Below, one piece after another: positions 1 to 64,000 of a stretch of 64,000 nt of DNA. Both the position numbers and the translations under genes were made by a program. Location of the stretch: IMG/VR virus record IMGVR_UViG_3300032334_001259, positions 274,436 to 338,435 of that record; one strand, given 5' to 3'. Numbering within the stretch: the stretch's first letter is position 1; every line of letters begins with the position of its first letter. The notes below the pieces were generated by a model. That model was not told the DNA's origin, searched no databases, and saw only the letters and a program-made list of their open reading frames with translations. The stretch is from a virus.

Positions 1-8
1 ACACGTTA

Positions 9-107
9 TAAGCTAGTTATTACATCTTATATTTTGTAAGTTTTTTAATTTTTAAGCTAGTTATTTTTCTAAAGTTAGTTTTCTACTGTTTCTATTTTAA
101 GCTAGTT
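9..107. repeat. Short direct repeats TAAGCTAGTT
   Basis: The 10-base word TAAGCTAGTT occurs exactly at 9-18, 53-62 and 98-107, with an imperfect copy (TAAAGTTAGTT) at 70-80. The spacing of the exact copies is 44 and 45 bases, about four helical turns. The repeats lie in an AT-rich non-coding stretch at the 3' end of a minus-strand gene cluster. They could be a protein-binding array or part of an element that continues beyond the left edge; the role is unknown. Confidence 0.5.
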
Positions 108-138
108 GTAGGGGAGTTCCGCACTCGCCTACATTTTT
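108..138 (+). terminator. Hairpin, probable terminator
   Basis: GTAGG (108-112) pairs with CCTAC (128-132), and an inner GAGT/ACTC pairing extends the stem past one mismatch. A T-rich tract follows on the plus strand (134-138), so it best terminates rightward transcription coming from outside the window. It could also protect the 3' end of the leftward message from the gene at 141-347. Confidence 0.45.
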
Positions 139-140
139 AT

Positions 141-347
141 TTAGCACTTAATACCGATATCACTCAACATTTCTTTCGCTTCACTACATTCTTGTTCTGT
201 CAGTTCATCACTCATTGCACTTAAAAACAACAATTCAAGTTCAGTTTCATCAAGATTTGTTGTCCAATCAACAGGTTCTTCTTTTTGTGGCCAAGTTTGT
301 TGAAAAGTAAACTTATAATTCCAAAAGTTTTGTTTATCGTTTTCCAT
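141..347 (-). CDS. Small acidic phage protein, unknown
   Basis: About 68 residues, acidic, with no domain I recognise. The start is placed at the ATG that overlaps the upstream stop as TAATG (position 347), the coupling used across this cluster; another ATG lies two codons upstream at 353. It is the last gene of the minus-strand group before the hairpin and repeats at the left edge. No signal peptide or membrane segment is visible. Confidence 0.55.
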   Translation of the reverse strand: MENDKQNFWNYKFTFQQTWPQKEEPVDWTTNLDETELELLFLSAMSDELTEQECSEAKEMLSDIGIKC

Positions 348-568
348 TACCATGCCTCATAATCAGTTACATCTTTTTTAGCGATTTGTTGACCATCGTC
401 ATCAAAAGCGATAGCATTAATACTTTGACCAATGCCAGTAACATTTTCAGAAATAATCTTTACACTTCTGGCAGTCATCATTAAATCACCATCAAGCCAC
501 TCTTTAATTTTAAAGAGTTCGTTAGTGAGAATGTGAACGCCAGTAGTGTTACGTTTTCTTTTAGTCAC
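347..568 (-). CDS. Small phage protein, unknown
   Basis: About 73 residues if translation begins at the GTG at 568, which overlaps the stop of the upstream gene (561) by 8 nt; the frame is open upstream to 613 but that part overlaps the neighbour. Basic start (VTKRKRN) and acidic end (DVTDYEAW). No recognised domain. Probably translationally coupled between its neighbours. Confidence 0.5.
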   Translation of the reverse strand: MTKRKRNTTGVHILTNELFKIKEWLDGDLMMTARSVKIISENVTGIGQSINAIAFDDDGQQIAKKDVTDYEAW

Positions 569-767
569 GATCCATTGCAGCCGCTTCGTTGATAAGTTCA
601 ACAAGTTCTTCAACTGAACTTACAAGAATCTTTGCACTCTTCCAATCTTCGTTACTATCACGACCACTAATTTCAAACATATAACCATTGTCATACATTC
701 TAATAGTAATATCTTCATTTACCTTTGCAAGTTTATCACCGATCTTCATAGTTTTTCCTTTTGCCAT
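561..767 (-). CDS. Small phage protein, unknown
   Basis: 68 residues beginning MAKGKTMKIG. The start is set by a strong ribosome site (AAGGAGAGAG) directly upstream of the ATG at 767, so the longer open frame to 815 is not used. A near-consensus sigma70 promoter (788-815) lies just upstream, making this the first gene of an early-type leftward operon. No recognised domain. Confidence 0.65.
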   Translation of the reverse strand: MAKGKTMKIGDKLAKVNEDITIRMYDNGYMFEISGRDSNEDWKSAKILVSSVEELVELINEAAAMDRD

Positions 768-787
768 TTCTCTCTCCTTATAAACAT

Positions 788-815
788 AGTATAGCATTAA
801 ATTAGCATATGTCAA
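788..815 (-). promoter_or_regulatory. Sigma70-type early promoter
   Basis: Minus strand: TTGACA (815-810), 16-bp spacer, TATACT (793-788). It reads into the gene starting at 767, whose ribosome site follows at once. Near-consensus host promoter, typical of early phage genes. Confidence 0.75.
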
Positions 816-818
816 GTA

Positions 819-1181
819 TTATTTTAACGAATATTTTTCTAACATATACAGCATATAATGAAAGACTTTTGCACCATATCTTATTTTAAACGTATAAGTT
901 CCAGGTGTATCCATATATCCATAGTGATTATAAAGAATTTTGTTATCAGATGACCTATATACCCCAAATCTATCCAATAAAACTAAATGTGTATCATCAC
1001 ACATGATTTTTTTAATAATTACTTTACCATAATCTAATTTGACACAAATGTTTGTTATAGTTTTAGGATCATGTTCAAACACATATACTTTGACCCCATC
1101 ATCTGATTCTTCAATACAGTTAGGAGTTAAAGAATATTTTGAATTATCAAATGTTTCGAGATATAATTTTATTTTTTGCAT
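819..1181 (-). CDS. Unknown protein, 120 residues
   Basis: No recognised domain. The N-terminal 12 codons overlap the 3' end of the radical SAM gene (stop at 1147) in another frame, so it is probably coupled to that gene. No clear ribosome site precedes the ATG at 1181. Contains alternating hydrophobic strands (KVYVFEHD, KVIIKKIM) suggesting a small beta-rich fold. It ends just before the sigma70 promoter for the next cluster. Confidence 0.6.
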   Translation of the reverse strand: MQKIKLYLETFDNSKYSLTPNCIEESDDGVKVYVFEHDPKTITNICVKLDYGKVIIKKIMCDDTHLVLLDRFGVYRSSDNKILYNHYGYMDTPGTYTFKIRYGAKVFHYMLYMLEKYSLK

Positions 1182-2682
1182 TGGTTTCTTTATATATTTT
1201 CATCAAGTTATCAACTTCGGCAACCCATTTATTAATTACAAAAGCATCATGTCTTTCATAATTTAAACTATCTGCAAATTCAATTAGTCTATACCAACGG
1301 TCAATTCTTACATCAAAAGTATTTTCTGGGTTAACAGTGCTTGTCCAAAATTTTTGATATAAGTGTAAATCAACATTATGTGTTAACCCATGAGATTTCA
1401 TTATTTCTCGATTGGTAAAAAGAGGTGCATTTTCATTTAACATGAGTGTTGGACTTGCAACCCATGTTATCATCTTATTTGCAGCAAGATGTGAATGTCT
1501 TTTAAACATTTCTAAAGTTTGTTGAAAATCTTCTTCGGTTTCTGTTGGATAACCAACAATCATTAACCATATTTGTTTAATGCCAACCCTGTGCAAATTT
1601 TGAATACTATAATCAAGATCGTCATTATTGAATTTCTTTTTCATATCAAACCTTACACGTTCACTACCGCTCTCTACACCAATGCTCCACCGTTTGCAAC
1701 CTGCTCTTGCAGCCAAGTCAAAATCTTCTTCTGGCATTTGATGTTTTCCACGGAAAATAGCATAGCCTTGATAACTAATTTCATTGGGAATTTCTTTTGC
1801 TAAAATTTCATTGATGCGTCTATAATTGGTGACACTACCGTTTATTAAGTTATCTGTAAACTCTACATTACGAATACCAGTATTTCTATAATAAGAAATT
1901 ATTTCGTTTGCTACTTTTTCAGGATCTCTATATATAAATTTTGGCCAAAAACTTTCAACATCACAAAATGTGCATTTTCTTATACAACCTTTACTTCCTG
2001 TTACAACAAAATAAGGTTCTTGAACTATTCTCTCTAGGGTAGGATGGTTTTCAAGTTTTTTGTATTTAGTTAAATCATAATCACTATATTTTGGAAGTGG
2101 AACTAAATCTAAATCTTCTTTAGTTTGTTGTGGAGATTCATAAATTCCTGTAATATTTTCTTTTATTACTGTTATAATACTACTTTCCGCATCACCTACT
2201 ACAACAGTGTCAGCAATACCATTCTCAATAAAATTGACATAGTGTTTTTTAGAATTTGTAGTTAAACCACTTGTAACTTCTAAACCCTTACCACCAGCAA
2301 TAATTTTAATATGGGGGTAATATCTTCTTATCAAATAACTTATAATAAAAGAAAAATCTAAACTTTCACTTGTAAAAATACTTAAACCAATCCATTCTGG
2401 ATTATGTGTGATTACTAAATTGTTTAAAAATTTTTTAGTAAATTTTAATATATCTAAAAATAATCTACGTGGAAGTTTAAAGTCATACACATATCCAATG
2501 CAAAAAGTATTTTTTACCCCGATCCAATGGGGATTATCTATAAATTTTTCAAGAAAAAGTGTATTAAAATCAACAGCAGTTGCAGTTATGCCTGCATCAT
2601 TTAAGCAAGCACTTAATAAAATCGGCGCAACTTGAGGATGTGGGTGTATATAAGGAACACTTAATATTACTACTTTAGACAT
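1147..2682 (-). CDS. Radical SAM protein with B12-binding-like N-terminus
   Basis: 511 residues. The N-terminal 170 residues have the cobalamin-binding-like Rossmann layout of B12-dependent radical SAM enzymes (VVILSVPYIHPHPQVAPILLS; IIAGGKGLEVTSG), followed by the radical SAM core with the CxxxCxxC cluster motif CIRKCTFCD near residue 235 and an ELP3/MiaB-like strand pattern. Such enzymes reduce SAM with a 4Fe-4S cluster to start radical methylation or rearrangement. Substrate unknown. A second, different radical SAM gene lies at 7233-9185. Start chosen at ATG 2682, with AAGG upstream. Confidence 0.85.
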   Translation of the reverse strand: MSKVVILSVPYIHPHPQVAPILLSACLNDAGITATAVDFNTLFLEKFIDNPHWIGVKNTFCIGYVYDFKLPRRLFLDILKFTKKFLNNLVITHNPEWIGLSIFTSESLDFSFIISYLIRRYYPHIKIIAGGKGLEVTSGLTTNSKKHYVNFIENGIADTVVVGDAESSIITVIKENITGIYESPQQTKEDLDLVPLPKYSDYDLTKYKKLENHPTLERIVQEPYFVVTGSKGCIRKCTFCDVESFWPKFIYRDPEKVANEIISYYRNTGIRNVEFTDNLINGSVTNYRRINEILAKEIPNEISYQGYAIFRGKHQMPEEDFDLAARAGCKRWSIGVESGSERVRFDMKKKFNNDDLDYSIQNLHRVGIKQIWLMIVGYPTETEEDFQQTLEMFKRHSHLAANKMITWVASPTLMLNENAPLFTNREIMKSHGLTHNVDLHLYQKFWTSTVNPENTFDVRIDRWYRLIEFADSLNYERHDAFVINKWVAEVDNLMKIYKETNAKNKIISRNI

Positions 2683-2687
2683 TGACC

Positions 2688-3005
2688 TTATTTAAACGCA
2701 CAAAATAATGGTTTAACATCTTTAGAACCATCACTCATTGTAAAAAATCCCCAAGCCTCTTTTGTTTTAACATTCCAAACAACCTTAAACATATTGCCAT
2801 TTGCATATTGTACAACTGTGAGATTAGGGTCATCCCAATAAGTTTTAGCGGGTTGAAAATCTCTATCACCCCACTGTATCATAGCAGTGCTTCCACCTTC
2901 AACGACAGTGAAATTTTCACCAGTTTGAAAAGCACATACAATACTATTTGTTTTAGCCACTGCAGGCGTAGCAAAAAGCAACGCTGCTAATAAAATCTTC
3001 TTCAT
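2688..3005 (-). CDS. Secreted protein, 105 residues
   Basis: Starts MKKILLAALLFATPAVAK, a clear Sec signal peptide with cleavage expected after AVA. The mature part is about 85 residues with two cysteines (IVCAF and PLFCAF) that could form a disulfide. The ATG at 3005 overlaps the stop of the upstream gene as ATGA, preferred over a start four codons upstream. No known family. In a phage such periplasmic proteins may act on the host envelope or block superinfection; this is inference. Confidence 0.65.
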   Translation of the reverse strand: MKKILLAALLFATPAVAKTNSIVCAFQTGENFTVVEGGSTAMIQWGDRDFQPAKTYWDDPNLTVVQYANGNMFKVVWNVKTKEAWGFFTMSDGSKDVKPLFCAFK

Positions 3006-3364
3006 GCTACGCTCCATGTATAATCATCAACTGTCATAACAGTTTCCATACCATCATATTCATCAATCCGATACTTTGTGCCAGATGGTAATTCACGGAT
3101 TTGCAAATCACTAAAACGGTCACTTGCCTTATCACCCAATTCTTCTACAACCTGCACAAGGTTAGGATCAGTGCGTGAAATATCATGGTCGGACCAGTAT
3201 TCGCCATCACGTTTCCAATGGCTAAAAAACTCGTTATCATTATCTTCACCAAGTGTCATTTTGGCACTTTCCAAAGTAAAGCCACTCAATTCAGCATACC
3301 GAAGAATTGCCTCTTTAGACAATCCAAATCCACCATAACATGCATTATATACAATTTTGGTCAT
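3002..3364 (-). CDS. Conserved-looking phage protein, unknown
   Basis: 120 residues starting MTKIVYNACYGGFGLS, a beginning that I recognise as widespread among hypothetical proteins of large phages, with no assigned function. Acidic, soluble, no membrane segment. ATGA overlaps link it to genes on both sides (3364/3361 and 3005/3002), so the three genes are one translational unit. Confidence 0.7.
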   Translation of the reverse strand: MTKIVYNACYGGFGLSKEAILRYAELSGFTLESAKMTLGEDNDNEFFSHWKRDGEYWSDHDISRTDPNLVQVVEELGDKASDRFSDLQIRELPSGTKYRIDEYDGMETVMTVDDYTWSVA

Positions 3365-3633
3365 ATGCCTACTGCCTCTGCTCTTTCACGATCTATACTC
3401 ATAATAACACTGTTACCAATATCTGTCAAGTCATTATTTGGGAAGAAAATGTAAGCATTTGGGTCATTTACCTTGGTGCCGTTTAGCCGTATGCCGCCGC
3501 TATCTACCAAACGGTTGAACTCACCTTTACTTTTAGCAAGTTTAGCATCTACGCCAATCTGTGCCAAGTCAATAGCACGAGCATATTCTGCCAGTGGAAT
3601 ATATTGCCAAGTTGTCAAGATTTCTTCTAACAC
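3361..3633 (-). CDS. S4-domain RNA-binding protein
   Basis: 90 residues that read like the C-terminal S4 domain of tyrosyl-tRNA synthetase: LAKSKGEFNRLVDSGGIRLN followed by GTKVND, the usual S4 helix-loop-strand pattern, after a short helical lead. S4 domains bind structured RNA. There is no catalytic synthetase domain, so this is a free-standing S4 module; a target among tRNAs, rRNA or phage RNA is possible. It starts with GTG at 3633, overlapping the stop of the upstream gene as TAGTG. Confidence 0.65.
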   Translation of the reverse strand: MLEEILTTWQYIPLAEYARAIDLAQIGVDAKLAKSKGEFNRLVDSGGIRLNGTKVNDPNAYIFFPNNDLTDIGNSVIMSIDRERAEAVGI

Positions 3634-3914
3634 TATACGTAATCCTCACTACATGTTGGACACAACAGTGTGCGTGTCATTTCTTTTATATCTGGGTTAT
3701 CAAATCTTGAAAATGCATCCCATACTGGTTCCATCTTGTAATAAGAATAGTTCCAACCACGCAACTGTTCTTTGCGCTTTGCTGCACGGTTTTCAATATT
3801 ATCAGCAAGGTTATCCCGCTCGCTTTCCTCATGTGCGTGTTCTTCTGTATGGCTACACGCATCACACGTAAGCGTAAGATGATATGTTTTAACTGTGAAG
3901 GTATCTAAACCCAT
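3633..3914 (-). CDS. Small protein with two CxxC motifs
   Basis: 93 residues starting MGLDTFTVKT at ATG 3914, which overlaps the stop of the gene at 3914-4090 as TGATG; the frame is open to 3962 but the upstream part lies inside that gene. CDAC near residue 19 and CPTC near residue 88 form a probable zinc-binding pair, with His-rich HTEEHAHEE between. Function unknown. Confidence 0.65.
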   Translation of the reverse strand: MGLDTFTVKTYHLTLTCDACSHTEEHAHEESERDNLADNIENRAAKRKEQLRGWNYSYYKMEPVWDAFSRFDNPDIKEMTRTLLCPTCSEDYV

Positions 3915-4090
3915 CAGTAAGTCTCTACTTCTTTCAACAACCGCTGACAGCGTTTGCGCCAATCATCACGCTGCTGTTGTGCCTTTTCATAACTCAATTC
4001 ATGCGAGTCATTAGCAATAAACCATACCAAATCACGATACTTCTCTAACTTGGCAATCTTTTCACGGATTGCGGTAATTTCCGCTTCCAT
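3914..4090 (-). CDS. Small coiled protein, 58 residues
   Basis: An ATG frame of 58 codons starting MEAEITAIREKIAKLEKYRD and ending KEVETY. Charged, helical, heptad-like spacing of I/L suggests a short coiled coil. It fills the gap between its neighbours exactly: its ATG overlaps the upstream stop (TAATG at 4090) and its stop overlaps the next start (TGATG at 3914). Function unknown. Confidence 0.65.
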   Translation of the reverse strand: MEAEITAIREKIAKLEKYRDLVWFIANDSHELSYEKAQQQRDDWRKRCQRLLKEVETY

Positions 4091-4539
4091 TACCGATACA
4101 CTCCTGATCCAGCAATATCTTTTAAGGTATGACCATGCAAGTCCTTGCGGAAGTTATCACGACCTTCTGCACTCATTTCAGCATAATCTAATTTGTATGC
4201 CAACCGACCACATCCAAAATACACGCAAATGTGGGTTTCGTGCCTGACCACTACCGTGTAGGCACCCGAAATTGCAGCACCACCCATGCCACCATAACCA
4301 AGTGCAGTGCTGCCCCAAGTCTGTGGGAACATTACTACTTCAACTTCATCTGCCTGAACACGGCGAGTTTTAGTAACTCTTGGTACGGTGTCGGTCTTCA
4401 TTGCCGCACCTTGTTGTTCCTTGCTCAAAGCACGGTAAGCATCCCAATCTCGGTCTTGGTAGGTAATTTCAGGCAAGTCACGATGCACAGCAGCGGCTAC
4501 GGCTTCATGCAGTGCATCAAATGGTGTTCCTAATCTCAT
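4090..4539 (-). CDS. Unknown phage protein, 149 residues
   Basis: Soluble protein with a Gly-rich centre (GYGGMGGAAISGAY). No recognised catalytic motif. TAATG overlaps join it to both neighbours (4539 and 4090). Base composition here is somewhat higher in G+C than in the surrounding late genes, as in most of this early-type cluster. Confidence 0.6.
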   Translation of the reverse strand: MRLGTPFDALHEAVAAAVHRDLPEITYQDRDWDAYRALSKEQQGAAMKTDTVPRVTKTRRVQADEVEVVMFPQTWGSTALGYGGMGGAAISGAYTVVVRHETHICVYFGCGRLAYKLDYAEMSAEGRDNFRKDLHGHTLKDIAGSGVYR

Positions 4540-4769
4540 TATTCAACTCCAAAATATTTCTTTATATCATCACGAATCTTTTGAGCAGTGCCATCAATTG
4601 TAGCATGAACATCACACCATTCCATACATTCACGCACAATCAACTGCGCAAACTTCTCAACATCTTCTTGTTCGGCATGTCCATTAATAAAGTAGTGTCT
4701 AGGTGTTTCATGATCTACATAGTTCAACAGACCAGCATCTAACGCAAGTTCTTTAATTCGCTCGTTCAT
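4539..4769 (-). CDS. Small phage protein (MNERIKELA type)
   Basis: 76 residues starting MNERIKELALDAGL at ATG 4769; an upstream extension to 4838 overlaps the neighbour and lacks a ribosome site. This opening and the segment EKFAQLIVRECMEWCD resemble small hypothetical proteins found in many myoviruses. Function unknown. A sigma70-like promoter (4829-4857) lies inside the upstream gene and would drive it. Confidence 0.7.
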   Translation of the reverse strand: MNERIKELALDAGLLNYVDHETPRHYFINGHAEQEDVEKFAQLIVRECMEWCDVHATIDGTAQKIRDDIKKYFGVE

Positions 4770-5061
4770 CATCCCAATTTTCCCAACACTCATACTCATC
4801 GTCCCAATGACGATTATCATATAATTTAATACTAACATAGAACCATAGTATTGTCAAGTCAAATTCTGGACCAGCATGATCACGACCAAACCACCAAGTG
4901 TCAAGATTGATGCTAAAAAATTCATCTAAACCGCTCCAAAATGAAACTTGTATTTCAAAATGTTTATGTCTGGTAATGCGGTAATTTCGTAAAAAAACAT
5001 TACGAGTTGATACCCAAGACTTGGCAAATGGATTGCCTATTCTCAAATGAAATCCTATCAT
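4753..5061 (-). CDS. Unknown phage protein, 102 residues
   Basis: Starts MIGFHLRIGNPF at the ATG that overlaps the upstream stop as ATGA (5061); a start three codons upstream is less likely. Aromatic-rich (many W, F, Y), soluble; the C-terminus ENWDDERAN overlaps the next gene by 17 nt. No function known to me. Confidence 0.65.
   Translation of the reverse strand: MIGFHLRIGNPFAKSWVSTRNVFLRNYRITRHKHFEIQVSFWSGLDEFFSINLDTWWFGRDHAGPEFDLTILWFYVSIKLYDNRHWDDEYECWENWDDERAN
4829..4857 (-). promoter_or_regulatory. Intragenic sigma70-type promoter
   Basis: Minus strand TTGACA (4857-4852), 17-bp spacer, TAGTAT (4834-4829), located inside the 102-residue gene and pointing at the gene starting at 4769. 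Consensus -35 and ideal spacing; function inside a coding region is inferred. Confidence 0.5.
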
Positions 5062-5297
5062 TCTGCCCACCTCATTGCAAATAGTGTTGCATGTTCTGGA
5101 TTATTAAACCTTATCTTTGTTTGTTTATACGTTGGTTTAGTTCTACTATCTGTATGCCACATTTCCCAACCATATGCTTTTAATCGTCGTTCATACGTTT
5201 TAACTTGACCTACATTTTCAACAAGCCAAATTACAATCTGCGACCACTCTTCGCCACCACGCCCATACAAACCAGGTATTGTAATTGTTTTGCTCAT
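5058..5297 (-). CDS. Small F-x-x-RW family protein (paralogue 1)
   Basis: 79 residues starting MSKTITIPGLYGRG at the ATG overlapping the upstream stop (ATGA, 5297). Its last residues NNPEHATLFAMRWAE match the ends of the products at 5294-5482 (EAYILFLVRWS), 5473-5697 (EDFLLWAVRWA) and 17144-17392 (EDATHFTLRWVD). The four also share a middle in which a Trp or Tyr-rich helix is followed by a beta strand. A local paralogous family of unknown role. Confidence 0.65.
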   Translation of the reverse strand: MSKTITIPGLYGRGGEEWSQIVIWLVENVGQVKTYERRLKAYGWEMWHTDSRTKPTYKQTKIRFNNPEHATLFAMRWAE

Positions 5298-5482
5298 GAC
5301 CAACGAACCAAAAATAAAATATACGCCTCTTTATCAAAAAAGTCAATAGTTTCCCAACCACGATAGCCAAATGAATTGTTTGGTAAGTTATCCAAGCACC
5401 ATTTTAGTATTTCTTCAAAAGAAGCAATACCATTATATTGCCATTCATTATACCATTGCCAATTCTCTGCTTTTATGCCCAT
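5294..5482 (-). CDS. Small F-x-x-RW family protein (paralogue 2)
   Basis: 62 residues starting MGIKAENWQWYNEW at ATG 5482; the upstream ATG at 5494 is an alternative. Overlaps the upstream gene by 10 nt. It ends DKEAYILFLVRWS, the family signature. Function unknown. Confidence 0.6.
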   Translation of the reverse strand: MGIKAENWQWYNEWQYNGIASFEEILKWCLDNLPNNSFGYRGWETIDFFDKEAYILFLVRWS

Positions 5483-5697
5483 CGTACTGCCCACAATAAA
5501 AAATCTTCCTCACTGGCAAATTCAAGTGATACAAATCTTCCTTGGTCTCTGCCTATCGTTATACCTTGATCCTCATGCCACACTTCTGCTAATTGAATTA
5601 AGTGTTTTGGGTATTTTAGTTTACCATTATATTTTTTTACAATATAGGTATTACAACGATCAAACTGCCGTGAAACTTGGTTTATATCAATTATCAT
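5473..5697 (-). CDS. Small F-x-x-RW family protein (paralogue 3)
   Basis: 74 residues starting MIIDINQVSRQF. The start at 5697 is fixed by a good ribosome site (GAGGTAGGT) directly before the ATG; the longer frame to 5787 runs into the RNA ligase gene. Ends SEEDFLLWAVRWA, the shared family signature. Possibly a small regulator or inhibitor, by size only. Confidence 0.65.
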   Translation of the reverse strand: MIIDINQVSRQFDRCNTYIVKKYNGKLKYPKHLIQLAEVWHEDQGITIGRDQGRFVSLEFASEEDFLLWAVRWA

Positions 5698-5725
5698 ACC
5701 TACCTCAAAAAAGTAGTGGGCAACA

Positions 5726-6997
5726 TCAGTCGCCCACTGCACCATCATAGTTCCACTTAAATGAACCCCATAGTGAACGGGCTTCATCTACTTTGGTCTG
5801 GCTACCAAGATGCTTGCGGATCAAATCCATAACCATCTTACGAGTATTCTTACCATCAAACTTACCAAACACAATACCAGGTGCAAACTGGTCTTGTGCC
5901 TTGATAGTAGGCATCCACTCTAACGCATAACGCTTGCGGTCAAGACCATGAGCAACAACCGTGTCAAAATAGTGATCATATGACTTCACGGTTTGGTTTA
6001 CACCAATCCAAAAATCGGTTTCAAAATCTTCAACACGCTTGCGGTCATCATCCAACATAAACGCCTTTGCATCATCCATCTTTTCTTCAACAAGAAGTTC
6101 AATGATGTTCTTCTCGTGAAGCAGATGATCCTTGGTCTTATGAATACGCAAATACCACTCACCCTTGCACTTGACCATGTGACCATCGTCAAAGCGTATG
6201 ATATAACCTTCAATGCCTTCTGCATCTTTGGTTTCATCCATAAGGTGTGACATAGATTGTGCAGAACCTTGGTAAGTCTGCACCACTTCTATGTCAAACA
6301 TATCACCGTATTCTTGCAACCATTGTAGGCTTGCATACACGCCGCTATCCTTACGACGAGCAGCAATCAACACAAGACGATCTACAGGATAGTCCACAAC
6401 AATACGTTGCTTACGTGAACACCATTCAAAGATAGGAGTGTAACCTGTCTTGTTTTCACACCAACGAGCAAATTGCTCATACTGTGGATGACGAGCAACA
6501 AACTCTTCTGCTTGCATAGAGACTTCGGTCAAACCCATCTTGGTTCCCCAACGGATGCTACCATCAGGCATGTAGACAGGCGTGATCATAGAGCCGTCTA
6601 ACTTCTCCAAGATAACATGTGGCTGCGTGAAGTCAATCACACCAAACTGCGTTTCATCACGTTCACCAATGTTGAAGAACTTGTGCAGACGGCGTGACAT
6701 GATAGAGCCGTCCTTGTGGAACAGCATACCACGACACTCACGACGAATAGCCGCAAGGTTGACAGATTCAGGGCAACGCTGTGAACCACAGTGATCAATA
6801 TCCTTGATCAATTGCTTGCAACCAGGACACCAGTATTCATCTTCCGTAACAGGAGGAAAGGTATCGGTCATGGATACCATGTAGTTGACTACATAGCCCC
6901 AATCACGTTCTGCAATGATAAACTCATCACGACCTTCAATCGCAGGACGAACCTGATCAAGGTGGGTGATGCGTGGGAAATCATACTTCATAGCCAT
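5726..6997 (-). CDS. RNA ligase, T4 Rnl1-like
   Basis: 423 residues. Nucleotidyltransferase motif I EKLDGS (adenylated lysine, near residue 133), motif Ia RECRGMLF, motif III-like PIFEWCS, motif IV EGIEGYIIRF and motif V MVKCK are all in order, as in T4 RNA ligase 1, which is of similar size. Such enzymes reseal tRNAs cut by host anticodon nucleases. Odd feature: a four-Cys insert (CPGC ... CGSQRC, near residues 57-75) that could bind zinc. Early promoter at 7011-7038, ribosome site GGAG before ATG 6997. Partners: kinase at 19036 and phosphatase at 19885. Confidence 0.88.
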   Translation of the reverse strand: MAMKYDFPRITHLDQVRPAIEGRDEFIIAERDWGYVVNYMVSMTDTFPPVTEDEYWCPGCKQLIKDIDHCGSQRCPESVNLAAIRRECRGMLFHKDGSIMSRRLHKFFNIGERDETQFGVIDFTQPHVILEKLDGSMITPVYMPDGSIRWGTKMGLTEVSMQAEEFVARHPQYEQFARWCENKTGYTPIFEWCSRKQRIVVDYPVDRLVLIAARRKDSGVYASLQWLQEYGDMFDIEVVQTYQGSAQSMSHLMDETKDAEGIEGYIIRFDDGHMVKCKGEWYLRIHKTKDHLLHEKNIIELLVEEKMDDAKAFMLDDDRKRVEDFETDFWIGVNQTVKSYDHYFDTVVAHGLDRKRYALEWMPTIKAQDQFAPGIVFGKFDGKNTRKMVMDLIRKHLGSQTKVDEARSLWGSFKWNYDGAVGD

Positions 6998-7010
6998 TCT
7001 CCATTAGGCT

Positions 7011-7038
7011 ATAATACCACAATTTAGCGGTTTGTCAA
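7011..7038 (-). promoter_or_regulatory. Sigma70-type early promoter (RNA ligase)
   Basis: Minus strand TTGACA (7038-7033), 16-bp spacer, TATTAT (7016-7011), followed by a GGAG ribosome site and the RNA ligase ATG at 6997. Confidence 0.75.
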
Positions 7039-7236
7039 GAGATCAATTCGGGTCTTAAGTACTTCTAATTCAAAGAGTTTTCCAAAGGCTTTACGGGCTT
7101 CCCGTTCACATTGGTCCTCTAACCTGTCAAAATGGTCTACTAACAGGTAGGCTTGATAGGAATAAAATACTAAAATAGCACATATTCCCATGCCCAATAA
7201 CCAAGCCAAAAATAGCGACAAATAATATAATATCAT
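7024..7236 (-). CDS. Small membrane protein
   Basis: 70 residues. One long N-terminal hydrophobic segment (about residues 2-27, YYLSLFLAWLLGMGICAILV) then a charged helical tail (EDQCEREARKAF). Its ATG overlaps the stop of the radical SAM gene (ATGA). A sigma70 promoter at 7243-7270 has its -10 box ending 6 nt before the ATG, so an almost leaderless message is possible. Function unknown. Confidence 0.6.
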   Translation of the reverse strand: MILYYLSLFLAWLLGMGICAILVFYSYQAYLLVDHFDRLEDQCEREARKAFGKLFELEVLKTRIDLLTNR

Positions 7237-9185
7237 GCTGCTATCATAGCATGATCTTGGGGTTTGTCAACCTTTAAATTTTCGGTTTTAATATGGGCAA
7301 TACCAAAGTTTTCACGGCGTTTCCAGTAGATATATTCCAAATACTGTGCTTCGGTAAGATTAACATCGCCATTATACTTGAATGTTACATGAACTGGTGT
7401 TTCAAGTTTAGTATTGTGCAGTAGATAATTGTAGAAATCGTAGTTGTATGTTCCAGTTACAGGATAGTTTTTAAGTGTATGATAATCAATTACACTCTTG
7501 CGTTGGAAGTCAATCAATTCATCAATAAACTTCTTGTCAACTTTGTATGTCTTACGCACAAATGCTTCAACCAAATTAAGAACATGTTCGATCTTATTAT
7601 TAGCAACAATACTAATAATAATCTTCCACATCAAACTCATGCGACGAATAGTAAAGTTATTAACCATCATCTTTTCATTACCACCAGTCCAACTATCATA
7701 GAAGTCAGCGATAGATTGGAACTCATTGCGCATAAACTCATCGCCTTGAAAATATTCATACAAGTTTTCATAGAAGTCAGCATAACTTACGCCAAACTTT
7801 TTGTTCAATACACGTGCAACATAACTTGTAATACCATTGGTATGCAGACCCATAAGATAACAACTGAATATAAGTGACTTCTTAAAATCTTCTGGTGGCA
7901 TATCTTTTGTTGCAACAGTGATTTCCACGCTCTCTTGCAAATCATCAAAGTTGTTTACACCATGGAAATAATCTGGTGCAAGGATTGTTTTAATTTGGAA
8001 CTCATCACGTTGCGCCAAGTTAAGTTCAGCATTTTCAAGCAACATACTGATCCATACTTCAATACCGTTGTGATTACCTGCTTCAAAGATGCGATAGAAG
8101 TTCTTGCGCCAAGTATCATATGTTTCACCTGGCAAACCAAGAATGAGTTCACTATAAACAGGAATATTTGCTTCTTCACAAAGTTTATAAATTTCACCTA
8201 CACGGTTGATTTCAAGGTTCTTACGCTTAATATTAGCCAACACATCTTCATCAAGACTTTGGAATGATACTGTTAAACCATAATTTGGGAAGTTACTGTT
8301 GATAAACTTGCTTACGATCTCAACAACTTCTTTCTTCTGGTTCTTGGCATAGTTAATAACATAGTTACGTGGATAACCATACTTGTAATTGGTTTCAATA
8401 AGTTTATCCGCAATCAACAAATCACGTTCTGGAAAAATACCAAAGTTAGCATCACAAATTGTAAAATGGTCTAACTTGTTTTGTCCCATCCATTCAATTT
8501 CAGCAAATACACGTTCTAAATCAAACTGCTTAATCTTGCTTTGTGTGATACTACCCCAATCACAGAATGTGCACATATATGGGCAACCACGATTGGTTTC
8601 TAACATACCATTCCAAGTAACAAGTGGATTGTCTGCCATAATCTTTTGGAATAATCCGCTTGTATATGGACTTGGAATTTCATCAAGTTTATCAATACGT
8701 TTGCTTACACCAGTATCAACACGTTTACCATTATCGTTTACAAGAATACCCTTGACACTTTTTAAATCGTCACGGTTAAGTAACATGTTTTTAAAACTGA
8801 TTTCACCTTCATTCTTAATGACTACATCCATAAATGGATAACGTTCAAAGATGTCCATCTTTTCAATCTGTGGTTCTGGACCACCAAATACAATCAATAT
8901 ATGCGGATATAATTTCTTAATAGTTTTAGCCAGTTTGTAATTATAATTACGATTCCAAATATATGTAGAGAAACCTACAATATCTGCATCTTTAAGTTTT
9001 TCAACAGCGACATCAATATCGTCTCGTCTCCATAACATTTCACCAAGTTCATATTGGTCAGTTACTTCACTAAACTGACTTACATAACTCCACAGCAGTC
9101 CTACGCTGTAGGGTAGATAAAATGCGTTAAGGTGTGTTGGACCTTGTTGGAAGTTGACACTTACGAAGCTGATTTTCTTTTTCAT
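7233..9185 (-). CDS. Radical SAM / B12-binding protein
   Basis: About 650 residues starting MKKKISFVSVNFQQGP. Residues 1-150 form a B12-binding-like domain (DIVGFSTYIWN, LIVFGGPEPQ), then a radical SAM core with NRGCPYMCTFCDWG (CxxxCxxC) near residue 200 and SELILGLPGET. It resembles the large B12-binding radical SAM oxidoreductases seen in aquatic phages and in cobalamin-dependent methyltransferases; substrate unknown. Start placed at ATG 9185, behind a late-type box AATAAATA (9193-9200); the frame opens ten codons earlier but overlaps the neighbour. Confidence 0.82.
   Translation of the reverse strand: MKKKISFVSVNFQQGPTHLNAFYLPYSVGLLWSYVSQFSEVTDQYELGEMLWRRDDIDVAVEKLKDADIVGFSTYIWNRNYNYKLAKTIKKLYPHILIVFGGPEPQIEKMDIFERYPFMDVVIKNEGEISFKNMLLNRDDLKSVKGILVNDNGKRVDTGVSKRIDKLDEIPSPYTSGLFQKIMADNPLVTWNGMLETNRGCPYMCTFCDWGSITQSKIKQFDLERVFAEIEWMGQNKLDHFTICDANFGIFPERDLLIADKLIETNYKYGYPRNYVINYAKNQKKEVVEIVSKFINSNFPNYGLTVSFQSLDEDVLANIKRKNLEINRVGEIYKLCEEANIPVYSELILGLPGETYDTWRKNFYRIFEAGNHNGIEVWISMLLENAELNLAQRDEFQIKTILAPDYFHGVNNFDDLQESVEITVATKDMPPEDFKKSLIFSCYLMGLHTNGITSYVARVLNKKFGVSYADFYENLYEYFQGDEFMRNEFQSIADFYDSWTGGNEKMMVNNFTIRRMSLMWKIIISIVANNKIEHVLNLVEAFVRKTYKVDKKFIDELIDFQRKSVIDYHTLKNYPVTGTYNYDFYNYLLHNTKLETPVHVTFKYNGDVNLTEAQYLEYIYWKRRENFGIAHIKTENLKVDKPQDHAMIAA
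7243..7270 (-). promoter_or_regulatory. Sigma70-type promoter
   Basis: Minus strand TTGACA (7270-7265), 16-bp spacer, TATGAT (7248-7243), within the last codons of the radical SAM gene and directed at the membrane-protein gene starting at 7236. Confidence 0.6.
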
Positions 9186-9192
9186 GATAAAA

Positions 9193-9200
9193 TATTTATT
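9193..9200 (-). promoter_or_regulatory. T4-like late promoter box
   Basis: AATAAATA on the minus strand, 7 nt upstream of the ATG at 9185 of the radical SAM gene. It sits inside the last codons of the upstream gene. Confidence 0.5.
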
Positions 9201-9867
9201 GTCCTGTGATTTCACATAATTGTTTTATTGTAGTTATTTTACTATCTTGATTACATAAGTCAATATACTTTTGTGTATCACGACTCCATTCAGCACCTGT
9301 CCACCATTCAAAACCTGATAACTTTGCTTTGTAAATAGAACCTTTTTCATATCCACTACCTATATAGAGATAATTTAATCCTAATTGTGCTGCGCAGTTT
9401 ACTTCAAAGTTTAACATATCTAATCCAAACTTATTTTTTGGATGCGGTATGTAGGCATTAAATTGACTTTCTAATCCACCCGTATATTTTGCAAACTTTG
9501 TGAAACCAACTAATTCATCATTTACATAATACTCCATCCAACGATCACGTTCATTTGTTACAAATGGGTCATAGATTGGTGGATATTTTTTGCTTGTAAT
9601 ATAAGTTTGCCAGATTTGTTTGTATAATTCTATATTTGGATTATTTTCTATAAAAAATATACGGCAGTTTTGTTGTTGATAATTTAGTTTCCAATTCGCA
9701 ATACAAATACGTGTGCTACGTGACTGATACCATAGGTCATTATATAGCAACCAACCATTCGCTAATGCTTCACCTTCTTCATGTGGTTCACATTGCAGAT
9801 TTACATTATATAATTGTATACTGTTGTTTTCTTGTTGACCGTAATAGTGGTCATAAGTAATCTTCAT
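9196..9867 (-). CDS. GNAT protein like arginyl/leucyl-tRNA-protein transferase
   Basis: 223 residues starting MKITYDHYYGQQ. The C-terminal half follows the pattern of ATE/Bpt N-degron transferases: an incoming strand (WMEYYVNDELVGFTKF), the LGLNYLYIGSGYEKGS stretch, then IYKAKLSGFEWWTG and a late Trp. The N-terminal part (LANGWLLYNDLWYQSRSTRI) also recalls ATE_N but lacks its Cys cluster. Such enzymes move an amino acid from tRNA to a protein N-terminus, tagging it for ClpS/ClpAP; the window also encodes ClpS (54678-55004). Other GNAT roles are possible. Start at 9867 behind a TATAATTA box. Confidence 0.5.
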   Translation of the reverse strand: MKITYDHYYGQQENNSIQLYNVNLQCEPHEEGEALANGWLLYNDLWYQSRSTRICIANWKLNYQQQNCRIFFIENNPNIELYKQIWQTYITSKKYPPIYDPFVTNERDRWMEYYVNDELVGFTKFAKYTGGLESQFNAYIPHPKNKFGLDMLNFEVNCAAQLGLNYLYIGSGYEKGSIYKAKLSGFEWWTGAEWSRDTQKYIDLCNQDSKITTIKQLCEITGQ

Positions 9868-9872
9868 ACAGG

Positions 9873-9880
9873 TAATTATA
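9873..9880 (-). promoter_or_regulatory. Late-type box, possibly bidirectional
   Basis: TATAATTA on the minus strand ends 5 nt before the ATG at 9867; the same bases read GGTAATTA-TAG toward the plus-strand ATG at 9882. The two genes diverge with their starts only 14 bp apart, so one small element may serve both. Confidence 0.4.
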
Positions 9881-9881
9881 G

Positions 9882-10376
9882 ATGGTTGACATAGATATCG
9901 CAAAAAGTAAAATCAGCGATTGGATAATTAATTTTTTAGATGTTCCGCAAGAAACACTTAATAACATTGCTCCTTGTCCTTATGCTAAAAATGCATTATT
10001 GGGTAATAAAATAAAGTTTGTTGCTGGTGGTGAAAACATAATAGATGATATGTTATATTTTCATTATCGTTGGGATTTTAATTATGACGGTGTAGTTATA
10101 GTATATCCAAAAACAATTGATGCTGACCGTTTTGTAAACAGTGTGGCAGAAGTCAATACTGGGTATTATACTTTTAGTGGATTGCTTGCACTTGAAGATC
10201 ATCCACAAATAGATGAAACTATTGCTGGTGTTAATTTAAATAATGGCGATTATGCATTGGTCATTATTCAACCAGCAGTTAAGCTACAAAAAGCTATGAA
10301 AATTTTACAAACCAAAGGTTATTATAAAAACTGGACACAGCAAGATTTAGACAATGTTGTTAATTGGAGATGGTAA
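9882..10376 (+). CDS. Unknown protein upstream of amidinotransferase
   Basis: 164 residues starting MVDIDIAKSKISDW. A CPYAK motif near residue 31 and the strands KIKFVAGG and DGVVIVYP give a weak resemblance to DUF1415-type proteins (CPFAK motif); I do not assign a function. It ends exactly where the amidinotransferase begins (10376/10377), so the two are co-translated and probably work together. Confidence 0.65.
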   Translation: MVDIDIAKSKISDWIINFLDVPQETLNNIAPCPYAKNALLGNKIKFVAGGENIIDDMLYFHYRWDFNYDGVVIVYPKTIDADRFVNSVAEVNTGYYTFSGLLALEDHPQIDETIAGVNLNNGDYALVIIQPAVKLQKAMKILQTKGYYKNWTQQDLDNVVNWRW

Positions 10377-11429
10377 TTGTATAGCGTTTACCAACATTGG
10401 GACAAACTTAAAACGTGTGTAGTTGGTCAAAGTTATCCACCAGAATTTTATAGTTATATTACTAATCCCCGTGTTCGCAACGTTATGGAACGTATTGCCA
10501 TTGAGACAGAAGAAGACTATCAAAAATTAATTACATTATTAAAAAGTTTTGATGTTAAAATATTACGTCCTGAATTGAAAGATTCAATTGAATTTTATAA
10601 AATTGAAAATAAAAAATACTCACCTCCACCAATGAATCCACGTGATGATTCTGGCATGTTTGGAAATACTTTTTACATCAACAACCATTTTGATTTTTAT
10701 ACTAACATTATTAAAGATATACAAAATACTAATACAGTAATACAAGGTAAAAATATTAACACAGCCTCAATAACAAGAATAGGCAAAGATTTGTATTTTG
10801 GAACACCATCTGAAAAAGATTTATACAAATTTATTGAACCTAAGTTTGCACATAAAGAAAAATTTTTAAAACAAAAAGAAAAAATTTTAAAACAACATAT
10901 GGTAAAACAAACAGAGAATTTTCCATCTTATAGATGTCATGTTGTTAAAAGTGAAGGACACATTGATGGATGTTTTTGTCCAGTTGTTCCAGGTCTTATT
11001 GTAAGTTTATATAATGTTCAAACTTACAGTAAATCATTTCCTAAATGGGAAGTTATATATTTGCCAAATCAAAGTTTTAATGTAATTGAGTCTTTTAGAA
11101 AACTAAAAAATAAAAATAATGGTAAATGGTGGATACCAGGTGAAGAATTAAATGATGATTTAACTGATTTTATTGAATCATGGTTAAATCATTGGGTAGG
11201 ATATGTTGAAGAAACAGTTTTTGATGTTAATATGTTGGTAATTGATAAAAAAAATGTAGTTTGTAACAACTACAACAAAACTGTGTTTGATGCTTTTGAT
11301 AGGCATGGTATAACACCTCATGTAATCAATTTTAGACATCGTTATTTTTGGGATGGTGGTCTACATTGTATTACAAGCGATTTAGACCGTGATGGTGTTA
11401 TGGAAGATTATTTTCCAGAAAGACTTTGA
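10377..11429 (+). CDS. Amidinotransferase-family protein (GATM-like)
   Basis: 350 residues in the guanidino-group-modifying superfamily. Visible motifs: CVVG at the start, PRDDSGMFGN (Asp of the substrate pocket), EGHIDGCFCPVVPGL (catalytic His with Asp), and GGLHCITSD at the C-terminus (catalytic Cys). Members move an amidino group from arginine to an amine or hydrolyse guanidines. Substrate here unknown; glycine, lysine or a phage-made amine are options. It starts with TTG at 10377, with GGAGATGG upstream, right after the 164-residue gene. Ends converge on the cyclotransferase gene with a 22-nt overlap. Confidence 0.82.
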   Translation: MYSVYQHWDKLKTCVVGQSYPPEFYSYITNPRVRNVMERIAIETEEDYQKLITLLKSFDVKILRPELKDSIEFYKIENKKYSPPPMNPRDDSGMFGNTFYINNHFDFYTNIIKDIQNTNTVIQGKNINTASITRIGKDLYFGTPSEKDLYKFIEPKFAHKEKFLKQKEKILKQHMVKQTENFPSYRCHVVKSEGHIDGCFCPVVPGLIVSLYNVQTYSKSFPKWEVIYLPNQSFNVIESFRKLKNKNNGKWWIPGEELNDDLTDFIESWLNHWVGYVEETVFDVNMLVIDKKNVVCNNYNKTVFDAFDRHGITPHVINFRHRYFWDGGLHCITSDLDRDGVMEDYFPERL

Positions 11430-11887
11430 TATTCATTATATAAATCATAATAAGCATCGCTTACTTGTTGCGGTGTAATACCAGCATGACGAAATCCATT
11501 TAAGATAGACCTTACATAACTCATACTTGGTAAATCACCATCTAAACTTTCACGTGCTACAGGTGTCATATAATATACCCATGCTTCATAACGTTTTCCA
11601 CCACTTATAACTGGAACAGTTTTACGACCATAAAAACGTGGGTAACCTTCAACTGCATCTAACTCACGAATATAATCAGTTGGCAATTCCCAAAGAACAC
11701 CATCTACACTGCTACCACCACGTTCATAAACATTTGCAAATCTTGCAAATTCATAAGCATAATTTTGTAGCACTGCAGGTCCAATAAATTTAGCACCAGG
11801 CATCATTTGTGGATCAGTAAGCATACCATAAGCGAAGTAATAAATTGGTTCACCACCTGCTTCTGTAATAATATCTTTTACTTGCAT
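11408..11887 (-). CDS. Gamma-glutamylcyclotransferase-like, with capsid-targeting-like leader
   Basis: 159 residues. After a 12-residue leader comes the GGCT/AIG2 fold: YYFAYGMLTDPQMM (glycine loop), then LDAVEGYPRFYG with the catalytic Glu. These enzymes release 5-oxoproline from gamma-glutamyl peptides or glutathione. The leader MQVKDIITE followed by AGG matches the T4 internal-protein pattern, where the prohead protease cuts after I-x-E or L-x-E before A, G or S. A late box AATAAATA lies 4 nt before the ATG. It may be packed in the capsid and injected to alter host glutathione (inference). Confidence 0.78.
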   Translation of the reverse strand: MQVKDIITEAGGEPIYYFAYGMLTDPQMMPGAKFIGPAVLQNYAYEFARFANVYERGGSSVDGVLWELPTDYIRELDAVEGYPRFYGRKTVPVISGGKRYEAWVYYMTPVARESLDGDLPSMSYVRSILNGFRHAGITPQQVSDAYYDLYNEYQSLSGK

Positions 11888-11890
11888 ATG

Positions 11891-12289
11891 TTATTTATTG
11901 CGGTCTTTCCAGACTTCATCATTGGCAATGGGTTGCAAAAAATGTATTAGTGCACCTTCCATTGCACTTAACTCAGTTTCTTTTTGCAGTGGAATATAAT
12001 ATGTTTTCCAAAATTCAGTAGGATAATTAGAATTTTCCAATAAAGTTTTCCAACCTTCTGGCATGTAGATATTTTTATTACCAATAGTTTTTTGATAGTG
12101 CATATCTTGACGGGTTCTAATATTACCTTTGCCTATATAGACAATATCAGTATTATTATGAACAATAATATAAACACCACGCATTTTTTGTCTTGGTATT
12201 TTACGCCAATCTAAAAAAGATATTTCTTTTATTTCACAATCAATATTAAAAAAATCAGAGCATTTTTTTACTGTATCTAATATTTTCAT
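11891..12289 (-). CDS. GIY-YIG domain protein
   Basis: 132 residues. GVYIIVHNNTDIVYIGKGN near residue 38 is the GIY-YIG signature, followed by a catalytic-type Arg (RTRQ) and a Glu in MEGALIHF. This family makes single DNA strand cuts in homing or repair enzymes. It stands beside tRNA-Arg and between phage genes. Ribosome site AGGTGA before ATG 12289. The end of the gene contains the late box for the next gene. Confidence 0.78.
   Translation of the reverse strand: MKILDTVKKCSDFFNIDCEIKEISFLDWRKIPRQKMRGVYIIVHNNTDIVYIGKGNIRTRQDMHYQKTIGNKNIYMPEGWKTLLENSNYPTEFWKTYYIPLQKETELSAMEGALIHFLQPIANDEVWKDRNK
11892..11899 (-). promoter_or_regulatory. T4-like late promoter box
   Basis: AATAAATA on the minus strand, 4 nt upstream of the ATG at 11887 (cyclotransferase). 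It overlaps the stop codon of the GIY-YIG gene. Confidence 0.55.
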
Positions 12290-12303
12290 AAATCACCTGT
12301 TAA

Positions 12304-12380
12304 TGGCGATCTCACGTGGACTCGAACCACGACTCTGCCGCTTAGAAGGCGGCCGCTTTGTCCAGTTAAGCTATGAGACC
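12304..12380 (-). tRNA. tRNA-Arg (anticodon TCT)
   Basis: 77 nt with CCA encoded (12304-12306). Anticodon stem GCCGC/GCGGC holds the loop CTTCTAA, anticodon TCT, reading AGA/AGG. Acceptor GGTCTCA/TGAGATC and a normal T arm are present. The upstream protein gene (12366-12737) runs 15 nt into its 5' end. Confidence 0.92.
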
Positions 12381-12737
12381 ATCTAAATTAAATTCATCTT
12401 CCAAATATATTTTATCTACTTTTTGTATAAAGCTATTTGATAATCTTTTTGGTATAATTGTTTTACATATTCTTATACTAACATCATGTGTTATTTTGTC
12501 AACTGCATTATTATGTCTTTGATCAATTACTAAACATAAAGTTTTACTAGCCTTATATATTTTACTAAAAGTTGCCACACGGTTAGTAATGTATTCACTA
12601 TAACCTACTTGAATTACTCCACCTTTGTAGGGTGTGTCTTGTGATACTTCAAACTCATCAATAACTTTTAGATTTGTATCTTGACGAAGTAATTGTGAAA
12701 TTTTTTCTATATCTTCAACAAGAAATAAAATTTTCAT
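12366..12737 (-). CDS. Unknown protein ending inside a tRNA gene
   Basis: 123 residues, starting MKILFLVEDIEKIS; ATG overlaps the nucleosidase stop as ATGA. No recognised domain; the protein is mixed alpha/beta with a basic centre (KASKTLCLVIDQRHNN). Its stop (12366) lies 15 nt inside the 5' end of tRNA-Arg on the same strand, so processing of the tRNA from a joint transcript would cut the messenger near its stop. Confidence 0.6.
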   Translation of the reverse strand: MKILFLVEDIEKISQLLRQDTNLKVIDEFEVSQDTPYKGGVIQVGYSEYITNRVATFSKIYKASKTLCLVIDQRHNNAVDKITHDVSIRICKTIIPKRLSNSFIQKVDKIYLEDEFNLDGLIA

Positions 12738-13267
12738 ACTAATATTTCTAAAAATTTTTCCGCACCCTTGTGCATATTTTCTTTCCAGTGTGCACTTGCA
12801 TCTTCATCTGCAAAATCAGTCATGTATTTGTAGCATTCAAATTGTTTATTAAATCTTTTACATACTTTTGCAATAGCATATGCTTCCATATCAACAGCGT
12901 CAGTTAATAATTCAGGTTTAGATTTTACAAAGTTATCACCAGTGCTCAATGTGAACACACTATCATTCAGAACAATAGGACCACCATCATCTTCAAATGG
13001 TGTATAACCTAACTGTGTAAGTGGTCTTGTATCCATATCACGTTGATAAACAGTTCCAATATTGATTAACCGTCCAATAATATCTTTATTAAGTGCACCC
13101 GCTGTTCCATAGTTTATAATTTTAGAACAATTAGGATCTAATGCACAAATCTTCGTTGCGGCAATAGTTGCATTTATTTTTCCAACACCAGTATAAACTA
13201 TGCTTATACCAAGTGAATCAAACTTAATTGGAAATTCTGGTTCAAGTGCAACTAATATGTAAATCAT
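12734..13267 (-). CDS. Nucleoside phosphorylase/MTA-SAH nucleosidase-like
   Basis: 177 residues, shorter than the usual 230 of MTAN. Motifs: TGVGKINATIAAT (substrate loop), NYGTAGAL (phosphate or ribose site), VDMEAYAIAKVC (purine and ribose Glu/Met) and MTDFADEDA (catalytic Asp), all in family order. MTAN-type enzymes split MTA, SAH and 5'-deoxyadenosine, the products of SAM-consuming enzymes encoded here (radical SAM, SpeD-like, methyltransferase). A short central part is missing relative to the family. No clear ribosome site before ATG 13267. Confidence 0.82.
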   Translation of the reverse strand: MIYILVALEPEFPIKFDSLGISIVYTGVGKINATIAATKICALDPNCSKIINYGTAGALNKDIIGRLINIGTVYQRDMDTRPLTQLGYTPFEDDGGPIVLNDSVFTLSTGDNFVKSKPELLTDAVDMEAYAIAKVCKRFNKQFECYKYMTDFADEDASAHWKENMHKGAEKFLEILV

Positions 13268-13281
13268 AATAAAAAAAATAA

Positions 13282-13367
13282 TGGCGGAGCGTATAGGAAT
13301 CGAACCTATTCAACCTTTCGGTTGTACACATTAGCAGTGTGCTGCATTACCGGCCTGCCCACGCTCC
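13282..13367 (-). tRNA. tRNA-Ser (anticodon GCT)
   Basis: 86 nt including CCA, with the long variable arm expected of tRNA-Ser (ACAACC/GGTTGA pairing region). Loop CTGCTAA gives anticodon GCT, reading AGC/AGU. The endonuclease-like gene at 13331-14062 ends inside its 5' half. Confidence 0.9.
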
Positions 13368-14062
13368 ATTATTTTACTTATATCATCCTTTTTCCATACT
13401 GTCAACTTATTTTTAAACTGTTGCCATTTACAACGGTCTAAATCTGTTTCATAACCCTTAACTTCTAAATACCCACCCAATTCTTCAACATAAAAGTCTG
13501 GAGTATAGTGACTTATTTTACCAGATAAATTTACATAAGCAAATCTTTCAGTGTTTCTTTTCCAATTCCAATTTTGGGAATCCATATATTGTGCAGCTTT
13601 AAGTTCCCAAGTTCCATCTAACAAAACTTCACCAGCAATAGGACTAATGTATTTTATTTTTTTGCATCTACCCGCTTTTGGCATCCATCCAGTTTCATAT
13701 CTTGATAAAATAATTTCTCTATGCCTGTCTCTAAATTTTTGTTTTTTTTCTTCGCTAAAAGTATGCCAATTTGTTTTTCCTAAATTTGCATTACGTAATT
13801 TTTCTTTTTGAATTATAGCACCTTGCGGTCCAAATATTTCATCGTATGTTTTTCCTTTAAGACTTGTTCCATTCGATGAACCTTTAGGATGTCCATTTTT
13901 CCAATAATTATTGCCTAAATCTTTTCTTAAATTTTTTATTTTTGAACGATTTATTTCTTTCATTCCATTACAGGAACTTGTAGATTTACAACAACAATTT
14001 TTTCCATTTTTTAATTTGTATTTTGCTTCTGTTCCGCAACCATAATCACATAAATCTGTCAT
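13331..14062 (-). CDS. Homing-endonuclease-like protein, stop inside tRNA-Ser
   Basis: 243 residues. N-terminal Cys-rich segment (CDYGCG ... CCCKSTSSC) looks zinc-binding; the middle has NUMOD3-like stretches (GKTYDEIFGPQG); the C-terminus has the PD-(D/E)XK-like core SHYTPDFYVEELGGYLEVKG with PD ... ExK spacing. This suggests a free-standing homing or VSR-type nuclease. A late box TATAAATA (14068-14075) ends 5 nt before the ATG. The last codons (13331-13367) overlap the 5' end of tRNA-Ser, so the gene and tRNA may move as one cassette. Confidence 0.7.
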   Translation of the reverse strand: MTDLCDYGCGTEAKYKLKNGKNCCCKSTSSCNGMKEINRSKIKNLRKDLGNNYWKNGHPKGSSNGTSLKGKTYDEIFGPQGAIIQKEKLRNANLGKTNWHTFSEEKKQKFRDRHREIILSRYETGWMPKAGRCKKIKYISPIAGEVLLDGTWELKAAQYMDSQNWNWKRNTERFAYVNLSGKISHYTPDFYVEELGGYLEVKGYETDLDRCKWQQFKNKLTVWKKDDISKIMERGQAGNAAHC

Positions 14063-14067
14063 ATAAT

Positions 14068-14075
14068 TATTTATA
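14068..14075 (-). promoter_or_regulatory. T4-like late promoter box
   Basis: Perfect TATAAATA on the minus strand, then 5 nt (ATTAT), then the ATG at 14062. A start point about 6 nt after the box would give a leaderless message. Confidence 0.6.
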
Positions 14076-14110
14076 CAAAATAATTAAAAAGGTGCTTTTA
14101 ACCTCTAAAT

Positions 14111-14184
14111 TGGTAGGCGATGACAGAATCGAACTGCCGTAGCCGCCGTGTAAAAGCGGAGTTTTACCATTAAACTAATCGCCC
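14111..14184 (-). tRNA. tRNA-Val (anticodon TAC)
   Basis: 74 nt, CCA encoded. The anticodon stem CCGCT/GGCGG (one G-U pair) holds the loop TTTACAC, anticodon TAC. Acceptor GGGCGAT/ATCGCCT starts with a G-U pair; the T arm GGCAG-TTCGATT-CTGTC is normal. Confidence 0.88.
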
Positions 14185-14205
14185 CAATAGTTTATATATA
14201 TCATA

Positions 14206-14793
14206 TTATCCAATTTTGTCAACTATTATTTTAAATAATTTTTCTGCCATTATTTCATGTGCAATTTCATCAGGATGACCATCAGGCAGTTTATGTGGAT
14301 ATGTTATGCTACACATGTTTTCACTATTAAACCAAATATAATTGTTGTCAATATTTTGACAGTAATGGTTAATAGGCATTACATCAAAGAATACATAAGG
14401 AACTTTATTGTGATTAAGATATGCAGAAAAAAGTTTTACTTGATTTATGAACTTTTCATAATAATATAATTCATCATAATAATCATGCCAGAATATATTT
14501 TCAAACTCTGTTAAACCACGGCGATTTGGAATGGTTGTAAATTTTTTACCAGTTTTATTATCTTTAAATTCTACACGACTTGGCTGTGTAAATCCGCAGA
14601 CAACAAAGCTATTATGTAAATCTTTTTCAATTATACTTTGTATAATATGTTCATTACCCATGCCCTCTCGTGCAAGATTAATGACACTTAAGTTTAATTT
14701 TTCAGCCAGCAAATACGGCCAAGAATTAATTGCGTTCTTTAATCCATATCCACTGGTAAAACTACAACCACTACATATTAATTTTGAAAACAT
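14206..14793 (-). CDS. SGNH-like protein (1 of 5)
   Basis: 195 residues. N-terminal SGCSFTSGYG is the block-I Gly-x-Ser motif of SGNH/GDSL hydrolases, followed by NLAREGMGNEHI (block II/III-like) and a C-terminal DGHPDEIAHE with the Asp-x-x-His pair. Such proteins cleave esters, often acetyl groups on glycans. The start overlaps the end of another SGNH gene by 16 nt. Tailing enzyme, glycan modifier or structural protein are all possible in a phage. Confidence 0.7.
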   Translation of the reverse strand: MFSKLICSGCSFTSGYGLKNAINSWPYLLAEKLNLSVINLAREGMGNEHIIQSIIEKDLHNSFVVCGFTQPSRVEFKDNKTGKKFTTIPNRRGLTEFENIFWHDYYDELYYYEKFINQVKLFSAYLNHNKVPYVFFDVMPINHYCQNIDNNYIWFNSENMCSITYPHKLPDGHPDEIAHEIMAEKLFKIIVDKIG

Positions 14794-15587
14794 TCAACAA
14801 TCTTTGGTAATATAAGTTGTAACCAATCAATATGTGCATTGTGACCAGGATGATTACCACATTTTGGATAATCTTTTGCCCATTCGTTAAATGCTGCATC
14901 ACGATACCAATGAGTCCAGTCTAGATCATATAATCCACTATTGATAATATCATTTGGCTGTGGTTTAAAAAGTTCGTCACTAGCACTGCAAAAGAAATAC
15001 GGTATGTTTCTTTGTTTACAAAACATTTCTAGAAACATCATTTCTTTTAATGAATTATAATTATGATAGCTGTAATCACCAGTTACTTTATAAAAACTGT
15101 CACTTGCATGTACAATTCCAATTTCATTTAATTTATTATGTTGTTCAAGAAAAAATTTTCTTTGTTTTTCATCTAATCCGTTTGGGAAAAATTCCATCTT
15201 TTCATCAAAAGATAAACCATGCCATGCGTTAAAATTTATCCAATAATCGTCAATATCAAAACGTGCTGCAACAATTGGATTTTTAACTATAGTATTGTAT
15301 GGGTGCATGTTGCGAATTCGTATTTCACTGCGATGAGTGTATGTCCACATAACCGCAACACATAATTCTTTATCTTTATTATCATTAATTGCTTTTATAA
15401 TACGGCGGCTAATAGTATTATTTGCACCACCTGGTTTAGCAACACAAATATATTCCATATTATACTGCCTTGCTAAAAGAGCACTCCAAGTTTGTTGACT
15501 TGGAGTGTGTTCTGTGCTACTAAATTTATCATCACCTAGTTCACTTCCCCAAGTGAAACTATCACCGCCTGCAATAAGGGTTGGCAT
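14778..15587 (-). CDS. SGNH-like protein (2 of 5)
   Basis: 269 residues. GGDSFTWGSELGD at the N-terminus (nucleophile Ser), AKPGGANNTISRR (Gly/Asn blocks) and near the end GNHPGHNAHIDWLQ (His). Similar phage proteins are common in T4-like marine viruses without known substrate. Its ATG overlaps the endolysin stop as TAATG (15587), so it is cotranslated with the endolysin; a role in lysis or glycan removal is possible. Confidence 0.72.
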   Translation of the reverse strand: MPTLIAGGDSFTWGSELGDDKFSSTEHTPSQQTWSALLARQYNMEYICVAKPGGANNTISRRIIKAINDNKDKELCVAVMWTYTHRSEIRIRNMHPYNTIVKNPIVAARFDIDDYWINFNAWHGLSFDEKMEFFPNGLDEKQRKFFLEQHNKLNEIGIVHASDSFYKVTGDYSYHNYNSLKEMMFLEMFCKQRNIPYFFCSASDELFKPQPNDIINSGLYDLDWTHWYRDAAFNEWAKDYPKCGNHPGHNAHIDWLQLILPKIVECFQN

Positions 15588-16201
15588 TAGTCACCTAATA
15601 CTGAACGTGCTTTTTCCCAAAGATGTGTACGTTCTTCAAGACCAATGGTTCCACCATTAATAATCTTTGTGCACTTTACAATGTCACCAGTATCAGCTAC
15701 TTCATTGCAACCATTTTGTTGAAAGAACCAACCAGCACTACGTGCTGCACCTTCTGGTGTAGCAAGATAATCACTGTTTTCTACAAGGTCCATGCCTAAT
15801 GCTTCACCACATGCAGTGTAGTTATTCTTACCAGTTAACTGAATTAAACCACGACCACGAAAACGGAAACCATCGCCGCTGTGTTCATCACCATTACCCA
15901 TACGTGAAGCATAAACACGATTAGCAATCTTTTCTGGTTGCTTTGCAAAATCATTTGGATCTACATCACGGAAATATTTTGGAAATATCTTTGTAAGTGT
16001 TTCTGCTTTGTAGTTTAAATTTTCACTTACAGCACTGAACATACCACTTTCATGTGCACACTGTGCAAGAAACATAGCACAACGAGCGGGTGTATTAATT
16101 TCAAATTCATGCATTGCTTCATTAAGTGCATCACAATATTTCTCTAAATTCTCACCTTTTGCTTGTGGAAAAATTTCTTGTAGTTGTTCAAAAGTTGCCA
16201 T
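15587..16201 (-). CDS. GH19 lysozyme/chitinase-type endolysin
   Basis: 204 residues, single catalytic domain without signal peptide. Family 19 signatures: AQCAHESGMFSAVSENLNY (catalytic His-Glu helix), FRFRGRGLIQLTGKNNYT, and GWFFQQNGCNE. It cuts murein or chitin-like chains; in phages this is the usual endolysin. It has a late-type box GGTAAATA (16230-16237) and a strong ribosome site (AAAAAGGAAA) before ATG 16201, so late, high expression is likely. Holin candidates are at 26780-29629. Confidence 0.88.
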   Translation of the reverse strand: MATFEQLQEIFPQAKGENLEKYCDALNEAMHEFEINTPARCAMFLAQCAHESGMFSAVSENLNYKAETLTKIFPKYFRDVDPNDFAKQPEKIANRVYASRMGNGDEHSGDGFRFRGRGLIQLTGKNNYTACGEALGMDLVENSDYLATPEGAARSAGWFFQQNGCNEVADTGDIVKCTKIINGGTIGLEERTHLWEKARSVLGD

Positions 16202-16229
16202 TTTATATTTCCTTTTTGATTGTTATCAG

Positions 16230-16237
16230 TATTTACC
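16230..16237 (-). promoter_or_regulatory. Late-type box (endolysin)
   Basis: GGTAAATA on the minus strand about 28 nt before the endolysin ATG, followed by a ribosome site. It lies back to back with the plus-strand box at 16253-16260. Confidence 0.45.
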
Positions 16238-16252
16238 ATTCACCAACCTTCA

Positions 16253-16260
16253 TATAAATA
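16253..16260 (+). promoter_or_regulatory. T4-like late promoter box
   Basis: Perfect TATAAATA, then 5 nt (TCATT), then the ATG of the Ntn hydrolase at 16266. Best example of the box-N5-ATG layout in the window. Confidence 0.65.
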
Positions 16261-16265
16261 TCATT

Positions 16266-17147
16266 ATGTGTGTTATAGTTGCAAAATATTTTGATAATGT
16301 AGGTTGGGTTGGTGTAAAAAATCGTGATCGCAACTATGTTCCTGATTTAAGTTTTCGTAAAAAGAAAAATAAAAATACAGAAGTATTATATTTTTGGGAT
16401 GATATTACACAATACTGTGAAGGCATGAATGACAGCGGAGTTTGTGTGTTATCTGCAAGCCTTATGGTGCTAGATGATGAAAAAGAAATCACTGTTCGCA
16501 CCAAGACACCAAGCAAAGATGGCGTAAAGATTCAAAAGGCATTGCGACTAACTGATATTAAAGCAGTAGCAATGAGTTTAATTAAACAAAAGCTACCAGG
16601 ATGCACAATTATATTTGATCGTGAAACTTGTTATCTACTTGAAGGTGCATGGGCACCTGGTGGATATGAAGATAAAGATTACAAATATAAGATAGAAGAA
16701 ATACCACATGACGAAACTGTTGCAAGAACTAATCACGGCGTATGGTTAAAGTGGGCAGGATATCAATATAGCAGTGATGACAGTGAAACTGCCAGTGCTA
16801 TAAGCAGTCGCAGTCGTTTAATCATTGCAGAACATATTGCAAAAAATGCTGAAACACCTGCACAACTTATTGATTGGTTAACTAAAAAATATGTTGATAA
16901 CTGGCAATTAAATGCACTACGTCTTACAGATGAAAAGAAAATGATGCGAACAACAGCACAACTTATGTTAGTTCCAAAAGAAAATACAATGTTTGTTCGT
17001 CCAATTCAAAGTAATATTACTTTTAATTTTTGGAAACTTAATGGTAGTGATAGTAAACTTTGGGTAGAATTATTAAGTAATCGTGTGCTACGCAGTGGTG
17101 AAGATGATCCAAGTATTCCTACTAATTTAGGTCATATCACAGACTAA
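16266..17147 (+). CDS. Ntn hydrolase (choloylglycine hydrolase/C45-like)
   Basis: 293 residues beginning MCVIVAKYF: after Met removal Cys-2 would be the N-terminal nucleophile. GVKNRDRNY and GMNDSGVCVLSASL match the family 'own nucleophile, Arg, Asn' pattern of linear amide hydrolases (bile salt hydrolase, penicillin V acylase, peptidase C45), and RTNHGVWL is the usual autolysis/active-site region. These enzymes break amide bonds of acylated amines; some degrade acyl-homoserine lactones. Role for a phage unknown, perhaps signal quenching (inference). Convergent with the next gene, 4-nt overlap. Confidence 0.75.
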   Translation: MCVIVAKYFDNVGWVGVKNRDRNYVPDLSFRKKKNKNTEVLYFWDDITQYCEGMNDSGVCVLSASLMVLDDEKEITVRTKTPSKDGVKIQKALRLTDIKAVAMSLIKQKLPGCTIIFDRETCYLLEGAWAPGGYEDKDYKYKIEEIPHDETVARTNHGVWLKWAGYQYSSDDSETASAISSRSRLIIAEHIAKNAETPAQLIDWLTKKYVDNWQLNALRLTDEKKMMRTTAQLMLVPKENTMFVRPIQSNITFNFWKLNGSDSKLWVELLSNRVLRSGEDDPSIPTNLGHITD

Positions 17148-17392
17148 ACTGGATGCCACATCATACCCCAATCACTATCTACCCAACGTAGGGTAAAGTG
17201 AGTTGCATCTTCTGCTTTATCAAATTCAAAAACGACTTGAAATTTTCCTACAAGCGTTCCATCTTCAAAATATGAAAGTTCTGGATACTTAAAAACATAA
17301 TTATTTTCAAGACAAAATCGTATCATTTCATCAATCCAATAATCTTTAGCTAAAACATGTTGATGTGGAATGTGAACTTTTACTTCTGTCAT
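17144..17392 (-). CDS. Small F-x-x-RW family protein (paralogue 4)
   Basis: 82 residues. KAEDATHFTLRWVDSD near the end is the family signature shared with the three genes at 5.1-5.7 kb, 12 kb away. The fourth copy stands alone between a hydrolase and tRNA-Leu. Function unknown. Confidence 0.65.
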   Translation of the reverse strand: MTEVKVHIPHQHVLAKDYWIDEMIRFCLENNYVFKYPELSYFEDGTLVGKFQVVFEFDKAEDATHFTLRWVDSDWGMMWHPV

Positions 17393-17408
17393 TTTAAAAC
17401 TTTTTAAT

Positions 17409-17485
17409 TGGTGCCCACGGTCGGATTTGAACCGACACTGTGGCGATTTTAAGTCGCCTTTCTCTACCTGTTGGAATACGTGGGC
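17409..17485 (-). tRNA. tRNA-Leu-like (anticodon TAA), short variable loop
   Basis: 77 nt, CCA encoded, discriminator A. Anticodon stem GGCGA/TCGCC holds loop CTTAAAA, anticodon TAA, reading UUA. The variable loop between anticodon stem and T stem is only about 5 nt (ACAGT), whereas bacterial tRNA-Leu has a long variable arm. It is otherwise a normal cloverleaf. Amino acid identity is inferred from the anticodon and is less certain than for the other tRNAs. Confidence 0.8.
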
Positions 17486-17491
17486 ATTAAC

Positions 17492-17908
17492 TTAATCTAC
17501 CACATCCATAGTGGCTTTACCTAATTCTTTATAACCTTTTGCAGTAGGATGGATTTTATCTTTACTCAACCAATCTTTATGTAGTTTAATTGTGCCATCA
17601 TTAAAATCTCTGGCAAGTGCTTCAATATATTCTATGGTTTCAGCACGAGTATCATTAGGTAGTATCCAAATAACATATTGTGCGTCGATACGTTGACGGA
17701 TCAACCAAAGATTTTCATGTGTGTGCATATCTTTAGAATCATTGGTGCTTAAACTTATAATAACAATATTACTTGTCGGAAGTTTTGTGCTGTATGTCCC
17801 AAGAAAATCTTGTGAATTGATACCAACTTTAGCAATAGTCATGCAGTCACGACGAACATCACCAAGACCCTTTGCAATACTGTCACCTATAATCAAACAA
17901 TCTATCAT
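17492..17908 (-). CDS. SGNH hydrolase (3 of 5), compact
   Basis: 138 residues. LIIGDSIAKGLG (block I Ser), ISLSTNDS (block III Gly/Asn replaced by STND) and DKIHPTAKGYKEL (catalytic Asp-x-x-His) are in order. This is the clearest esterase-like member among the five; probably acts on an acylated glycan or lipid. Ribosome site AAGGAAG before ATG 17908. It lies between two tRNA genes. Confidence 0.75.
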   Translation of the reverse strand: MIDCLIIGDSIAKGLGDVRRDCMTIAKVGINSQDFLGTYSTKLPTSNIVIISLSTNDSKDMHTHENLWLIRQRIDAQYVIWILPNDTRAETIEYIEALARDFNDGTIKLHKDWLSKDKIHPTAKGYKELGKATMDVVD

Positions 17909-17925
17909 AATACTTCCTTAATTTA

Positions 17926-18001
17926 TGGTAGGCGTGGCCCGACTCGAACGGACACTAGTGCTCTTATGAGGAGCAGGTACTAACCATTATACGACACGCC
18001 C
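17926..18001 (-). tRNA. tRNA-Met (or Ile-lysidine type), anticodon CAT
   Basis: 76 nt, CCA encoded (17926-17928). Stem TGCTC/GAGCA holds loop CTCATAA, anticodon CAT. It lacks initiator marks, so it is elongator tRNA-Met or an AUA-reading tRNA-Ile that needs lysidine; sequence alone does not decide. The GIY-YIG gene stops 15 nt inside its 5' end. Confidence 0.87.
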
Positions 18002-18469
18002 ATGTTTTTTTAACCAAGATTCCCTTAATGCCTTTTTATGTTCTTCACTTTTTGGTTTACCCTTCAATGCAATTCCACCTTTACGACCATTTTCCTTAAG
18101 TTGTTCTGTTGTGAATTTTTTGACATTTTGCCTTCCATTTTCTGCCAATAATTCTTTAGACCAATTTGCTGCATCGTAACCTTTTTTTGCATTTTCTTTT
18201 GTAAAACCACCAACACCACCAAGTTTCATATTATAGTTGTTTCTATTATAAAAGTCAAGTGTTAATTCTTTTTCTTTATTGAACGCTTCATTTTTATTTT
18301 CAGTAGTGAAAAGAATTTCTTTTTTAAAATTTTCCTTACCATAATTTTTAATTGCATTTTTAATAGCAATGCCACTTCCCATATATGAATCATTTACATT
18401 TTCAGTTTTATGAACCCCAATATAATATTTTTCATTAATAGTATTAGTTATTTTATATACAATATACAT
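17987..18469 (-). CDS. GIY-YIG endonuclease, stop inside tRNA-Met
   Basis: 160 residues starting MYIVYKITNTINEKYYIGVH, a typical GIY-YIG start, and carrying NUMOD3-like repeats at the C-terminus (GGVGGFTKENAKKGYD, KGGIALKGKPKSEEHKKALR), like SegB/SegF-type homing enzymes. Start at 18469 with GGAGAG before it; the frame opens further upstream at 18517 but that covers the promoter. The last 15 nt are the 5' end of tRNA-Met, the third such overlap in the window. Promoter at 18525-18553. Confidence 0.8.
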   Translation of the reverse strand: MYIVYKITNTINEKYYIGVHKTENVNDSYMGSGIAIKNAIKNYGKENFKKEILFTTENKNEAFNKEKELTLDFYNRNNYNMKLGGVGGFTKENAKKGYDAANWSKELLAENGRQNVKKFTTEQLKENGRKGGIALKGKPKSEEHKKALRESWLKKHGRVV

Positions 18470-18524
18470 ATGAAACTCTCCATATGTATTTATATAGCGG
18501 CTGGCTTTACTGTCCATTAACTAT

Positions 18525-18553
18525 ATATTAACTTTTTTTGACCGTTTTGTCAA
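18525..18553 (-). promoter_or_regulatory. Sigma70-type promoter
   Basis: Minus strand TTGACA (18553-18548), 17-bp spacer, TAATAT (18530-18525), upstream of the GIY-YIG gene; a TATAAATA late box follows within its leader. Confidence 0.6.
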
Positions 18554-18986
18554 CTATATTTTTATTTTCTATGAACATTCTATATAATCCAAGTTCACGA
18601 CCAAATGCTTCAATTTCCCAAGGCATGTCCCAATAATTCATATTTGCTTCTTTATAAACTTGCCCCTTATACCGACTTACTTTTTTTCTTTCGTTATATG
18701 ACAATTCACGCTTAACATATTGCTTAACATGAACCATTTCATGTGCAAGAGCAATCAAAATTTTACGTTTGCTAAATGAGGAGTCAACAGTAATAGTATA
18801 TTTTCCACCACCCTCGTTGACACAATATGCTTCGTCACCATGTTTTTTCTGTAGATTGCGTTCAAAGTCAAGCCATAGGTCAACTTTATTTTTTGTTATA
18901 TTAAGATAATCGGCGTAGAACGCCACTGCCCTCTTAATAATATCACGGTTAACATTTTTACATTTACCAGTAATAGTAAGTTGCAT
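18528..18986 (-). CDS. SprT-like zinc metalloprotease-fold protein
   Basis: About 152 residues starting MQLTITGKC. IALAHEMVHVKQY near residue 90 is the HExxH zinc site of the SprT/Spartan family, with MPWEIEAFGRELG as the likely third ligand region. Spartan-type proteases cut DNA-protein crosslinks; phage versions have unknown targets. Start at 18986 set by GGGGAG nearby; the longer frame to 19010 is discounted. Promoter 19011-19039. Confidence 0.72.
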   Translation of the reverse strand: MQLTITGKCKNVNRDIIKRAVAFYADYLNITKNKVDLWLDFERNLQKKHGDEAYCVNEGGGKYTITVDSSFSKRKILIALAHEMVHVKQYVKRELSYNERKKVSRYKGQVYKEANMNYWDMPWEIEAFGRELGLYRMFIENKNIVDKTVKKS

Positions 18987-19010
18987 AGTGAACTCCCCAG
19001 ACACTAACAA

Positions 19011-19039
19011 AATATAAACATAAATTTGGGCTTTGTCAA
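19011..19039 (-). promoter_or_regulatory. Sigma70-type promoter within an inverted repeat
   Basis: Minus strand TTGACA (19039-19034), 17-bp spacer, TATATT (19016-19011), before the SprT-like gene. The -35 box lies in the loop of a perfect inverted repeat (AATTTGGGCTT ... AAGCCCAAATT), which could be an operator or a terminator for the upstream kinase gene. Confidence 0.6.
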
Positions 19040-19497
19040 GCCCAAATTATCTCATCCCAACCTTCTTTCAAATCAGGAACTTCCAAGTTGTCAATCATAG
19101 ACTTCATAACATCCTTTGGAATGCTCTTGCCTACACGACTATCAAGACGGCGTTGCAATTCCTCTGGTTCAGGAGTTGCAAAGAATACACAAATCTTACG
19201 CCATTCTTTTGGAATACGACCAAGTTTAACCTTACGACCTTTGGCAGTCGTGTTGGTTTGATCCCATATAAGGGTCTTGTCCAAGTTGATAGCACTTTGC
19301 ACTTGACCATCCACAAACTTTTGTGCATAGCCAATAGCACGGCTGAAAATCTCGTTATAGGTCTTGTTGCTTTGTGCTGCAACACGGTCAATATAATCAT
19401 CGCTTGATGCAATAATTACATCATCAAAGTCTTGGTTCTTTATCCATGTTGACTTACCAGAACCTGGTACACCAACTAACATATAAAGCGTGGTCAT
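19036..19497 (-). CDS. P-loop kinase, polynucleotide kinase domain
   Basis: 153 residues. Walker A GVPGSGKST at residues 8-16, Asp (SSDDYID), and RRLDSR near residue 120 match the AAA_33/T4 PNK kinase half. With the HAD phosphatase (19885-20355) it would form a split Pnkp: 5'-phosphorylation and 3'-end cleaning of broken RNA, feeding the RNA ligase at 5726. The two halves are separate genes here, unlike T4. Three short genes lie between them, all on the same strand and overlapping. Confidence 0.8.
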   Translation of the reverse strand: MTTLYMLVGVPGSGKSTWIKNQDFDDVIIASSDDYIDRVAAQSNKTYNEIFSRAIGYAQKFVDGQVQSAINLDKTLIWDQTNTTAKGRKVKLGRIPKEWRKICVFFATPEPEELQRRLDSRVGKSIPKDVMKSMIDNLEVPDLKEGWDEIIWA

Positions 19498-19736
19498 TTT
19501 AACACCTTGATTTCACCAATAAATTCTACTTCACTTTCAGTTTCAATCCAAACCTTTGCACCACAACTTAATGGTTTATCTGGACTGTAAACAACCTTGC
19601 TTGGTCCATGAATAGCAACCTCGTGAGCGTAAGTATTCTTACGACCTTGTTTGACCGTAAGAGTAGGCTCACGCTCACCAGTTTTACTATTGCGTTTAAT
19701 CACATGTTGATTTACATGTATAATAGATTTAGTCAT
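19494..19736 (-). CDS. Small phage protein, unknown
   Basis: About 80 residues starting MTKSIIHVNQHVIKRN at ATG 19736. The sequence looks like small beta-strand-rich proteins common in T4-like phages (VYSPDKPLSCGAKVWIETES). Overlaps the kinase by 4 nt and the upstream gene by ATGA, so it is translated in a chain. Function unknown. Confidence 0.65.
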   Translation of the reverse strand: MTKSIIHVNQHVIKRNSKTGEREPTLTVKQGRKNTYAHEVAIHGPSKVVYSPDKPLSCGAKVWIETESEVEFIGEIKVLK

Positions 19737-19888
19737 ATTGTATTCCACTTATCTATAATTGCTGTTACAATCAAATAGATAAAAGAAGTAATTCCAAGAA
19801 TAAAGAACGCTTCAACCGTATTATATTTTAATGCAGTAAGAATACCATCTGCAATAAAAACTGCCAACACACTTGTCCAAAAGTTCAT
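19733..19888 (-). CDS. Small two-helix membrane protein
   Basis: About 51 residues starting MNFWTSVLAVFIADG at ATG 19888, which overlaps the phosphatase stop as ATGA. Two hydrophobic segments (residues 4-18 and 27-43) give a small hairpin membrane protein. No known family. Confidence 0.6.
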   Translation of the reverse strand: MNFWTSVLAVFIADGILTALKYNTVEAFFILGITSFIYLIVTAIIDKWNTI

Positions 19889-20355
19889 ATGAAATTTCCT
19901 TCTGCTACTTGTAACACACGAACACCACACGCACGGATTGCATCAACAACCTGCTGACGATCATCAAACCATAGATAAGGCTCGCCATAATCCTTGCGGA
20001 TTTGTTCAAGCAATTCTACCTTGACGATGCTATCCTTGCGATAGTCTTTCTCTGCTCGCATATACAGTTTGTCCCAATAGAAATCGTTATCACGCAACCA
20101 CTTTTCAGTAACTTCACGATTTTCTTCACCACGTCCACTACAAAATAAACGAATAATTTTATCTTCATACTTAGGGTGGTTCACATTCAAAAATGTCAGT
20201 GCATCCCAGATAAACTTAATATCAGCATGGACTGTATCGTTAGCCATGCCAGCGTTCCAAGCTGCCCAATTTTTAGGCTTACTTGCAACATACTGACGAC
20301 GATGGTCAACGTTAGCCATAGTGCCATCAATGTCAAAAACGATAACTTTGTTCAT
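19885..20355 (-). CDS. HAD phosphatase, Pnkp 3'-phosphatase-like
   Basis: 156 residues. N-terminal VIVFDIDGTMANVDHR is HAD motif I (two Asp); FCSGRGEENREV is motif II; WFDDRQQVVDA is the C-terminal acidic motif. The length and RQYV-KPKNWAAW context match the T4 PNK phosphatase family. It would remove 3'-phosphates from cut RNA. Start at 20355 with GGAGG upstream; driven by the promoter at 20375-20402. Confidence 0.82.
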   Translation of the reverse strand: MNKVIVFDIDGTMANVDHRRQYVASKPKNWAAWNAGMANDTVHADIKFIWDALTFLNVNHPKYEDKIIRLFCSGRGEENREVTEKWLRDNDFYWDKLYMRAEKDYRKDSIVKVELLEQIRKDYGEPYLWFDDRQQVVDAIRACGVRVLQVAEGNFI

Positions 20356-20374
20356 AATTGCCTCCATCTAACCC

Positions 20375-20402
20375 AATATAACACAAAAATAGTGATTGTC
20401 AA
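20375..20402 (-). promoter_or_regulatory. Sigma70-type early promoter (RNA-repair operon)
   Basis: Minus strand TTGACA (20402-20397), 16-bp spacer, TATATT (20380-20375). Reads into the phosphatase-kinase group. Diverges from the plus-strand promoter 15 bp away. Confidence 0.75.
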
Positions 20403-20416
20403 GGGTTATTTTTCAC

Positions 20417-20444
20417 TTGACAAAGCCTAAAAATGTGTTATTTT
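20417..20444 (+). promoter_or_regulatory. Sigma70-type early promoter
   Basis: TTGACA (20417-20422), 16-bp spacer, TATTTT (20439-20444), followed by an AGGAGAACC ribosome site and the ATG at 20466. Confidence 0.65.
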
Positions 20445-20465
20445 ACAGGTATATAGGAGAACCAT

Positions 20466-20681
20466 ATGAATCAACGTGCTGGTAAAACCCATAAAGCTGC
20501 CCTTGTGGACAGTGATAAAATCCGTTATACTGACCTCGTAGAGTTTTGTAAACGTGCAAGGACTGATCTTGAAAGCGAAGGTGACGGTGATGCCGCCCTA
20601 CGTTTTGAAATCCTTGAAGACTGGCTACGTAATGAGTTTCGTGGTAATTTCAAGTATAATTCAAAAATGATTGGGTTATGA
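20466..20681 (+). CDS. Small phage protein, unknown
   Basis: 71 residues, charged (many E/D/K/R), helical. ATG preceded by AGGAGAACCAT, an ideal ribosome site, and an early promoter. Its stop overlaps the next start (ATGA). Function unknown. Confidence 0.7.
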   Translation: MNQRAGKTHKAALVDSDKIRYTDLVEFCKRARTDLESEGDGDAALRFEILEDWLRNEFRGNFKYNSKMIGL

Positions 20682-21355
20682 TGAAAAATATATTAGTTTG
20701 TGGTGATAGTTTTTGCGCAAATTATGATAAAAAATATTCTTGGACTAACATTTTAGCTGAATTGCTAAATGTTAATGTAAAATCAGTAGGAATACGTGGA
20801 TGTAGCAATTATTTAATTTATAATCAATTTTTAAAATTTAATTCTGATGAATATGATTATGTGATCGTAATAAAGACTGCAGAAAGCAGAATTCCAATAG
20901 TAAACAAACATCCTCATATGTGCGCCACTCTTGATTGGAAAAAAATAAATTTTGATAGAATCAAATTTAAAAATTATGAAAAAGCCTTAGAATATTATTA
21001 CTATTACTATTATGATTTAGATTTTGTAAAATGGACAAGCTATAATGCGTTTAGAAGTATTGAAAATTTACAATTAAAAAATCAAAAAATTATTTGGATT
21101 AATGCCTTTGAAAGTTCGTATGTTCATGAAAAAAAAGCAAATAATATAATTGTAAATGGTTACTTATCTTATGTAAGCACAATGTCTATTGATAATAAAC
21201 ATATCACAAATTATCATGGTGATCACGACATAAATGGAAGTGCAAATCATCTCTCACCAATAGACAATCATAATTTGGCAATTTTTTTAAAAGAACTTAT
21301 AAATGATAATAATGGGAATAATGATTTAAATAAACATAATTGGTCTTGGATGTAA
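20678..21355 (+). CDS. SGNH-like protein (4 of 5)
   Basis: 225 residues. CGDSFCANYDKKYSWTNI at the N-terminus is block I with a Ser; GIRGCSNYLIYNQF follows with conserved Gly/Asn; the C-terminus GSANHLSPIDNHNLAIF has the His region. Overlaps the preceding gene by 4 nt. Same fold class as the products at 14206, 14778, 17492 and 48082. Substrate unknown. Confidence 0.68.
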   Translation: MMKNILVCGDSFCANYDKKYSWTNILAELLNVNVKSVGIRGCSNYLIYNQFLKFNSDEYDYVIVIKTAESRIPIVNKHPHMCATLDWKKINFDRIKFKNYEKALEYYYYYYYDLDFVKWTSYNAFRSIENLQLKNQKIIWINAFESSYVHEKKANNIIVNGYLSYVSTMSIDNKHITNYHGDHDINGSANHLSPIDNHNLAIFLKELINDNNGNNDLNKHNWSWM

Positions 21356-21396
21356 AAATAAAAAAATTAAAACTTTTATTTACAGTTACAATATTA

Positions 21397-21404
21397 TATA
21401 ATTA
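21397..21404 (+). promoter_or_regulatory. Late-type box (TATAATTA)
   Basis: TATAATTA, 5 nt (CCTTT), then the ATG at 21410. Same variant and nearly the same spacer start (CCT) as the box at 9873-9880. Confidence 0.5.
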
Positions 21405-21409
21405 CCTTT

Positions 21410-22624
21410 ATGAATAATTGCAAACCACTTCGTAAATGTCTTTGCTGTGATAGTAATGACCTCAAACTTACATTAGATTTAGGTTCTCAACCTCTTGCCA
21501 ATAGTTTCAAGGCAACAGCAATAGAACGTGAAGAAACATATCCACTTGCTGTAAATTACTGTCCACATTGCCATCATCTGCAATTAACCCATGCAGTTGA
21601 TGCTAATATAATTTTTAAAGATTATGTATATGTAAGTGGAACATCACTTACTATGCAAGAATATTTTAAGTGGTTTGCTGCATTTGTTATGGAATATTTT
21701 CAAGATGTTCCGCCAAAGCGTGTGCTTGAAATTGGCTGTAATGATGGCACACAGTTAAACTATTTTAAGAAATATGGATTAGAAACGTGGGGCATTGATC
21801 CTGCGGAAAACATTTATCCAATCAGCAGCAAAAATCATAACATTATTTGTGACTTTTTATCTCAACATGCTTTGGATAAACTCAAGCGTCCAGTAGATAT
21901 TATATACGCACAAAATGTTTTTGCGCATCAAGACAATCCACAACAATTCCTTGAACTTTGCAAATCTGTGATGAACCCTAACACACTGTTGTTCATACAG
22001 AATAGTCAAAGTGATATGATTCAAAATAATGAATTTGATACAATCTATCATGAACATAGAAATTTCTTTAGCATTAGTAGCCTTAATACCCTTGCTAACC
22101 ATGTTGGACTACACCTTATTGATGTAGTAAAGGGTACAATTCACGGTGGTAGTAATATCTTTGTGTTCAGCATAGATGATGAATGTCCTGCACGTGTCAA
22201 GGGTTATATGGATTGGGAACGTATCCAAGGATTATATAATTACAAAACCTATCAGAATTGGGCAGATGGTGCTAAACGTACAGTTAATGATTTAAGCATT
22301 GTGTTAGATGCACAGCGCAAAGCACACAATCGTGTGATTGTAGGTTATGGTGCGCCAGCCAAAGGTAATACGCTATTGAACTTTGGTAATATATCACTTG
22401 ATTTTATTATAGATGATAATCCATTAAAGCAACACAAATATACACCTGGTATGAGTATTCCTGTTGTTCCTATTGAACACTTACAGAAGTATGTTGGTGT
22501 AGACATTTGTTTTGTGCCGCTTGCATGGAACTTTTTTGATGAAATTGTAGATCGTCTTAAAAAGGTTCGTAATAATAGTGGTGATGTATTTGTAAGATAC
22601 TTTCCAAGTATCCAGATACAATAA
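21410..22624 (+). CDS. SAM-dependent sugar C-methyltransferase-like protein
   Basis: 404 residues with the three-part layout of NDP-sugar C-methyltransferases: N-terminal zinc motif CLCCDSNDL ... CPHCHH (Methyltransf_13 type), a SAM-binding Rossmann core with VLEIGCNDG, and a C-terminal domain with VGYGAPAKGNTLLNF. Related enzymes add a methyl to deoxy sugars. The substrate may be a NDP-sugar made through the dehydratase at 39948. Late box directly upstream. Confidence 0.82.
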   Translation: MNNCKPLRKCLCCDSNDLKLTLDLGSQPLANSFKATAIEREETYPLAVNYCPHCHHLQLTHAVDANIIFKDYVYVSGTSLTMQEYFKWFAAFVMEYFQDVPPKRVLEIGCNDGTQLNYFKKYGLETWGIDPAENIYPISSKNHNIICDFLSQHALDKLKRPVDIIYAQNVFAHQDNPQQFLELCKSVMNPNTLLFIQNSQSDMIQNNEFDTIYHEHRNFFSISSLNTLANHVGLHLIDVVKGTIHGGSNIFVFSIDDECPARVKGYMDWERIQGLYNYKTYQNWADGAKRTVNDLSIVLDAQRKAHNRVIVGYGAPAKGNTLLNFGNISLDFIIDDNPLKQHKYTPGMSIPVVPIEHLQKYVGVDICFVPLAWNFFDEIVDRLKKVRNNSGDVFVRYFPSIQIQ

Positions 22625-22627
22625 ATA
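22620..22627 (+). promoter_or_regulatory. T4-like late promoter box
   Basis: AATAAATA, 5 nt (TCTAC), then ATG 22633. Its sequence and spacing match the box before 23551. Confidence 0.6.
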
Positions 22628-22632
22628 TCTAC

Positions 22633-23529
22633 ATGCGAATTAGTGAAATTATTGTTGAAGCACCAACTGATGTAAGTCGTCGTGGATTTCTTAAAGGATT
22701 AGCAAGCATTGCTGCATCTACTGCAATGCCACAAAATGCTGTTGCAAAAATATTAAAGGCAGTTCCTAAATCACAAATTGAAATATTAGACGATCTTTTT
22801 AAAAATGTACATCCAATTGTACTAGACACCGTAGGCAGTGAATATGGCAGGGTGGGAGTACACGGAGAACACGCTATAAGTGCTTTTACTAACTCAGAAT
22901 ATGATGCTTTACATAGATTGGTAAGACCTCTTTATAAAGAACAAGGTTTTGCAACTGAACGTGATGCAGTAAATGCATTAAAAAAAATAGCAACTATGAG
23001 CAGCAAAACTACTAATGAATATTACAAGGTATTTGAATACCTACTTGGAAGACCACTTGAAGTAAGAAAATTAGAAAACATACTGGCATCACATGGCACC
23101 AATGTAGACAGTTTTTTTGGTCAAATGATGAAGAATGAACCATTTGAAGAAGCGTTTATGCAATTATCAAATGAGGCTTATATGAATATTGGTGGCACAC
23201 GTTATTTTGAACCTATCGCAAATTTAAAACCGCTACCACCAAATTGGGCAACGGCACTTGGACAGTCAGTAAAACGATTTGCAAATAATGCAGGACAAGT
23301 AGCAAGATTTACAGGTAAAAACTATCTTGATAAAAAACTTCCTGATTTATCCCCTCAACAACTTGACCAGAGAAACGCAACTCAAGACAGGGTAGATAAA
23401 GAAAAAAAAGAACCACAAAAACCAAAAGAACTTGAAAAACCAAAAGATGATGAAAAGAAAATTACATCATATGGCGGTAGTGCAACTGGTAAGTTTGTAA
23501 AACCAATTGCTGCAAAAGTTAACGCTTAA
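22633..23529 (+). CDS. Capsid-targeted Tat-signal-like protein
   Basis: 298 residues. It begins MRISEIIVE-APTDV, a T4-type capsid-targeting leader with a prohead protease site after IVE, then SRRGFLKGLASIAAS, a twin-arginine motif with a hydrophobic stretch and AVA as a possible export cleavage. The rest is helical, then a charged, Pro/Lys-rich C-terminus (residues 250-285). If cut after Glu-9, the new N-terminus would start the Tat signal. This suggests an injected protein re-exported by host Tat. No catalytic motif recognised. Confidence 0.7.
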   Translation: MRISEIIVEAPTDVSRRGFLKGLASIAASTAMPQNAVAKILKAVPKSQIEILDDLFKNVHPIVLDTVGSEYGRVGVHGEHAISAFTNSEYDALHRLVRPLYKEQGFATERDAVNALKKIATMSSKTTNEYYKVFEYLLGRPLEVRKLENILASHGTNVDSFFGQMMKNEPFEEAFMQLSNEAYMNIGGTRYFEPIANLKPLPPNWATALGQSVKRFANNAGQVARFTGKNYLDKKLPDLSPQQLDQRNATQDRVDKEKKEPQKPKELEKPKDDEKKITSYGGSATGKFVKPIAAKVNA

Positions 23530-23537
23530 TAATATTC

Positions 23538-23545
23538 CATAAATA
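23538..23545 (+). promoter_or_regulatory. T4-like late promoter box
   Basis: CATAAATA, 5 nt (TCTGT), then ATG 23551. Confidence 0.55.
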
Positions 23546-23550
23546 TCTGT

Positions 23551-24264
23551 ATGCGTTTTACACAATTCAAACCAATAATTCTCGAAGGTGGAAATATGTT
23601 TAAGGGAACAACATCCTATGATCAGGCTGTTGTTCCACAAGTATTAAAGATAATTAATGATGCGCTAAGTGGTGCAAGACTTAAAGTTACGCCAGTTGGT
23701 AGTGGTGCAAATCCTGTCAAGGGTAAAATCAGTAACGATTTTGATGTTATGACAGATGAAGATGCTGTTAAGGCTTTCTTTAAAACCAATGATGCCAAGG
23801 AAGCACGTAAGAAATTAGCAGAATATCTTAAGAATCTTGGATTTCAAACTGCACAAAGTGGAATAATTGTGCATGTGTTGGTTCCTGTAGCCAATATGGG
23901 TGTGCAAGCTGATATTATGGTAACACCACAAGCAGATGCAATTGCCAAGTTTCATACTCATAATATTCCACAAAATAGCCCATTCAAAGGTAAGAACAAA
24001 GTTCTGACCATGGGAGCAATCGCTAAGGCCAAAGGTTATATGTTTAGCCCATGGCAAGGGTTGTTTAAACGCACACCAGATGGTAAAAAAGGTGAACTTG
24101 TAAGTAATGATATTGAAACAGTTGCTAAAGTATTACTTGGCAATTCCGCAACTGCCGCTGACTTGGGTAGTGTAGAAAGCATTCTTAAAAAACTTCCACG
24201 TGCAGATGCAGATAAACTTCTCGCAACTCTACGTGCTGATCCAAATTGGGAAGAACTTAAATGA
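23551..24264 (+). CDS. Nucleotidyltransferase-fold protein, capsid-targeted leader
   Basis: 237 residues. The N-terminus MRFTQFKPIILE-GGN fits the prohead protease site (I-L-E before G). The core has GSGANPVKGKISNDFDVM: Gly-Ser and two Asp as in the DNA polymerase beta superfamily, and VQADIMVT gives the third acidic residue. So it may transfer nucleotides to RNA or protein after injection. Stop overlaps the next start (ATGA). Confidence 0.68.
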   Translation: MRFTQFKPIILEGGNMFKGTTSYDQAVVPQVLKIINDALSGARLKVTPVGSGANPVKGKISNDFDVMTDEDAVKAFFKTNDAKEARKKLAEYLKNLGFQTAQSGIIVHVLVPVANMGVQADIMVTPQADAIAKFHTHNIPQNSPFKGKNKVLTMGAIAKAKGYMFSPWQGLFKRTPDGKKGELVSNDIETVAKVLLGNSATAADLGSVESILKKLPRADADKLLATLRADPNWEELK

Positions 24265-25613
24265 GAGCCTCGCAGTTTATTTCAGAGTCTAGAGGCATGT
24301 TTGGTCGTAAAAAGGGCGATCTGTATATAAATGACAATGGTCAAACAGCAACGTTTAATCATGCTGAAATGTTTCCAAATACTAAAACAAATGATGCTTA
24401 TAAAGATCATCCTACTGCTTTAATAGAAATAAATCGTATTGAAGCAAGAGAAGGTTCAAAAATTAGTTGGGTTAATGCTGAAAAACAAAATACCAATGCT
24501 TTTGCTATAGTTTATATGGATAGTGATGATGGCAGTAAAATGCTATGGGGTAGATGGTATAACGTTGTGCCAGCAAATGTAGATTCTACTTGGAAAAATG
24601 ATCAATTACCACAAGGTTGGGTATGGAGTAGTAAAACTGCTACAAAAGCAAAAAGTGGTATGACCCCACAAGATTTGATTAAAACTGAAAAAACATTTAA
24701 TAGTTCCGAAGAACTGCTACAAACTATTTCAAATAATGGTGCAAGTCCTGAAATTATGGAAGGATTGCAGATGGTTAGTGCAGGTTCAAAAGTTGTTGTA
24801 TTTAAAGGATTAGGTGATAAACTAACTAGTGTTCGTGATCATCTTGGTGAAATTATAACACCCCTTGCCCTCATTAGTGAAGTTATCAATGATACAAATG
24901 CAATTAATGCTAAAAAAGATATTTTAAAAACAGAATATAGTAGTTGTGCTATAAGATTTCCACAAAATAAAAATAATAATCTTGTTGATAGTGAATTTAT
25001 TGCTCCAAGTGGTGAAATTTTAGGAATAAGCACTAAAGGTAATAAAGGTGCAGATGCAAGTATTATTAATATATGGAATGCAATGAACAAACAAGAAAAT
25101 GTTTCTCTTGCAAAAAAATACAAGTATGCAGTAGACGTTGTTAGAATTATTGCAGATAACGGTCAAAAATTAGGTCCGCTTGTTCTTGGTGAACAATTAG
25201 GCATCATTGACAAATATTTAAAAGATGAAATATTACATCATATTGATAATAAAACAAATAAACCAGAAGAAATGAGTGAAAATGCTCAAAGATTGTTTAT
25301 TGCTTATAAAAGTGAAAGCGATACACCTGGTTTCAATATTGGATATGTATTATTAGCAAATTGCGCAAAAAAAGTTGCAGAAGAAATTAATAAAGATAAA
25401 AGATTTGAAGAAGCGTGTCGTGCTTTCTTAAATCAAGCAAGTATCATACAAGTTTATACTGATGCTAAAGCATCTGGCAATGATGTTCAAATTACAGGAT
25501 TTAGAAGTGTATATCCACCAAAATTTGAAGGTTCAATTAAACTTGAGGCCGGTAAAACTTATATGAGTACCGGCATCAAGGGTAAATTTGTTTTTAAAAT
25601 TGGTAAAGGTTAA
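24261..25613 (+). CDS. Unknown protein with capsid-targeting-like leader
   Basis: 450 residues beginning MRASQFISE-SRGMFG, again an I-x-E before S leader. No recognised domain. The central part (SCAIRFPQNKNNNLVDSEFI, APSGEILGISTKGNKGAD) hints at a nuclease-like beta core in which Asp/Glu and Lys follow, but this is too weak to call. It is the last gene of a three-gene head-cargo operon and convergent with the SpeD-like gene (4-nt overlap). Confidence 0.65.
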   Translation: MRASQFISESRGMFGRKKGDLYINDNGQTATFNHAEMFPNTKTNDAYKDHPTALIEINRIEAREGSKISWVNAEKQNTNAFAIVYMDSDDGSKMLWGRWYNVVPANVDSTWKNDQLPQGWVWSSKTATKAKSGMTPQDLIKTEKTFNSSEELLQTISNNGASPEIMEGLQMVSAGSKVVVFKGLGDKLTSVRDHLGEIITPLALISEVINDTNAINAKKDILKTEYSSCAIRFPQNKNNNLVDSEFIAPSGEILGISTKGNKGADASIINIWNAMNKQENVSLAKKYKYAVDVVRIIADNGQKLGPLVLGEQLGIIDKYLKDEILHHIDNKTNKPEEMSENAQRLFIAYKSESDTPGFNIGYVLLANCAKKVAEEINKDKRFEEACRAFLNQASIIQVYTDAKASGNDVQITGFRSVYPPKFEGSIKLEAGKTYMSTGIKGKFVFKIGKG

Positions 25614-25972
25614 GCATCACGACTGATGTAATGCATACGAACCTTTTGTGGTTTAAAGTATTTGTCAACAGTTTCAATTACTGTTTCATTAACAAATGGC
25701 TTGCATGAAAATACATCAATATAGAAGTTACCATCATTATCACAGAAATGTCCAGTGATGTTTGATGTCTCAATCATCTGGCAAAATGAAATACCAGCTT
25801 TATCTGCTGAATGAGTAGCAAAACGTTCAATCCATGGTTCACCAAATGCAACCATATCAATTGCTATAACCAATTCCTTGATGAAATTGTAGATGTTTTC
25901 TTTTGAACCAATAAGTTCTTTGTCACCCGCAGTGCAGTCAAGCAACAAATGATAACCCCATGTCTTGTTCAT
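25610..25972 (-). CDS. SpeD-like pyruvoyl decarboxylase
   Basis: 120 residues, the length of bacterial SpeD prozymes. IETSNITGHF lines up with the SpeD processing and catalytic segment: the Ser that becomes pyruvoyl, then T and the catalytic His, and IDVFSCK carries the catalytic Cys. The residue before the cleavage Ser is Thr instead of the usual Glu. SpeD decarboxylates SAM for spermidine; some phage SpeD relatives are reported to decarboxylate ornithine or arginine instead, so the substrate is open. Ribosome site upstream (AGAAAAGAAT region) is weak. Confidence 0.75.
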   Translation of the reverse strand: MNKTWGYHLLLDCTAGDKELIGSKENIYNFIKELVIAIDMVAFGEPWIERFATHSADKAGISFCQMIETSNITGHFCDNDGNFYIDVFSCKPFVNETVIETVDKYFKPQKVRMHYISRDA

Positions 25973-26002
25973 TCTTTTCTCCTATAAAGACAATTTAAGA
26001 AA

Positions 26003-26551
26003 TTATTTATTAGGATATCTTCCTAATTTTTCAAAACATTCAGTCAATCTTTGGATTTGATTAAGACAATCCCAAAGCGCATGATGTTTACTATTACCAG
26101 GTATAAAATGTTCTGGAACCATCTTATAAATGGTTCTTGCATCTAAAACTTGCCAGAACTTCCATGGACTTTGTAATCCAAGTTCACGATTACAATCTTC
26201 TAAAATTACATAATCAAAGCCAGCACCATTTGCCCAATAACGGTCTGTTCCACTTGCCCAACTATTCAATGCAATCATTGCATCACGAAGTGGCAATCTA
26301 TCATCAGGATGAAATGCTTCATCACGGGTTTCTTTTGCTTGTTCAGCCCACCATTGAACTGTATCATCGTTTATTTCACGATTTTGATTATCTACTTCAA
26401 CACGACAATAAAAATAGTCTAAATCTCTTGGGTCAGCAATAGTTCTGTAATCAGCATAGCGGTCAAAAGTTACGCCAGCAATGGTTAACACCGTGGCTTT
26501 TGGAGTATTACCAAGTGTTTCAATATCAATCATAATGTCACGATGTTTCAT
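26003..26551 (-). CDS. 3'-5' exonuclease, DexA/Rv2179c-like
   Basis: 182 residues. Exo I IMIDIETLG, Exo II with NGAGFDYVIL, Exo III KHHALWDCLNQ (His and Asp) form the DEDDh set. T4 DexA and mycobacterial Rv2179c share this layout and trim DNA or RNA 3' ends. A sigma70 promoter (26558-26585) ends 6 nt before the ATG, so the message is probably leaderless. Confidence 0.82.
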   Translation of the reverse strand: MKHRDIMIDIETLGNTPKATVLTIAGVTFDRYADYRTIADPRDLDYFYCRVEVDNQNREINDDTVQWWAEQAKETRDEAFHPDDRLPLRDAMIALNSWASGTDRYWANGAGFDYVILEDCNRELGLQSPWKFWQVLDARTIYKMVPEHFIPGNSKHHALWDCLNQIQRLTECFEKLGRYPNK

Positions 26552-26557
26552 AGTCCA

Positions 26558-26585
26558 AATATACCATAGTTCAGGTATTTGTCAA
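26558..26585 (-). promoter_or_regulatory. Sigma70-type early promoter
   Basis: Minus strand TTGACA (26585-26580), 16-bp spacer, TATATT (26563-26558). Drives the exonuclease, whose ATG lies only 6 nt past the -10 box. Confidence 0.7.
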
Positions 26586-26605
26586 GCTATTTTTTACATA
26601 TTTTT

Positions 26606-26613
26606 GGTAAATA
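26606..26613 (+). promoter_or_regulatory. Late-type box
   Basis: GGTAAATA upstream of the small membrane gene at 26638, which has a GGAG ribosome site. Probably drives the 26.6-29.6 kb group. Confidence 0.45.
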
Positions 26614-26637
26614 TATACAGGTATTCTTGGAGCCAAC

Positions 26638-26778
26638 ATGACCACGCAAGAGTGGCAACTTATTAGAAAGTATATGCCAAATTATTTTAGTTGTGTTTAT
26701 ACTTGGTCAGGAGTAGTTCTTGGCTCACTTGTTGGTGTGATATTATTAGAATCAATTATAAGAATGATAGGTCAATGA
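26638..26778 (+). CDS. Small membrane protein, 46 residues
   Basis: ATG frame of 46 codons after a GGAG site: MTTQEWQLIRKYMPNY, then a hydrophobic segment (VVLGSLVGVILLESIIRMI). The stop is 1 nt before the next ATG (26780). One transmembrane helix; possible partner of the adjacent holin-like protein. Confidence 0.6.
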   Translation: MTTQEWQLIRKYMPNYFSCVYTWSGVVLGSLVGVILLESIIRMIGQ

Positions 26779-26779
26779 A

Positions 26780-27058
26780 ATGGATTTTTTCAAATTAGTT
26801 GGTGAAGTTGGATTTCCTATTGCAGCCGCCTGTGCAGGCGGTTATTTTGTTTTTTTAACCTTAAAATTTATATTAGCTGGTGTTACTGGCAGTGTTAATG
26901 GTATCAAGGGTATCATTATGGCACTTGATAATCGTGTAAAAACAATGAACCACGATGTTATAAGAATTGATACACTTATGAGTAATGCTCTTGGTGTTCG
27001 TCCCGATCTTGACCGTATTGCACGTGCAGACGGTAAAAATGATGCAAGGAGAGATTAA
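26780..27058 (+). CDS. Holin-like small membrane protein (paralogue A)
   Basis: 92 residues. One membrane segment (residues 9-34, GFPIAAACAGGYFVFLTL) followed by a helical region and charged tail. The arrangement 'GFPI-A-A ... GY-xx-F', then a helix with VIRID and LD, matches the product at 28992-29363 (GFPIVAAGGVGYM), so the two are paralogues. Holin-like in shape, but unproven. Stop overlaps the next start (TAATG). Confidence 0.6.
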   Translation: MDFFKLVGEVGFPIAAACAGGYFVFLTLKFILAGVTGSVNGIKGIIMALDNRVKTMNHDVIRIDTLMSNALGVRPDLDRIARADGKNDARRD

Positions 27059-27537
27059 TGAAAAAGACAACTATATTACTTCTAACACTATTTTCTACTT
27101 CTGCATTTGCAGGTAATAATATAATGAATTTATCACCACATAATGTTTATAATTTAACACCATCAGGAGCAAATAATATAGCATTTGAAAGTGTTGCTGT
27201 TTTATCAGACCATAATAAAGTAAAAGAACACAAGCCAAATATTGATAAAGTAGCAAAAGGTAAACTAACTGGTAAAATTATTGGTAAACCAATTAATAAA
27301 TTAGAAGCCATTGATGAGTTTCCTATAGATGAACCAGGTGATGGTGTAATTATTGATGATAATGATGAAGTGGTAGTAATTACTACTGATCCTAGAGAGT
27401 GGAAAGGTATTGAAGAGGGTGGATGGGTACCAGAACTAGAACCAAGATGTGCTTGTATTGGTATTGATCATATACCTTTTGATGATCTACAACACGAATT
27501 ACCTGTTGATGACTCAAGTAATAATATAATTTATTAA
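27058..27537 (+). CDS. Secreted acidic protein
   Basis: 159 residues with a Sec signal (MKKTTILLLTLFSTSAFAG). The mature part is acidic with a low-complexity middle (DNDEVVVITTD) and a CAC pair (RCACIGID). No known family. It sits between membrane and secreted genes next to a tail-fibre-like adhesin. Confidence 0.6.
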   Translation: MKKTTILLLTLFSTSAFAGNNIMNLSPHNVYNLTPSGANNIAFESVAVLSDHNKVKEHKPNIDKVAKGKLTGKIIGKPINKLEAIDEFPIDEPGDGVIIDDNDEVVVITTDPREWKGIEEGGWVPELEPRCACIGIDHIPFDDLQHELPVDDSSNNIIY

Positions 27538-27553
27538 AGTTTCGGAGAAAAAA

Positions 27554-27790
27554 ATGAAGAAGATTATTTTAGTAGCAACAATGTTAGCATTTAGCACAAG
27601 TGCATTTGCTGCAGAAAAACCAAAAGCAAAAGCAAAAGAACCATATAAGCCAAAGACAGAATTTTCAAAGTGTGATCCTGTAAATCATCCAGAACTTTGC
27701 AAGTCAAAAGTTCATAAGAAAGCACCAAAGAAACCTAAAGTTGAAGCGTGTGATCCAAAGAAAACTCCAAAAACTTGTAAAAAGAAATAA
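27554..27790 (+). CDS. Secreted lysine-rich protein
   Basis: 78 residues: signal peptide ending AFAA, then Lys/Pro-rich, with four Cys in CDP/C-K patterns (KCDPVNHPELCK and ACDPKKTPKTCK), a duplicated CDP-x-x-x-P-x-x-C unit that could form disulfides or bind metal. Ribosome site CGGAGAAAA. A basic periplasmic protein might bind LPS or DNA; function unknown. Confidence 0.6.
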   Translation: MKKIILVATMLAFSTSAFAAEKPKAKAKEPYKPKTEFSKCDPVNHPELCKSKVHKKAPKKPKVEACDPKKTPKTCKKK

Positions 27791-27828
27791 TTAACTATTT
27801 GTTAAGTATTTGGTGGTAGAATAATGAA

Positions 27829-27996
27829 GTGGAAAATAAACAGTATCCTTACCTGATTCAAGAATACCGTGGTTTCAACGGTAATAGGTATTTTTCTGTT
27901 TATTGTGGTGGTAGATTAGTAGCAAGATTAAGAACAAAACGGGCAGCAGAAGAATATATAATTTTAAACGAAAAGTATAAAAATGAAAATGGATAA
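27829..27996 (+). CDS. Small basic protein, 55 residues
   Basis: GTG frame VENKQYPYLIQEYRGF to NEKYKNENG, basic and beta/helix-like (RYFSVYCGGRLVARLRTKRAA). The start codon is uncertain; no strong ribosome site. It fills the space between the lysine-rich gene and the fibrinogen-like gene. Confidence 0.5.
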   Translation: MENKQYPYLIQEYRGFNGNRYFSVYCGGRLVARLRTKRAAEEYIILNEKYKNENG

Positions 27997-28005
27997 GGAT
28001 TTGAT

Positions 28006-28989
28006 ATGCCCTTTTATGTATGGAACGGAACAGAGTTTACTAAAGATATCAAGTGGGTACCGAGTCAAGATGGTTCAGTGTTTCAAGCCGTTCCTCATGG
28101 TGACTATCAGAATATAGAGGAAGAAATTGTGAATCAGGAAACTATATTAAACTATTATGAAACACTGAATATAAGTGAACGTTCGGCGTTGATTGCAGCA
28201 CTACGCACAGATGAAGTGGCTATATTAGCACGTGAACGTGCTGAACTTATAGCACGTAATCTAGCACTTGGTGTACCTAATGGCAAGACTAGAGAAGAAT
28301 ATAGCACCAGTGCTTGGCAAATAAAACAAGACTATCCAGACAGCGAAGATGGTGTATACTGGATTCGTAATGATAACTTTAACAACGGCAACCCAGTACA
28401 AGTCTATTGCGATATGACTACATTAGGTGGTGGTTGGACATTGGTTGTTCAAAATACTTATTGTAATTGGACAGAAGAACAAGTGTTTAGTCGCAACGCT
28501 ACTACTTGTCCTACTCAACTAGCCACCTATGAAAATAGATCTAGTGAACAGAATTACAGTATTCTATCTTGGGCAGACAAGATCAAACGTGCAGAGTCAG
28601 GATTTGATTTTATGATTTGTGCTCGTGAACATGGATCAGCTGGTGGTGCATGGACTGCTAACGAATCATATTCATTTGTGCAAACTCTTGAAGAAGGTAG
28701 TTTGGGCGATCCAGATTTAGGAACAGCAGGTTGGCGTAAGAACATTACAGAATTGGCACGTTGGGGCTACAATGGTAACACATGGAACTATACGTCAGAA
28801 GCCATGGAAGCACGTATGCCTTGGGTAGGTATTGGTATTAACTATGGTTGGCTAACTACAGATGGATTCCGTGGCGGATGGTGGGGCACAATAATCAGCA
28901 ATCCCAATGGTGGGTTTGATCCAGCACCTTGGTTAAGCAATCTCCAAGACTGTGGAAGTCCAGGTGTCATCTGGTATTGGGTAAGGTAA
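28006..28989 (+). CDS. Tail-fibre-like protein with fibrinogen-like C-terminal domain
   Basis: 327 residues. The first 95 residues are a tail-protein-like stretch (FYVWNGTEFTKDIKWVPSQD). From residue 105 the pattern DGVYWIRN, VQVYCDMTTLGGGWTLV is the start of a fibrinogen-related (FReD) domain, followed by Cys/Trp-rich sequence to the C-terminus. Such domains bind sugars or acetylated groups in animals and some bacteria; in a phage it would be a receptor-binding tip. Start ATG 28006 after GGATAAGGAT. Confidence 0.75.
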   Translation: MPFYVWNGTEFTKDIKWVPSQDGSVFQAVPHGDYQNIEEEIVNQETILNYYETLNISERSALIAALRTDEVAILARERAELIARNLALGVPNGKTREEYSTSAWQIKQDYPDSEDGVYWIRNDNFNNGNPVQVYCDMTTLGGGWTLVVQNTYCNWTEEQVFSRNATTCPTQLATYENRSSEQNYSILSWADKIKRAESGFDFMICAREHGSAGGAWTANESYSFVQTLEEGSLGDPDLGTAGWRKNITELARWGYNGNTWNYTSEAMEARMPWVGIGINYGWLTTDGFRGGWWGTIISNPNGGFDPAPWLSNLQDCGSPGVIWYWVR

Positions 28990-28991
28990 GA

Positions 28992-29363
28992 ATGGAAATG
29001 GATTTAGTAGCAAACATCAACAAATATGGGTTTCCTATTGTAGCAGCAGGTGGAGTAGGTTATATGATCTACTTCGTATGGAAATGGGCAACCACAGAAG
29101 TTAAACCTGTATTAAGTGAAGCAAACACAGTTCTTATTGCACTTATAGATCGTATCCGTATGCTTGACAATGACTTAATACGCCTAAATCAAAAACTTAA
29201 TATTGTCCTCATGTTACGTGGCAAAGAGATTGAAAGTCAACGTCATCTTGATGATGCAAAAGCCGCAGTAGCTGCACAACAAGTAGAGTTGGAAGCAGAA
29301 AAAACTCTTAAAGAAGCTGCTGACAAGTTAAGTGAAGCAAATCAACAAAAGGATAAAAAATAA
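28992..29363 (+). CDS. Holin-like small membrane protein (paralogue B)
   Basis: 123 residues starting MEMDLVANINKYGFPIV, start at 28992 two nt after the adhesin stop. A membrane segment (GFPIVAAGGVGYMIYFVW) then a coiled, charged tail (AAVAAQQVELEAEKTLKEAA). Paralogue of the gene at 26780. Stop overlaps the next ATG. Confidence 0.62.
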   Translation: MEMDLVANINKYGFPIVAAGGVGYMIYFVWKWATTEVKPVLSEANTVLIALIDRIRMLDNDLIRLNQKLNIVLMLRGKEIESQRHLDDAKAAVAAQQVELEAEKTLKEAADKLSEANQQKDKK

Positions 29364-29629
29364 TGGCTATAGATGCAATACAAAAACAAGATTTAACAGA
29401 AGCACGTAATCGTGAAGTAGAACTACTTAAAAGTGGTGATAAAACAGCAAGTCACTTCTTATATTGGTATGCTTGGTTTTGGGCTGTAACCAGTGCGGCA
29501 TACTTCTTTACAGTTACTCTTGTTCCAATTACTGATAATGGTCAGCACTTTGCAGATATTATTCTTGGATTCTTGCTTGGAACAGCAGTAGCAACTATAA
29601 TTGGTTACTTCTACGGTAGTAGTAAGTAA
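29363..29629 (+). CDS. Probable holin with two membrane segments
   Basis: 88 residues. Two transmembrane helices (about residues 32-52, WYAWFWAVTSAAYFFTVTL, and 65-83, ADIILGFLLGTAVATIIGYF) with a short loop and a charged N-terminus of 30 residues: class II holin shape. It follows two holin-like genes and closes the plus-strand group. The endolysin (15587) is 13 kb away, as is usual for large phages. Confidence 0.6.
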   Translation: MAIDAIQKQDLTEARNREVELLKSGDKTASHFLYWYAWFWAVTSAAYFFTVTLVPITDNGQHFADIILGFLLGTAVATIIGYFYGSSK

Positions 29630-31675
29630 TTACTTGGTGCTGGTTCTGTAAACAGTATCCCAACCAGCGCCTGGTGGGTTTGCAGCCATTTCTTCACAAC
29701 GTTCAATCCACATATCATAATATCCATCCATTTGCCCGTCAAATTGACCTTTAATTTTTTTACAAATTTCTATTGCACTTGTAAATCTTTGAGCACGATA
29801 GTCATCCATCATGTGTTTATGATTAGTTTTAGCAGCAAGATATGCAATTCTATCACTGCGTTGTTCTAATACTGTAAAGATATCAACACCTTCTTTTTTA
29901 CCTTTAACCGCAATGCAGTCTAATTCAAGTGTAAAGTAATCATCTTTTACATATTCATTTGTCTTTGGTCCAATAACCATAGCAACATGATATGGTTTAC
30001 TTTGCCCTTCTAAACGTGAAGCAAGATTAACGCCATCACCAAGACAAGTATAATCAAATCGCTGGCTACTACCCATGTTACCAACGACGACAGTAGCAGT
30101 GTTGATACCAAGTCCCATTCCAAAAGGTGGGACTCCCTCTTTGGCAACTTCTTCATTAAACGCATTTAAACTTCCTAACATTTGTAGTGCTGTCTTTACA
30201 GCGTTCTTGGCATGATCTGCATCATCAAGTGGTGCGTTCCAAAATGCCATTTGTGCATCACCGATATATTTGTCAAGTGTGCCTTCATTCTCTAATATCT
30301 TAGCAGTCATCGCTGTCATATAGCGGTTCATTATTTTGGTAAGACCTTGAACGTCACTACCGTAATGCTCAGAAATGCTAGTAAAACCCCTAACATCGGT
30401 AAATATAATTGATAACTCACGTGACTCTCCTCCCAATGCTAATAGTTCTGGATTCTTTTGAAGTTTTTCAACCATTGCAGGTGAAAGATAAGTTCCAAAT
30501 TGTTTCTTTATTTGTTGCTTTTGTAAGAACTCACTGACGAACTTAACACCGTAGGCATGCAAAGCGACCAAGATGATTCCAGCAACAGGAGCGGTTGCGT
30601 CCCATAACTGTAAAGCGTGATTAAACTGATAGAAAGAAAAAGCAATACTGCCGCCGACCAATACAATAACCGAACCAAGCCCAACATATACCCACCTCGT
30701 CAAGAATAATAATAACAGTCCACCAATTACGAGTGCAATAAGTTCTGCACCTTCTGCATAACTTGGACGTTCAATGTTAACCTTATTTGCCAACGTAGCA
30801 ATAATCTTTGCTTGTATATCTTGTGGATATACTGCACCAACAGCAGTAGGAACAGGGTTTGCAATACCAGCAGCACTAACACCAACAATAACAATTGCGC
30901 CATCAAACTTTTCTGGCATATTTGTAACGCTTACTTGTTTGTGTTGTTGACTTAAATCAATCCATACACGACCTAAACTATCAGTTGTGAATATATTTTT
31001 ACCAATACCAAGTTTATCAATTCCAAGTTCATTTAACTTAACTTTCATATTCTTTTCATTATAAAGAACACGAAGTGTTTCAAGACCGATTGTAGGATAA
31101 AGTTTACCACCACTGCCAACAAGCAGCGGAATACGACGATTAACACCATCTATTTCAGGAAATACGTTTGTTGTTCCAACACCAATTGCACTATTTTCTA
31201 AATCTGGAATGTTGGCAATAACACCAGGATAATTGTAAATTCTATCAATAAAATTACTGTTGACAATGGCGGCACCATTTGGGCGTGGTGTGTTCTTGCC
31301 TACGCTACTTGGAATATTACTTAAAATTACTGGATGATTTTTAAGAGTTTCAGCAAGTGCAGCGTCACCACCTTGGCGGTCTGCTTCTGGCATTAACACT
31401 GTCCAAACAACAATGCTTGCACCACGTGCATAAATGTCGTTAATTATATCCGCATATATCTGTCTATTAAACGGCCATTGTCCATACTTGTTAAGTGCGG
31501 CTTCATCAATATTAACTGTATAAATTGGGTTTTCAGTTTGTGTTTTATTTGTGATAAGTTGGTCAAAGTATTTTAACTTGACGCTTTCAACAAATGTAGG
31601 TGATGAAACTTTTATGGCAACTACGATTGCCAATGTTATGAGTGCAGTCCATGGGCTTAATAGAATTTTTTTCAT
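29630..31675 (-). CDS. CHASE2-domain adenylate/guanylate cyclase
   Basis: 681 residues from MKKILLSPWTALI. The N-terminal membrane helix, a periplasmic CHASE2 sensor (IYTVNIDEAALNKYGQWPFN, then DADLAET-like), further membrane helices near residues 310-380, and a class III cyclase: FTDVRGFTSISE (metal Asp), KYIGDAQMAFW (second Asp), GMGLGINTATVVVGNMGS, and CLGDGVNLASRLEG. It should make cAMP or cGMP in response to an external signal. Its own late box GGTAAATA lies 5 nt before the ATG (box 31681-31688). It sits next to FecR and curli genes, a pairing also seen in bacteria. Confidence 0.88.
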   Translation of the reverse strand: MKKILLSPWTALITLAIVVAIKVSSPTFVESVKLKYFDQLITNKTQTENPIYTVNIDEAALNKYGQWPFNRQIYADIINDIYARGASIVVWTVLMPEADRQGGDAALAETLKNHPVILSNIPSSVGKNTPRPNGAAIVNSNFIDRIYNYPGVIANIPDLENSAIGVGTTNVFPEIDGVNRRIPLLVGSGGKLYPTIGLETLRVLYNEKNMKVKLNELGIDKLGIGKNIFTTDSLGRVWIDLSQQHKQVSVTNMPEKFDGAIVIVGVSAAGIANPVPTAVGAVYPQDIQAKIIATLANKVNIERPSYAEGAELIALVIGGLLLLFLTRWVYVGLGSVIVLVGGSIAFSFYQFNHALQLWDATAPVAGIILVALHAYGVKFVSEFLQKQQIKKQFGTYLSPAMVEKLQKNPELLALGGESRELSIIFTDVRGFTSISEHYGSDVQGLTKIMNRYMTAMTAKILENEGTLDKYIGDAQMAFWNAPLDDADHAKNAVKTALQMLGSLNAFNEEVAKEGVPPFGMGLGINTATVVVGNMGSSQRFDYTCLGDGVNLASRLEGQSKPYHVAMVIGPKTNEYVKDDYFTLELDCIAVKGKKEGVDIFTVLEQRSDRIAYLAAKTNHKHMMDDYRAQRFTSAIEICKKIKGQFDGQMDGYYDMWIERCEEMAANPPGAGWDTVYRTSTK

Positions 31676-31680
31676 GGTAA

Positions 31681-31688
31681 TATTTACC
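31681..31688 (-). promoter_or_regulatory. T4-like late promoter box (cyclase)
   Basis: GGTAAATA on the minus strand, 5 nt (TTACC), then the cyclase ATG at 31675. It follows directly after the terminator at 31698-31721. Confidence 0.6.
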
Positions 31689-31691
31689 CAA

Positions 31692-31721
31692 GAAAAAACC
31701 CCGTAAATTTCTTTACGGGGT
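31692..31721 (-). terminator. Intrinsic terminator
   Basis: Stem ACCCCGTAAA / TTTACGGGGT (31698-31707 with 31712-31721), GAAA loop, and a T tract on the minus strand (TTTTTT). It ends the GHKL ATPase message (stop 31731). Confidence 0.8.
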
Positions 31722-31730
31722 CTTATTAAA

Positions 31731-33608
31731 TTAAAATTCAAAGACTTTTTCTAAATTATCAGAAATTAAAATACCATCTTCAATTTCTTTAACTTTTACT
31801 TTAAGTTGCTTTGTGCAGTCAGTTAAATCATAAATTAAACTATCCGCATGAGTAGTAAGTGAAACTGGGTGCAATGCCTTTTCAATTTCTTCTTGATCAT
31901 ACCCAATTCGTTTCTTTTTTGCCATTGAGTAAACCACCGCACGAGTAACTAACCATGCCATTTCATTAGATGCAATTTCTTTTGCTGCATCTTTTATTTT
32001 TTCAAATATTTCTTCTTCTCTGGTTTGATATTCTGCAACTAGTTCTTCTACTGCCTTATCTACAACTTCATACATGCAATTTACATAAATTGCCTGATCT
32101 TCAATATATTCTGCAGCACGATGTTCTAAACTTGTAGCACTTGCTTTTTCTAAATCATCTTCTGTTCTAATAAATTGAATTGCAGGCACTGTGGCGGCAA
32201 TTTGAAAATTACTGCCTGGCACATATGGAATTTGTTTTGTTTTAGGACTTTTTACAGCGTTGAAACTATTGCCAGCACCTTTTTTCTTACTAGGTGCCAA
32301 GAATCCTGTTTGCCCTTTATCTCTTGTTACGGTAACCATAAGTTCATCAAGTAATTGTTGTGCACGTTTAGTAATATCTTCACTACTGACATTTGATGGT
32401 GCATATTCTCTAATTTTTTCTTTAAACCATTCAGGCATATTTTCACGAATTTCACGTGCATATTCTAACATTTGAATTTCAGTTTTTTCAGCATTTGGTT
32501 TTAATATTTTTTGACGATACTGATCTGGTTGTACATTGCTTTCGTCTGGCAACTCAACAAAAATGCGAAAATATCTAGCACTGTATAAAACACCTAATGC
32601 ACCTGCAATCTTTTTCCATTTACTATCAGTTGCAACATCATAAATTTCATTTTTATAAACAAGACCACTAAAGGAAGCAACAGTAGCATAACCTAATGCA
32701 GTAGTAGTTGGTTTATCTTGGTTAGCATATCCTGAAAAACCACTTGGACCATCATAAACATACCAAATTTTTATACCACTTCCATTTTTGTCATTAACAA
32801 ATTCTTGAATAACCTTATCGGGTTTTGACATAGAAGTATGTGTAATATGTTCTAAAATTGTTAAGAATCGTATATTAAGATGTTTATGTTTTGAAAAACC
32901 AACTTCTAATCGCAAACTGACGGTATTTGGAATTCGGAAAAAACGACGATACATTTGATTGATTAACCATGCACTAGGTTTCTGTTCTTCACCATCATAG
33001 GGACGTTCAACCGTATTTTGATTAGGATTATTACCACAAAGCACAATTGCTGTCCAATCTTCATTGGTATCCCATGGTATTGTTGCAAGTCCAGTAATAT
33101 CCCAAACATCCTTATACCCAGTTGGACTTTCACCATCTGTTTCTACAAAATCATAACGGCAATAATTTGCTTGTCCTTTGCTATTAATTTCTTTTCGTAA
33201 AAGTGAAATGGAAACTTTCTTATTCTTACATGAAATCCAAATCATTCCTTCTTGATTTACACCCATTGCTGTAACTTTTGCGCCGATACCAAAATTTTGA
33301 TCAAGGCGTTGAATTTTGTTGAGTGATGATGATAAATTAGTAACTTCTCGCAATTCTTTGGCAGACATACCAGTGCCATTATTCCAGAAAGTAAGTTTTT
33401 TTATATTAAAACCAAAATCACCAAAAACATTTTCGTTAAATCCAAAAACAGAAGGATCAGTTTCTAGTATTTGAATTTTTGGTTCTTTTGCTGTGATAGA
33501 TGCTTCAATGGAATTTTGAATTAATTCTCGTATCATCATTTCACTTGGGGCTTGTTCAATTGTACGAGTAATAAGATAAGACGTATTTGTAACGTTTAAT
33601 GCAGTCAT
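31731..33608 (-). CDS. GHKL-type ATPase, unknown role
   Basis: 625 residues with the Bergerat fold motifs: N box RELIQNSIEA, G1 NNGTGMS, G2 NFGIGAKVTAM, near residues 24-115. No histidine-kinase phosphoacceptor or response regulator is seen, so it resembles Hsp90/MORC/MutL-type ATPases rather than a sensor kinase. The middle contains long beta-rich and helical regions; the C-terminus is acidic. Ribosome site AAGGAAA before ATG 33608. Role unknown; defence-related ATPases of this class exist in phages and bacteria. Confidence 0.72.
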   Translation of the reverse strand: MTALNVTNTSYLITRTIEQAPSEMMIRELIQNSIEASITAKEPKIQILETDPSVFGFNENVFGDFGFNIKKLTFWNNGTGMSAKELREVTNLSSSLNKIQRLDQNFGIGAKVTAMGVNQEGMIWISCKNKKVSISLLRKEINSKGQANYCRYDFVETDGESPTGYKDVWDITGLATIPWDTNEDWTAIVLCGNNPNQNTVERPYDGEEQKPSAWLINQMYRRFFRIPNTVSLRLEVGFSKHKHLNIRFLTILEHITHTSMSKPDKVIQEFVNDKNGSGIKIWYVYDGPSGFSGYANQDKPTTTALGYATVASFSGLVYKNEIYDVATDSKWKKIAGALGVLYSARYFRIFVELPDESNVQPDQYRQKILKPNAEKTEIQMLEYAREIRENMPEWFKEKIREYAPSNVSSEDITKRAQQLLDELMVTVTRDKGQTGFLAPSKKKGAGNSFNAVKSPKTKQIPYVPGSNFQIAATVPAIQFIRTEDDLEKASATSLEHRAAEYIEDQAIYVNCMYEVVDKAVEELVAEYQTREEEIFEKIKDAAKEIASNEMAWLVTRAVVYSMAKKKRIGYDQEEIEKALHPVSLTTHADSLIYDLTDCTKQLKVKVKEIEDGILISDNLEKVFEF

Positions 33609-33724
33609 AATGTTTTCCTTTTATAAGTTCTTAAAACTAACCAACTATGTGGTAACTATGTTTTAGGTAATAATACTTATTATACACACTCTGCATAAAA
33701 AAATAAAATTAATTTTTTTAAAAA

Positions 33725-33856
33725 AGTGCGGGTAGGATTTATACCTACAATTTGATGGTATTAACAAGCTACAGATTTAACAGACCCTTGCTTTCTAGTT
33801 CCTTTATTTCCATCATGCCGATACTCCAATACGTGTCCTGCCCACGCCGCCGCACT
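33725..33856 (-). ncRNA. tRNA-like structured RNA
   Basis: GC-richer stretch of about 130 nt in the leader of the ATPase operon. On the minus strand the ends pair (AGTGCGG with CCGCACT), GTAGG-TATAAAT-CCTAC forms a T-arm with a non-standard loop, GCGT/ACGT can make a D-type stem, and TGATGG/CCATCA closes an inner arm; an internal TCTGTTAAATCT segment resembles an Asn or Tyr anticodon loop with an extra base. It ends in T6. Best described as a degenerate or modified tRNA; tmRNA-like or novel RNA are alternatives. Confidence 0.4.
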
Positions 33857-33887
33857 TATCTCTTTATATATTATTGTATTAGTGCTG

Positions 33888-34889
33888 TCAATGTATTTGT
33901 TGTAAGTTTTTTAAAAAACTATTTGTGCATTTTTCCCAAGTATAATCTTTGCTTATTTTATGTACATTTTTGCGATTACAGTCTAGTGCATATTCAATGG
34001 CAATTTGTAAATTGTCATCCATAGCACCATTTACACCATTTATTATAATATCAGTTGGACCTGTAACTGGATATGCTGCAATTGGTGTTCCACATGCCAT
34101 TGCTTCTAACATTACCACACCAAAGGTATCAGTCTTACTTGGAAATACAAATACATCTGAGTTAGCATAATATTCAGCAAGTGCATCACCATGTTTATAA
34201 CCTGTAAAAATTACGTCGTTATATTTCTTTTTTAATTCTGCCAAGTATGGACCATCACCAACTAATATTTTTGTTCCGTCAGTTTTTAGACTGCAAAAAT
34301 CATCTAAACCTTTTTCTATGCTTGCACGACTTACGCAAAGTAATATAGGTTTAGTTGCTTGATTTGACTTACGTTTTTTGGGATTAAATATTTTAGTATC
34401 AACTCCACGATTCCATACAGCAAGACGTTCAAATCCACGTCCTTGTAATTCTTGTCGCATAGTTTCATTTGTAACTAAAACCCGTGTGCTAAACTTATGA
34501 AACCAACGAATAAACCAATAACCCCAATCTACGGGTATATTAAAATATTTGTTAAAGTATTCTGGAAATTTTGTATGATAACTTGTGTTATGTGGAATAC
34601 TGCGCTTATCTACTTTGCAATACCAACGTGCGGCAAATCCTAATGGACCCTCTGTAGCAATATGAATAGCATCTGGCTTAAACGATTCAATCATGGGACC
34701 AACACGCCAAATATTAAGTGTAAGTTTTATTTCTGGATAACCTGGCGCTGGCACAGTCTTAAATTGACTAGGTTCAATAACCTGAACTATATGTCCAAGT
34801 CGTTCTAACTCTGCAACAGTGTTTATAAGAGTTGTAACAACACCATTTACACTTGGTGCGTATGTATCAGTTACCAGTGAGATTCGCAT
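33888..34889 (-). CDS. GT4 glycosyltransferase, likely glycolipid (Agt-like)
   Basis: 333 residues, GT-B fold: N-terminal VTDTYAPSVNGVVTTL (glycine-rich lobe of lipid GTs), HIATEGPLGFAARWYC, and the donor-site FPSKTDTFGVVMLEAMACG with the E-x7-E motif. Its 23-nt overlap with the PlcP-like gene matches the bacterial plcP-agt operon, in which PlcP makes diacylglycerol from phospholipid and Agt adds glucose or glucuronate. So a glycolipid-forming enzyme is likely, although plain GT4 is all that sequence proves. Confidence 0.75.
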   Translation of the reverse strand: MRISLVTDTYAPSVNGVVTTLINTVAELERLGHIVQVIEPSQFKTVPAPGYPEIKLTLNIWRVGPMIESFKPDAIHIATEGPLGFAARWYCKVDKRSIPHNTSYHTKFPEYFNKYFNIPVDWGYWFIRWFHKFSTRVLVTNETMRQELQGRGFERLAVWNRGVDTKIFNPKKRKSNQATKPILLCVSRASIEKGLDDFCSLKTDGTKILVGDGPYLAELKKKYNDVIFTGYKHGDALAEYYANSDVFVFPSKTDTFGVVMLEAMACGTPIAAYPVTGPTDIIINGVNGAMDDNLQIAIEYALDCNRKNVHKISKDYTWEKCTNSFLKNLQQIH

Positions 34890-35616
34890 TTTTATATTTA
34901 ATTATAAACCAATGACCATTATAATCTTCAACTAATGCTGTGCAACTTTCAACCCAATCACCGCAATTCATATATTTTATATCACCTATTTCACGTATAT
35001 TTGCGTGATGTATATGTCCGCATATAATTCCATTTGCACCACGTGTTCTCGCAAAACTAGCAAGATTATCTTCAAAATCACCAATAAAGTTTACTGCCTT
35101 TTTAACTTTATATTTTGCCCAAGCACTTAAACTCCAATATGGTAACTTAAATAAATTTCTAATTCTTGCTATAACAACATTTAATGCAATTGTTAAATCA
35201 TATGCCCAACTACCAATATGACTTAACCATTTCATATTTTTAATAACAACATCAAACTGGTCTCCATGCATAACAATATATTTTTTACCATCTAAGCTGG
35301 CATGTGTAATATTATCCACGAGACAAATATTACCAAAGCTATACTCTCCAAATGTTCGTAAAAATTCATCGTGATTTCCTGGCAAATAATAGACTTGAAC
35401 GCCTTTTCTTGCCAAACGCATAAGTTTTTGGATTACATCATTATGATGTTGCGGCCAGTAAAAACTTTTAGCCATTGCCCAACCATCAATTATGTCACCA
35501 ACAAGATACAGACGTTCACACTCAAAAGTTTTAATAAATTCAAGCAAATCATTTGCTTGACTCATACGAGTGCCTAAATGCACATCGCTTATAAAGACAC
35601 TACGATAATAATTCAT
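34867..35616 (-). CDS. PlcP-like metallophosphoesterase
   Basis: 249 residues. Calcineurin-like motifs in order: FISDVHLGT, VGDIIDGW, LPGNHDEF, VMHGDQFD, CGHIHHAN, and a characteristic MNCGDWVESCTA near the end. The whole pattern matches PlcP, a manganese phospholipase C of phosphate-starved bacteria that is often mis-annotated as UDP-2,3-diacylglucosamine hydrolase (LpxH). LpxH is less likely because of the C-terminal GDWVESCTA. A late-type box (35623-35630) lies 6 nt before ATG 35616, then the GT4 gene follows. Confidence 0.78.
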   Translation of the reverse strand: MNYYRSVFISDVHLGTRMSQANDLLEFIKTFECERLYLVGDIIDGWAMAKSFYWPQHHNDVIQKLMRLARKGVQVYYLPGNHDEFLRTFGEYSFGNICLVDNITHASLDGKKYIVMHGDQFDVVIKNMKWLSHIGSWAYDLTIALNVVIARIRNLFKLPYWSLSAWAKYKVKKAVNFIGDFEDNLASFARTRGANGIICGHIHHANIREIGDIKYMNCGDWVESCTALVEDYNGHWFIIKYKNANLTGN

Positions 35617-35622
35617 ATAAAA

Positions 35623-35630
35623 TATTTACC
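35623..35630 (-). promoter_or_regulatory. Late-type box (PlcP-like gene)
   Basis: GGTAAATA on the minus strand, 6 nt before ATG 35616. Confidence 0.5.
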
Positions 35631-35660
35631 TGACCATTTATGTAAGTTTTATGATGCTTT

Positions 35661-36191
35661 TTAGTGTTTAGTATAAGAATAACCACTACAAGGAGGAGTT
35701 AAACATTGTATATTCATATTGCTACTATCTGGTGTATTAAGGTTATCTTGCACAACAGTTGCACCAATATCACTACCACTCAAATTAAGAACAAAACTTT
35801 TATTAGCATCGCCAGTTTGGGTAATACTTGCATTATTATTGTTGTTTTGTGTTGTAGCATCCAAATTAATGGCGGCAGTATGATTACCGCTACCATTTTG
35901 TAAAATAGTAAGTGTGTTGTTATTGTTATTTGAAGCATTTGTATTAGTATTGTAAGTCCCATCATAATTTTTTCCTACTGGTGGTGTTCCAATAAAAGCA
36001 AGATGATCTCCGCTTCCTTCTTGAACTATTGTATGATTATTACTATCGCCTTTGTTTAGTAGAATTGCTTCACTATTTCCACTTGAACTTTGGTCTAGGT
36101 AAAAAATATTTCCATTTCCAACTTGATCAATATAAACACTGCCTGCGTAACAAGGTGTGGTAATCATTAGTAAGAATAATAATTTTTTCAT
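35661..36191 (-). CDS. Curlin-repeat protein, CsgA/B-like (short)
   Basis: 176 residues with signal peptide MKKLLFLLMITTPCYAG. The mature part has curlin-like units: VYIDQVGNGN, LDQSSSGNS, NHTIVQEGSGDH, NTLTILQNGSGNH, SITQTGDANK, each with a Q/N-x-G-x-x-N spacing, but interrupted by Asn-rich linkers. C-terminal Cys pair (QCLTPPCSG) is unusual for curlins. It follows the FecR gene by a 4-nt overlap. Confidence 0.75.
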   Translation of the reverse strand: MKKLLFLLMITTPCYAGSVYIDQVGNGNIFYLDQSSSGNSEAILLNKGDSNNHTIVQEGSGDHLAFIGTPPVGKNYDGTYNTNTNASNNNNNTLTILQNGSGNHTAAINLDATTQNNNNNASITQTGDANKSFVLNLSGSDIGATVVQDNLNTPDSSNMNIQCLTPPCSGYSYTKH

Positions 36192-37306
36192 TGTGATTGT
36201 GCAATCCTTATCAAGCTACCGCCAGCATGTTGAACATTTTGAATAAGTGTAGTTCCATCTTGTGTTAATTGTATAGTTGTTGCACTATCCTTATCAACTC
36301 CAATTTGGCTAAAACTATTTGCGCCAACACGATATAGCACAACGGTTTGGTCTTGTTTATAATATAATAAACCAGCAGCTTTATTAGGTTTATAATTTGG
36401 CAACATTTGATTTTCACCACCCAACATACTTTCAAGTAGTGCAGCATTTAGCAAGTCAAGTTGATTTACCAATAATACAGAATCAAGTTGGTTAATATCA
36501 AGTTTGTTGAATCCCATAAGATAATTCATATCAAGTTCATCAAACTTTAGAAAATCTTTATCAAGAAAATTAATATCAAGTGCAGTTTTTTGTGTTGTTT
36601 CATTTTCTGCTGATTTCTTTGGTGGGGTTAAAATTAACATATTATTAATTTGTTCTTGATTTAACACAAGTATAACGGGTTTAGTTGGATTCTGTTCTTT
36701 TGCACTTGTAGTTGTTGCTTGAAATGGTTTATCAAGATGAACTGTACCCATATCAGTAGTGACATCAATCTTTCCAGTAACACAATCTTTTTCAATATTT
36801 TTGTAACCTACAGGACAGCTTGGCAACAGAACTACAAGACTGCGACCTAATTCATCAACTGTCATACTAAAGTCAGTTCCACGAACACCAATGACAGCAG
36901 TTGGTGTTTCAATTTTAACTTGCTGTGGATTTTCTTTTGCTATTTGTCCACTGGCATAGGTTGCAGTTCCAATAGCAACTTTAATACCAAGTTTGCTTGC
37001 ACTTGCATTATTTGGATCATATACAAAGTCATCAATTACAAGTTTACTTTGTTCAGTGATTTGCACTTTGGTATCATCTTCGAAAGTAATACCTACACGT
37101 GCACGAGCGGTGACAACGGCATCATTCATTTCAACGCCGCTGTTCACCGCACTTGGTATACTTTCTTTATCTCGTTGAATTTCAGTTGGTCCAGTTTGTT
37201 CAGTTACTTTACCAACAGCCGCCCAACAATCAGTTACTGCTGTTAACAGTAATACTGTTGTTAGAACCGTTGCTCTTGATATCAACTTTACTATCGATTG
37301 TGCCAC
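36188..37306 (-). CDS. FecR-domain protein with curlin-like tail
   Basis: 372 residues; N-terminal signal segment (VLTTVLLLTAVTDCWAA) and FecR domain with the hallmark PTAVIGVRGTDFSM near residue 135. It then has a Leu/Asp-rich part built of LD-x-N-x-LD units (residues 245-285) and a C-terminal tail (TTLIQNVQHAGGSLIRIA) like a curlin repeat. FecR proteins transmit or scaffold surface signals. Start uncertain: the frame begins 76 nt inside the upstream curlin gene, with ATG at 37306 or TTG at 37285. Paired with the CHASE2 cyclase nearby. Confidence 0.78.
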   Translation of the reverse strand: MAQSIVKLISRATVLTTVLLLTAVTDCWAAVGKVTEQTGPTEIQRDKESIPSAVNSGVEMNDAVVTARARVGITFEDDTKVQITEQSKLVIDDFVYDPNNASASKLGIKVAIGTATYASGQIAKENPQQVKIETPTAVIGVRGTDFSMTVDELGRSLVVLLPSCPVGYKNIEKDCVTGKIDVTTDMGTVHLDKPFQATTTSAKEQNPTKPVILVLNQEQINNMLILTPPKKSAENETTQKTALDINFLDKDFLKFDELDMNYLMGFNKLDINQLDSVLLVNQLDLLNAALLESMLGGENQMLPNYKPNKAAGLLYYKQDQTVVLYRVGANSFSQIGVDKDSATTIQLTQDGTTLIQNVQHAGGSLIRIAQSQ

Positions 37307-37916
37307 CTTGTGTCACTCCAACGTTATTTGAACTACCTGTTACATCAACTTTTGCATCAAAACCAGTAGCGCCAGCAGGACCACTTTGTTGAACGCTTAC
37401 TACATTACTGTCACCAGTTGCTTTAATATCAGCCTTTGCACCTAACATATTAGTAGTGCTACTGTTGATACTTGCATTATTATTGTCACCAGTTACAGCA
37501 ATACCCATAGTGCTTTTTGCACTTGCAGTCACACTTAATGTATTTCCACTACCAGTTGCGTTTGCAGTAATGCTTGTATCAGTACAAGTTGTTGTTGGTG
37601 CGGCACCGCAAGCAACATTCACAGTGTTGCTATCACCAGTTACAGTGCTGTTTAAACTACTACTTGCACCTTGCATATTAACATTATGTGTATTTTGGCT
37701 TCCTACTTGATCAATGCTTACAGTTTGCGTATTACCATTAAAAGTGGCACGAGTCGTGTCATTACCGACTTCATTACCACTACCTGTTTGAGTGATGCCG
37801 ATAGTGCTTCCACTACCAACTTGGTCGATATACACGTTATTGGTTGTACCTGCAAACACATTGCTTGCATACAGCAACCCAACAGCCATTAATGCTGTTC
37901 TTAATACCTTATTCAA
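37230..37916 (-). CDS. Curlin-repeat protein, CsgA/B-like (long)
   Basis: 228 residues, signal peptide ending SNVFAG. Repeats such as NVYIDQVGSGSTIGITQTGSG and VSIDQVGSQNTHNVNMQG match the curlin S/N-x-x-x-x-Q-x-G-x-x-N pattern; about seven more relaxed Asn/Ser/Thr-rich repeats follow. Start is TTG at 37916 behind GGAGTAGG, and the ribosome site lies in the palindrome ACTCCTAAAGGAGT. Its 3' end overlaps the FecR start by 76 nt in another frame. Confidence 0.8.
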   Translation of the reverse strand: MNKVLRTALMAVGLLYASNVFAGTTNNVYIDQVGSGSTIGITQTGSGNEVGNDTTRATFNGNTQTVSIDQVGSQNTHNVNMQGASSSLNSTVTGDSNTVNVACGAAPTTTCTDTSITANATGSGNTLSVTASAKSTMGIAVTGDNNNASINSSTTNMLGAKADIKATGDSNVVSVQQSGPAGATGFDAKVDVTGSSNNVGVTQGGTIDSKVDIKSNGSNNSITVNSSN

Positions 37917-37941
37917 ATGCCTACTCCTTTAGGAGTATTGC

Positions 37942-38751
37942 TTACTTTTTATCGGAAGCAAAACCCCATAAACCTTTATTTGCACCCTGTTTGATCATAT
38001 CCACAACGGCTGCTTCTGTTGCCAGACGCACAGCATATGTGGTGGGTTCGTTGACATTTGCACCTGCTTCTAATTGAATACTCATAGTTCCTTGGTCAAG
38101 AAATGTTAGTGCATTTCCATTTCCACCAGTGCTTAAAATAGTTTTTGTGGCACCAGCACTTACAAGGACTTCACCTGTATGAACACTGATTAATCGTAAA
38201 ACAACTGTGACTACATCAGTTCTATATTGTTGACTTATTCCAATACCTAACATGGCAGCTCCTGCACCACCACTTTGAACATTCGTATCGTAACCTACGA
38301 TACCACCTTCTACCATTACACCAGCAATAAGCATTGGTGATAATGGTTTTGCATCTTTACCTTCATAAGTTTCACGTTGATTACGAATAAGTTGACGTTC
38401 TTTAATAAGATCATCTAAACCCACACGTTCTACAACTTGAAACCATTTACCACGACCAGCATCTTGCAATGCTTTAATTAAAAATACTTCACCACCTTGT
38501 GTTACTGCACTGCTTAATACACTAAATTTGTCATTTTCTTTACGTTGTCCAGTCTTATCATTAAAACCATACATGGCAATAGTGATAGGTGGACCCGCTG
38601 GTGGTGGCATACTTGATAATTCATTATATGTACTTTTTTTAATTATTTGTGGCATGGGCGTAGCCTTTTCAGGAACCTTTGCCTCATATGGTATGGTTGT
38701 ATTACAACCAGCTAACATCATTGCCATAATTGAAAATACTATCTTACGCAT
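37942..38751 (-). CDS. csgG: CsgG, curli secretion pore lipoprotein
   Basis: 269 residues, the length of E. coli CsgG (277). Lipoprotein signal MRKIVFSIMAMMLAGC (lipobox LAGC, Cys-16). Family features: PITIAMYGFNDKTGQRK, GKWFQVVERVGLDDLIKERQ, AGVMVEGGIVGYDTN, QQYRTDVVTVVLRLISVHTGEV. The protein forms an outer-membrane nonamer that exports curlin subunits. Start overlaps the csgF stop as TAATG, so they are cotranslated. Confidence 0.92.
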   Translation of the reverse strand: MRKIVFSIMAMMLAGCNTTIPYEAKVPEKATPMPQIIKKSTYNELSSMPPPAGPPITIAMYGFNDKTGQRKENDKFSVLSSAVTQGGEVFLIKALQDAGRGKWFQVVERVGLDDLIKERQLIRNQRETYEGKDAKPLSPMLIAGVMVEGGIVGYDTNVQSGGAGAAMLGIGISQQYRTDVVTVVLRLISVHTGEVLVSAGATKTILSTGGNGNALTFLDQGTMSIQLEAGANVNEPTTYAVRLATEAAVVDMIKQGANKGLWGFASDKK

Positions 38752-39200
38752 TAGAACTTGAAACTCCCTATTGGAACTGTGACATCAGTCCGATTACCAG
38801 TAGCATCAATGACAGTAAGAGTAATAGTTTGGTTAACAGTATCTTTTAACCATGTTAAAGTGCTACCCTCAAACTGCATTGTACCAGTGGTTGCCCCATC
38901 AGCAAACATAGCATTGCTTAATTGCAAACTTAATTGTGCATAGATACGGCTTTCCAGATTGTTGAGAAACTTATTTAAATTTGTGTTATTTGCCTTTGAT
39001 TCAGCTGCTTCTTTTGCAGCTTTTTCTTCTGCTTCACGTGCTTTACGACGAGTGTATTCTTCATTTTCAATAGTCAGTGCATGACTACTGTAACCATCGC
39101 CGCTAAACTCTGGATTTTTAAAACCAAAAACCATTCCACTTGCAAAGACAGGTGTAGAAAACATCATTCCAGTGATGAAAAAAGGCACAATTTTACGCAT
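38751..39200 (-). CDS. csgF: CsgF, curli nucleation/anchoring factor
   Basis: 149 residues, signal peptide ending VFASG. The mature N-terminus VFGFKNPEFSGD matches CsgF (F-x-N-P-x-F), the segment that binds the CsgG pore, and the C-terminal part (GSTLTWLKDTVNQTITLTV, DVTVPIGSF) is the beta-rich CsgF tail. A middle stretch (EYTRRKAREAEEKAAKEAAESK) is a charged insertion not in E. coli CsgF. The ribosome site AGAGGATT lies in a hairpin (AATCCTC/GAGGATT) just before ATG 39200; a late box is at 39216-39223. Confidence 0.85.
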   Translation of the reverse strand: MRKIVPFFITGMMFSTPVFASGMVFGFKNPEFSGDGYSSHALTIENEEYTRRKAREAEEKAAKEAAESKANNTNLNKFLNNLESRIYAQLSLQLSNAMFADGATTGTMQFEGSTLTWLKDTVNQTITLTVIDATGNRTDVTVPIGSFKF

Positions 39201-39215
39201 ATTAATCCTCTTTTT

Positions 39216-39223
39216 TATTTATT
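39216..39223 (-). promoter_or_regulatory. Late-type box and ribosome-site hairpin (csgF)
   Basis: AATAAATA on the minus strand lies in the loop of a hairpin AATCCTC ... GAGGATT (about 39204-39235) whose 3' arm contains the csgF ribosome site. Transcription from a promoter further upstream would place the ribosome site in a stem; from this box, only the 3' arm would be transcribed and it would be free. Confidence 0.45.
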
Positions 39224-39243
39224 ATGAGGATTTTTTAATAATA

Positions 39244-39771
39244 TTAAGACAATTTCTTTATAGGTCTGCGAAATTCAACTATTGATGCTACAGGATATGC
39301 GCTTATGTTAACACTGTCGTCTTGGTTTCCACCAAGAAGTTGAACATACTTTATACCATTATCAAATGTCCAACCATAAAAGAAAGCGACATGGCGACCA
39401 CTTCCACCGCTACGGCGCATTAAGACAATATCGCCTGGTTGGGGGTCTGTAACTTTTATTCCGTAGTTATGATAACTTGCTGCACTTAAATTACCAGTGG
39501 AATCATAACCAGCACGTTCTAATACATAGTTTATAAAACCAGCACACCAAGGAATTTTTACAGGATCAATATCTAATATGGCTTGTAATTCTTTACGATT
39601 CTTTTTTGCATCATAACCATTATAATTCATGGCTATTTGCATTATATCACCACGTGTTTCACCAAATGTTAAACCATTGGAGTCCCAATTAAATGGAATC
39701 GTTAATTCAAATGCGCTTGCACTATTGAAAGGTATTAGACAAATACCAATTATTGCTAATAATCTTTTCAT
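39244..39771 (-). CDS. Secreted cysteine peptidase/amidase, TIGR02594/CHAP-like
   Basis: About 175 residues. Signal peptide (RLLAIIGICLIPFNSASA), then IPWCAGFINYVLERAG (catalytic Cys), QPGDIVLMRR and GRHVAFFYGW (His): the layout of NlpC/P60-CHAP family murein amidases. It may open the murein for the curli machine or release virions. The ATG at 39771 is preferred since a late box AATAAATA (39776-39783) lies 4 nt upstream; another ATG lies one codon before. Confidence 0.75.
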   Translation of the reverse strand: MKRLLAIIGICLIPFNSASAFELTIPFNWDSNGLTFGETRGDIMQIAMNYNGYDAKKNRKELQAILDIDPVKIPWCAGFINYVLERAGYDSTGNLSAASYHNYGIKVTDPQPGDIVLMRRSGGSGRHVAFFYGWTFDNGIKYVQLLGGNQDDSVNISAYPVASIVEFRRPIKKLS

Positions 39772-39775
39772 CATA

Positions 39776-39783
39776 TATTTATT
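39776..39783 (-). promoter_or_regulatory. T4-like late promoter box
   Basis: AATAAATA on the minus strand, 4 nt before ATG 39771. It may also serve the csgF-csgG-curlin genes downstream. Confidence 0.5.
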
Positions 39784-39793
39784 TTAGGCTGGC

Positions 39794-39869
39794 TGGCTGG
39801 GGAGCCAGGGATCGAACCTGGAATCTCTTGAGTCAAAGTCAAGCGTGTTGCCAATTCCACCACTCCCCA
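39794..39869 (-). tRNA. tRNA-Gln (anticodon TTG)
   Basis: 76 nt, CCA encoded. Acceptor TGGGGAG/CTCCCCA starts with U1-A72, as in bacterial tRNA-Gln. Loop CTTTGAC gives anticodon TTG. Promoter at 39881-39909 stands upstream. Confidence 0.92.
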
Positions 39870-39880
39870 ATCGTTTTTAT

Positions 39881-39909
39881 AATTTAGCATTAAATTATTG
39901 ACCTGTCAA
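39881..39909 (-). promoter_or_regulatory. Sigma70-type promoter (tRNA-Gln)
   Basis: Minus strand TTGACA (39909-39904), 17-bp spacer, TAAATT (39886-39881), just before the tRNA-Gln 5' end. Confidence 0.6.
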
Positions 39910-39926
39910 GAAATATCCTATATATT
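39898..39926 (+). promoter_or_regulatory. Sigma70-type promoter (dehydratase)
   Basis: TTGACC (39898-39903), 17-bp spacer, TATATT (39921-39926), then a CGGAGAAA ribosome site and ATG 39948. It overlaps the -35 box of the divergent tRNA promoter. Confidence 0.6.
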
Positions 39927-39947
39927 ATTAAAATACACGGAGAAAAT

Positions 39948-40982
39948 ATGTCAAAGAACGTTCTTATTACTGGCGGCGCAGGATTTATTGCACACCATGT
40001 TATTGATCATATCCTTAAAACTACAGATTGGAATATTGTCAGTCTTGACCGCTTGGACTTTAGCGGTAACCTAAATCGTCTGCATGATATGATGCAAGAT
40101 CATGATCCACAAACACAAAAACGTGTAAAGGTAATATTTCATGATCTCAAAGCAGAAATTAACCCTCTTACTAAAACTCGTATCGGTCCTGTTGATATTA
40201 TTCTTCACTTGGCCGCTGGTTCTCACGTTGATCGTAGTATTGATTACCCTATGGAGTTCGTTCTTGATAATGTTGTTGGAACTTGTAATATTCTTGAATT
40301 TGCTCGTAAATGTGATAATTTAGAACGTTTTGTATATTTCTCAACTGATGAAGTATTTGGTCCTGCACCGCATGGCGTAAACTATGGTGAGTATGATCGC
40401 TATAACAGCGGTAATCCATATAGTGCTACCAAGGCTGGCGGTGAAGAATTAGCAGTATGTTATGAAAACACTTATGGTCTTCCAGTTTATGTGACACATA
40501 CCATGAACGTATTTGGTGAGCGTCAGCATCCAGAGAAGTTTATTCCTATGTGTATCCGCAAAGCTCGTGATGGTGAAACTATTACAGTTCATAGTGATAG
40601 AACTCGCACTATTCCTGGTTCACGTCACTATATTCATGCCAAGGATGTTGCCAGTGCACTTATGTTTATTCTTGGTCTTAAGGATTTTGTAATGCCACCA
40701 GAGTTTGGTGGTGCAAAATGTCCAAAGTTCAACATTGTAGGTAAACAGGAAATCAATAACCTAGAACTAGCACAGATTATTGCCGATAGTCAAGGCAAAC
40801 CCCTTAACTATGAAATGGTTGACTTCCATAGCAGCCGTCCTGGTCATGATCTTCGTTACGCACTTAGCGGTGAGTTTATGAAGAACCTTGGTTGGGAACC
40901 TACTATTGAACTTACAGAACGTATTAAACAAGTTGTAGATTGGACCCTTGCTCGTCCAGATTGGTTGAACTTAGATGTCTAA
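39948..40982 (+). CDS. NDP-sugar 4,6-dehydratase-like (SDR)
   Basis: 344 residues, extended SDR fold: GGAGFIAHH (NAD), LHLAAGSHVDRS, STDEVFG (catalytic Asp-Glu of dTDP-glucose 4,6-dehydratase), and YSATKAG (catalytic Tyr-Lys). It should make a 4-keto-6-deoxy sugar, the substrate for sugar methylation or amination. It is cotranslated with the next gene (8-nt overlap). Companions: methyltransferase (21410), glycosyltransferases nearby. Confidence 0.85.
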   Translation: MSKNVLITGGAGFIAHHVIDHILKTTDWNIVSLDRLDFSGNLNRLHDMMQDHDPQTQKRVKVIFHDLKAEINPLTKTRIGPVDIILHLAAGSHVDRSIDYPMEFVLDNVVGTCNILEFARKCDNLERFVYFSTDEVFGPAPHGVNYGEYDRYNSGNPYSATKAGGEELAVCYENTYGLPVYVTHTMNVFGERQHPEKFIPMCIRKARDGETITVHSDRTRTIPGSRHYIHAKDVASALMFILGLKDFVMPPEFGGAKCPKFNIVGKQEINNLELAQIIADSQGKPLNYEMVDFHSSRPGHDLRYALSGEFMKNLGWEPTIELTERIKQVVDWTLARPDWLNLDV

Positions 40983-41709
40983 GAAAAAAGAAAAGAAATA
41001 TGGTGTTTTTATCACCAGTGCAATTAATGCAAAGTTTTCACTTTATAGTCCAGCAGAGCGACTAGAACAAACACTTGAAACTATTGCAAGTGTTCGTGAA
41101 CGTATTCCAAATGCTGTTATTTGTTTAACAGATTGTGGTATTCCTGGCTTGACTGATGAACAAATTGAAACATTAACAAAAGATGTAGATCATTTTATTG
41201 ATTTTAGTCTTGATGATAATGTTGTTGAAATTCATAAAAATATTCAAGTTCAGGATATTGTAAAAAATCTTACTGAAATGTGTGTAGTTCGTAGCTTTTT
41301 CACATATGCACTTGAAGAAGGTTGGTTTGATGGTTGCGACCGCATTTTTAAAGTAAGTGGTCGTTACACACTCACTGACCGCTTTAATACTAAAGATTAT
41401 GAAAATGATATAATTGGTGACAAATATGTTGTAAGCAAACGCTTGTTAAGTCAGTTTGCTCACGGTATCACTGGTATTGACCAACAATATATGTTACGTG
41501 TTTATAGCTTTGGTGCAAACCGTCAACGTGAATTTTTAATGCTTCTTGAAGATATGATTAACCATATGCAAGAACGTGTAAGCGTTGGTGGATATATTGA
41601 TATAGAACATCTTTGGCATAAGTTTTTACCTCGTGATGCAATCATTGAATTTGATCGCACAGGTGTTCGTGGACACGTAGCACCAAACGGAACCTTTATT
41701 GAGAATTAA
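40975..41709 (+). CDS. Probable glycosyltransferase-like protein
   Basis: 244 residues. FKVSGRYTLTDRF and the N-terminal strands GVFITSAINAKFS resemble GT-A-type sugar transferases of large viruses, but the DxD motif is not clear. Follows the dehydratase with an 8-nt overlap, supporting a sugar role. Convergent with the next gene. Confidence 0.6.
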   Translation: MSKKKEKKYGVFITSAINAKFSLYSPAERLEQTLETIASVRERIPNAVICLTDCGIPGLTDEQIETLTKDVDHFIDFSLDDNVVEIHKNIQVQDIVKNLTEMCVVRSFFTYALEEGWFDGCDRIFKVSGRYTLTDRFNTKDYENDIIGDKYVVSKRLLSQFAHGITGIDQQYMLRVYSFGANRQREFLMLLEDMINHMQERVSVGGYIDIEHLWHKFLPRDAIIEFDRTGVRGHVAPNGTFIEN

Positions 41710-42652
41710 TAACTTTTTCTATTTCTGGAAAAAACACATTTTCTGAATATTGATTTATTTGTTTTTTTTGATAGAAATTATTATAATTTAATTCTAGTTT
41801 TTCTTTTGTTATAGAATCATATGGTGAATAATTAAAGTTTTCAATATTATCTTGTATAATTTTAACTTTTTTAATAAAATCTTCTTCTTCATCATATGAT
41901 TCATCAAATAAATTTTCAAAGGTTTGGAAGCCCCAATCCTTCATAAGTTTAAGAGAATTTTTCGAACCCATAACCATGTATGGATGAAAATATTGTATTG
42001 GTTTAAATGTTTTTTCCGTTATAAAAATTGAGTTATTGTTTATATTTGTTTCAAGAACTAACGAAAAAAATGTAGAATCATACCAACTTGGATTAAAAAA
42101 TCTATCATTAAAACTATTATTAGATCCATCATTGGGAAGATATATTTTTTTGTATACTTGACTATAAATTGCATCTTTTAAATAAAATGTCATATAGTGG
42201 ATAAATCTTTCTCTCCATTTTTTATATTGTGCAACTGGCATTAAAAACTTTTTCTCGTAGTTTTTTTGAGGTATATAAGTTTTTTTACAAATTGACTCAA
42301 TCAACCACCAGTAAAAAGGAAAATAAAAATAATTTTGTTTTTTGATTGATGGGTAATTTCCATAAAGAAAATACAAATTACTATGTTCAATCTTAATATT
42401 AAAATCTTCTTCACCAATTAAATCATAAAAAATAAAATTATTTGGATATTTTTCTATAATTTTTTGAATACGGTAAGGTTCGTTTTTTAAATCTAAAGAA
42501 AAATTTTTAGAGTTAAGAGTTAATACTAAAATATCTTCATCTTTAATTTTATATTCTTCACTAAAATTAACAAATTGATAATTTTTATTAGAGTAAAAAC
42601 ATACAGTTTCAAAAGATGAAATTTTTGAATCAAATTTTATAAATTTTTTCAT
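41696..42652 (-). CDS. Glycosyltransferase, GT10/exostosin-like C-terminus
   Basis: 318 residues starting MKKFIKFDSKISS. The C-terminal part IFITEKTFKPIQYFHPYMVM and GSKNSLKLMKDWGFQTFENLF follows the donor-site pattern of fucosyltransferase GT10 and exostosin families (E-K-x-x-x-P, G-F-x-T-F). The gene is unusually AT-rich (many K, N, I, F), unlike its neighbours, which suggests recent transfer. A late-type box (42658-42665) lies 5 nt before the ATG; the frame opens further upstream in the next gene. Confidence 0.65.
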   Translation of the reverse strand: MKKFIKFDSKISSFETVCFYSNKNYQFVNFSEEYKIKDEDILVLTLNSKNFSLDLKNEPYRIQKIIEKYPNNFIFYDLIGEEDFNIKIEHSNLYFLYGNYPSIKKQNYFYFPFYWWLIESICKKTYIPQKNYEKKFLMPVAQYKKWRERFIHYMTFYLKDAIYSQVYKKIYLPNDGSNNSFNDRFFNPSWYDSTFFSLVLETNINNNSIFITEKTFKPIQYFHPYMVMGSKNSLKLMKDWGFQTFENLFDESYDEEEDFIKKVKIIQDNIENFNYSPYDSITKEKLELNYNNFYQKKQINQYSENVFFPEIEKVINSQ

Positions 42653-42656
42653 TTTT

Positions 42657-42884
42657 TTATTTAATATTATAAATTTTTTCAATATCATATTCACGCAAAT
42701 CAAGCAGTTTTGATGTACCATCAGTGGTAACAATAGCAACGCCAAGACCACTTTCTTGGCGTTCATCAGGATAAGTCACTGCACTTACATAATCAGCATA
42801 ATCAGTATTAGCAATAATACGCTTAATATGATTAAGAATTTTAAGATGTTTGAATTTATTTGAACAATCGATAACTTCGGACAT
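42657..42884 (-). CDS. Small phage protein, unknown
   Basis: About 75 residues starting MSEVIDCSNKFKHL; ATG overlaps the SWIM gene stop as TAATG. Alternating strands (GVAIVTTDGTSKLLDLREY). The late box of the next gene lies at its end. Function unknown. Confidence 0.6.
   Translation of the reverse strand: MSEVIDCSNKFKHLKILNHIKRIIANTDYADYVSAVTYPDERQESGLGVAIVTTDGTSKLLDLREYDIEKIYNIK
42658..42665 (-). promoter_or_regulatory. Late-type box (ATTAAATA)
   Basis: ATTAAATA on the minus strand, 5 nt (AAAAA), then ATG 42652. Confidence 0.4.
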
Positions 42885-43228
42885 TATGCAGCCTCTACGA
42901 CATGACGACAGTTGCGACGAAATTGAAAACCACTGCAAGTGCAAGATTTATACTTACCATCAATGGTTACAAGATATGTGTTACCTTTGCTACCACTAAC
43001 TTTAATCGTGCGTTTTGCAACAGGTTCAGCAACAAACTTTTGTTCAACAAGTTCATTGTCAATTTTAGTAATATGCTCACGTGCGATGATACGAACAGGA
43101 AATTGGCGATCACCCGTTGATAATGCGATGGCAGGATAATCTACCCATTTAGGAAGTGGCATTTCCTCACCACTATACACAATTTTGGTTTTACGACCAT
43201 AAAGGGTGTTTTGGACTGTAACGTTCAT
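42884..43228 (-). CDS. SWIM zinc-finger-like protein
   Basis: 114 residues. The C-terminus KYKSCTCSGFQFRRNCRHV fits the SWIM pattern C-x-C-xn-C-x-H, a zinc finger used in DNA or protein binding. The first 80 residues are beta-rich. Part of the three-gene group with the small genes at 42657 and 43239. No catalytic domain. Confidence 0.7.
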   Translation of the reverse strand: MNVTVQNTLYGRKTKIVYSGEEMPLPKWVDYPAIALSTGDRQFPVRIIAREHITKIDNELVEQKFVAEPVAKRTIKVSGSKGNTYLVTIDGKYKSCTCSGFQFRRNCRHVVEAA

Positions 43229-43238
43229 ATCGCACCTA

Positions 43239-43475
43239 TCAAGCCGCTTGACGTTTTTCTTGCATCATTTCGGCAAGAATAAACTTGGCGATATTCATCT
43301 GTTTGCGGATGCGTTCTTTGGTATCGACGCCGTAGTTCTGCATTTCTTGGCAATCGCTCAAAATACCCATAACAACCATTTCCAAACCTGACAACTTGGC
43401 GGTAATATTATTGATATATTGGTCACGGATATCGGCTTTGGACATACCAAACATGGCAAAATCAGTGTCAGTCAT
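43239..43475 (-). CDS. Small helical phage protein
   Basis: 78 residues, helical, with Met-rich hydrophobic spacing (LEMVVMGILSDCQEMQNYG). Ribosome site GGAGAAAC before ATG 43475; promoter at 43505-43532. First gene of the group. Function unknown. Confidence 0.65.
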   Translation of the reverse strand: MTDTDFAMFGMSKADIRDQYINNITAKLSGLEMVVMGILSDCQEMQNYGVDTKERIRKQMNIAKFILAEMMQEKRQAA

Positions 43476-43504
43476 ATTGTTTCTCCATCAACAATCTATG
43501 ACTT

Positions 43505-43532
43505 ATAATATCATATATTTGGGGTCTGTCAA
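43505..43532 (-). promoter_or_regulatory. Sigma70-type early promoter
   Basis: Minus strand TTGACA (43532-43527), 16-bp spacer, TATTAT (43510-43505), right after the terminator at 43542-43560, before the gene at 43475. Confidence 0.75.
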
Positions 43533-43560
43533 GCAAAAAAAGCACCGTAAAAAACGGTGC
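43533..43560 (-). terminator. Intrinsic terminator
   Basis: Stem GCACCGT / ACGGTGC (43542-43548 and 43554-43560) with a long T tract on the minus strand. Ends the LamG gene (stop 43592). Confidence 0.85.
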
Positions 43561-43591
43561 TTTTTCAATGGGTTAGCAATTATATAATATA

Positions 43592-44527
43592 TTATTTCTT
43601 ATAAGTTGCCTTGGTAGCTTCAAAATACTGCTTAACTTCCTCTACGGTCAAGGCTCTGTTATAGACAGTTACCATACCAACAGAACCAGTTAAACTTTCG
43701 TTAAACTTTGCTTCTGTATTAGTAGTTACTGGTTGACGACCAATATAGAATAAGTCTGGTATTGTATTAAGTTGTGTTCTTGGAACCCATGACTGTTTAG
43801 TTTCACCATCGTCAATATAAATTGTGTTGGTTGTGCCATCAAATGTAGCAACCATCAATATCCATTGATCAACAAATGCTGTTGACATTTCTTGTTTTTG
43901 GTAATTATTAGTTCCTACTTGAGGATCTGTAAATGAAGTCCAGCCATCATAGTTACCATTGTATAGCATTGGACGAGCATCCCAAGTACTACCTAATGAG
44001 TATAGATAACCTGATTCATTACGGCCAAAACCGAGAACATACTGACTAACAATTTTACCGTATCCAGGAATAACTGATTGTCCAAATGGTTTAAACTTTA
44101 CCCATGTTGCAAAGGTACGAGGCTTCTTAGCATTTAACTGATAACCTAATTGTTGTGTTCCGTTAGGATCACTCATTTTAGCAAAGTCAGCTGCACTCAT
44201 ACCAGGTATACTGGTAACATGCTTCTTTGTATCAATTTTAAATGCGTTATGATTAACAACGTCAAAATTGAAACATTTATTTACTGCATCATAAGTTGGA
44301 GTGTTTGTCGCTGCTACGGGAACAGCATCTAAACCACGACCTGTTTGATCAATCCAATTACCAGTGCCATTATATTTTGAACCATCAAGATGTAAAAATG
44401 GGTCTTTTGGTATTTCTACTTTAGGAACAAATGTGCAATAATCACTTAAAATTGTTCCAACTGCACATAATTTTGCTTTTATATCGTTTATTTCAGCTTG
44501 TAATGAATCTAATGTAGGTGCTGCCAT
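43592..44527 (-). CDS. LamG/concanavalin-like tail or adhesin protein
   Basis: 311 residues. From about residue 60 the pattern FLHLDGSKYNGTGNWIDQTG, PRTFATWVKF, DQWILMVATFDGTTNTIYID, and SVGMVTVYNRALTVEEVKQYF is a laminin-G-like jelly roll, the usual carbohydrate-binding unit in phage tail and capsid decorations. N-terminal helical attachment segment (residues 1-30). Late box GGTAAATA (44565-44572) and AAGGAG ribosome site precede it, so it is a late structural protein. Confidence 0.82.
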   Translation of the reverse strand: MAAPTLDSLQAEINDIKAKLCAVGTILSDYCTFVPKVEIPKDPFLHLDGSKYNGTGNWIDQTGRGLDAVPVAATNTPTYDAVNKCFNFDVVNHNAFKIDTKKHVTSIPGMSAADFAKMSDPNGTQQLGYQLNAKKPRTFATWVKFKPFGQSVIPGYGKIVSQYVLGFGRNESGYLYSLGSTWDARPMLYNGNYDGWTSFTDPQVGTNNYQKQEMSTAFVDQWILMVATFDGTTNTIYIDDGETKQSWVPRTQLNTIPDLFYIGRQPVTTNTEAKFNESLTGSVGMVTVYNRALTVEEVKQYFEATKATYKK

Positions 44528-44564
44528 CTATGTCTCCTTTTGAGTGTGAAATACGCTGCACCAA

Positions 44565-44572
44565 TATTTACC
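44565..44572 (-). promoter_or_regulatory. Late-type box (LamG gene)
   Basis: GGTAAATA on the minus strand about 37 nt before the start codon, with a ribosome site (AAAGGAG) between. Confidence 0.5.
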
Positions 44573-44599
44573 TAAAGGACGCTTCATAAAAACGTCAAA

Positions 44600-44621
44600 G
44601 AAAAAGACCGCCGAAGCGGTC
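44600..44621 (-). terminator. Intrinsic terminator with UUCG loop
   Basis: Stem GACCGC / GCGGTC (44606-44611 and 44616-44621), loop TTCG on the minus strand, then TTTTTC. Ends the gene with stop at 44628; it may also work in the other direction. Confidence 0.85.
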
Positions 44622-44627
44622 TTTTAA

Positions 44628-45023
44628 TTACTTTGCTTTTTTAGCCTTGGGCTTTTTAGGCTTTTCAGCGGCTTCTGTCGCTTTTTTTGGCTTTGCGGCA
44701 CGTGCCTTCTTTGGGGCAGATGCGGCTTCGGTGGTGGTGCTTGGTGTATCGGCAGTTACAACTACTGGTGCAACTTCAACACGGTTTGGGTTCTTATCGC
44801 TTATAGCCCATTCAGCATCACTCAACTTATGCAATCCAACACAATAACCAGTTGAACTGCGACCACAACCACACTTTGGTGGTTCCTTCTTTGCTGCTTG
44901 CTCAACAATTTCATCAACTTTTAAAGTTTCAGATTGTTCAGAAGCATCATCTTTGTGACTTAAGAGTTTGTAAATTAATGCAACTCCAGCGGCCACTACT
45001 AGTAGAACGAGAATAGTTCCCAT
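44628..45023 (-). CDS. Membrane-anchored Lys/Ala-rich protein with CDGSH-like motif
   Basis: 131 residues: N-terminal membrane helix (VLLVVAAGVALIYKLL), then CGCGRSSTGYCVGLH, which has the C-x-C ... C-x-G-x-H layout of CDGSH iron-sulfur domains but is one residue short and lacks the Asp and Pro; last a long Lys/Ala/Pro tail (APKKARAAKPKKATEA). It may be an anchored iron-sulfur or zinc protein with a DNA-binding tail; both are guesses. Promoter at 45058-45086. Confidence 0.6.
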   Translation of the reverse strand: MGTILVLLVVAAGVALIYKLLSHKDDASEQSETLKVDEIVEQAAKKEPPKCGCGRSSTGYCVGLHKLSDAEWAISDKNPNRVEVAPVVVTADTPSTTTEAASAPKKARAAKPKKATEAAEKPKKPKAKKAK

Positions 45024-45057
45024 TGATATCTCCTTGGTATTACTATTTACGTTCTAT

Positions 45058-45086
45058 AGTATGCCATAAAACAAAATACTTGTCAA
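45058..45086 (-). promoter_or_regulatory. Sigma70-type promoter
   Basis: Minus strand TTGACA (45086-45081), 17-bp spacer, CATACT (45063-45058), before the membrane gene at 45023, whose ribosome site is AAGGAG. Confidence 0.7.
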
Positions 45087-45089
45087 GTA

Positions 45090-45461
45090 TTATTTGTAGC
45101 TTGGAGTATAATATTTAAATGCTTCTTTCCAGAAAGTGCTGTAAAGGTCATTACTAACCTGTTCTTGCATCTTCTTGAAATGCTTGCCACTGTAAATCTG
45201 ATCAGCAGTCTTTTGGATTTCGCTTGCAATTGTACCAGCTGCGGCTGATGTTGCCTTTACTGCTTCTTTTGTATAAGTTGTTTGAGCATCAATAAATTCA
45301 TTCATAGTCTTTGAAACATTATCACTATAAACAAACATCTTTACCCAATCTTTCTTTGCTTTTTGTACTGTATCAATAAATTCATCCGCATTGTTAAACA
45401 TTTCTTTATCCTTTTCTATGTTGTAAAGCGTATCCGCTTCTTCGTTTGTGTAAGGCCACAT
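45090..45461 (-). CDS. Phasin-like helical protein
   Basis: 123 residues starting MWPYTNEEADTL at ATG 45461 (ribosome site AAGGAAG). Long amphipathic helices (KTMNEFIDAQTTYTKEAV, SAAAGTIASEIQ) resemble the phasin family and related structural proteins of aquatic phages. Function unknown. Both sigma70 and late promoter elements lie upstream. Confidence 0.6.
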   Translation of the reverse strand: MWPYTNEEADTLYNIEKDKEMFNNADEFIDTVQKAKKDWVKMFVYSDNVSKTMNEFIDAQTTYTKEAVKATSAAAGTIASEIQKTADQIYSGKHFKKMQEQVSNDLYSTFWKEAFKYYTPSYK

Positions 45462-45486
45462 TTTTACTTCCTTATTGCACTGCATA

Positions 45487-45494
45487 TATTTATA
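45487..45494 (-). promoter_or_regulatory. T4-like late promoter box
   Basis: Perfect TATAAATA on the minus strand, before the phasin-like gene; it overlaps the -10 (TATAAA) of a sigma70 promoter whose TTGACA is at 45517-45512. Confidence 0.55.
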
Positions 45495-45517
45495 CCGCAG
45501 TGCAACAATTATGTCAA
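45489..45517 (-). promoter_or_regulatory. Sigma70-type promoter overlapping a late box
   Basis: Minus strand TTGACA (45517-45512), 17-bp spacer, TATAAA (45494-45489). The shared TATAAA means the same site could be used early and late. Confidence 0.55.
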
Positions 45518-45526
45518 TATATTATT

Positions 45527-46618
45527 TTAGAAAAGATCAACAGTTTCCCATGGCAATCCATCCTTACCAAAGTGACCATAGTTTGTAGTAGAACTATAGA
45601 TAGGACGGAACAGGTCAAACTTATTGATAATACCAAGTGGTGTTAGATCAACATTATCACGTATCCATTTTGTCAAACCACGACTATCGCCATTGCTTTC
45701 AACATAGAAACTCATTGGTTGTTCAAGACCAATAGCATAAGATACCTGAACTGTTGCCCAATCTGCACGACCACTTGCTACAATATTCTTGGCAAGATAA
45801 CGCATCATATAAGCTGCAGAACGGTCAACCTTTGTAGGGTCTTTACCACTAAATGCACCACCACCATGTGGAGCATAACCACCATAAGTATCAACAATAA
45901 TCTTACGACCAGTTAGACCAGTATCACCATCTGGACCACCAATAACAAAGCGTCCAGTAGGATTGATATGAAACTCTGTGCGAGTATCAACTAAGCGGTC
46001 AGGAAGAACACTACGAATAAGTTGTTCTACTCGTGTGCGAACCGCATACATATCAGTATCTTCACTGTGTTGCGTGGAACAAACTACCTTGTCAATACGA
46101 TAAGGAAGATTATCATCATTGTATTCAACAGTAATTTGGCTTTTGGCATCTGGACCAAGCCAATCACGACCGCTTTTACGATGTTCAGCAAGTGCCTTTA
46201 CAACTTCATGGCTGTAATGAATAGCACTTGGCATGAAGTTTGGTGTTTCATTAGAAGCATAACCAAACATTAAGCCTTGGTCACCAGCACCAAATGTATC
46301 AGTGCCAAGTGCAATATCAGCACTTTGTCCATGCATTAGATTAAGAATATTGACCGTGCGCCAATTAAATCCATTTTGCTCGTAACCAATATCTTTAATA
46401 GTATTGATAACAGCGGCATCAACTAATTGTGGATCAAGTTCGCCTTTATATTCACCTGCGATTACCACTTGATTAGTAGTAACAAGTGTTTCACACGCAC
46501 ACCGATAAGATTTATCCTGTGGTGCCATCATCAAATCCAGAATCGCATCACTGATTGCATCAGCGACCTTATCTGGATGTCCTTCACTTACGCTTTCACT
46601 AGTAAACAGATAACTCAT
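45527..46618 (-). CDS. metK: S-adenosylmethionine synthetase
   Basis: 363 residues, slightly shorter than E. coli MetK (384). All domains are seen: TSESVSEGHPDKVADAISDA (start), GAGDQGLMFGYA (ATP/Met loop), GPDGDTGLTGRKI, HGGGAFSGKDPTKVDRSAAY. It makes SAM from methionine and ATP. It would refill SAM for two radical SAM enzymes, a methyltransferase and a SpeD-like decarboxylase in this window. Ribosome site AAGGAAAA before ATG 46618. Confidence 0.95.
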   Translation of the reverse strand: MSYLFTSESVSEGHPDKVADAISDAILDLMMAPQDKSYRCACETLVTTNQVVIAGEYKGELDPQLVDAAVINTIKDIGYEQNGFNWRTVNILNLMHGQSADIALGTDTFGAGDQGLMFGYASNETPNFMPSAIHYSHEVVKALAEHRKSGRDWLGPDAKSQITVEYNDDNLPYRIDKVVCSTQHSEDTDMYAVRTRVEQLIRSVLPDRLVDTRTEFHINPTGRFVIGGPDGDTGLTGRKIIVDTYGGYAPHGGGAFSGKDPTKVDRSAAYMMRYLAKNIVASGRADWATVQVSYAIGLEQPMSFYVESNGDSRGLTKWIRDNVDLTPLGIINKFDLFRPIYSSTTNYGHFGKDGLPWETVDLF

Positions 46619-46640
46619 TATGTATTTTTCCTTTTTAATA

Positions 46641-47030
46641 CTATTTTCCGTATTTGTAGTCTAATTTTTTATAAAAACTTTTTCGTAATCTAACGATAGG
46701 TTCTGGTTCTTTTATATTTCTTTTATTAGCAGAACCTTTTCCACCATCTGTGTAATTTTCTAATATTCCTGTATTGTTGTCTAATCTACCATAATGTTTT
46801 ATCAAACCTTTTTCAATTTCATATGCTTCATCTTCTGATAAATCATCAATGATAATATTAATTCTATCGTTATAGCGAGGAACTAAAATGTCATCATGCT
46901 TACGAAAAGCACGACTTCCTTTTCCTTTCCCAATGTAATAAGGAGTTCCATCTTCACGAAGATATTCGTAAACATAATATCTCCTATATACATTTCCTGT
47001 TGCTGTGTGTGTTCTAAAAGATTTATGCAT
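46641..47030 (-). CDS. GIY-YIG domain protein
   Basis: 129 residues. YYVYEYLREDGTPYYIGKGKG near residue 18 is the GIY-YIG motif. No NUMOD repeats and no tRNA next to it. Single-domain nuclease; starts 8 nt before the end of the UvdE gene. Confidence 0.72.
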   Translation of the reverse strand: MHKSFRTHTATGNVYRRYYVYEYLREDGTPYYIGKGKGSRAFRKHDDILVPRYNDRINIIIDDLSEDEAYEIEKGLIKHYGRLDNNTGILENYTDGGKGSANKRNIKEPEPIVRLRKSFYKKLDYKYGK

Positions 47031-48051
47031 TTGTCAGATATTTGTATAATTCAGTGCTTGCAAGGTTCTTGGCTTTACTTTCTACTTGAATATCAAAGTT
47101 TTCCCAAAACTCTGCAACATATTGGTTGACAGCAGTATTCCACATGAAATCACTGTGAGCACGAAGTTTTTGTTTTTTATGTCCACTTTCAAGTAGTGTT
47201 GTCATGGTAGGACGAACGCTATTGTCATGATTAATAAGAATAGACTCACTGCTGACGCTATAATGCATAGTTGGGCGCACACCACGCCAACTGTCAATAA
47301 CACGCTTGATTTTGTCATCAGTAGGTTCAATATACTCTCCCGTTTTAACCCAATGATGGTGACAATCAAAAACAGTAGGAATGATATCTGCAAGAGATAA
47401 AGTGTCATCCAAACCATAACTATTCTCCTCGTTTTCTATTGTGACGAGGTTTCTGGCTTCTGTTGAAAGTTGGTTCCAAATGGCTCTAATACCGTCTGGA
47501 CCTTTACGACCCGATATATGGACATTAATTTTAAAACCATGGTCGTGAAAGCTATTCCCATAACCCATCCATCTAGCCAAATCAGTGTGATACTCAAATT
47601 CACGGATTGAGTTGGTAACAATAGTTTCGTTATCACTAGCCAAAACGCAAAACTGACCAGGATGAAAACTAACCCGTACATCAAGCATACGAGCGGTCTC
47701 GCCAATAATAGCGCATTTTTTGGCAATGGCTTCTTTAACATCTGGTAACTGATAAAAATAAGAGTAAGTTGACTCAGTATAAACTGGAAACATATCGCTA
47801 GATAGCCTAACCATGCGTTGTCGTGGTTCCAAAGTTCCAACACGTTTGACCAATTCAAGTGTAGCATTTGTATTGTGCTCCATAATATCCCACAACCGTT
47901 GTTCGGCAACGGCACGTTCTTGGCGGTTAAGCCAAGCTACTGTGGTTGTTTTATTGTTAAGTTTCAGTGCTTCATCCTTGGGTTTAAACCCATCCACTTG
48001 GCGTGGAAGATCAAGCCATTTGCAGCAAAAACCGATACGTTTGTGTGTCAT
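47023..48051 (-). CDS. uvdE: UV damage endonuclease
   Basis: 342 residues. UvdE/Uve1 TIM-barrel: RIGFCCKWL, SFHPGQFCVLASDN, INVHISGRK, VTIENEENSY, and C-terminal DFMW with metal-binding His/Glu (FDCHHHW, HYSVSSES). It nicks beside UV photoproducts and abasic sites. A near-leaderless sigma70 promoter (48058-48085) drives it. Confidence 0.9.
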   Translation of the reverse strand: MTHKRIGFCCKWLDLPRQVDGFKPKDEALKLNNKTTTVAWLNRQERAVAEQRLWDIMEHNTNATLELVKRVGTLEPRQRMVRLSSDMFPVYTESTYSYFYQLPDVKEAIAKKCAIIGETARMLDVRVSFHPGQFCVLASDNETIVTNSIREFEYHTDLARWMGYGNSFHDHGFKINVHISGRKGPDGIRAIWNQLSTEARNLVTIENEENSYGLDDTLSLADIIPTVFDCHHHWVKTGEYIEPTDDKIKRVIDSWRGVRPTMHYSVSSESILINHDNSVRPTMTTLLESGHKKQKLRAHSDFMWNTAVNQYVAEFWENFDIQVESKAKNLASTELYKYLTNA

Positions 48052-48057
48052 ATTACC

Positions 48058-48085
48058 ACTATAACATAGTTTTTTACAGTGTCAA
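48058..48085 (-). promoter_or_regulatory. Sigma70-type early promoter (uvdE)
   Basis: Minus strand TTGACA (48085-48080), 16-bp spacer, TATAGT (48063-48058); the ATG lies 6 nt past the -10 box. Confidence 0.7.
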
Positions 48086-48648
48086 GAGAAAATTTCAGGG
48101 TATAAACTAGCAATATGGAATTGTTGGTCAGAATTAATATAATTTCTTATATGAGGAATTATATTGTTTGCCATTATTTCGTGCCCACGAGGACTAAAGT
48201 GATTTAGTCTTTTATCATTGTTTTTGTAATCCCATGTAGGATCATCAGCTTTACTGCAAATCATTAATCCACCAGGTGCAAGAAACCACAGACCATAATC
48301 TTTATCTAAAAAACCATGTTCAAAACAAGGAATATTAATCATTTTAATATTTCTTATTTTACATTGTTCTTGCATATCTTTGATTAGTAATCGTTGAATA
48401 GTTTTAGCAAATTCAATATCAGCCAATCCTTCATTATACAATCTTGTAAATTCAGTATGGCATACTATTATAACATCTGGTTGTGGGACTAAAGTTTTAA
48501 TAAAATTATCATAAATTTTATACTGACTTTGTCCTCTAAATCCATAACAACTTATCATTTCAAGATTAAGTTCATTACATACTCGTTCTATCCAAGTGTT
48601 TTTGTAACTGTATGTAAAACTATCACCTGTAATTAATATACGCATCAA
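48082..48648 (-). CDS. SGNH-like protein (5 of 5)
   Basis: 188 residues starting MMRILITGDSFTYSYKNTW (block I Ser), CYGFRGQSQYKIYDNF (block II) and LNHFSPRGHEIMANN near the end (His). Its start overlaps the stop of the carbamoyltransferase gene by 4 nt, so the two are cotranslated, a pairing that suggests both modify the same sugar. Substrate unknown. Confidence 0.7.
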   Translation of the reverse strand: MMRILITGDSFTYSYKNTWIERVCNELNLEMISCYGFRGQSQYKIYDNFIKTLVPQPDVIIVCHTEFTRLYNEGLADIEFAKTIQRLLIKDMQEQCKIRNIKMINIPCFEHGFLDKDYGLWFLAPGGLMICSKADDPTWDYKNNDKRLNHFSPRGHEIMANNIIPHIRNYINSDQQFHIASLYPEIFS

Positions 48649-50108
48649 AATATCCGCACATTATTCAACTGACTAAATCTTTGGGCATCTTCCCATGTAT
48701 TCACCAATGGTTCACCCTTGATATTCAAGCTAGTGTTTAGCAACATTGGACAACGAGTTCTACTATACCATGCTTCCAATATTTTATACATAATACTTGG
48801 AGTAGGTTGGTCAATAGTTTGAACACGTGAAGTGCCATCAACATGACAGATTGCTGGAAAAGATTGTGGGTCTATACACGCATCTGCCCATTGCATATAA
48901 TCGTGATTAACTTGCATCTTACTATAAAAGTATTCACTAAACCAAGATTTCAATATGATTGGAGCGAATGGACGAAATGGCTCACGTTTCTTAATTTGGT
49001 TTACACGGTCTTTTACATCTGGTCCACGAGGATCAGCAATCAGCGAACGATTGCCTAGCGCACGTGGTCCAAACTCTGCACGACCATTGGCGATACCAAC
49101 AACTTGACCTGCTTCTAATGCATCAACTACATCACGCACATTTATTGTGCGATTAATATCGTGACCAAGAAACGCATGTTCTAAATGCACATGTTTTTTA
49201 GTATGATAGGTAACTGCGCCTAAACTTAAACCAGCATCACCAGGATTTGGTGGCACCCATATTTTACTAAATCCAGTAAATGTTTTTAATCGGCTATTTG
49301 CTACACAGTTGAGAGCGCAACCACCAACCAATACAAGATTATCACTGCCAATTACTTCACGAGTATAACGACAAATTGCCATTAGGTATTGTTCATATAA
49401 TGCTTGTGCAGAAGCGGCAATATCTTCTGGTTTCCAATTTTCATCTTTAGGTTTAGTCCACCAACGCATACCACGATGTAGGTTATGCTTAAACTCTATA
49501 TCAGGTGGTGACCACTGCCCAAAAAACTCGTTAAGCATTTCTTTAAGATGTCTTGGTTCACCACATGCTGCCATACCCATGACAATATATTCTTCTTCAT
49601 TAGGTTTAAACCCAAGATAATCTGTTACCGCACTATAAAAAAGTCCGATACTTTGCGGATAAACATTGTGCCAAACTCTGCTAATTTTATCACCATGTCC
49701 ACGACATATACTAGTGCACTCTAACTCACCAATCGCATCAATAACCACAACTGCTGCATCACTAAACCCACTACTATAATAACCCATAGCAGCATGTGCA
49801 CCATGATGTGGCGTTGTCACAACTGAAATATTGCCTAACCCATTGTTTTTTAAGTATTTTTTTAAGTTATAGTGTAGTGGACGCTGACCACTTATAAGGT
49901 TACGTATTGTGCGCTTCCATGGTTGTTCATACCATACTATTTTATCTGGTATACCATATTGTAACGCATCGTCAATCAATGATTCATTTAGATGTGGATC
50001 ATTCTTTACTCTGCTATACCGTTCAGCGTGACCAGCAAACAGAATGTTAGAGCCATCAACAAGAGCGATACTTGCATCGTGATTATTAGCATTGATTCCA
50101 AGAAACAT
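48645..50108 (-). CDS. Carbamoyltransferase (NodU/TobZ family)
   Basis: 487 residues. N-terminal LGINANNHDASIALVDG and HHGAHAAMGYYSSGF (ASKHA-like fold), then VGGCALNCVANSRL and PGDAGLSLGAV, and the C-terminal ANGRAEFGPRALGNRSL, REPFRPFAP. These enzymes move a carbamoyl group onto sugar or antibiotic hydroxyls. A sugar target is plausible given the dehydratase and SGNH partner. Confidence 0.88.
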   Translation of the reverse strand: MFLGINANNHDASIALVDGSNILFAGHAERYSRVKNDPHLNESLIDDALQYGIPDKIVWYEQPWKRTIRNLISGQRPLHYNLKKYLKNNGLGNISVVTTPHHGAHAAMGYYSSGFSDAAVVVIDAIGELECTSICRGHGDKISRVWHNVYPQSIGLFYSAVTDYLGFKPNEEEYIVMGMAACGEPRHLKEMLNEFFGQWSPPDIEFKHNLHRGMRWWTKPKDENWKPEDIAASAQALYEQYLMAICRYTREVIGSDNLVLVGGCALNCVANSRLKTFTGFSKIWVPPNPGDAGLSLGAVTYHTKKHVHLEHAFLGHDINRTINVRDVVDALEAGQVVGIANGRAEFGPRALGNRSLIADPRGPDVKDRVNQIKKREPFRPFAPIILKSWFSEYFYSKMQVNHDYMQWADACIDPQSFPAICHVDGTSRVQTIDQPTPSIMYKILEAWYSRTRCPMLLNTSLNIKGEPLVNTWEDAQRFSQLNNVRIF

Positions 50109-50116
50109 GTTTACCC

Positions 50117-50224
50117 TTAATAAATGAAAGGGTCACGTTTTTTAAGTTCTTTTAATAGTTGACGGCGTTTATGTTTGTAAACTAAATCATCAAAGAAGTT
50201 ATAAATCCAACGAAAAATACGCAT
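50117..50224 (-). CDS. Tiny basic phage protein, 35 residues
   Basis: ATG frame MRIFRWIYNFFDDLVYKHKRR to KKRDPFIY, a short aromatic and basic peptide. The start overlaps the stop of the tail-fibre gene as TAATG. I recall similar RDPFIY-ending peptides in T4-like aquatic phages. It is also where the ribosome site AAGGG for the next gene lies. Confidence 0.6.
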   Translation of the reverse strand: MRIFRWIYNFFDDLVYKHKRRQLLKELKKRDPFIY

Positions 50225-51411
50225 TATAGAATCTTCCCCCAAATATTTTGACCACGGCAACTGTATATAGCACTACCATCACGCAATATGGCGATTTCAT
50301 TTGGCTCACCGATGCGTTCTGGTATACGATCTACTATGTCTAACAATAAACCATTCCAACGTATTTTTCCATTTAATTCTATAATATTATCAGTTTTAAG
50401 TACAATTTGATTTTGATTGTTACTGCCTAACGTAATATCATTACTACGAGTGCTACCAACAAACATATTTTTTTGTGCATATTTTACTATGCTTAATTCA
50501 CTGTCTTGATCCCAAATACTTAAAACACCAGCAGTTTCTTCTGTATTAATTCCAACTCTACCCATGTTAACTGTAAGAGTCTCACCTATAAGTGCTTGAC
50601 CACTTACAACTAATTCTTGTAGATTTCCTACCTTACGTAAGTTACTGTTAATAATATGTGGACCAAGTGAATTGTTACCTAATACGTGCTTGTCGCCATC
50701 AACAATATTACGGTTAGCAATATTGATATCTTGACTATTAACGTTTTCTATATTCTGTGTACTCGTAGTATGACTTACTTGTTGGATATAACGTTGTAAA
50801 CCTGGACTTTCTAAAATATTACCATTAACAGTTATATCACCATCTATTGTTACATTTTTTAAAAATGTATTATCTTCAATTAACAAGTTTTCAGCAGTGA
50901 TACTATTTGTAGTAATAATACCATCATCAGTAATTTCTAATTGTAACTTGCTTGCGCTATCTTTGATACCGCTGCTTGTAAAGTTTCTATAGATACCATT
51001 ATTAATCCAACCAGCATTAAATTCATTGCCATCCATACGAATACTTTCAAATGAAATACTTTGTGGCGGAAAATTGTAATTGCTTGCGGCACGATTAACT
51101 TCATTTTGAACACTGCTTACAATGACACGATTTAAATCACTGCCTTGAATATATTCATTAATTTGTTTACTACCAATTTCTATAAGTTGTTCAAGGACAA
51201 TACCTTTTACAAGTTGTGTGACTTCATCTGCAAAATCACGTTTAGTCGTGATTTCATTATAAACTCTACCAGTAAGATTAATAACAACATTGTTAATCTG
51301 TTTTTGCAGCGTATCAGCAATTACTGCTGACAAATCAGTGTTTTGTAGATATGTTTCTACGTTATTACGCACACTCTGTGCGATTGCTTCTTGAATATTA
51401 ATATCAACCAA
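50224..51411 (-). CDS. Tail-fibre-like structural protein
   Basis: 395 residues, start TTG at 51411 behind GAGGA. N-terminal helical bundle (residues 1-130), then parallel beta-rich segments (SITAENLLIEDNTFLKNVT, IDGDITVNGNILESP) typical of trimeric phage fibres, ending in AILRDGSAIYSCRGQNIWG. No enzymatic motif. Neighbour to the unknown structural-like gene at 51421. Confidence 0.68.
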   Translation of the reverse strand: MVDINIQEAIAQSVRNNVETYLQNTDLSAVIADTLQKQINNVVINLTGRVYNEITTKRDFADEVTQLVKGIVLEQLIEIGSKQINEYIQGSDLNRVIVSSVQNEVNRAASNYNFPPQSISFESIRMDGNEFNAGWINNGIYRNFTSSGIKDSASKLQLEITDDGIITTNSITAENLLIEDNTFLKNVTIDGDITVNGNILESPGLQRYIQQVSHTTSTQNIENVNSQDINIANRNIVDGDKHVLGNNSLGPHIINSNLRKVGNLQELVVSGQALIGETLTVNMGRVGINTEETAGVLSIWDQDSELSIVKYAQKNMFVGSTRSNDITLGSNNQNQIVLKTDNIIELNGKIRWNGLLLDIVDRIPERIGEPNEIAILRDGSAIYSCRGQNIWGKIL

Positions 51412-51420
51412 TTGGCGTCC

Positions 51421-52119
51421 TCAAAATTGCACGGTTATAATATGTTCATAATTTCTTTTAAAAAACCCACGATATAACATGTTCTTTTGTATAACATAAT
51501 CGCTTCCACCAAGGTCGCTGCTGTATTTTGCAAGTTGCTTGAAATACATTGTGCGGCGTTCTACTGGACCGATAACTGTTAAATCACGGTTATTTTCTAT
51601 AAAGTATATATGATTTTGCCAATTCTGTTTATTATTTTTATCTACTTGACTTTGTTCAAGTATGATTGTATCACCATAAACACCACTTTCAACATGGTTG
51701 CGTTTATGTGGTGCACTATTTTTGTAATCTTGTAGGCTTGTAACAAGATAACCACGAGTTACACTTTTAATTTCACTTAATAATTGTCGCTGGTCATTTT
51801 CACTTGTAGCAAATGTAAAATATTCATCAAGTGCGATAGTAACATCTACTATATTTTTAACTTGTGTAATGTTATCAATAAATGTGCTACTGCTTTGATA
51901 AGCATATTTTACACTTTGGTCACCAACAACAATGCAATTATAGTGTTGTTCTAAAAGCAATACAATAGGATTAAAATGGGTAAAGAGTAGGGTTTTTGGT
52001 TGAATTTGTAATCCACCAAATAGTTTTTGTAATATTTCAACTTTTGCTTGTGCTTGTTCTAACCAACGGGTTGGATCTGCTACTGGTTGCAATTTTAACC
52101 AATAATCACCTAAAATCAT
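51421..52119 (-). CDS. Unknown phage protein, structural-like
   Basis: 232 residues. No known catalytic motif; contains hydrophobic strand LLFTHFNPIVLLLEQHYNCIVV. It precedes the tail-fibre gene by 9 nt and shares its message; probably a virion assembly partner. Ribosome site AAAGGTGGG lies in the terminator hairpin upstream. Confidence 0.6.
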   Translation of the reverse strand: MILGDYWLKLQPVADPTRWLEQAQAKVEILQKLFGGLQIQPKTLLFTHFNPIVLLLEQHYNCIVVGDQSVKYAYQSSSTFIDNITQVKNIVDVTIALDEYFTFATSENDQRQLLSEIKSVTRGYLVTSLQDYKNSAPHKRNHVESGVYGDTIILEQSQVDKNNKQNWQNHIYFIENNRDLTVIGPVERRTMYFKQLAKYSSDLGGSDYVIQKNMLYRGFFKRNYEHIITVQF

Positions 52120-52123
52120 TAAA

Positions 52124-52163
52124 GCCCACCTTTACCTAACATAATATTTAGGAAAAAGTGGGC
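52124..52163 (-). terminator. Long hairpin before the 51.4-52.1 kb operon
   Basis: GCCCAC (52163-52158) pairs with GTGGGC (52129-52124), and an inner CCTAA/TTAGG extends it; the 5' arm carries a CTAAATA late-type box and the 3' arm the ribosome site AAAGGTGGG for ATG 52119. It may be a terminator for the gene at 52170 or a translation control hairpin. Confidence 0.55.
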
Positions 52164-52169
52164 TATTTC

Positions 52170-52367
52170 TTACTTGATAAGCAAACCAAGTTCCTTTAAG
52201 TCTTCATAAAGGATATGATCGTTAGGAATGGTTTCGGTTTTACCATCCTTGACATTCTTGACAATCTTCTCAATATCGGTTGCAGTCATTTCTGTGCAAC
52301 GCTTGATAGCTGCACGAACCTTACCCCACTCTACAGTTCCACGATAACCCATGATCAACATTGTCAT
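52170..52367 (-). CDS. Small phage protein, unknown
   Basis: 65 residues starting MTMLIMGYRGTVEWG, ribosome site AGAGAGAG. Charged, helical (AIKRCTEMTATDIEKIVKNV). Early promoter at 52395-52423. No domain recognised. Confidence 0.65.
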   Translation of the reverse strand: MTMLIMGYRGTVEWGKVRAAIKRCTEMTATDIEKIVKNVKDGKTETIPNDHILYEDLKELGLLIK

Positions 52368-52394
52368 ATACTCTCTCTGTTATATTATTTTACC

Positions 52395-52423
52395 AATATA
52401 CTATATATGTTTTATTTTGTCAA
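52395..52423 (-). promoter_or_regulatory. Sigma70-type early promoter
   Basis: Minus strand TTGACA (52423-52418), 17-bp spacer, TATATT (52400-52395), drives the 65-residue gene. It follows the candidate RNA. Confidence 0.75.
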
Positions 52424-52436
52424 GTAGTTTTTAACG

Positions 52437-52620
52437 GGTGGGACGCTACTCCCACGATGGTTTTAGGATGGCCAAATTTTGGGGTTTCAATTGCCTGACG
52501 CAATCACCATTACCTTCACAGGTCTCTCACCTGTCCAGCCCACTGATATAGGTCTGCAGCCCGCACAAATGGATTCTAGTTATACTCGCTCCAACCTTTA
52601 CGCACAGCCGTGCCGCCGTT
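52437..52620 (-). ncRNA. Candidate structured non-coding RNA
   Basis: About 184 nt with no open frame, richer in G+C than its AT-rich surroundings, and full of perfect stems on the minus strand: GGCAC-GGCT-GTGC, ACAGGT-GAGAG-ACCTGT, ATTGC-GTCAG-GCAAT, CCAAAATTTGG and the terminal GTGGGA-GTAGCG-TCCCAC (52438-52455), which could act as a terminator. It lies between the genes ending at 52629 and starting at 52367. No match to tRNA, tmRNA, RNase P, SRP or 6S by eye. Confidence 0.5.
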
Positions 52621-52628
52621 AAAATCTT

Positions 52629-53411
52629 TTACGTCCATAATGATTTACGAAGTTTAACAATGCGTGTCAGCATTTCTGTTTCTTCTTCATCATACTGTTT
52701 TTCAATTTCTATTAAACGCTTATGTGCAATTTTACCACGCTCACGTTCTTCATCTGTTTTTTCTTTGGAAAAAAATCCATCACCATTTGCATGTAACAAG
52801 TCGCAATGTTCACTCCAACCACTAACATCCATAGCATCTGGACGGCTAGGGAAATTCTTGCACCAATTATATAATTCTTCAATTTCTATTGCACTAATTG
52901 CTTGATGTGTTAGTTGTCCATGCTTTTCATCGGTTTTATCAACACCCCAACTTTCATCATAAGTTAAACCTTTTTCCCATGCAATATAATCTAAACCTGC
53001 TTCTGGACAACGCCCATTAACAAACTTCCATTTCTTTTTCCAAGTATTTTTCCAAGCAAGTTCAATTTCAACATGATCAATAATAAGTTGACGCATGCCA
53101 CTTACAAGACGACTATCACTGTCCCACCACTGACCAGGTTTTAAATCCGTTGGCATGATATGTGTGCGATCAATAAAACGATTACGAACATAACGTTTTG
53201 GTTTATTCCAAATTTCAGTTATGCTATAAACAACATCATCTAAAAAATTAGGAACTGTTTCAGTTAAAAAGAATCCAAGTGGTTTTGATTTTTTCAATTC
53301 ATCATCCCACTTTTTCCAACCACCCCATTCAAGAGCAGTTGGTTTTTCAATACCAAACTTTTTACGAAGCCAACGATTTGCTGCACAGTCCATAAAATAA
53401 TAGTTTTTCAT
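52629..53411 (-). CDS. Unknown phage protein, 260 residues
   Basis: Charged, Trp-rich N-terminal half (ALEWGGWKKWDDELKKSK) and a helical C-terminus. FMDCAANRWLRKKFG at the start resembles hypothetical proteins of large aquatic phages. No catalytic motif recognised. It follows tRNA-Thr by 16 nt on the same strand. Confidence 0.6.
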   Translation of the reverse strand: MKNYYFMDCAANRWLRKKFGIEKPTALEWGGWKKWDDELKKSKPLGFFLTETVPNFLDDVVYSITEIWNKPKRYVRNRFIDRTHIMPTDLKPGQWWDSDSRLVSGMRQLIIDHVEIELAWKNTWKKKWKFVNGRCPEAGLDYIAWEKGLTYDESWGVDKTDEKHGQLTHQAISAIEIEELYNWCKNFPSRPDAMDVSGWSEHCDLLHANGDGFFSKEKTDEERERGKIAHKRLIEIEKQYDEEETEMLTRIVKLRKSLWT

Positions 53412-53427
53412 ATCTGCCTCTAAAAAA

Positions 53428-53502
53428 TGGTGCCCAAAGAGAGGATTGAACTCCCGACCTACGCATTACAAGTGCGTTGCACTACCGCTGTGCTATTTGG
53501 GC
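53428..53502 (-). tRNA. tRNA-Thr (anticodon TGT)
   Basis: 75 nt, CCA encoded. Acceptor GCCCAAA/TTTGGGC; stem ACGCA/TGCGT with loop CTTGTAA, anticodon TGT, reading ACA. It lies 1 nt after the stop of the 119-residue gene. Confidence 0.92.
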
Positions 53503-53503
53503 T

Positions 53504-53863
53504 TTATTGTTTAGGAACAGTATGTCTAATACCGTCCCACTTATTTCCTACTATATCATTTTTCTGGCAGAAGTCAATAATATTTTCATAAAAACTATCA
53601 AGTTCACCATTAAATTGTCCCATCAATCCACTGGTGAGTTCCATAGCACGTTGCCAGTTACCACTTTTATATTCACGAATCATATCAATATGCATTTCTC
53701 TAAAGAATGGTAGTGTAGCCAATTCATTTACATTGCTTACTTCAACCAATGCGTGTAGTATAACTGGTTCTGGTAAACCAGGTTGCATAACTGTATCAAG
53801 TTCAAGTATGGTATATTTGTCTGCCATGCTTTTAGCAGTTGCCGCATCAAAAATAATATTCAT
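53504..53863 (-). CDS. Unknown phage protein, 119 residues
   Basis: Soluble, mixed alpha/beta. Starts MNIIFDAATAKSMADKY, a beginning that I associate with T4-like aquatic phages. Its stop almost touches tRNA-Thr. Upstream TATAATTG, 4 nt before the ATG, may be a weak late-type box. Function unknown. Confidence 0.6.
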   Translation of the reverse strand: MNIIFDAATAKSMADKYTILELDTVMQPGLPEPVILHALVEVSNVNELATLPFFREMHIDMIREYKSGNWQRAMELTSGLMGQFNGELDSFYENIIDFCQKNDIVGNKWDGIRHTVPKQ

Positions 53864-53904
53864 AACACAATTATATATAATTATTATTGGAAAACAATAA
53901 AAAA

Positions 53905-54681
53905 ATGCACTTTGATTTAGTTAGTGATCTACATGAAAATTTCTGGCCACCTGAAAAAAACTTGAAATGGGAAGGTCTTGGAACAAGTTTAGTATGCGTT
54001 GTTGCTGGTGATATCAGCAATGATTGGGATTATTCATATAATAAACTTGTAGAAATCGGTGAACATTACCGTCATGTTATATTTGTTGATGGCAATCATG
54101 AACATGGTCATAAGCCTGATTTACACCACCATAATAATGAATTTCAATTACGTATTGCTGAACATAATCATATTACATATTTGCATAAAAGTGTAATTGT
54201 ATTAGATGATGTTGCATTTGTTGGCTGTAACGGTTGGTGGACATATGATTTTTGTATGCCAGAAGTCACTAACTTTGAATGTTGGGATCACCTTATCAGT
54301 GAAGGTTGGAGTGATGATAAGTTAGCAGAAATTATGGCAGTTGCTAAAGTTGAAGCTAAAATGCTGTATACTCAAATAGAAACTTTTAATAATGACCCAA
54401 GAATAAATCATATTGTAGTTGTAACGCATACCTCACCAAAACGTAAATTTAGATACATTACTCCTGAAATGCATGTTGCACACTATGGTCGTGCTGGTAG
54501 TAGTATGATGCAAACAGTTCTATTAGCCAACATCAATAAGAAAATTAAAGCATGGTGTTTTGGTCATTGTCATCACGAAATAGATGAAACAATAGATGGT
54601 ATAAGATATATTTGCCATCCACGTGGTCGTAGTGATGAAGGTATTGGAAATATCTATTTTCCAAAATTAGTTCAATTTTAA
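53905..54681 (+). CDS. Calcineurin-like metallophosphoesterase
   Basis: 258 residues from MHFDLVSDLHENFW. Motifs: SDLHE, AGDISNDW, DGNHEHG, VTHTSPKRK, GHCHHEID in standard order. Broad family (phosphodiesterases, nucleases, phosphatases); not PlcP-like, since the GDWVESCTA ending is missing. Start at ATG 53905; a TTG six codons upstream is possible. Convergent with clpS (4-nt overlap). Confidence 0.8.
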   Translation: MHFDLVSDLHENFWPPEKNLKWEGLGTSLVCVVAGDISNDWDYSYNKLVEIGEHYRHVIFVDGNHEHGHKPDLHHHNNEFQLRIAEHNHITYLHKSVIVLDDVAFVGCNGWWTYDFCMPEVTNFECWDHLISEGWSDDKLAEIMAVAKVEAKMLYTQIETFNNDPRINHIVVVTHTSPKRKFRYITPEMHVAHYGRAGSSMMQTVLLANINKKIKAWCFGHCHHEIDETIDGIRYICHPRGRSDEGIGNIYFPKLVQF

Positions 54682-55004
54682 GATTCTGGTTCTATCTTAA
54701 CAGCAAGAGGAAAGTTGTTTGTTCTTGCAAGTAGTGTTGTTTCTACTGCTTTACTTTCAGCAATCTCAAATGGTAATACAGCAACCATTGCACTACCTTC
54801 TTCATGAATCTTAACTGTTAATTCTTGTGCGCTATCAAAGTTATGATCAAAGATTTCTTGTAATACTGCGATAACAAAATCAACAGTAGTTACATTATCA
54901 TTCATAAAAATAACCTTAAACTTTGGTGGTGGAGTAAGGTCTTTTTTAGGTGTAATTTTAATTTTTGTGCGTGTTTGAACGTCTGCTGTCATTTTGCCCA
55001 TCAT
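54678..55004 (-). CDS. clpS: ClpS-like N-degron adaptor
   Basis: 108 residues. FKVIFMNDNVTTVDFVIAV, SAQELTVKIHEEGSAMVAV and EIAESKAVETTLLAR match the ClpS core: ND in the substrate loop, the conserved His, and EIAE-K. ClpS hands proteins with N-terminal Leu/Phe/Trp/Tyr to ClpAP. The N-terminal 20 residues are a phage-specific extension. Late-type box GGTAAATA (55008-55015), 3 nt before the first ATG. Confidence 0.82.
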   Translation of the reverse strand: MMGKMTADVQTRTKIKITPKKDLTPPPKFKVIFMNDNVTTVDFVIAVLQEIFDHNFDSAQELTVKIHEEGSAMVAVLPFEIAESKAVETTLLARTNNFPLAVKIEPES

Positions 55005-55007
55005 TTA

Positions 55008-55015
55008 TATTTACC
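55008..55015 (-). promoter_or_regulatory. Late-type box (clpS)
   Basis: GGTAAATA on the minus strand, 3 nt before ATG 55004 and 6 nt before a second in-frame ATG. Confidence 0.45.
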
Positions 55016-55038
55016 ACAGTGGGCTTTCGCCCACTGTG
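55015..55038 (-). terminator. Hairpin terminator between hsp20 and clpS
   Basis: Perfect stem CACAGTGGGC / GCCCACTGTG (55015-55024 with 55029-55038), GAAA loop. No long T tract on the minus strand; ATTTTAT follows on the plus strand, so it may end rightward transcripts as well. Confidence 0.6.
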
Positions 55039-55058
55039 ATTTTATATTACCATAACTA

Positions 55059-55493
55059 TTAAGATTTTGCAATAGCTATTTTCTTTGGCTTTTGTGACTC
55101 TGGAATATGAAATTCCAATTTAATCACAAGCAATCCATTCTGCATCTTGGCAGTTTTGACTTCCATATTGTCAGCCAAGTTAAATGTACGGACAAACTTG
55201 CGACTTGCAATACCACGGAAAATATAATCCGTAGGATTTTCATTCTTGATTTCACCAGTAATTACAAGTTGATTGTCCTTTAACGTGATGTCAATATCAT
55301 CATCGCTAAATCCACTTGCCGCAATTTCAATTTCGTAGTCAGTATCACTATTGCGGATAATGTTATATGGTGGATAACTTTGCTGAACTTGCACTGAATT
55401 TACACGAAGCATATCATCAAATAGGCGTTCAAAACCAATTGCAGTGCGATTAAAATGGTCAAAACCATCAAATACTTTAAGTAGATTACTCAT
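55059..55493 (-). CDS. Small heat-shock protein Hsp20
   Basis: 144 residues, alpha-crystallin core: YEIEIAASGFSDDDIDITLKD, NQLVITGEIK, RTFNLADNMEVK, NGLLVIKLEFHIPE. Typical of T4-like phages of aquatic hosts; a holdase for unfolded proteins. The usual I-x-I tail motif may be KIAIAKS. Early promoter at 55554-55581. Confidence 0.92.
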   Translation of the reverse strand: MSNLLKVFDGFDHFNRTAIGFERLFDDMLRVNSVQVQQSYPPYNIIRNSDTDYEIEIAASGFSDDDIDITLKDNQLVITGEIKNENPTDYIFRGIASRKFVRTFNLADNMEVKTAKMQNGLLVIKLEFHIPESQKPKKIAIAKS

Positions 55494-55553
55494 TTTGTTT
55501 CTCCTTCTAAAAGCGAGTAAGTTAGACGACCCAACTTTGGCATCGTCTAACCT

Positions 55554-55581
55554 TATATAGCATTTATTTTAAATTTGTCAA
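55554..55581 (-). promoter_or_regulatory. Sigma70-type early promoter (hsp20)
   Basis: Minus strand TTGACA (55581-55576), 16-bp spacer, TATATA (55559-55554). Consensus spacing; the gene starts at 55493 after a leader with AGGAG. Confidence 0.75.
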
Positions 55582-56678
55582 GGGGTTTTAGAAAAAATAT
55601 TATTAACTTGATTATTAACACTTATAAAAGTGCAACGCTTGCTTAATTCCTTAAGACGGCGGGCACCAACATAAGTTAATGTGCTACGAACACCACCAAG
55701 AACGTCTTGAATAACATCATTTACATCACCACGATAAGGAACTAATACTTCCTTGCCTTCTGCGGCACGGTATGTTTTAAGACCACCGCTATGCTTATCA
55801 TTAGCGGCACGACTGCTCATACCATAGAATTGAACAAACTTACGTTCTTCAATTACATGATTATGTCCATCCTGACTTATTTCATTTGTTTTATAATATT
55901 TGGTAATAACATCGCCGCCACCTTGATCACAGCCAGCTAACATTCCACCAAGCATTACGAAGTCAGCACCACCAGCAAAGGCTTTAGCAACATCACCAGG
56001 ACAAGTGCAACCACCATCACTAATAATATGTCCACCAAGACCGTGAGCAGCATCTGCACATTCAATAACCGCTGATAGTTGCGGATACCCCACTCCAGTT
56101 TTGATACGAGTAGTGCATACACTACCAGGACCAATACCAACTTTAACAATATCAACGCCACTTAAAATAAGTTCCTCTGTCATTTCTGGAGTAACAACAT
56201 TACCTGCAATAATGGTAACCCCTTGATTTTCTTGACGAAATTTACGAACAAATCCAATAAATCGTTCAGTATAACCATTGGCTACGTCAATGCATACAAT
56301 TTTAATATTACCTTCGGGTAACTTACTTTTTACAAGTTTATATTTTTCATAATCTTCATCTTTGATACCAAGACCATATGCCCAAAGGTCATTGATCTTG
56401 TATCCAGTGCGACCAATCCATAGGATAATTTCTTCTACAGTATAATTCTTGCGAAGTGCTGTCATCAAACCATGTTCAGCAAGTGCTTCTGCCATTGTAA
56501 ACGTACCAACACCATCCATATTCGCCGCAATAATTGGTTTGTTTGACCATTGCATACCACTATTACGAAAGATAAATTTACGGTCAAGACTAACTTCATC
56601 ACGACTTACCAGTGTGCTACGTTTTGGCACAATTAGAACATCACTAAAATCAAGTTTAGTGTCATTAATAATACGCAT
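55578..56678 (-). CDS. guaC: GMP reductase / IMP dehydrogenase family
   Basis: 366 residues, GMP reductase length. [14 protein letters not shown] start, [43 protein letters not shown] (catalytic Cys loop), [23 protein letters not shown]. The GMSS form and lack of a CBS domain favour GuaC, which turns GMP to IMP, over GuaB. It would move purines between G and A pools. Ribosome site AGGTGAAA. Confidence 0.9.
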
Positions 56679-56692
56679 TTTTCACCTATTGT

Positions 56693-56941
56693 TTAACGTG
56701 CAATACCAAGATTGCGAAGTTCTTTCAACTTTTTCTGCCAACGTTTTTGTGCACGTGCCTTGGCTTTCTTACGTTTCATGCTTGGTTGTTCAAAACGTTC
56801 ACGTTCACGAAGTGTTTGGAAGATACCATCTTGTTGTAGCATCTTCTTCATCTTGCGAAGTGCTTTATTAACATCATTATTGTGAACTTCTACAAAAAAT
56901 CCACGTTGTTTAACATTTTCAAGTTCTGGTCTGCTAGACAT
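56693..56941 (-). CDS. rpsU: Ribosomal protein bS21-like
   Basis: 82 residues from MSSRPELENVKQRG. VEVHNNDVNKALRKMKKML, QQDGIFQTLRERERFEQPS and MKRKKAKARAQKR are the bS21 signature. Phage bS21 may replace the host protein in the 30S subunit and favour phage messages, for example those with few or no leader bases. Start at 56941 with AGAGGAAA; overlaps the upstream stop by 8 nt. Confidence 0.9.
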   Translation of the reverse strand: MSSRPELENVKQRGFFVEVHNNDVNKALRKMKKMLQQDGIFQTLRERERFEQPSMKRKKAKARAQKRWQKKLKELRNLGIAR

Positions 56942-57323
56942 TATTTTCCTCTTTGATATAATTAGCATGTAGTTGAATAAGCCAAGAATATATATCAAAC
57001 GTTTCACGATGATTATATTTGGCAATATCATTGGAGCCATATCCCCAACAATTCTTTTGTGCAAGCAAATAACCTTTTAATAATTCTTTATTGCCGCTAA
57101 AACGTGTATTAACAAGTGTAGCATAACTGTGTTTGTGTGCATTTAAACACCAAACATCATCAGTTTCATTGCTACCATATAAGAATAATGTAATATCAAT
57201 GTCAAGATTGTTGATAGTATTTGACAGACGTTCTATGTCGCCCCATTCAACATCTACAAGTAGCACCTTGAATCGGTGATCTAAATCAAGATCAGGTGCG
57301 GTTACAATTCTACTTTGGTTCAT
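56934..57323 (-). CDS. Unknown phage protein, 129 residues
   Basis: Soluble alpha/beta: DHRFKVLLVDVEWGDIERL, DITLFLYGSNETDD, then Trp/His-rich helices. Resembles a small Rossmann-like domain, but no motif is complete. Coupled to the membrane protein upstream by ATGA and to bS21 downstream. Confidence 0.6.
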   Translation of the reverse strand: MNQSRIVTAPDLDLDHRFKVLLVDVEWGDIERLSNTINNLDIDITLFLYGSNETDDVWCLNAHKHSYATLVNTRFSGNKELLKGYLLAQKNCWGYGSNDIAKYNHRETFDIYSWLIQLHANYIKEENNV

Positions 57324-58960
57324 TTACTTAAATTATCTATAGCAACTTGTTCAGTTGGTGTCATATCGTCATATTCAACTTCACGACGACCTAATCTACC
57401 TAACTGCCAATTCTGCCAATTCACGTTATCAGTATAGCCAGTATTTTGGTTTCTGTCAACTAAAATCCACTCTGAACCATTCCATTTATACAAATTATTT
57501 GGTTCACGAACAAGTATAAAAAGTTGACCCATATATGGTTGTGTTGGTAAATTATGTCCAACAATATCATTATCTACATCAAGTAGATATGCTTTGTCAC
57601 CAATATCATCGCTTTCTGCAAGACGTTTATCTAGTTCACGTTCTGCTTTAAGTTGATTTATTTCATTATTTTTTGCATCAACTTCTTTAATAAGATGATC
57701 AAGTGCAACAGTCAAGTCCATAAGTGTTTTGTTATCTGTTTTATCAACTTCTACAATTCTATCAACAGGAACTTCAACTATCTTTTCAACAATAGTTTCA
57801 ACAGGGACTTCCACAATTTTTTCTACAATCTTTTCAACTTGAACTTCCTTGATAACTTCAACAGGAACTTCAATTCTATCTACTGTAGTGATGTAAACAG
57901 GTTTTTCAATCTCAACAATCTTTTCAATAGTTTCAACTGTAGGAACTTCTATAATTTTCTCCACAATTTTGTCACGGAATATTGGAACCGCCTGAACAAC
58001 TTCACGTTCAATTATTTCTGGTTCACGATTACGAAATGCTTCTAATTCTTCTTCCAATTCATTTACACGTAATATAGCTTCATTATTATAAACTGTTACT
58101 ACTTTTTCAATAGGCTTTTCAACAACAACTTCTTTAACAATTTCTTTTACAATTTCTTCTGTTTGCGCATCACGTTCTTTGCGACGATTACTGATACCCA
58201 TTGTCGCACCCAAAACCAAGCTGACTGCAAGGGGATCAAACACAGCAACAATAAAAATAATAACCCAACGGACTGCTCGTTCAAGTAATGACTTATCAAC
58301 ATTATCTCCATATATTAATTGTGCGATATACTTAATTGGTCCAACTTCTGCTTCTACCTTAAGTTGTGCTTGTTGAAGTTTTAACTTCTGTGAATTAAGG
58401 TCAGCAATACGCTTATTGGTTTCATCAATAGTTTGGTTTGCCGCAAGACGTTCTTTCTTTTGACTTTCACGTAGTTTAGTTGCTTGTGTAGTTAAAGTAG
58501 CTGTGCGGTTATTATCACGTGTTGCATTGCTTGCACCACTATTCAACAATCCATTTACAGCATCATCCATTTGCTTGATAAGTGCTTGATTATCCTTGAT
58601 TCTTTGCTGTTCTACGCCAAGATTTTGGTCAATCTGCTCAATGAGTAGAGTATTATCACCTACGCTACTTGTAGTTTCAATATGCGCACGTGATAGGAAT
58701 CCAAAGATACCCATACTTGTTACAAACATAAGAACAATAACGGCAAGTGCAAGATACCATTTTACAATGAAGTTTACACGGTTCCAGTTTTGGTGTAGCC
58801 AGACAGTGGTGATGATTTTACCAAACTCTAAGACACCGCCCATAATGATAATAGGGATTACAGCACCACTGAATATTGCTGTAAGACCAGCAATACTGTA
58901 ATATGCCGCCACGCCACTGATGCTGACTGCACTTAAAAGTGCTAAAATATTAAGAAACAT
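57320..58960 (-). CDS. Membrane and coiled-coil phage protein with VEKIVEVP repeats
   Basis: 546 residues. Residues 1-95 hold three membrane helices (LALLSAVSISGVAAYYSIAG, AVIPIIIMGGVLEFGKII, YLALAVIVLMFVTSMGIF), then a coiled coil (residues 110-205), another membrane segment (VRWVIIFIVAVFDPLAVSLV), then a run of EKIVEVP-V-E-T/R repeats near residues 310-395, and a C-terminal domain with WNGSEWILVDR like tail-fibre tips. A protein of this architecture is common in T4-like aquatic phages, with unknown role. Ribosome site GGTGGAAG. Confidence 0.72.
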   Translation of the reverse strand: MFLNILALLSAVSISGVAAYYSIAGLTAIFSGAVIPIIIMGGVLEFGKIITTVWLHQNWNRVNFIVKWYLALAVIVLMFVTSMGIFGFLSRAHIETTSSVGDNTLLIEQIDQNLGVEQQRIKDNQALIKQMDDAVNGLLNSGASNATRDNNRTATLTTQATKLRESQKKERLAANQTIDETNKRIADLNSQKLKLQQAQLKVEAEVGPIKYIAQLIYGDNVDKSLLERAVRWVIIFIVAVFDPLAVSLVLGATMGISNRRKERDAQTEEIVKEIVKEVVVEKPIEKVVTVYNNEAILRVNELEEELEAFRNREPEIIEREVVQAVPIFRDKIVEKIIEVPTVETIEKIVEIEKPVYITTVDRIEVPVEVIKEVQVEKIVEKIVEVPVETIVEKIVEVPVDRIVEVDKTDNKTLMDLTVALDHLIKEVDAKNNEINQLKAERELDKRLAESDDIGDKAYLLDVDNDIVGHNLPTQPYMGQLFILVREPNNLYKWNGSEWILVDRNQNTGYTDNVNWQNWQLGRLGRREVEYDDMTPTEQVAIDNLSK

Positions 58961-58961
58961 A

Positions 58962-59324
58962 TCAAACTTCCACCGTATTTTCTACAACATACCAACCAAG
59001 TTTCTTGAAATCTTCACGTATTTCTTCTGTAATTGTGGCTTCACTAACATAAGAAGAATTATCTTCCATGTTACTTACATAATAACGCATGTAATCGCCA
59101 CTGAAACTACCATCATACAAACTAGCACCAATACCGCCAGCATGTCGCCAACTGCAAGACCAATGTTCTGCCGCTAAAATTGTAAGAACCTCTGCCTTGA
59201 TAAACTCATTGTTGCATAATGCCGCATAAAGATGTTGGCAATATGCATCATTGCCACGTGCTTTATTGCGTATATAATCACTATTATACAAATCTTTTTC
59301 CAAGTCTGGCGCAGTATTGTCCAT
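58962..59324 (-). CDS. Unknown phage protein, 120 residues
   Basis: Charged, mixed, with aromatic patches (AEHWSCSWRHAGGIGASLYD). The ATG lies in the T tract of the terminator at 59331-59361 (TTTTTAATGG), so its message must start at or read through that terminator. It is the first gene of the 59.3-56.7 kb group. Function unknown. Confidence 0.65.
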   Translation of the reverse strand: MDNTAPDLEKDLYNSDYIRNKARGNDAYCQHLYAALCNNEFIKAEVLTILAAEHWSCSWRHAGGIGASLYDGSFSGDYMRYYVSNMEDNSSYVSEATITEEIREDFKKLGWYVVENTVEV

Positions 59325-59325
59325 T

Positions 59326-59361
59326 AAAAAGGCTCCGTGATATTTAATTTACCACGGAGCC
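59326..59361 (-). terminator. Intrinsic terminator
   Basis: Stem GGCTCCGTG / CACGGAGCC (59331-59339 with 59353-59361), then TTTTT on the minus strand. Ends the 951-residue gene; the next gene starts immediately after the T tract. Confidence 0.85.
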
Positions 59362-59375
59362 ACTATATTGTCAAT

Positions 59376-62231
59376 TTAGAAATTAATAGTTAAACCAGCC
59401 ATAATTGTGCCATTATTATAATTATTGCCAACATCAACACCAGCACTTATAAACATACTGGTATTGTCAGTAATTTTTTGTTTTACTATAGCCTTGCCAC
59501 TTACAACAGTGCCATAAATTGGGCTTTCACTTACTTTTGCTTGTAGTGCAACATTATCATTTACTTTATATTGTGCACCTGCATAAGGAGTTGCTGTTGT
59601 TTTACTGCCTGTGTCTGGAGTTTGAGCCAATAATGCGGTGCCACTGCTGCCTTTATCTTCTACATTACTGTTGTTTACAGTAACACCAGCAAATGGTGTC
59701 CATCCACCAATATCTACTGGTAGATAGTAAGCAACATCAGCATAAACATTAGTTTGGTGAAGTTTTTGTGCGTTACTTAAACCAAACTCTGGTATGCTTG
59801 TAACACTGGTATGATCTGTGCTTGCTATACCGCCAGCTACTTTCACTTTACCATTGCCTGTTTCTATTACTGCGTAAGTTGTGCCTGCCAATGTTTTACT
59901 ATCACTACTGCTATTGTTGTATCCACTTGTGCCTGTAGAGCCATAGTAACCTGCTACACCAAATGTGTTACCGTTTGCCTGTGTTTGGAAGCCAAAAGCA
60001 TAACCACTACTGCCAATATTGCCATTACCATTACTGCCTGCACTGTATGATGGTGTTGACCAAGTTCCATTTGGTGTGAAAGCAGGATCTACCATAAACA
60101 AGTTTTGGTTTGCATAGTTTACACTATCTTGTGCGCCTGTCACATTTGCAGTTTTTACTGTATTTGTACTGCTTGCGCTATAATTGTCAGTATAAACATC
60201 ACTACTTACAACTTGGTTAATTGTTGAATCAGTTGCAGTAGGTGCGCCAGTAGAAGTTCCAATTGCATTACCATTAGCATCTACAGTAGTGGTTGTAGGT
60301 GTTACAGTAGTAGTTGTAGTAATCGGTGTTGTTACTGTTGTAGTTGTTGTAGTTGGAGTATCAACTACTGTCACAACGTTTTTATTAATGCTTACAGTAT
60401 TACCACTCTTTGTGCCAGTAAATGTAACAGTATCTAAACTTGTTGAAGGCCAAGTAATAACGCTTGTAGTTGTAGTAGCTGTTCCAGATGATGTAGAAGT
60501 AGTTGTCACTGGTTCAGTAGTCGCTACACTTTGCACAGCAGGATCAGTTATAGATGTAGCAACGCTGTTTGTTACTACAGAAGTTGTTACTGGAGTTCCG
60601 TTAGTAGTAGTTGTGGAACCATCACTATAAGTTGTTACAGTAACAGGTGTTGTTACAGTTGTAGTAGTTGTTGGAGTAGTAGTTGTAGTTGTCACTGTGA
60701 AGTAAGTTGTTACTACAGGATTACCATTTCCATCAGTTGAGTTAACAAGATTTGTATTAGTTACAGTAGTTGTAACTGGTGTTCCATTAACACTGCTACT
60801 TGACACAATTGGTGTACCAGGCGCTGTGCTTACAACAGTTGGTGCGCTTGGTGTTGAATTATTGGGAGCACTTGAACCAGCATTAGGAGCAATAGGACCA
60901 AATGGTGTAGTAAAGTTAAGTGTTGTTCCAACTTCTTTAGTAACAAAAAGAATCGGACTCAATGCAGTATCACTTAAGTTAAATGCACCAAAACCAAGTC
61001 TATATGTGCCAGCTTCATTTGCTGTATATTCTGCTAACTGCCAACCTGTTGCACCATATGAACCAACTGAATAGTTACCTGTGCCTGGATTTGTAAATCC
61101 AAGTAGAGCATATTCTTTACTTTCACCGTTAACAGTTGCAATAATTGTGCCTGTCTTATTAACAAGTGTAGTTACACTACCATCATTAAATGGAACATAG
61201 TCAGTAGAAATATATTGCCATGCCATATGGAATGTTTGACCATTTGTTAGTGTAATGTCTTGGCGAATCCAAGCTGCATTAGTTGGTTGACCATTGCCAC
61301 TTGCTACCATAGCTGCAATAATTTCATTCTTGCTTGCGGTGCTGATACCAAGATCAGTAGCCATATCATCAAATGTATTAACACCTGATGTTTGCATAGC
61401 ATTTGGTTGAATACTTACCATATATGTTCCAGTTGGTGGTCTAACAGTCCATTGATATGGACTACCATTTGCAGTATAACTTGTCATTTCTTGAACAACA
61501 GCAACACCAACACCTACATCACCATATGCAGTTGTTGATTGTGTACCTGTTCCGCCACCTGCTGTCCATGGACCTAATGAACCTGTTGCAAAGTTTGCAT
61601 TTGAACCGCTATCAGTAATGTTATAAATTGTAGGTGTGCTTCCTCCACCACTACCACCACTACTTTGGGTTGCTGTTTGACCAGCAGTAAGAACTGTGGT
61701 GCTTGGTGGAGTATAACTTGCAATTGCAGTTGCATTTGGTGTTCCAGTTCCAACATTTAATGTTGCACTACTACCATACGCATAACCTGTGCTTGGTGTA
61801 ATAACTGTTCCGAAGAAACCACCACCAACATAAAAGATACCGTCTCCAGAAAGTTTGTAGAGATCACCAGTATCGTGAATTACATATGCTTGTGTGCCAT
61901 TGGCATTAAAAACTGCCATACCATATGTGCCAGGCACTGTTGTGCTATTAATAAATCCATAATATTGACCACTGGTAAGATTTGGGTGTTGAAAACTACC
62001 ACCTGGTCCAGTAGATTGATATGGTGCGATTAATCCACTTACATTAAGTGTATCGCAAGAACCTTCATTACCCCAACCGCAACTGGAATCATTTGTGGAA
62101 CTGCTCCAATAATATTGTACATCAAATATTTGTGCTGAACCAACTTTAAGGTCTAAAAGACCAGCATAAGCCGCAGAAGCAAAAGTTATACCTACCATCG
62201 CAGCGATGGTTTTCATAATATTCTTAAACAT
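59376..62231 (-). CDS. Large secreted outer-membrane-like protein
   Basis: 951 residues. Signal peptide (MFKNIMKTIAAMVGITFASA-AYA), an N-terminal globular domain with a Cys pair (SSCGWGNEGSCD), a Thr/Val-rich low-complexity linker (about residues 480-670; many TTTTT and VTTPVT units), and a C-terminal 250 residues of alternating strands ending AGLTINF with terminal Phe, as in autotransporter or porin barrels. So it probably sits in the host outer membrane with a surface domain. Ribosome site AAGGAAA. A phage gene of this type is unusual; possible roles are superinfection exclusion or cell adhesion. Confidence 0.7.
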   Translation of the reverse strand: MFKNIMKTIAAMVGITFASAAYAGLLDLKVGSAQIFDVQYYWSSSTNDSSCGWGNEGSCDTLNVSGLIAPYQSTGPGGSFQHPNLTSGQYYGFINSTTVPGTYGMAVFNANGTQAYVIHDTGDLYKLSGDGIFYVGGGFFGTVITPSTGYAYGSSATLNVGTGTPNATAIASYTPPSTTVLTAGQTATQSSGGSGGGSTPTIYNITDSGSNANFATGSLGPWTAGGGTGTQSTTAYGDVGVGVAVVQEMTSYTANGSPYQWTVRPPTGTYMVSIQPNAMQTSGVNTFDDMATDLGISTASKNEIIAAMVASGNGQPTNAAWIRQDITLTNGQTFHMAWQYISTDYVPFNDGSVTTLVNKTGTIIATVNGESKEYALLGFTNPGTGNYSVGSYGATGWQLAEYTANEAGTYRLGFGAFNLSDTALSPILFVTKEVGTTLNFTTPFGPIAPNAGSSAPNNSTPSAPTVVSTAPGTPIVSSSSVNGTPVTTTVTNTNLVNSTDGNGNPVVTTYFTVTTTTTTPTTTTTVTTPVTVTTYSDGSTTTTNGTPVTTSVVTNSVATSITDPAVQSVATTEPVTTTSTSSGTATTTTSVITWPSTSLDTVTFTGTKSGNTVSINKNVVTVVDTPTTTTTTVTTPITTTTTVTPTTTTVDANGNAIGTSTGAPTATDSTINQVVSSDVYTDNYSASSTNTVKTANVTGAQDSVNYANQNLFMVDPAFTPNGTWSTPSYSAGSNGNGNIGSSGYAFGFQTQANGNTFGVAGYYGSTGTSGYNNSSSDSKTLAGTTYAVIETGNGKVKVAGGIASTDHTSVTSIPEFGLSNAQKLHQTNVYADVAYYLPVDIGGWTPFAGVTVNNSNVEDKGSSGTALLAQTPDTGSKTTATPYAGAQYKVNDNVALQAKVSESPIYGTVVSGKAIVKQKITDNTSMFISAGVDVGNNYNNGTIMAGLTINF

Positions 62232-62369
62232 AATTTTTCCTTGATTTGATTATTTTTTGAAATGCTTTTTTAAATCGAATCGTTGAAAAATAATGTTATT
62301 GAATAGTTGAAAATACTATTGCTGATAGATTGCATGATATTTAGGCGACTATTTCTGTAATAATGTTCC

Positions 62370-62377
62370 TATAAATA
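62370..62377 (+). promoter_or_regulatory. T4-like late promoter box (lipase)
   Basis: TATAAATA, then a leader with AAGGGAG (62385-62390) and ATG 62399. Unlike the box-N5-ATG genes this one has a normal ribosome site. Confidence 0.6.
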
Positions 62378-62398
62378 TGTTTAAAAGGGAGTTCAACT

Positions 62399-63157
62399 AT
62401 GCTTGGTGATAAAACAATACAAGAATTAGCGGTAATATTTGCTGAAATTGCAAGTGCTGCTTATATTGATAATGATGATACTGTTTACAAAAATCTTGGT
62501 TTTACAAAAACAAAATTTATAGACCATGAAGGTGCGCAAGCATATGTTGCCGCAAGCAAAGATGAAGTAATTGTTGCTTGCCGTGGTACTCAACCAACAC
62601 AACCAAATGATTTGTTAGCAGACCTGAATACTATTCCAAAGCGTCATGGTAATGGTTGGGTTCACAGTGGATTTCGCACAGAAGCACGTAAAATTATTGA
62701 TGATGTTTTAGATTGGGCAAAGAAGAACAAAGGCAAAGACATTTACGTAACTGGTCATAGTCTTGGTGCTGCAATGGCACTTTATGTTACACAAGAGTTG
62801 GAATATGCTGGTTTTCCACCAAAGTTACTAATGAGTTATGGTCAGCCACGTTTGGGTAATGCAGATTATGTAGATGGAATTAAAGCCGCACATTATCGTT
62901 TTGTAAATTGCAATGATCTTGTAACACACGTTCCACCACGTGCACTATTATTCAAGCATCATGGCAAACTTTGCTATATCAACTTCTATGGTAATATCCG
63001 TCCTGTAACAAGCTGGCAACGTTTTAAGGATCAGCTACGTGGTCGTATTCGTGCTTGGAAAAAGGGTGAGTTCTTTGATGGTATTCGTGACCATGGCATG
63101 GACAAATATATTGCAAAACTAACAAATATTCGTGATACTGGTCAAGACATTGCGTAA
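62399..63157 (+). CDS. Class 3 lipase-like protein
   Basis: 252 residues. CRGTQPTQPNDLLAD (oxyanion region), VTGHSLGAAMALYV (G-H-S-L-G nucleophile Ser), an Asp in VNCNDLVTHVPP and a His in KHHGKLCY complete the fold. No signal peptide, so it would act from the cytoplasm or with a holin; target may be host phospholipid at lysis. Followed by a lipoprotein gene with a 26-nt overlap. Confidence 0.82.
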   Translation: MLGDKTIQELAVIFAEIASAAYIDNDDTVYKNLGFTKTKFIDHEGAQAYVAASKDEVIVACRGTQPTQPNDLLADLNTIPKRHGNGWVHSGFRTEARKIIDDVLDWAKKNKGKDIYVTGHSLGAAMALYVTQELEYAGFPPKLLMSYGQPRLGNADYVDGIKAAHYRFVNCNDLVTHVPPRALLFKHHGKLCYINFYGNIRPVTSWQRFKDQLRGRIRAWKKGEFFDGIRDHGMDKYIAKLTNIRDTGQDIA

Positions 63158-63548
63158 GTTATTGATTTCATTGAGTTTTTTAAGTTTAACTGGCTGTGTA
63201 AGTGTGGATAGTATGTATAAGTTTATTCCAAGTTTTTGGGATGACAACCAAAGTGCAGCCATTACAAACGTTCGCAACGATATTACCTATATTGATTGTA
63301 GCAAGCCACAACTACAACAAGCACAAAATATTGAGCGTGATGCAAATTGGTTTATATTATACAGTGAAAGCAAAGGCATTACTCAAGGTGATGTTATTGC
63401 TGTTGTAAAACCATTACGTGATACTGCAGCTGAATGGGTAGAACGTGCAAAGACAAAAGAACCAAGCAAAGCATATTGTAAAATCAAGAAAGATATACTT
63501 GATAGTCAAGCAGAGGCTGCGGCTAAAGCAGTATTAGGGAGATATTAA
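63132..63548 (+). CDS. Lipoprotein, spanin-like candidate
   Basis: 138 residues with lipobox LTGC (LLISLSFLSLTGCVS). Mature part is soluble and helical (SMYKFIPSFWDDNQSA; KAYCKIKKDILDSQAEAAA). Start may be GTG 63132 or TTG 63150, both overlapping the lipase stop. Outer-membrane lipoproteins beside lipase and holin genes are often spanins; I cannot confirm the periplasmic coil. Confidence 0.65.
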   Translation: MILVKTLRKLLISLSFLSLTGCVSVDSMYKFIPSFWDDNQSAAITNVRNDITYIDCSKPQLQQAQNIERDANWFILYSESKGITQGDVIAVVKPLRDTAAEWVERAKTKEPSKAYCKIKKDILDSQAEAAAKAVLGRY

Positions 63549-63778
63549 TGTTAGAAGATTTACAGAAACTACTAAATTGTGGTAAACCTTGGGCTGTCAA
63601 ACGTGCAAGTATTGCTAATGACTTGATTGACCAATATAAAAGTGGTGAACTTGCAGAAGATGAATATAAAGAATTAATGAGTGATTTAGTTGCAACTGAT
63701 AAGTTAAATGCAGAAGCAGATGACCTTAATGTTAAGTCTATGCTTATTGGTTGCATTAAAGCCGCAATGAAACTTTAA
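63548..63778 (+). CDS. Small helical phage protein
   Basis: 76 residues, mostly helical and acidic (DLIDQYKSGELAEDEYKELM). Its ATG overlaps the lipoprotein stop (TAATG). Short proteins like this accompany lysis genes in some marine phages; function unknown. Its stop abuts the convergent hydrolase stop. Confidence 0.65.
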   Translation: MLEDLQKLLNCGKPWAVKRASIANDLIDQYKSGELAEDEYKELMSDLVATDKLNAEADDLNVKSMLIGCIKAAMKL

Positions 63779-64000
63779 TTAGCATCCGTATAAAACCAGT
63801 GGTTGCCTATCTTTTTAATAAATTTAAACCCTTTATTCTTGAATGGTTTGTTATTAAAATATAGTGCACCATCAGTTGGGTCATGCATATAAGCATCATA
63901 TAAAATATGACTTGCTAAAAGATATAATTCCATATATTTTTCACTTGTAATTTTTTCATATGGATAACATATAAATGTAAACTGACAGTCTTCTTTGCTA
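63779..64000 (-). CDS. Cell-wall hydrolase, SleB-like (partial)
   Basis: The minus-strand frame is open from the right edge to a TAA at 63779-63781 and gives 73 codons of a C-terminus. It contains HDPTDGALYFNN and IGNHWFYTDAN, the end of the SleB/Hydrolase_2 murein hydrolase domain (D-P-T-x-G-A and G-N-H-x-F-Y). The N-terminal part lies outside the window, so length, signal peptide and start are unknown. A third murein-acting gene, next to the lipase. Confidence 0.72.

Follow-up and report, generated by a model that had tools for sequence, protein, structure and literature searches.

Late-type boxes at gene starts

The DNA analysed here, hereafter the window, is a 64-kb stretch of a 338-kb record from an uncultured T4-like phage, and our survey of boxes at gene starts covered 184 kb of that record. 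The boxes resemble TATAAATA, with the first-position T often replaced. The initial annotation listed 11 places where such a box lies 4 to 6 nt before an ATG, and all 11 are present in the sequence as described. On the minus strand, TAAATA stands 5 nt before the ATG (a gap of 5) of an endonuclease-like gene (13331-14062; TATAAATA at 14068..14075; ATG 14062), for which an alternative start exists, the initial gene call having put it at 13963; of a CHASE2-nucleotide cyclase gene (29630-31675; GGTAAATA at 31681..31688; ATG 31675); and of a gene at 41696-42652 (ATTAAATA at 42658..42665; ATG 42652), a weaker case given its A-rich surroundings. Plus-strand boxes at the same gap precede genes at 16266-17147 (TATAAATA at 16253..16260; ATG 16266), 22633-23529 (AATAAATA at 22620..22627; ATG 22633), and 23551-24264 (CATAAATA at 23538..23545; ATG 23551). 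The product of the second of these begins MRISEIIVEA, followed by a weak TAT-signal match, and that of the third begins MRFTQFKPIILEG. A search for close relatives of the 22633 gene returned a single near-identical contig and was uninformative, and positions 1-25000 of the window had no match in the phage collection at the nucleotide level.

The variant TAATTA, within TATAATTA, occurs at gap 5 before a methyltransferase gene (21410-22624; box 21397..21404, plus strand; ATG 21410) and before a gene at 9196-9867 (box 9873..9880, minus strand; ATG 9867), the latter a weaker case because of the variant box and a possible longer, TTG-started reading frame. The remaining listed sites are on the minus strand. 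The gap is 4 at a gamma-glutamyl cyclotransferase-like gene (11408-11887; AATAAATA at 11892..11899; ATG 11887) and a tail-lysozyme-like gene (39244-39774; AATAAATA at 39776..39783), where 39771 is the second ATG of an ATGATG start, and 6 at a metallophosphoesterase-like gene (34867-35616; GGTAAATA at 35623..35630; ATG 35616). Sites absent from the original list are a gap-5 box before a glycosyltransferase gene (33888-34889, minus; ATTAAATA at 34895..34902; ATG 34889), a gap-6 box before a radical SAM gene (1147-2682, minus; TTTAAATA at 2689..2696; ATG 2682), and a weak TAGAAATA upstream of 12737.

Most of the listed genes had been said to lack a Shine-Dalgarno (SD) site, and 10 of the 11 indeed have no SD word of at least 4 nt; the exception is 35616, where AGGT runs into the box. 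Leadered genes, with SD words between box and start, served as the comparison class: TAAATA at 62372..62377 (plus; 21 nt before ATG 62399; GGAG), 45487..45492 (minus; 25 nt before ATG 45461; AAGGA), 45044..45049 (minus; 20 nt before ATG 45023; AAGGAG), and 16230..16235 (minus; 28 nt before ATG 16201; AAGGA).

Box spacing compared with chance

The initial annotation had proposed comparing box-to-ATG spacing with a random background. Our main test was anchored on gene starts, with the upstream sequences dinucleotide-shuffled, and gap 5 was in excess both inside and outside the window. TAAATA stands at gap 5 in 6/91 genes of the window (shuffled mean 0.17, maximum 2; 500 shuffles) and in 5/133 genes of the remaining 120 kb (mean 0.21, maximum 3). 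With another gene-call training set the 184 kb yielded 12 of 221 predicted starts (mean 0.41, maximum 3), and an additional four genes have TAAATA at gap 4, giving a gap 4-5 class of 16 genes. The word itself is the rarest of 15 same-letter permutations in the record (115 copies, median 405) and the rarest or second-rarest in five sequence sets tested. It also tops its 15 permutations for ATG at offset 5, which follows 12/115 copies (10.4%) in the record and 68/628 (10.8%) in the relatives described below, against about 2.5% at other offsets.

Could AT-rich DNA alone produce the pattern? Raw TAAATA-N5-ATG occurs seven times in the window against a whole-DNA shuffle mean of 2.8 (maximum 7), at least one of the 200 shuffles equalling the observed count. 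Because TAAATA is depleted in the record, this whole-window shuffle is a weak test, and it was dropped as the main one. The excess in gene-anchored shuffles and in the held-out 120 kb refutes a chance origin; relatives with a median GC of 0.43 carry the pattern, and AT-rich cultured phages, PA5oct, 121Q and T4 among them, are empty of the class in the stretches sampled. We accordingly give chance practically no credence.

Shine-Dalgarno content and start-codon context

SD words are found in 0/16 gap 4-5 genes of the record, 89/181 other genes, and 15/24 leadered genes (box at 12-30 nt), the last count being somewhat inflated: all seven leadered genes of the window have an SD word, which in about three of the seven lies, by eye, within an apparent terminator-type hairpin stem. 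Among the relatives the counts are 4/72 for gap 4-5 genes, 77/114 for leadered genes, and 332/522 for genes without a box. Of 33 gap-5 genes, 28 have a pyrimidine just before the ATG, compared with 155/308 genes with neither box nor SD word (p 1.6e-4) and 175/400 genes with an SD word (p 5e-6). A pyrimidine before the A of the ATG would match the pattern at transcription start sites; leadered boxes gave no clear pyrimidine-purine step at the equivalent offset. Start codons of the gap 4-5 class are ATG (83/87) or GTG (4/87).

As a separate observation, a head-protease cleavage motif lies in the first 16 residues of 4/16 class genes versus 9/205 others (p=0.009), a pattern that was picked after inspection of the data and is only suggestive.

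Conservation in uncultured and cultured relatives

Across 80 related gp23 loci from uncultured phages, 72 of 780 genes fall in the class: 59 have the box at gap 5 and 13 have it at gap 4, while each other gap up to 44 nt holds 0-14 genes. Record G007 gives a thin signal (3/102 genes), and G006 uses gap 4 instead of gap 5 in the stretches sampled. Portal orthologs have the box at gap 7. One group of 44 small orthologous genes, located close to the head-gene cluster, has 32 members at gap 4-5. Of these, 29 have no SD word, whereas SD-like words are usual in the members whose leaders are longer. A gp23 tree separates a cultured clade (PA5oct, Phosso, Vibrio 2.275, 121Q, GAP32) from the uncultured clade with 100/100 support, although its labels are rough and it has no resolution within the uncultured clade.

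The class also recurs, separately, in the cultured Pelagibacter phages HTVC008M and Mosig. In HTVC008M, 12 of 14 whole-record matches fall at GenBank-annotated starts, including those of gp2, gp4, tape measure, baseplate wedge and tail completion genes. The box is also kept at gap 5 before gp2 of Mosig and Melnitz, where protein identity is about 39%. Melnitz itself gives a thin signal (2/114 genes, one of the two with an SD word). The gap 4-5 class was not found in 1,283 genes sampled across ten other cultured T4-like phages. Whole-record scans for raw ATAAATA-N5-ATG gave 8 matches versus 4 in reversed controls for PA5oct and 5 versus 2 for Atu_ph07; at called gene starts, neither PA5oct (150 kb) nor Atu_ph07 (130 kb) has a gap 4-5 box.

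Since start codons are predictions, the boxes might be real late promoters of genes whose true start lies further downstream, with ordinary leaders. We judge this highly improbable: internal SD-preceded starts are no commoner in the class (1/16) than in other genes of the record (15/205) and number zero in the class in each of five other sets; members of the 44-gene group have similar N-termini from the predicted ATG, the leadered ones beginning at the matching residue; and the HTVC008M starts were annotated independently.

Facing boxes occupy the 26-nt divergent gap between HTVC008M gp2 and gp4 and, in G006, divergent gaps of 27 and 36 nt, with almost no space left for leaders. Such boxes also bear on the idea that TAAATA 5 nt before an ATG is a translation signal and no promoter, an unstructured A/T-rich ribosome site replacing the SD sequence. 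That would suit the missing SD words, and starts rich in A and T are frequent among AT-rich phages. It fits poorly, however, with a word that is identical to the T4 late box, faces itself in divergent gaps, recurs at 12-30 nt alongside SD words, is so rare among its permutations, and has a spacing optimum one nucleotide wide, and we consider it very unlikely.

Promoter geometry and the proposed mechanism

In T4 the late box occupies positions -13 to -6 (PMC1524935), so with a 5-nt gap the A of the ATG falls at +1, in agreement with the initial claim that late-box geometry would start these messages at the ATG. Among the genes of the record is one for a gp55-family sigma factor (phrog_12791 at 1.3e-78, phrog_234 at 3.5e-23); the sliding clamp gp45 family, phrog_223, had no match in the record, the controls of that search giving none either. 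We propose that the phage's own sigma would read the boxes on host RNA polymerase, with transcription beginning at the start codon's A when the gap is 5 and no more than one or two nucleotides from it when the gap is 4 or 6. The messages would then begin 5'-AUG and be translated by leaderless initiation, while other late genes of the same genomes would retain an SD site in a leader some 10-25 nt long.

The transcription start may scatter by 1-3 nt. If the polymerase began one to a few nucleotides off the T4 position, the leaders would be very short (1-5 nt); the sigma and host polymerase do differ from those of T4, and gaps of 4, 6 and 7 occur too, as at the portal orthologs. The sharp mode at 5, the pyrimidine before the A, and the exact fit to T4 geometry speak against this, leaving it an outside chance. 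Co-directional genes lie close upstream of many class genes in most records, and read-through messages with long leaders are therefore also possible. The fixed spacing, SD loss, pyrimidine before the A, conservation, and sigma gene are direct observations; with the facing boxes in gaps of 26-36 nt, they give good support to the initial annotation's prediction, and from these sequence features it is very probable that the class represents T4-type late promoters giving leaderless late messages.

bS21 and the host

The window encodes bS21 (56693..56941, minus); the sequence ahead of this gene is AAGAGGAAAATA, with no box at gap 5. The initial suggestion that a phage bS21 might be linked to leaderless translation is not borne out by the pattern of co-occurrence: the class is present and bS21 was not found in the records G004 (345 kb), G006 (318 kb) and G005 (223 kb), and in the stretches examined bS21 occurs without the gap 4-5 class in PA5oct, Phosso, Atu_ph07 and Vibrio phage 2.275. 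HTVC008M has both. A genome scan for the host with bS21 yielded no relative, and the best matches of the IMP dehydrogenase gene, unclassified Gammaproteobacteria MAGs at 61-63% identity, are too distant to name a host.

Implications

Leaderless translation is generally regarded as a minor route in Gram-negative bacteria, or one used under stress. Here a lytic phage seems to rely on it for part of its late regulon, including virion genes. With leaderless and leadered genes sharing one kind of box, nature would offer an experiment on when a message requires a leader, and because cultured HTVC008M and Mosig carry the class, the predicted messages are testable now. Gene callers that score SD sites may misplace the starts of such genes. 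More speculatively, two distant T4-type lineages may each have shifted part of the late regulon to a fusion of promoter and start codon, so that much virion protein would come from leaderless messages, and the phages may exploit or create a late ribosome state that favours 5'-AUG over host SD-leader messages; we think this conceivable, if rather doubtful.

Comparison with known systems

HTVC008M and Mosig (Pelagibacter) and Melnitz (Methylophilales) have the same box at gap 5 before late genes, although their genomes are smaller and the gp23 of HTVC008M is distant (38% identity). For Melnitz, 15 late promoters are reported, and the available portion of that account does not mention leaderless messages (PMC9004378). 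Like the phage analysed here, AR9 and phiKZ are jumbo phages in which a distinct late promoter motif adjoins the start site, but they use phage multisubunit RNA polymerases, and AR9 leaders are 26-491 nt long (PMC5312081).

T4 late promoters (gp55/gp33/gp45) share the TATAAATA box, the dispensable -35 element, and a gp55-family sigma, the T4 box lying about one helical turn upstream of the start (PMC1524935, PMC2988020). They differ in that 100 kb of T4 (137 genes) contains no gap 4-5 box; the boxes there are set farther from the start, and SD words precede 18 of 19 leadered genes. Leaderless mRNAs are known in bacteria such as Mycobacterium and from phage lambda cI. The messages predicted here resemble these in their AUG 5' start, lack of an SD site, and -10 type element just upstream; unlike them, they would make up an entire temporal class in a lytic phage, transcribed with a phage sigma factor, and leadered genes would be mixed into the same regulon.

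Late boxes at a fixed distance from the start codon

The window is the terminal part of a 338,435-base virus record, a T4-like jumbo phage with a gp23 major head protein and a gp55 family sigma factor of 282 residues. The sigma gene adjoins that of a metallophosphoesterase-type nuclease. Together, gp23 and the sigma factor identify PA5oct-type Pseudomonas phages, Phosso, Atu_ph07, 121Q and GAP32 as named relatives.

All eleven sites at which the initial annotation had placed a late box just before an ATG are present. Genes were predicted with a codon model blind to boxes and Shine-Dalgarno (SD) sites; totals vary slightly between analyses of the record (221 or 224) because the model was retrained. 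When 221 upstream regions were aligned with no motif preset, the words most strongly fixed in position were TAAATA, the late-box word, at 5 nt and SD words, with AGGAGA likewise at 5 nt. TAAATA lies 5 nt before the start (gap 5) in 12 genes, at gap 4 in four and at gap 6 in five. The initial annotation had proposed a random background for this spacing: shuffled upstreams give 0.41 genes at gap 5, compared with the 12/221 observed. In the record's 120 kb outside the window, on which that annotation did not draw, gap 5 occurs in 5/133 genes and gap 4–5 (hereafter, the class) in 8/133. In 184 kb sampled of the record, none of the 15 permutations of these letters is as scarce as TAAATA itself (115 copies against a median of 405), as expected if selection acts against stray late promoters.

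Several individual genes and boxes in the window merit description. A CHASE2 plus adenylate/guanylate cyclase protein (29630-31675, minus strand) is encoded downstream of a gap-5 box, as is its homologue in the Pelagibacter phage HTVC008M (36% identity, 612 aligned positions). The protein of 22633-23529 (plus strand) starts MRISEIIVEAPTDVSRRGFLKGLAS, a possible head-protease cleavage site followed directly by a twin-arginine motif; its Pfam TAT_signal match scores below the cut-off, and an export signal on a head-packaged protein would be unusual. By eye, TAAATA at 59341-59346, 52145-52150 and 39216-39221 (minus strand) seems to lie in or beside terminator-like hairpin loops before genes, as if a terminator were fused with a late promoter. 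The window also encodes two B12-binding radical SAM proteins (1147-2682 and 7233-9185, minus strand), a carbamoyltransferase (48645-50108), an S-adenosylmethionine synthetase (45527-46618) and an IMP dehydrogenase (55578-56678).

Uncultured relatives

Around related gp23 genes (the best 80 of at least 600 loci), a box at gap 4–5 precedes 72/780 genes, and an SD word accompanies 4 of the 72. Similarity grouping places the arrangement in 29 protein clusters, and in 15 of these a gene of the window record has it. One group of 44 small genes has gap 4–5 in 32, gap 6 in two, gap 7 in two, gap 8 in one and 15–18 in five; for the remaining two, the call fell on an internal ATG, and an ATG preceded by an SD word lies five codons before it. 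Upstream of members of this group, loci L028 and L093 seem, by eye, to have a TAAATA-hairpin arrangement similar to that of the window. In 100 kb samples of larger related records, gap 4–5 occurs in 6/106 (G004), 6/113 (G006), 3/102 (G007) and 11/94 (G008) genes.

Evidence for the proposed leaderless messages

The T4 late box spans -13 to -6 (PMC1524935), which leaves exactly 5 nt before +1. This geometry predicts that transcription of gap-5 genes would start at the ATG, the boxes probably being recognised by the record's own gp55 family sigma factor and the late messages presumably translated by leaderless initiation. The lack of SD sites that the initial annotation claimed for most of its listed genes was borne out, with SD words in 0/16 class genes versus 15/24 leadered genes (box at 12–30 nt). 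A pyrimidine precedes the ATG in 28/33 gap-5 genes pooled from six phages, compared with about half or less of other genes; the usual start-site signature is a pyrimidine-purine step. Within divergent gaps of 26, 27 and 36 nt, two boxes point apart, each 4–5 nt from its own ATG, leaving no room for a leader at either promoter. The gaps of 36 nt (L105:14505-14540) and 27 nt (L107:10981-11007) separate two divergent gene pairs of G006, and in the stretches taken from this record boxes stand at gap 4, not 5. In our searches of open-licence PMC papers we found no description of leaderless late messages in T4-like phages, a scope too narrow to prove absence.

The suggested link between a phage bS21 and leaderless translation found no support, as bS21 does not track the class across the records and phages scanned. 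It was found in the window record, G002, G003, G007, G008, HTVC008M, PA5oct, Phosso, Atu_ph07 and Vibrio 2.275. It was not found in G004, G005, G006, 121Q, GAP32, T4, six other scanned phages, or the shorter contigs G001 and G009–G014; records may fall short of full genomes, though G004 and G006 are each longer than 300 kb.

Distribution among cultured phages

The gap counts in this paragraph rest on samples of 60–150 kb per phage. Across ten cultured T4-like phages so sampled, gap 4–5 occurs in 0/1,283 genes (PA5oct 155, Phosso 161, Atu_ph07 177, 121Q 124, GAP32 165, T4 137, Vibrio 2.275 86, ValKK3 83, phiM12 116, S-CAM1 79), and it occurs in 1/75 genes of S-H38 and 2/75 of P-SSM2. However, whole-record matches to ATAAATA-N5-ATG in PA5oct (8, reversed control 4) and Atu_ph07 (5, control 2) speak against a clean absence.

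HTVC008M represents a second lineage with the class, having gap 5 in 8/154 genes and gap 4 in none. Twelve of its 14 whole-record TAAATA-N5-ATG matches fall on GenBank-annotated starts: 2OG oxygenase, CsgF, cyclase, tape measure, gp2, gp4 (head closure), baseplate tail tube cap, baseplate wedge subunit, baseplate wedge initiator, a hypothetical gene, tail completion protein and a transcriptional regulator; of the other two, one falls within DNA polymerase and one coincides with no start in the annotation. In 24 related contigs, many of them near copies retrieved via gp2, itself a class member, gap 5 occurs in 42/183 genes and gap 6 in one. The class comprises 7/129 genes in Mosig, also a Pelagibacter phage, and 2/114 in the Methylophilales phage Melnitz, one of the two with an SD word. 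The gap-5 box is kept before gp2 in all three phages, whose gp2 proteins are ~39% identical. In the gp23 tree, whose uncultured part lacks resolution, HTVC008M lies far from the jumbo clade, and a separate, supported clade unites those cultured jumbo phages that do not have the class, a topology which implies that the class was gained more than once, or lost.

Follow-up and report, generated by a model that had tools for sequence, protein, structure and literature searches.

A capsid-targeting-type leader followed by a Tat signal in a T4-like jumbo phage: a candidate route of two-step protein delivery

The window analysed here is a 64-kb stretch of DNA, bases 274,436-338,435 of IMGVR_UViG_3300032334_001259, a 338,435-base IMG/VR virus record that is the genome of a T4-like jumbo phage. 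An ORF on its plus strand encodes a protein of 298 aa, the N-terminus of which reads MRISEIIVE followed by APTDVSRRGFLKGLASIAASTAMPQNAVA (the ORF start is given as MRISEIIVEAPTDVSRRGFLKGLASIAASTAMPQNAVAK). The codons for residues 1-29, MRISEIIVEAPTDVSRRGFLKGLASIAAS, occupy positions 22633-22720 (+). The parts of this ORF and further genes with leaders or leader-like starts are as follows:

22633-23529 (+): ORF of 298 aa comprising leader, Tat signal and cargo, from the ORF listing
22633-22659 (+): capsid-targeting-type leader MRISEIIVE, residues 1-9, assigned by the enriched N-terminal motif and the T4 gp21 rule (PMC9026906)
22660-22746 (+): Tat signal APTDVSRRGFLKGLASIAASTAMPQNAVA, residues 10-38, twin arginine at 22678-22683; TIGR01409 above the cut-off, PF10518 slightly below
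22747-23526 (+): predicted exported cargo, residues 39-298, with a Lys-rich C-terminus and no known domain
23551-24264 (+): downstream neighbour with the leader-like start MRFTQFKPIILE then GG; NTase-like motif DFDV read by eye
24261-25613 (+): neighbour with the leader MRASQFISE then SR
11408-11887 (-): gene with the leader MQVKDIITE then AGG and a gamma-glutamyl cyclotransferase-like domain

Elsewhere the window carries a curli-like gene cluster, recognized by Pfam matches and curlin repeats:

35661-39200 (-): the cluster as a whole
38751-39200 (-): CsgF (PF10614, 7.8e-13)
37942-38751 (-): CsgG (PF03783, 4.6e-45)
37230-37889 and 35661-36191 (-): two curlin-repeat proteins
36188-37129 (-): FecR-domain protein

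The curli genes are adjoined by a gene the product of which has a CHAP/NlpC-P60 domain and a Sec-like N-terminus (39244-39774, -). At 29630-31675 (-), the phage encodes a sensor-type cyclic-nucleotide enzyme, a fusion of CHASE2 (PF05226, 3.6e-37) with an adenylate/guanylate cyclase (PF00211, 2.1e-18).

The record contains the T4-type head genes, namely a major capsid protein (phrog_138, 6.9e-99), a scaffold protein (phrog_10922) and a head-maturation protease (phrog_207, 2.6e-58; G000 145,948-146,571). Among isolates, the PA5oct group of Pseudomonas jumbo phages has the closest capsid protein (68.5% identity). T4 internal proteins carry the capsid-targeting sequence (CTS) as roughly their first 10 residues, and cleavage by gp21 occurs after L/I-x-E (PMC9026906). 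The leader of the 298-aa protein is likewise a short N-terminal stretch ending in this type of motif (MRISEIIVE before A), and a cut by the head protease is predicted after E9 (I-V-E then A). In its strict form, M[KR]x(2-4)[EDQ][FIL][ILV]x(0-1)E, the leader begins 11 of the 378 ORFs of the 338-kb record, compared with 0.11 expected from residue shuffles, and it was found at none of 1502 internal Met positions. Leaders of this type also stand on many proteins of the record that have no Tat signal. Because the next two genes are leader-led as well (MRFTQFKPIILE, MRASQFISE), the 298-aa gene sits within a short cluster of leader genes. A longer cluster of about seven such genes, among them one starting with MRYTDFKAIINE, of the same form as MRFTQFKPIILE, is present in a relative (L308).

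Some information on virions comes, by proxy, from the isolate PA5oct. Two of its proteins have near-identical leaders, MKINDIITE (the gene adjoins that of the portal) and MKIKDILVE, and its record flags both as detected in the virion by ESI-MS/MS. The enrichment of leaders among the MS-detected proteins is weak and in the right direction: it is not significant for strict leaders (2/3 versus 90/420, p = 0.12), and the counts for a looser motif were 11/92 detected versus 15/331 (p = 0.012).

The segment behind the leader passed the curated Tat model TIGR01409 of NCBIfam (18.3 bits at residues 14-38, cut-off 16.7) and remained just under the threshold of Pfam PF10518 (19.8 versus 22.7). A strict Tat motif within the first 30 residues occurs once among the 378 ORF starts and in 0 of 500 shuffles. 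The twin arginine lies at residues 16-17 of the uncut protein and would lie at 7-8 after cleavage at E9; the signal could still function if the leader were not cut off. The h-region is only mildly hydrophobic, and a signal-peptidase site is predicted, by eye, at NAVA then K39. As the leader (11 versus 0.11 expected) and the Tat signal each exceed chance expectation, both halves are real, and the preliminary description of one protein with a leader followed by a Tat-like signal is thereby borne out.

An identical copy of the ORF is present in a second, 90-kb IMG/VR contig (L002). Homologues of the protein were not found among 50,697 phage records, and beyond the identical contig only a distant local similarity was detected, with 42% identity over 55 aa between the N-terminal Tat/cargo region and the region at and behind an internal Tat signal of another contig (L227); the equivalent segment is leader-adjacent in the 298-aa protein. 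Searches with the cargo gave no convincing Pfam or PHROG match and no PDB sequence match, and an AlphaFold model of the single sequence (pLDDT 41) was uninformative.

Searches with a leader+RRxFLK DNA pattern and a Tat profile revealed more than a dozen unrelated leader+Tat families, comprising more than 15 unrelated proteins, in IMG/VR contigs. They include LysM-transglycosylases and a Tat-lipoprotein, and the Tat-lipobox form is present in L197 and L361. When the strict pattern was applied to 84,980 prokaryote genomes, it matched two contigs of one Rickettsiales MAG, which encode the same 94-aa protein as a viral contig; since a second leader gene lies nearby on one of them, both were read as phage contigs. 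The other match, one convincing bacterial Tat protein (L323), is a chance case. Thus, with one chance case beside apparent phage contigs among the prokaryote genomes, the combination is characteristic of phages. All cases with a leader-adjacent or an internal Tat signal (see below) are metagenomic, and their occurrence is patchy. The T4-type protease was found in the larger of these records (G000, G007, G008, G012, G013, G075, G082, G085 and G086); G079 (111 kb) and G084 (96 kb), both partial, gave no match to it. A search of 19 T4-like isolates with the Tat model yielded one convincing protein, in Sinorhizobium phage Phosso, and this protein is leaderless. A match in Xanthomonas phage XbC2 (W05) was rejected as noise, being a 32-aa frame only.

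A different arrangement was uncovered by a scan for ATGA...RRGFLK[GA]x[GA] and by Tat-profile searches of whole records. Long proteins of T4-like contigs contain a Tat signal inside, with the twin arginine at residues 42-461, whereas bacterial Tat signals, in a sample of 39 genomes, mostly lie at most about 18 residues from a start. Sixteen distinct internal cases were kept after removal of near-duplicates (L312, L403) and mis-assigned proteins (L397, L210). In 13 of the 16, a [LIVMF]xE motif ends 1-6 residues ahead of the internal RR, against a null frequency of 0.106 over all positions of these proteins (p = 8e-11); the remaining three have no cut site. The leader-adjacent set was left out of these statistics because the cut site is built into its search pattern. 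Examples of the junction are ELDE then IDRRGFLKGLGAAA (L310, in a 354,959-bp record), QIDE then IDRR (L379, 285 kb), PVDE then DISRR (L362, 524,565 bp), AVDE then ADMSRR (L383) and, with a lipobox, NVNE then AGMNRRGFLKGAAATTAAGVAGC (L361). The Tat segments consist of S/T/N-RRxFLK, an Ala/Gly-rich h-region and AxA or a lipobox, and they passed the curated Tat model. Many of the proteins with internal signals are leader-led too (MKANEFLTE, MKSKDFLNE, MRITEIITE, MKITDIISE). An internal Tat signal 1-6 residues behind a cut site is what the idea that the cut exposes the signal predicts, and the junctions therefore support this idea. Two large, pelagiphage-like proteins (L137, L046), in which an internal RRxFLK follows GGR(V/I)G(F/L)..GGM and no E-type cut site is present, look like a separate case.

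The sequences around the junction have been shuffled as modules. An M48 peptidase module with an intact HExxH lies directly behind the leader in L417 (MRANEFINE then DINRRDLLKG) and is internal in L418 (NELAE then AISRRDLLKG) and L407 (PVDE then DISRRGFLKG); in these three unrelated upstream contexts, the E of the cut site is invariant. The site is also conserved between the homologues L227 and L309 (LDE and IDE at the junction), and the homologues L398 and L403 have kept VNE then A and lost the nearby Met. Named domains upstream of internal signals are cytoplasmic, namely sigma-70 region 4 (L227), a cytidylyltransferase-like domain (L412) and a HAD-type domain (L408). Those downstream are mostly of the envelope type (LysM+SLT, M48, GH19, TonB/TolA C-terminal), others being DUF6321 and GP88, the latter located behind a further LNE/VNE then A site in L398/L403. 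With cytoplasmic domains before the signal and mostly envelope-type domains after it, the domain content fits the topology.

Three individual proteins were observed alongside. In the L412 polyprotein (G081), a cytidylyltransferase-like domain is followed by the cut site DIDE then DIS, a Tat signal and a TonB/TolA C-terminal domain (PF13103, 3.8e-17); it is a candidate for a phage-made periplasmic TonB/TolA mimic. A glucosaminidase of G000 (81,327-82,205; L008:1327-2205) has the leader-like start MLLSELYDDQLNE and then a weakly hydrophobic segment, ALKRLAMAGTVATGIGTAGISA, and possibly unmasks a Sec/SAR-type signal in an analogous way. Within the leader-gene cluster of L308 (8016-8759), MRSEEFIVE is followed by GFKHNLAAATMLGLSSLSNPTA and a GH19 domain, that is, by a Sec-like segment behind a leader.

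According to the reading that we prefer, the 298-aa protein would be an internal head protein, the first ~9 residues of which would target it to the prohead core. The gp21-type protease of the phage would cleave after Glu-9 inside the prohead, and the mature protein, starting with the Tat signal, would ride in the head and enter the next host with the DNA. There, the host Tat translocase would export the folded protein to the periplasm or to the outer face of the inner membrane. In this position, the cargo may act early on the envelope. In the relatives, the polyprotein would start with a leader and continue with a cytoplasmic domain, a protease site, a Tat signal and an envelope domain, so that one packaged precursor would give one cytoplasmic and one exported piece. 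The simplest reading is that leader and internal sites are both cut by the head protease, which would leave a mature piece with the Tat signal at its front. By analogy with T4, we assign a probability of about 0.52 to a packaged internal head protein that is cut by the head protease, injected and exported by Tat in the next host. Export in the next host is judged most likely because the internal proteins of T4 remain in the head and are injected. We give slightly less than even odds to the further proposal that the head protease acts as a switch, turning a masked internal Tat signal into an N-terminal one and a packaged polyprotein into cytoplasmic and host-exported effectors soon after injection. 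The preliminary description had suggested that an injected protein is exported through the host Tat pore. This suggestion is partly supported: leader enrichment, the gp21-type protease and the recurrence of the architecture speak for a capsid-targeting leader ahead of a Tat signal, and the internal junctions, the decisive addition, speak for exposure of the signal by the cut; as to export in the next host, the junction data fit export in the producing cell equally well, and packaging, cleavage, injection and export, as well as any function of the cargo, are what we infer from these features.

The main rival places export in the producing cell: precursors would be cut in the proheads, and the Tat pieces would leave through prohead pores and, late in infection, be exported by this cell, so that the release of envelope-active cargo, coupled to head maturation, would aid timed lysis. 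The junction of cut site and Tat signal is accounted for equally well. Propeptides and core fragments of T4 do leave the head once gp21 has cut (PMC9026906; PMC5694885), and several of the cargos are peptidoglycan hydrolases (LysM-SLT, GH19). However, large folded domains would have to exit the prohead, cargos with M48, TonB/TolA, GP88 or DUF6321 domains are not lysins, and T4 internal proteins and CTS fusions remain in the head and are injected (PMC9026906). We consider release in the producing cell unlikely.

Somewhat less probable still is ordinary Tat export of the protein as made, in which the leader would be part of the Tat n-region and neither packaging nor a cut would be needed. For the 298-aa protein alone this is possible, since without a cut its n-region would measure 15 residues, a length that falls in the range of the bacterial signals from the 39 genomes, and the leaderless Tat protein of Phosso, a T4-like isolate, indicates that Tat can serve such phages without packaging. 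However, Tat signals at residues 42-461 and their cut sites would be left unexplained, as would the same leader on many Tat-less proteins. Internal translation starts do not appear to fill this gap: no start codon preceded by an SD was found ahead of the internal signals, a weak test given that most of the proteins' own starts also have no SD, and for 8 of 18 internal signals a start codon of any kind is absent within 15 codons.

A role of the RRxFLK segments within the head, in core or DNA binding or in attaching the prohead to the membrane, instead of in Tat export is improbable. T4 proheads do assemble at the inner membrane (PMC5694885) and a basic character of the segments would suit binding to DNA or core, but the full Tat anatomy, the match to the curated Tat model and the mostly envelope-type cargo domains argue against such a role. 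Chance or an annotation artefact of metagenome assembly is highly improbable: the sequences are from single contigs and most have no isolate, but the 298-aa gene is on two contigs and the recurrence of the architecture in many unrelated contigs (junction p = 8e-11) already disfavours this reading.

If export in the next host is true, pre-made phage proteins would reach the host periplasm via the virion and the host Tat pore, timed by the head protease, and a class of unannotated jumbo-phage genes would gain functions. Early roles at the envelope could be a block of superinfection (TonB/TolA-like cargos) or the remodelling of wall and lipoproteins (SLT, GH19, M48), and CTS-Tat fusions could serve to bring folded proteins into the periplasm. 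The preliminary description knew of no account of a two-step delivery of this kind. Searches of open-access literature, with most subscription papers outside it, brought up no account of the leader+Tat combination, which is not proof of novelty. That we are dealing with a two-compartment, two-step route of protein delivery not described before is a tentative conclusion, a little short of an even bet.

Several known systems share parts of this arrangement. SAR endolysins are phage lysins that are exported by Sec, not Tat, and are not packaged in heads. They resemble the proteins described here in that a phage enzyme uses a host export route, and some of the present cargos are wall hydrolases as well. 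Bacterial Tat substrates (TIGR01409/PF10518, including Tat lipoproteins) have the same RRxFLK, h-region and AxA or lipobox, but their signals are N-terminal, whereas in the phage proteins a head leader, or an entire domain plus a protease site, comes first. In the Streptomyces Rieske protein, a polytopic membrane protein, an internal Tat signal moves the C-terminal domain without any cutting (PMC13186574), and an uncut internal signal is thus not impossible in principle. The phage proteins differ from it in that the domains identified ahead of the signal are soluble and are separated from the signal by a protease site; the Rieske protein undergoes no release cut. The ejection proteins of the giant phages phiKZ and SPN3US also reside inside the head and are cleaved by a protease related to gp21, in some cases at more than one position. 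They differ in the cut motif (S/A-x-E) and the capsid lineage, and no Tat signals are reported for them in the literature examined. There is also a likeness to T4 IPI-III and Alt, with an N-terminal leader of about 9-10 residues that ends in I/L-x-E, the T4 CTS being cut by gp21, with T4-type protease, scaffold and capsid genes, and with diverse cargo behind a conserved leader. The T4 internal proteins act in the cytoplasm, with no export signal described in the cited literature, whereas in the phages analysed here a Tat signal follows 1-8 residues after the predicted cut or lies deep in a polyprotein.

Follow-up and report, generated by a model that had tools for sequence, protein, structure and literature searches.

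The phage genome analyzed here carries a single-strand cassette that combines type VIII (curli) secretion genes with genes of putative envelope remodelling, and we propose, with middling confidence, that its FecR and CHASE2 components signal to a cAMP synthase what state the envelope or curlin is in. The parts of this module (CsgG/CsgF, two curlins, FecR, the CHASE2 cyclase and plcP-agt) can be firmly assigned from sequence, and the circuit that would connect them is what we infer. A pelagiphage T8SS module with FecR and adenylate cyclase has already been published, in a paper that does not name CHASE2 (Wittmers et al. 2022, PMC9599517); the original prediction made from this DNA was unaware of it. 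New here are the presence of the module in a PA5oct-like genome, the plcP-agt pair, a viral FecR tail with a curlin-like strand and an invariant Gln, and a conserved 135-nt tRNA-like RNA.

Organization of the cassette

The window, that is the whole stretch of 64,000 nucleotides analyzed, was annotated by ORF and Pfam searches. The cassette occupies positions 29630-39774, all on the minus strand, in the order CHAP/NlpC, CsgF, CsgG, curlin, FecR, curlin, metallophosphoesterase, GT4, GHKL ATPase and CHASE2 cyclase:

29630..31741, minus: CHASE2-class III adenylate cyclase, 703 aa from TTG (Pfam, catalytic residues, structure model)
31731..33608, minus: GHKL-type ATPase (HATPase_c_3, Pfam E 6.2e-6)
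33714..33862, minus: tRNA-like structured noncoding RNA element, 135 nt conserved
33888..34889, minus: GT4 glycosyltransferase, putative Agt (glycolipid synthase) type (Pfam; position relative to plcP in alphaproteobacteria)
34867..35616, minus: putative PlcP-type metallophosphoesterase (phospholipase C of lipid renovation; Pfam, homologue identity)
35661..36191, minus: curlin-repeat protein 2, signal peptide (PF07012, E 3.8e-7)
36188..37306, minus: FecR-domain protein, exported, virus-specific C-terminal beta domain (PF04773, E 1.1e-9)
37230..37916, minus: curlin-repeat protein 1, signal peptide (PF07012, E 8.9e-7)
37942..38751, minus: CsgG outer-membrane secretion pore lipoprotein (PF03783, E 4.6e-45)
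38751..39200, minus: CsgF (PF10614, E 8e-13)
39244..39774, minus: CHAP/NlpC-P60 peptidoglycan hydrolase-like protein, exported, first in cassette (PF05257, E 9.1e-7)
39881..39909, minus: best candidate for a sigma70-like promoter (TTGACA-17-TAAATT, second hexamer preceded by TG; consensus match only)

The promoter candidate sits upstream of tRNA-Gln and the cassette; the total of promoter-like sites across the cassette region was not above that in shuffles. The Pfam annotation bears out the original prediction of a CHASE2 cyclase and a FecR protein on the same strand beside a curli system, CsgF, CsgG and two curlins flanking FecR. The three genes between FecR/curlin and the cyclase, encoding the PlcP-type metallophosphoesterase, the GT4 protein and the GHKL ATPase, had not been described, and the ATPase, although inside the predicted span, had gone unnamed. 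It lacks a transmembrane segment, and homologues lie directly upstream of the cyclase in loci L006 and L036.

As in the pelagiphage module (HTVC008M, KC465899; Melnitz, MZ577098), csgF, csgG, curlin, FecR, curlin and cyclase follow each other in this order on one strand, with proteins 35-52% identical. Unlike that module, the present one has an added CHAP gene, plcP, agt, GHKL ATPase and RNA element, and its carrier is by its capsid nearest to PA5oct-like phages rather than a member of the pelagiphage/Melnitz lineages (Kyanoviridae or HTVC023P type). CsgG, CsgF and curlin repeats are shared with E. coli curli (csgBAC/csgDEFG), to which FecR and the cyclase are additions; among the cassette genes Pfam gave no CsgC and neither CsgE nor CsgD, the two that mark a canonical curli operon. 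Gene order is kept in 48 of the 50 viral loci with both CsgF and cyclase, and two curlin-repeat proteins with signal peptides are kept in most viral loci. Among isolates, long matches were found in 6 records of 2 lineages, in keeping with the original view that a second-messenger enzyme is uncommon in a phage; that view does not hold for metagenomic phages, since relatives of the module turn up on no fewer than 518 viral contigs. This module is not the subject of PMC12619734, a paper on aquatic 'moraphages'.

The cassette might instead be a lysis-timing device, in which CsgGF serves as a repurposed gated pore whose opening is timed by FecR and the cyclase and no fibre is made. A pore or lysis role was put forward for Melnitz by Buchholz et al. 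(PMC9004378) and is extended here to FecR and the cyclase; the exported hydrolase-like protein at the head of the cassette, the CHAP homologue adjoining CsgF also in L033/L034 and the lack of CsgE and CsgD would all fit. However, a bare pore needs no curlins, yet two are retained in most loci, and the CHAP gene is found in only a few modules. We consider this explanation possible but unlikely.

The CHASE2 cyclase and its linkage to FecR

The cyclase matches CHASE2 (PF05226, E 3.9e-37) and Guanylate_cyc (PF00211, E 2.2e-18). Its true start is more likely ATG 31675 than the TTG because homologues begin there. An N-terminal transmembrane segment, the periplasmic CHASE2 domain, three transmembrane helices and the cytosolic cyclase domain follow one another, the topology of a CHASE2 receptor, and the predicted model (pLDDT 85.7) resembles CyaB (3r5g, TMt 0.89). 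The complete class III metal residues originally reported (Asp449 and Asp495) are indeed there, as are the adenine Lys491 with Thr565 and the transition-state Asn572 and Arg576, which completes the residue set of a class III adenylate cyclase (two metal Asp, adenine Lys with Thr/Asp, Asn and Arg); by the Lys/Thr pair the predicted specificity is adenylate-type. In an alignment of 77 viral cyclases D449, K491, D495 and R576 are invariant, whereas the transition-state Asn is replaced by Ser in 32, so that viral cyclases need not all be equally active. The CHASE2 domain can restrain such an enzyme, as S. meliloti CyaD1 without CHASE2 produces cAMP constitutively (PMC5498481).

Of the 52 viral cyclase loci whose upstream sequence extends over 4 kb or more, 48 contain FecR, in 45 cases upstream on the same strand, so the predicted co-occurrence in phages was found. 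In about ten loci without an intervening curlin the FecR ORF shares 19 nt with that of the cyclase, consistent with co-translation. The statement that the two often occur together in bacteria likewise proved correct: in alphaproteobacteria a FecR gene lies within 5 kb of at least 38 of 113 CHASE2 genes (<1% expected), and most of the nearest bacterial cyclases have FecR directly upstream. The FecR-CHASE2 pair is a common alphaproteobacterial neighbourhood. An exported FecR-domain protein also adjoins a CHASE2 membrane enzyme in alphaproteobacterial loci L146, L147, L149 and L151 (compare S. meliloti CyaD1) and in the Burkholderia BiofilmReg operon, where a FecR-CHASE2 kinase pair is tied to biofilm (PMC5192318). 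The bacterial operons in our sample have no curli genes nearby. A bacterial operon already uniting curli, FecR and cyclase was sought among 115 alphaproteobacteria and not seen; the two strong CsgG genes in this set are near none of the listed CHASE2 or FecR genes. Three nominally bacterial loci (L144, L145, L150), each with the entire module or just FecR, curlin and cyclase from it, have a phage-like G+C and appear to be phage contigs binned in error.

The original proposal that host cAMP acting through CRP drives surface genes found no support. Family searches, which alone covered the 338-kb record outside the window, yielded no PF00027 cNMP-binding protein, and CRP-like palindromes were fewer than in shuffles (29 vs 49.6); we therefore reject both a phage-encoded cAMP receptor and CRP-controlled phage genes. 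Pho boxes (7 vs 7.2 expected) were rejected as a sign of phosphate control. In the Pelagibacterales, hosts of the related cassette, a cNMP-binding domain was detected in only 1 of 30 genomes, weakly.

These results leave some room, though not much, for a cyclase whose role is broadly metabolic or counter-defensive, raising or diverting host cAMP, with FecR a mere structural partner of the fibre and the genes travelling as cargo without one circuit. In the phage no receptor was found and CRP-like sites are not enriched, and the cyclase is distal in the cassette and at L006 and L031 sometimes separated or inverted relative to the csg genes. Against this stand the near-universal FecR-cyclase linkage in viral loci, which is independently common in bacteria, and the overlap of the two ORFs.

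The viral FecR protein

The N-terminus of the phage FecR consists of a signal-peptide-like helix only; the cytosolic anti-sigma domain and transmembrane helix that precede the FecR domain in anti-sigma factors were not found, and without an anti-sigma domain this role was rejected. In a structure search only the periplasmic domain fold was shared with PupR (6ovk), and bacterial FecR aligns only to residues about 26-205. The tail is virus-specific and ends in a curlin-like strand. A curlin-core motif occurs in the tails of 43 of 56 viral FecRs (3.7 in shuffles), with Q370 of the strand invariant (35/35). Curlin profiles matched the tail weakly (best E 0.0003, mostly 0.01-0.06) and Foldseek of the tail returned no curlin match, so that the likeness lies in the sequence pattern only. 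It is conceivable, though we think it improbable, that viral FecR is a curli-export sensor: curlin en route to CsgG would bind or displace the tail strand with its Gln370, CHASE2 would read this as a cAMP switch while PlcP-Agt remodels the membrane, and the whole would be a feedback loop, encoded by the phage, through which the host surface is rebuilt.

A putative lipid-renovation gene pair

In marine bacteria including SAR11, plcP-agt has been shown experimentally to be a phospholipid-to-glycolipid pathway (Sebastian et al., PMC4796936). The phage metallophosphoesterase is 45-57% identical to alphaproteobacterial/SAR11 PlcP homologues, which are mostly single-copy, and in 23 of 24 alphaproteobacterial loci a GT4 homologue follows immediately downstream of plcP, as in the phage. 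With both close similarity and adjacency, the two genes probably encode a PlcP/Agt lipid-renovation pair, which unlike its bacterial counterparts is phage-borne and inside a curli module. The original prediction had not recognized the pair as plcP-agt, and we found no paper on viral plcP. It is improbable that the genes are LPS-related instead (an LpxH-like enzyme and an LPS glycosyltransferase). The nearest solved structures are LpxH, the copy in phage Mosig is annotated as UDP-2,3-diacylglucosamine hydrolase and further sugar genes lie nearby; yet the scores fall far below both curated LpxH cut-offs (59 vs 134 and 51 vs 190 bits), and the identity and gene layout are those published for plcP-agt. 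On the tree, curli-linked PlcPs require four changes, at least 3 of them forced, and occur in several gene orders; plcP-agt thus appears to have joined such viral modules about four times, although a cargo-gene hotspot common to them might account for the repeated insertions.

The carrier genome

The record is identified as phage by its T4 gp23-type capsid gene. The major capsid protein is closest to that of PA5oct-like Pseudomonas jumbo phages (68.6% identity), by which we classify the genome as PA5oct-like. Bacterial contamination or misassembly, which the bacterial type of the genes and the linear record might suggest, is ruled out by a separate contig (L004) with 100% identity over 22,109 b, by dozens of viral contigs and two isolated phage lineages that share the gene order, and by the capsid gene on the record.

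Proposed function and implications

In the explanation that we prefer, periplasmic FecR would inform periplasmic CHASE2 of the envelope's condition or, via the curlin-like terminal strand, of that of passing curlin, and CHASE2 would restrain the cyclase and release it upon the signal; direct contact of FecR with CHASE2 or curlin is something we infer. The cAMP would act on a receptor of the host, because the phage record has none. PlcP would turn host phospholipids into diacylglycerol for glycosylation by Agt, which would alter the membrane and release phosphate. The modified surface of the infected cell might bring superinfection exclusion, aggregation or a phosphate supply for the 338-kb genome. 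The absence of clumping in Melnitz cultures (PMC9004378) counts against this explanation.

Published guesses at what viral curli modules do are sibling capture, superinfection block, import and lysis timing. The near-constant FecR and CHASE2 cyclase, the reach into PA5oct-like jumbo phages and the repeated lipid-renovation genes make concrete tests possible. The added plcP and agt genes suggest that the virus rebuilds the outer surface of its host during infection, and a phage that degrades host phospholipids for phosphate or membrane change would, if this is true, represent a new kind of auxiliary metabolism.

Organization of the cassette and its occurrence in other phages

The virus record encodes a major capsid protein of the T4 gp23 type, and its 68.6% identity to the capsid proteins of Pseudomonas jumbo phages such as PA5oct and Paride places the phage, as judged by its capsid, among predicted PA5oct-like jumbo phages. 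In the window, which spans bases 274436-338435 of the record and has a G+C content of 35%, the cassette is read from right to left in the order CHAP/NlpC, CsgF, CsgG, curlin 1, FecR, curlin 2, metallophosphoesterase, GT4 transferase, GHKL ATPase and CHASE2 cyclase. The original prediction had pointed out the cyclase and the FecR protein beside a curli system, and this is confirmed here. A stretch of 22,109 b of this region is identical in a second contig, L004 (90 kb). The outer genes are:

39244-39774, minus strand, CHAP/NlpC, first gene of the cassette
29630-31741, minus strand, CHASE2 cyclase, last gene of the cassette

Using tblastn, cyclase, FecR and CsgG were found co-located in Pelagibacter phage HTVC008M and in four Methylophilales Melnitz phages, whose proteins are 35-52% identical and whose gene order is csgF-csgG-curlin-FecR-curlin-cyclase. 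This module, including FecR, adenylate cyclase and a 'histidine kinase', was reported earlier from pelagi-myo- and podophages, with expression seen in metatranscriptomes (Wittmers et al., 2022; PMC9599517). Relatives of the cyclase number at least 518 in IMG/VR. The proposed co-occurrence of cyclase and FecR in related phages was borne out in 48 of the 52 viral loci with at least 4 kb of sequence upstream of the cyclase, FecR being upstream and on the same strand in 45 of these 48. Module order is kept in 48/50 loci having both CsgF and cyclase, and about ten loci show a 19-nt overlap between the reading frames of FecR and cyclase.

Features of the cyclase and FecR proteins

In the cyclase, one membrane helix at the N-terminus is followed by CHASE2, three more helices and the class III cyclase domain, which in the structure model (pLDDT 85.7) resembles P. 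aeruginosa CyaB (TM-score 0.89 to 3r5g). The full catalytic residue set is present, including the Lys491/Thr565 pair typical of adenylate-type bacterial class III enzymes. Because this set is complete, and D449, K491, D495 and R576 are invariant in 77 distinct viral homologues (loci L002-L083 and relatives), the predicted cyclase is likely to be enzymatically active. This phage belongs to the Thr(Ser)/Asn class (45/77). In the other 32, Melnitz included, Asp at the T565 position is linked with Ser for the transition-state Asn, and these linked changes define a second class of viral cyclases.

The FecR protein, which is predicted to be exported, lacks the anti-sigma part, and its first domain is folded like the periplasmic signalling domain of PupR-type anti-sigma regulators. 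Bacterial FecRs have nothing that corresponds to the residues after about 210; in the model, the linker at about 220-310 is flexible and leads to a terminal six-stranded domain (311-370). Among 35 diverse FecR sequences Gln370 in the last strand is invariant, and Q349, N359, G362 and I366 are conserved. The tail pattern resembles a curlin repeat. A curlin-core motif, defined after inspection of the tails, occurs in 43 of 56 viral FecRs, which are related sequences, versus 3.7 in shuffles (largest 10); given also the weak scores of the tails against curlin profiles, the likeness is suggestive and not proof.

A bacterial sensor pair joined to curli genes

Of the 113 CHASE2 genes in a sample of 115 alphaproteobacterial genomes, at least 38 lie no more than 5 kb from a FecR gene, which is upstream in at least 28 cases (FecR counts being lower bounds); random placement would give less than 1%. 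Among true bacterial sequences, the closest relatives of the cyclase come from Marinicaulis and other alphaproteobacteria; they are 27-30% identical, and most have FecR immediately upstream. The viral module therefore joins a known bacterial sensor pair, FecR-CHASE2, to curli genes. Two strong CsgG genes occurred in the 115 genomes, neither near FecR or CHASE2 genes among the matches listed. A FecR-CHASE2 operon of Burkholderia is linked to biofilm (PMC5192318), and an S. meliloti cyclase without CHASE2 is constitutively active (PMC5498481).

Three contigs that the genome database assigns to MAGs of Rhodobacteraceae and Pirellulales (L144, L145, L150; G+C 36-37%) contain either the phage module or the FecR-curlin-cyclase part of it and are probably phage contigs that were misbinned. 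A Pelagibacteraceae single-cell genome (L151, 8745-11992) contains an adjoining, distant FecR-CHASE2 pair, with a cyclase 25% identical and a FecR tail very rich in lysine.

Output of the circuit

The output side is the weak point in all explanations. A family search of the 338,435-b record returned no cNMP-binding protein, and only 1 of 30 genomes of the Pelagibacterales, hosts of the best-known module relatives, has a cNMP-binding domain. CRP-like sites were rarer than expected and Pho boxes about as frequent as expected. Of the proposed surface signal circuit acting through host cAMP or cGMP, the cyclase-FecR association is supported; CRP control of phage genes is not.

RNA elements and neighbouring genes

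Further features of the window are:

7233-9215, minus strand, radical SAM protein with B12-binding domain
28006-28989, plus strand, possible adhesin with a fibrinogen-C-like domain (PF00147, E 2e-5), its gene convergent with that of the cyclase
33714-33862, minus strand, conserved noncoding RNA of about 135 nt
39948-40982, plus strand, dTDP-glucose 4,6-dehydratase-like gene
48645-50108, minus strand, Nol-like carbamoyltransferase gene
55488-55549, minus strand, ROSE_3 RNA thermometer match (43.5; gathering score 43), upstream of ORF 55059-55493

The noncoding RNA has a closing stem (A/G)GTGCGG/CCGCAC(C/T), a D-arm-like hairpin, an invariant T-arm-like hairpin and a variable middle; ARAGORN made no call and Rfam gave no match. 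Its T-arm-like end recurs in seven viral contigs at varied sites near plcP, csg or ATPase genes. The dehydratase-like and carbamoyltransferase genes, both near the cassette, are in keeping with surface sugar work. Control of the heat-shock type, as the ROSE_3 match would imply, would be odd for a phage.

A plcP-agt pair within the cassette

The metallophosphoesterase and GT4 genes overlap by 23 nt. The former product scores under both LpxH cut-offs; its identity to proteins of alphaproteobacteria and SAR11 is 45-57%, and GT4 lies directly downstream of the homologue in 23 of 24 loci of these relatives. By sequence, the two genes are assigned as a plcP-agt pair, which replaces phospholipids by glycolipids under phosphate stress (PMC4796936). 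No publication on viral plcP was found in the open-licence literature; the copy of phage Mosig is annotated as UDP-2,3-diacylglucosamine hydrolase.

In a 70-protein tree, four changes are required to account for the curli-linked PlcPs of phages; well-supported branches force at least three of them, although one gain plus losses could mimic some. Placements vary (curlin-PlcP-Agt-cyclase, FecR-PlcP-curlin-cyclase, cyclase-PlcP-Agt), and in two other contigs a GHKL ATPase homologue immediately precedes the cyclase. The repeated joining of PlcP to the curli module suggests a shared task, although a common cargo-gene hotspot could also account for it. The phage cassette is a variant of the viral module already published; its lipid-renovation part is new, and it yields an idea on FecR that can be tested.
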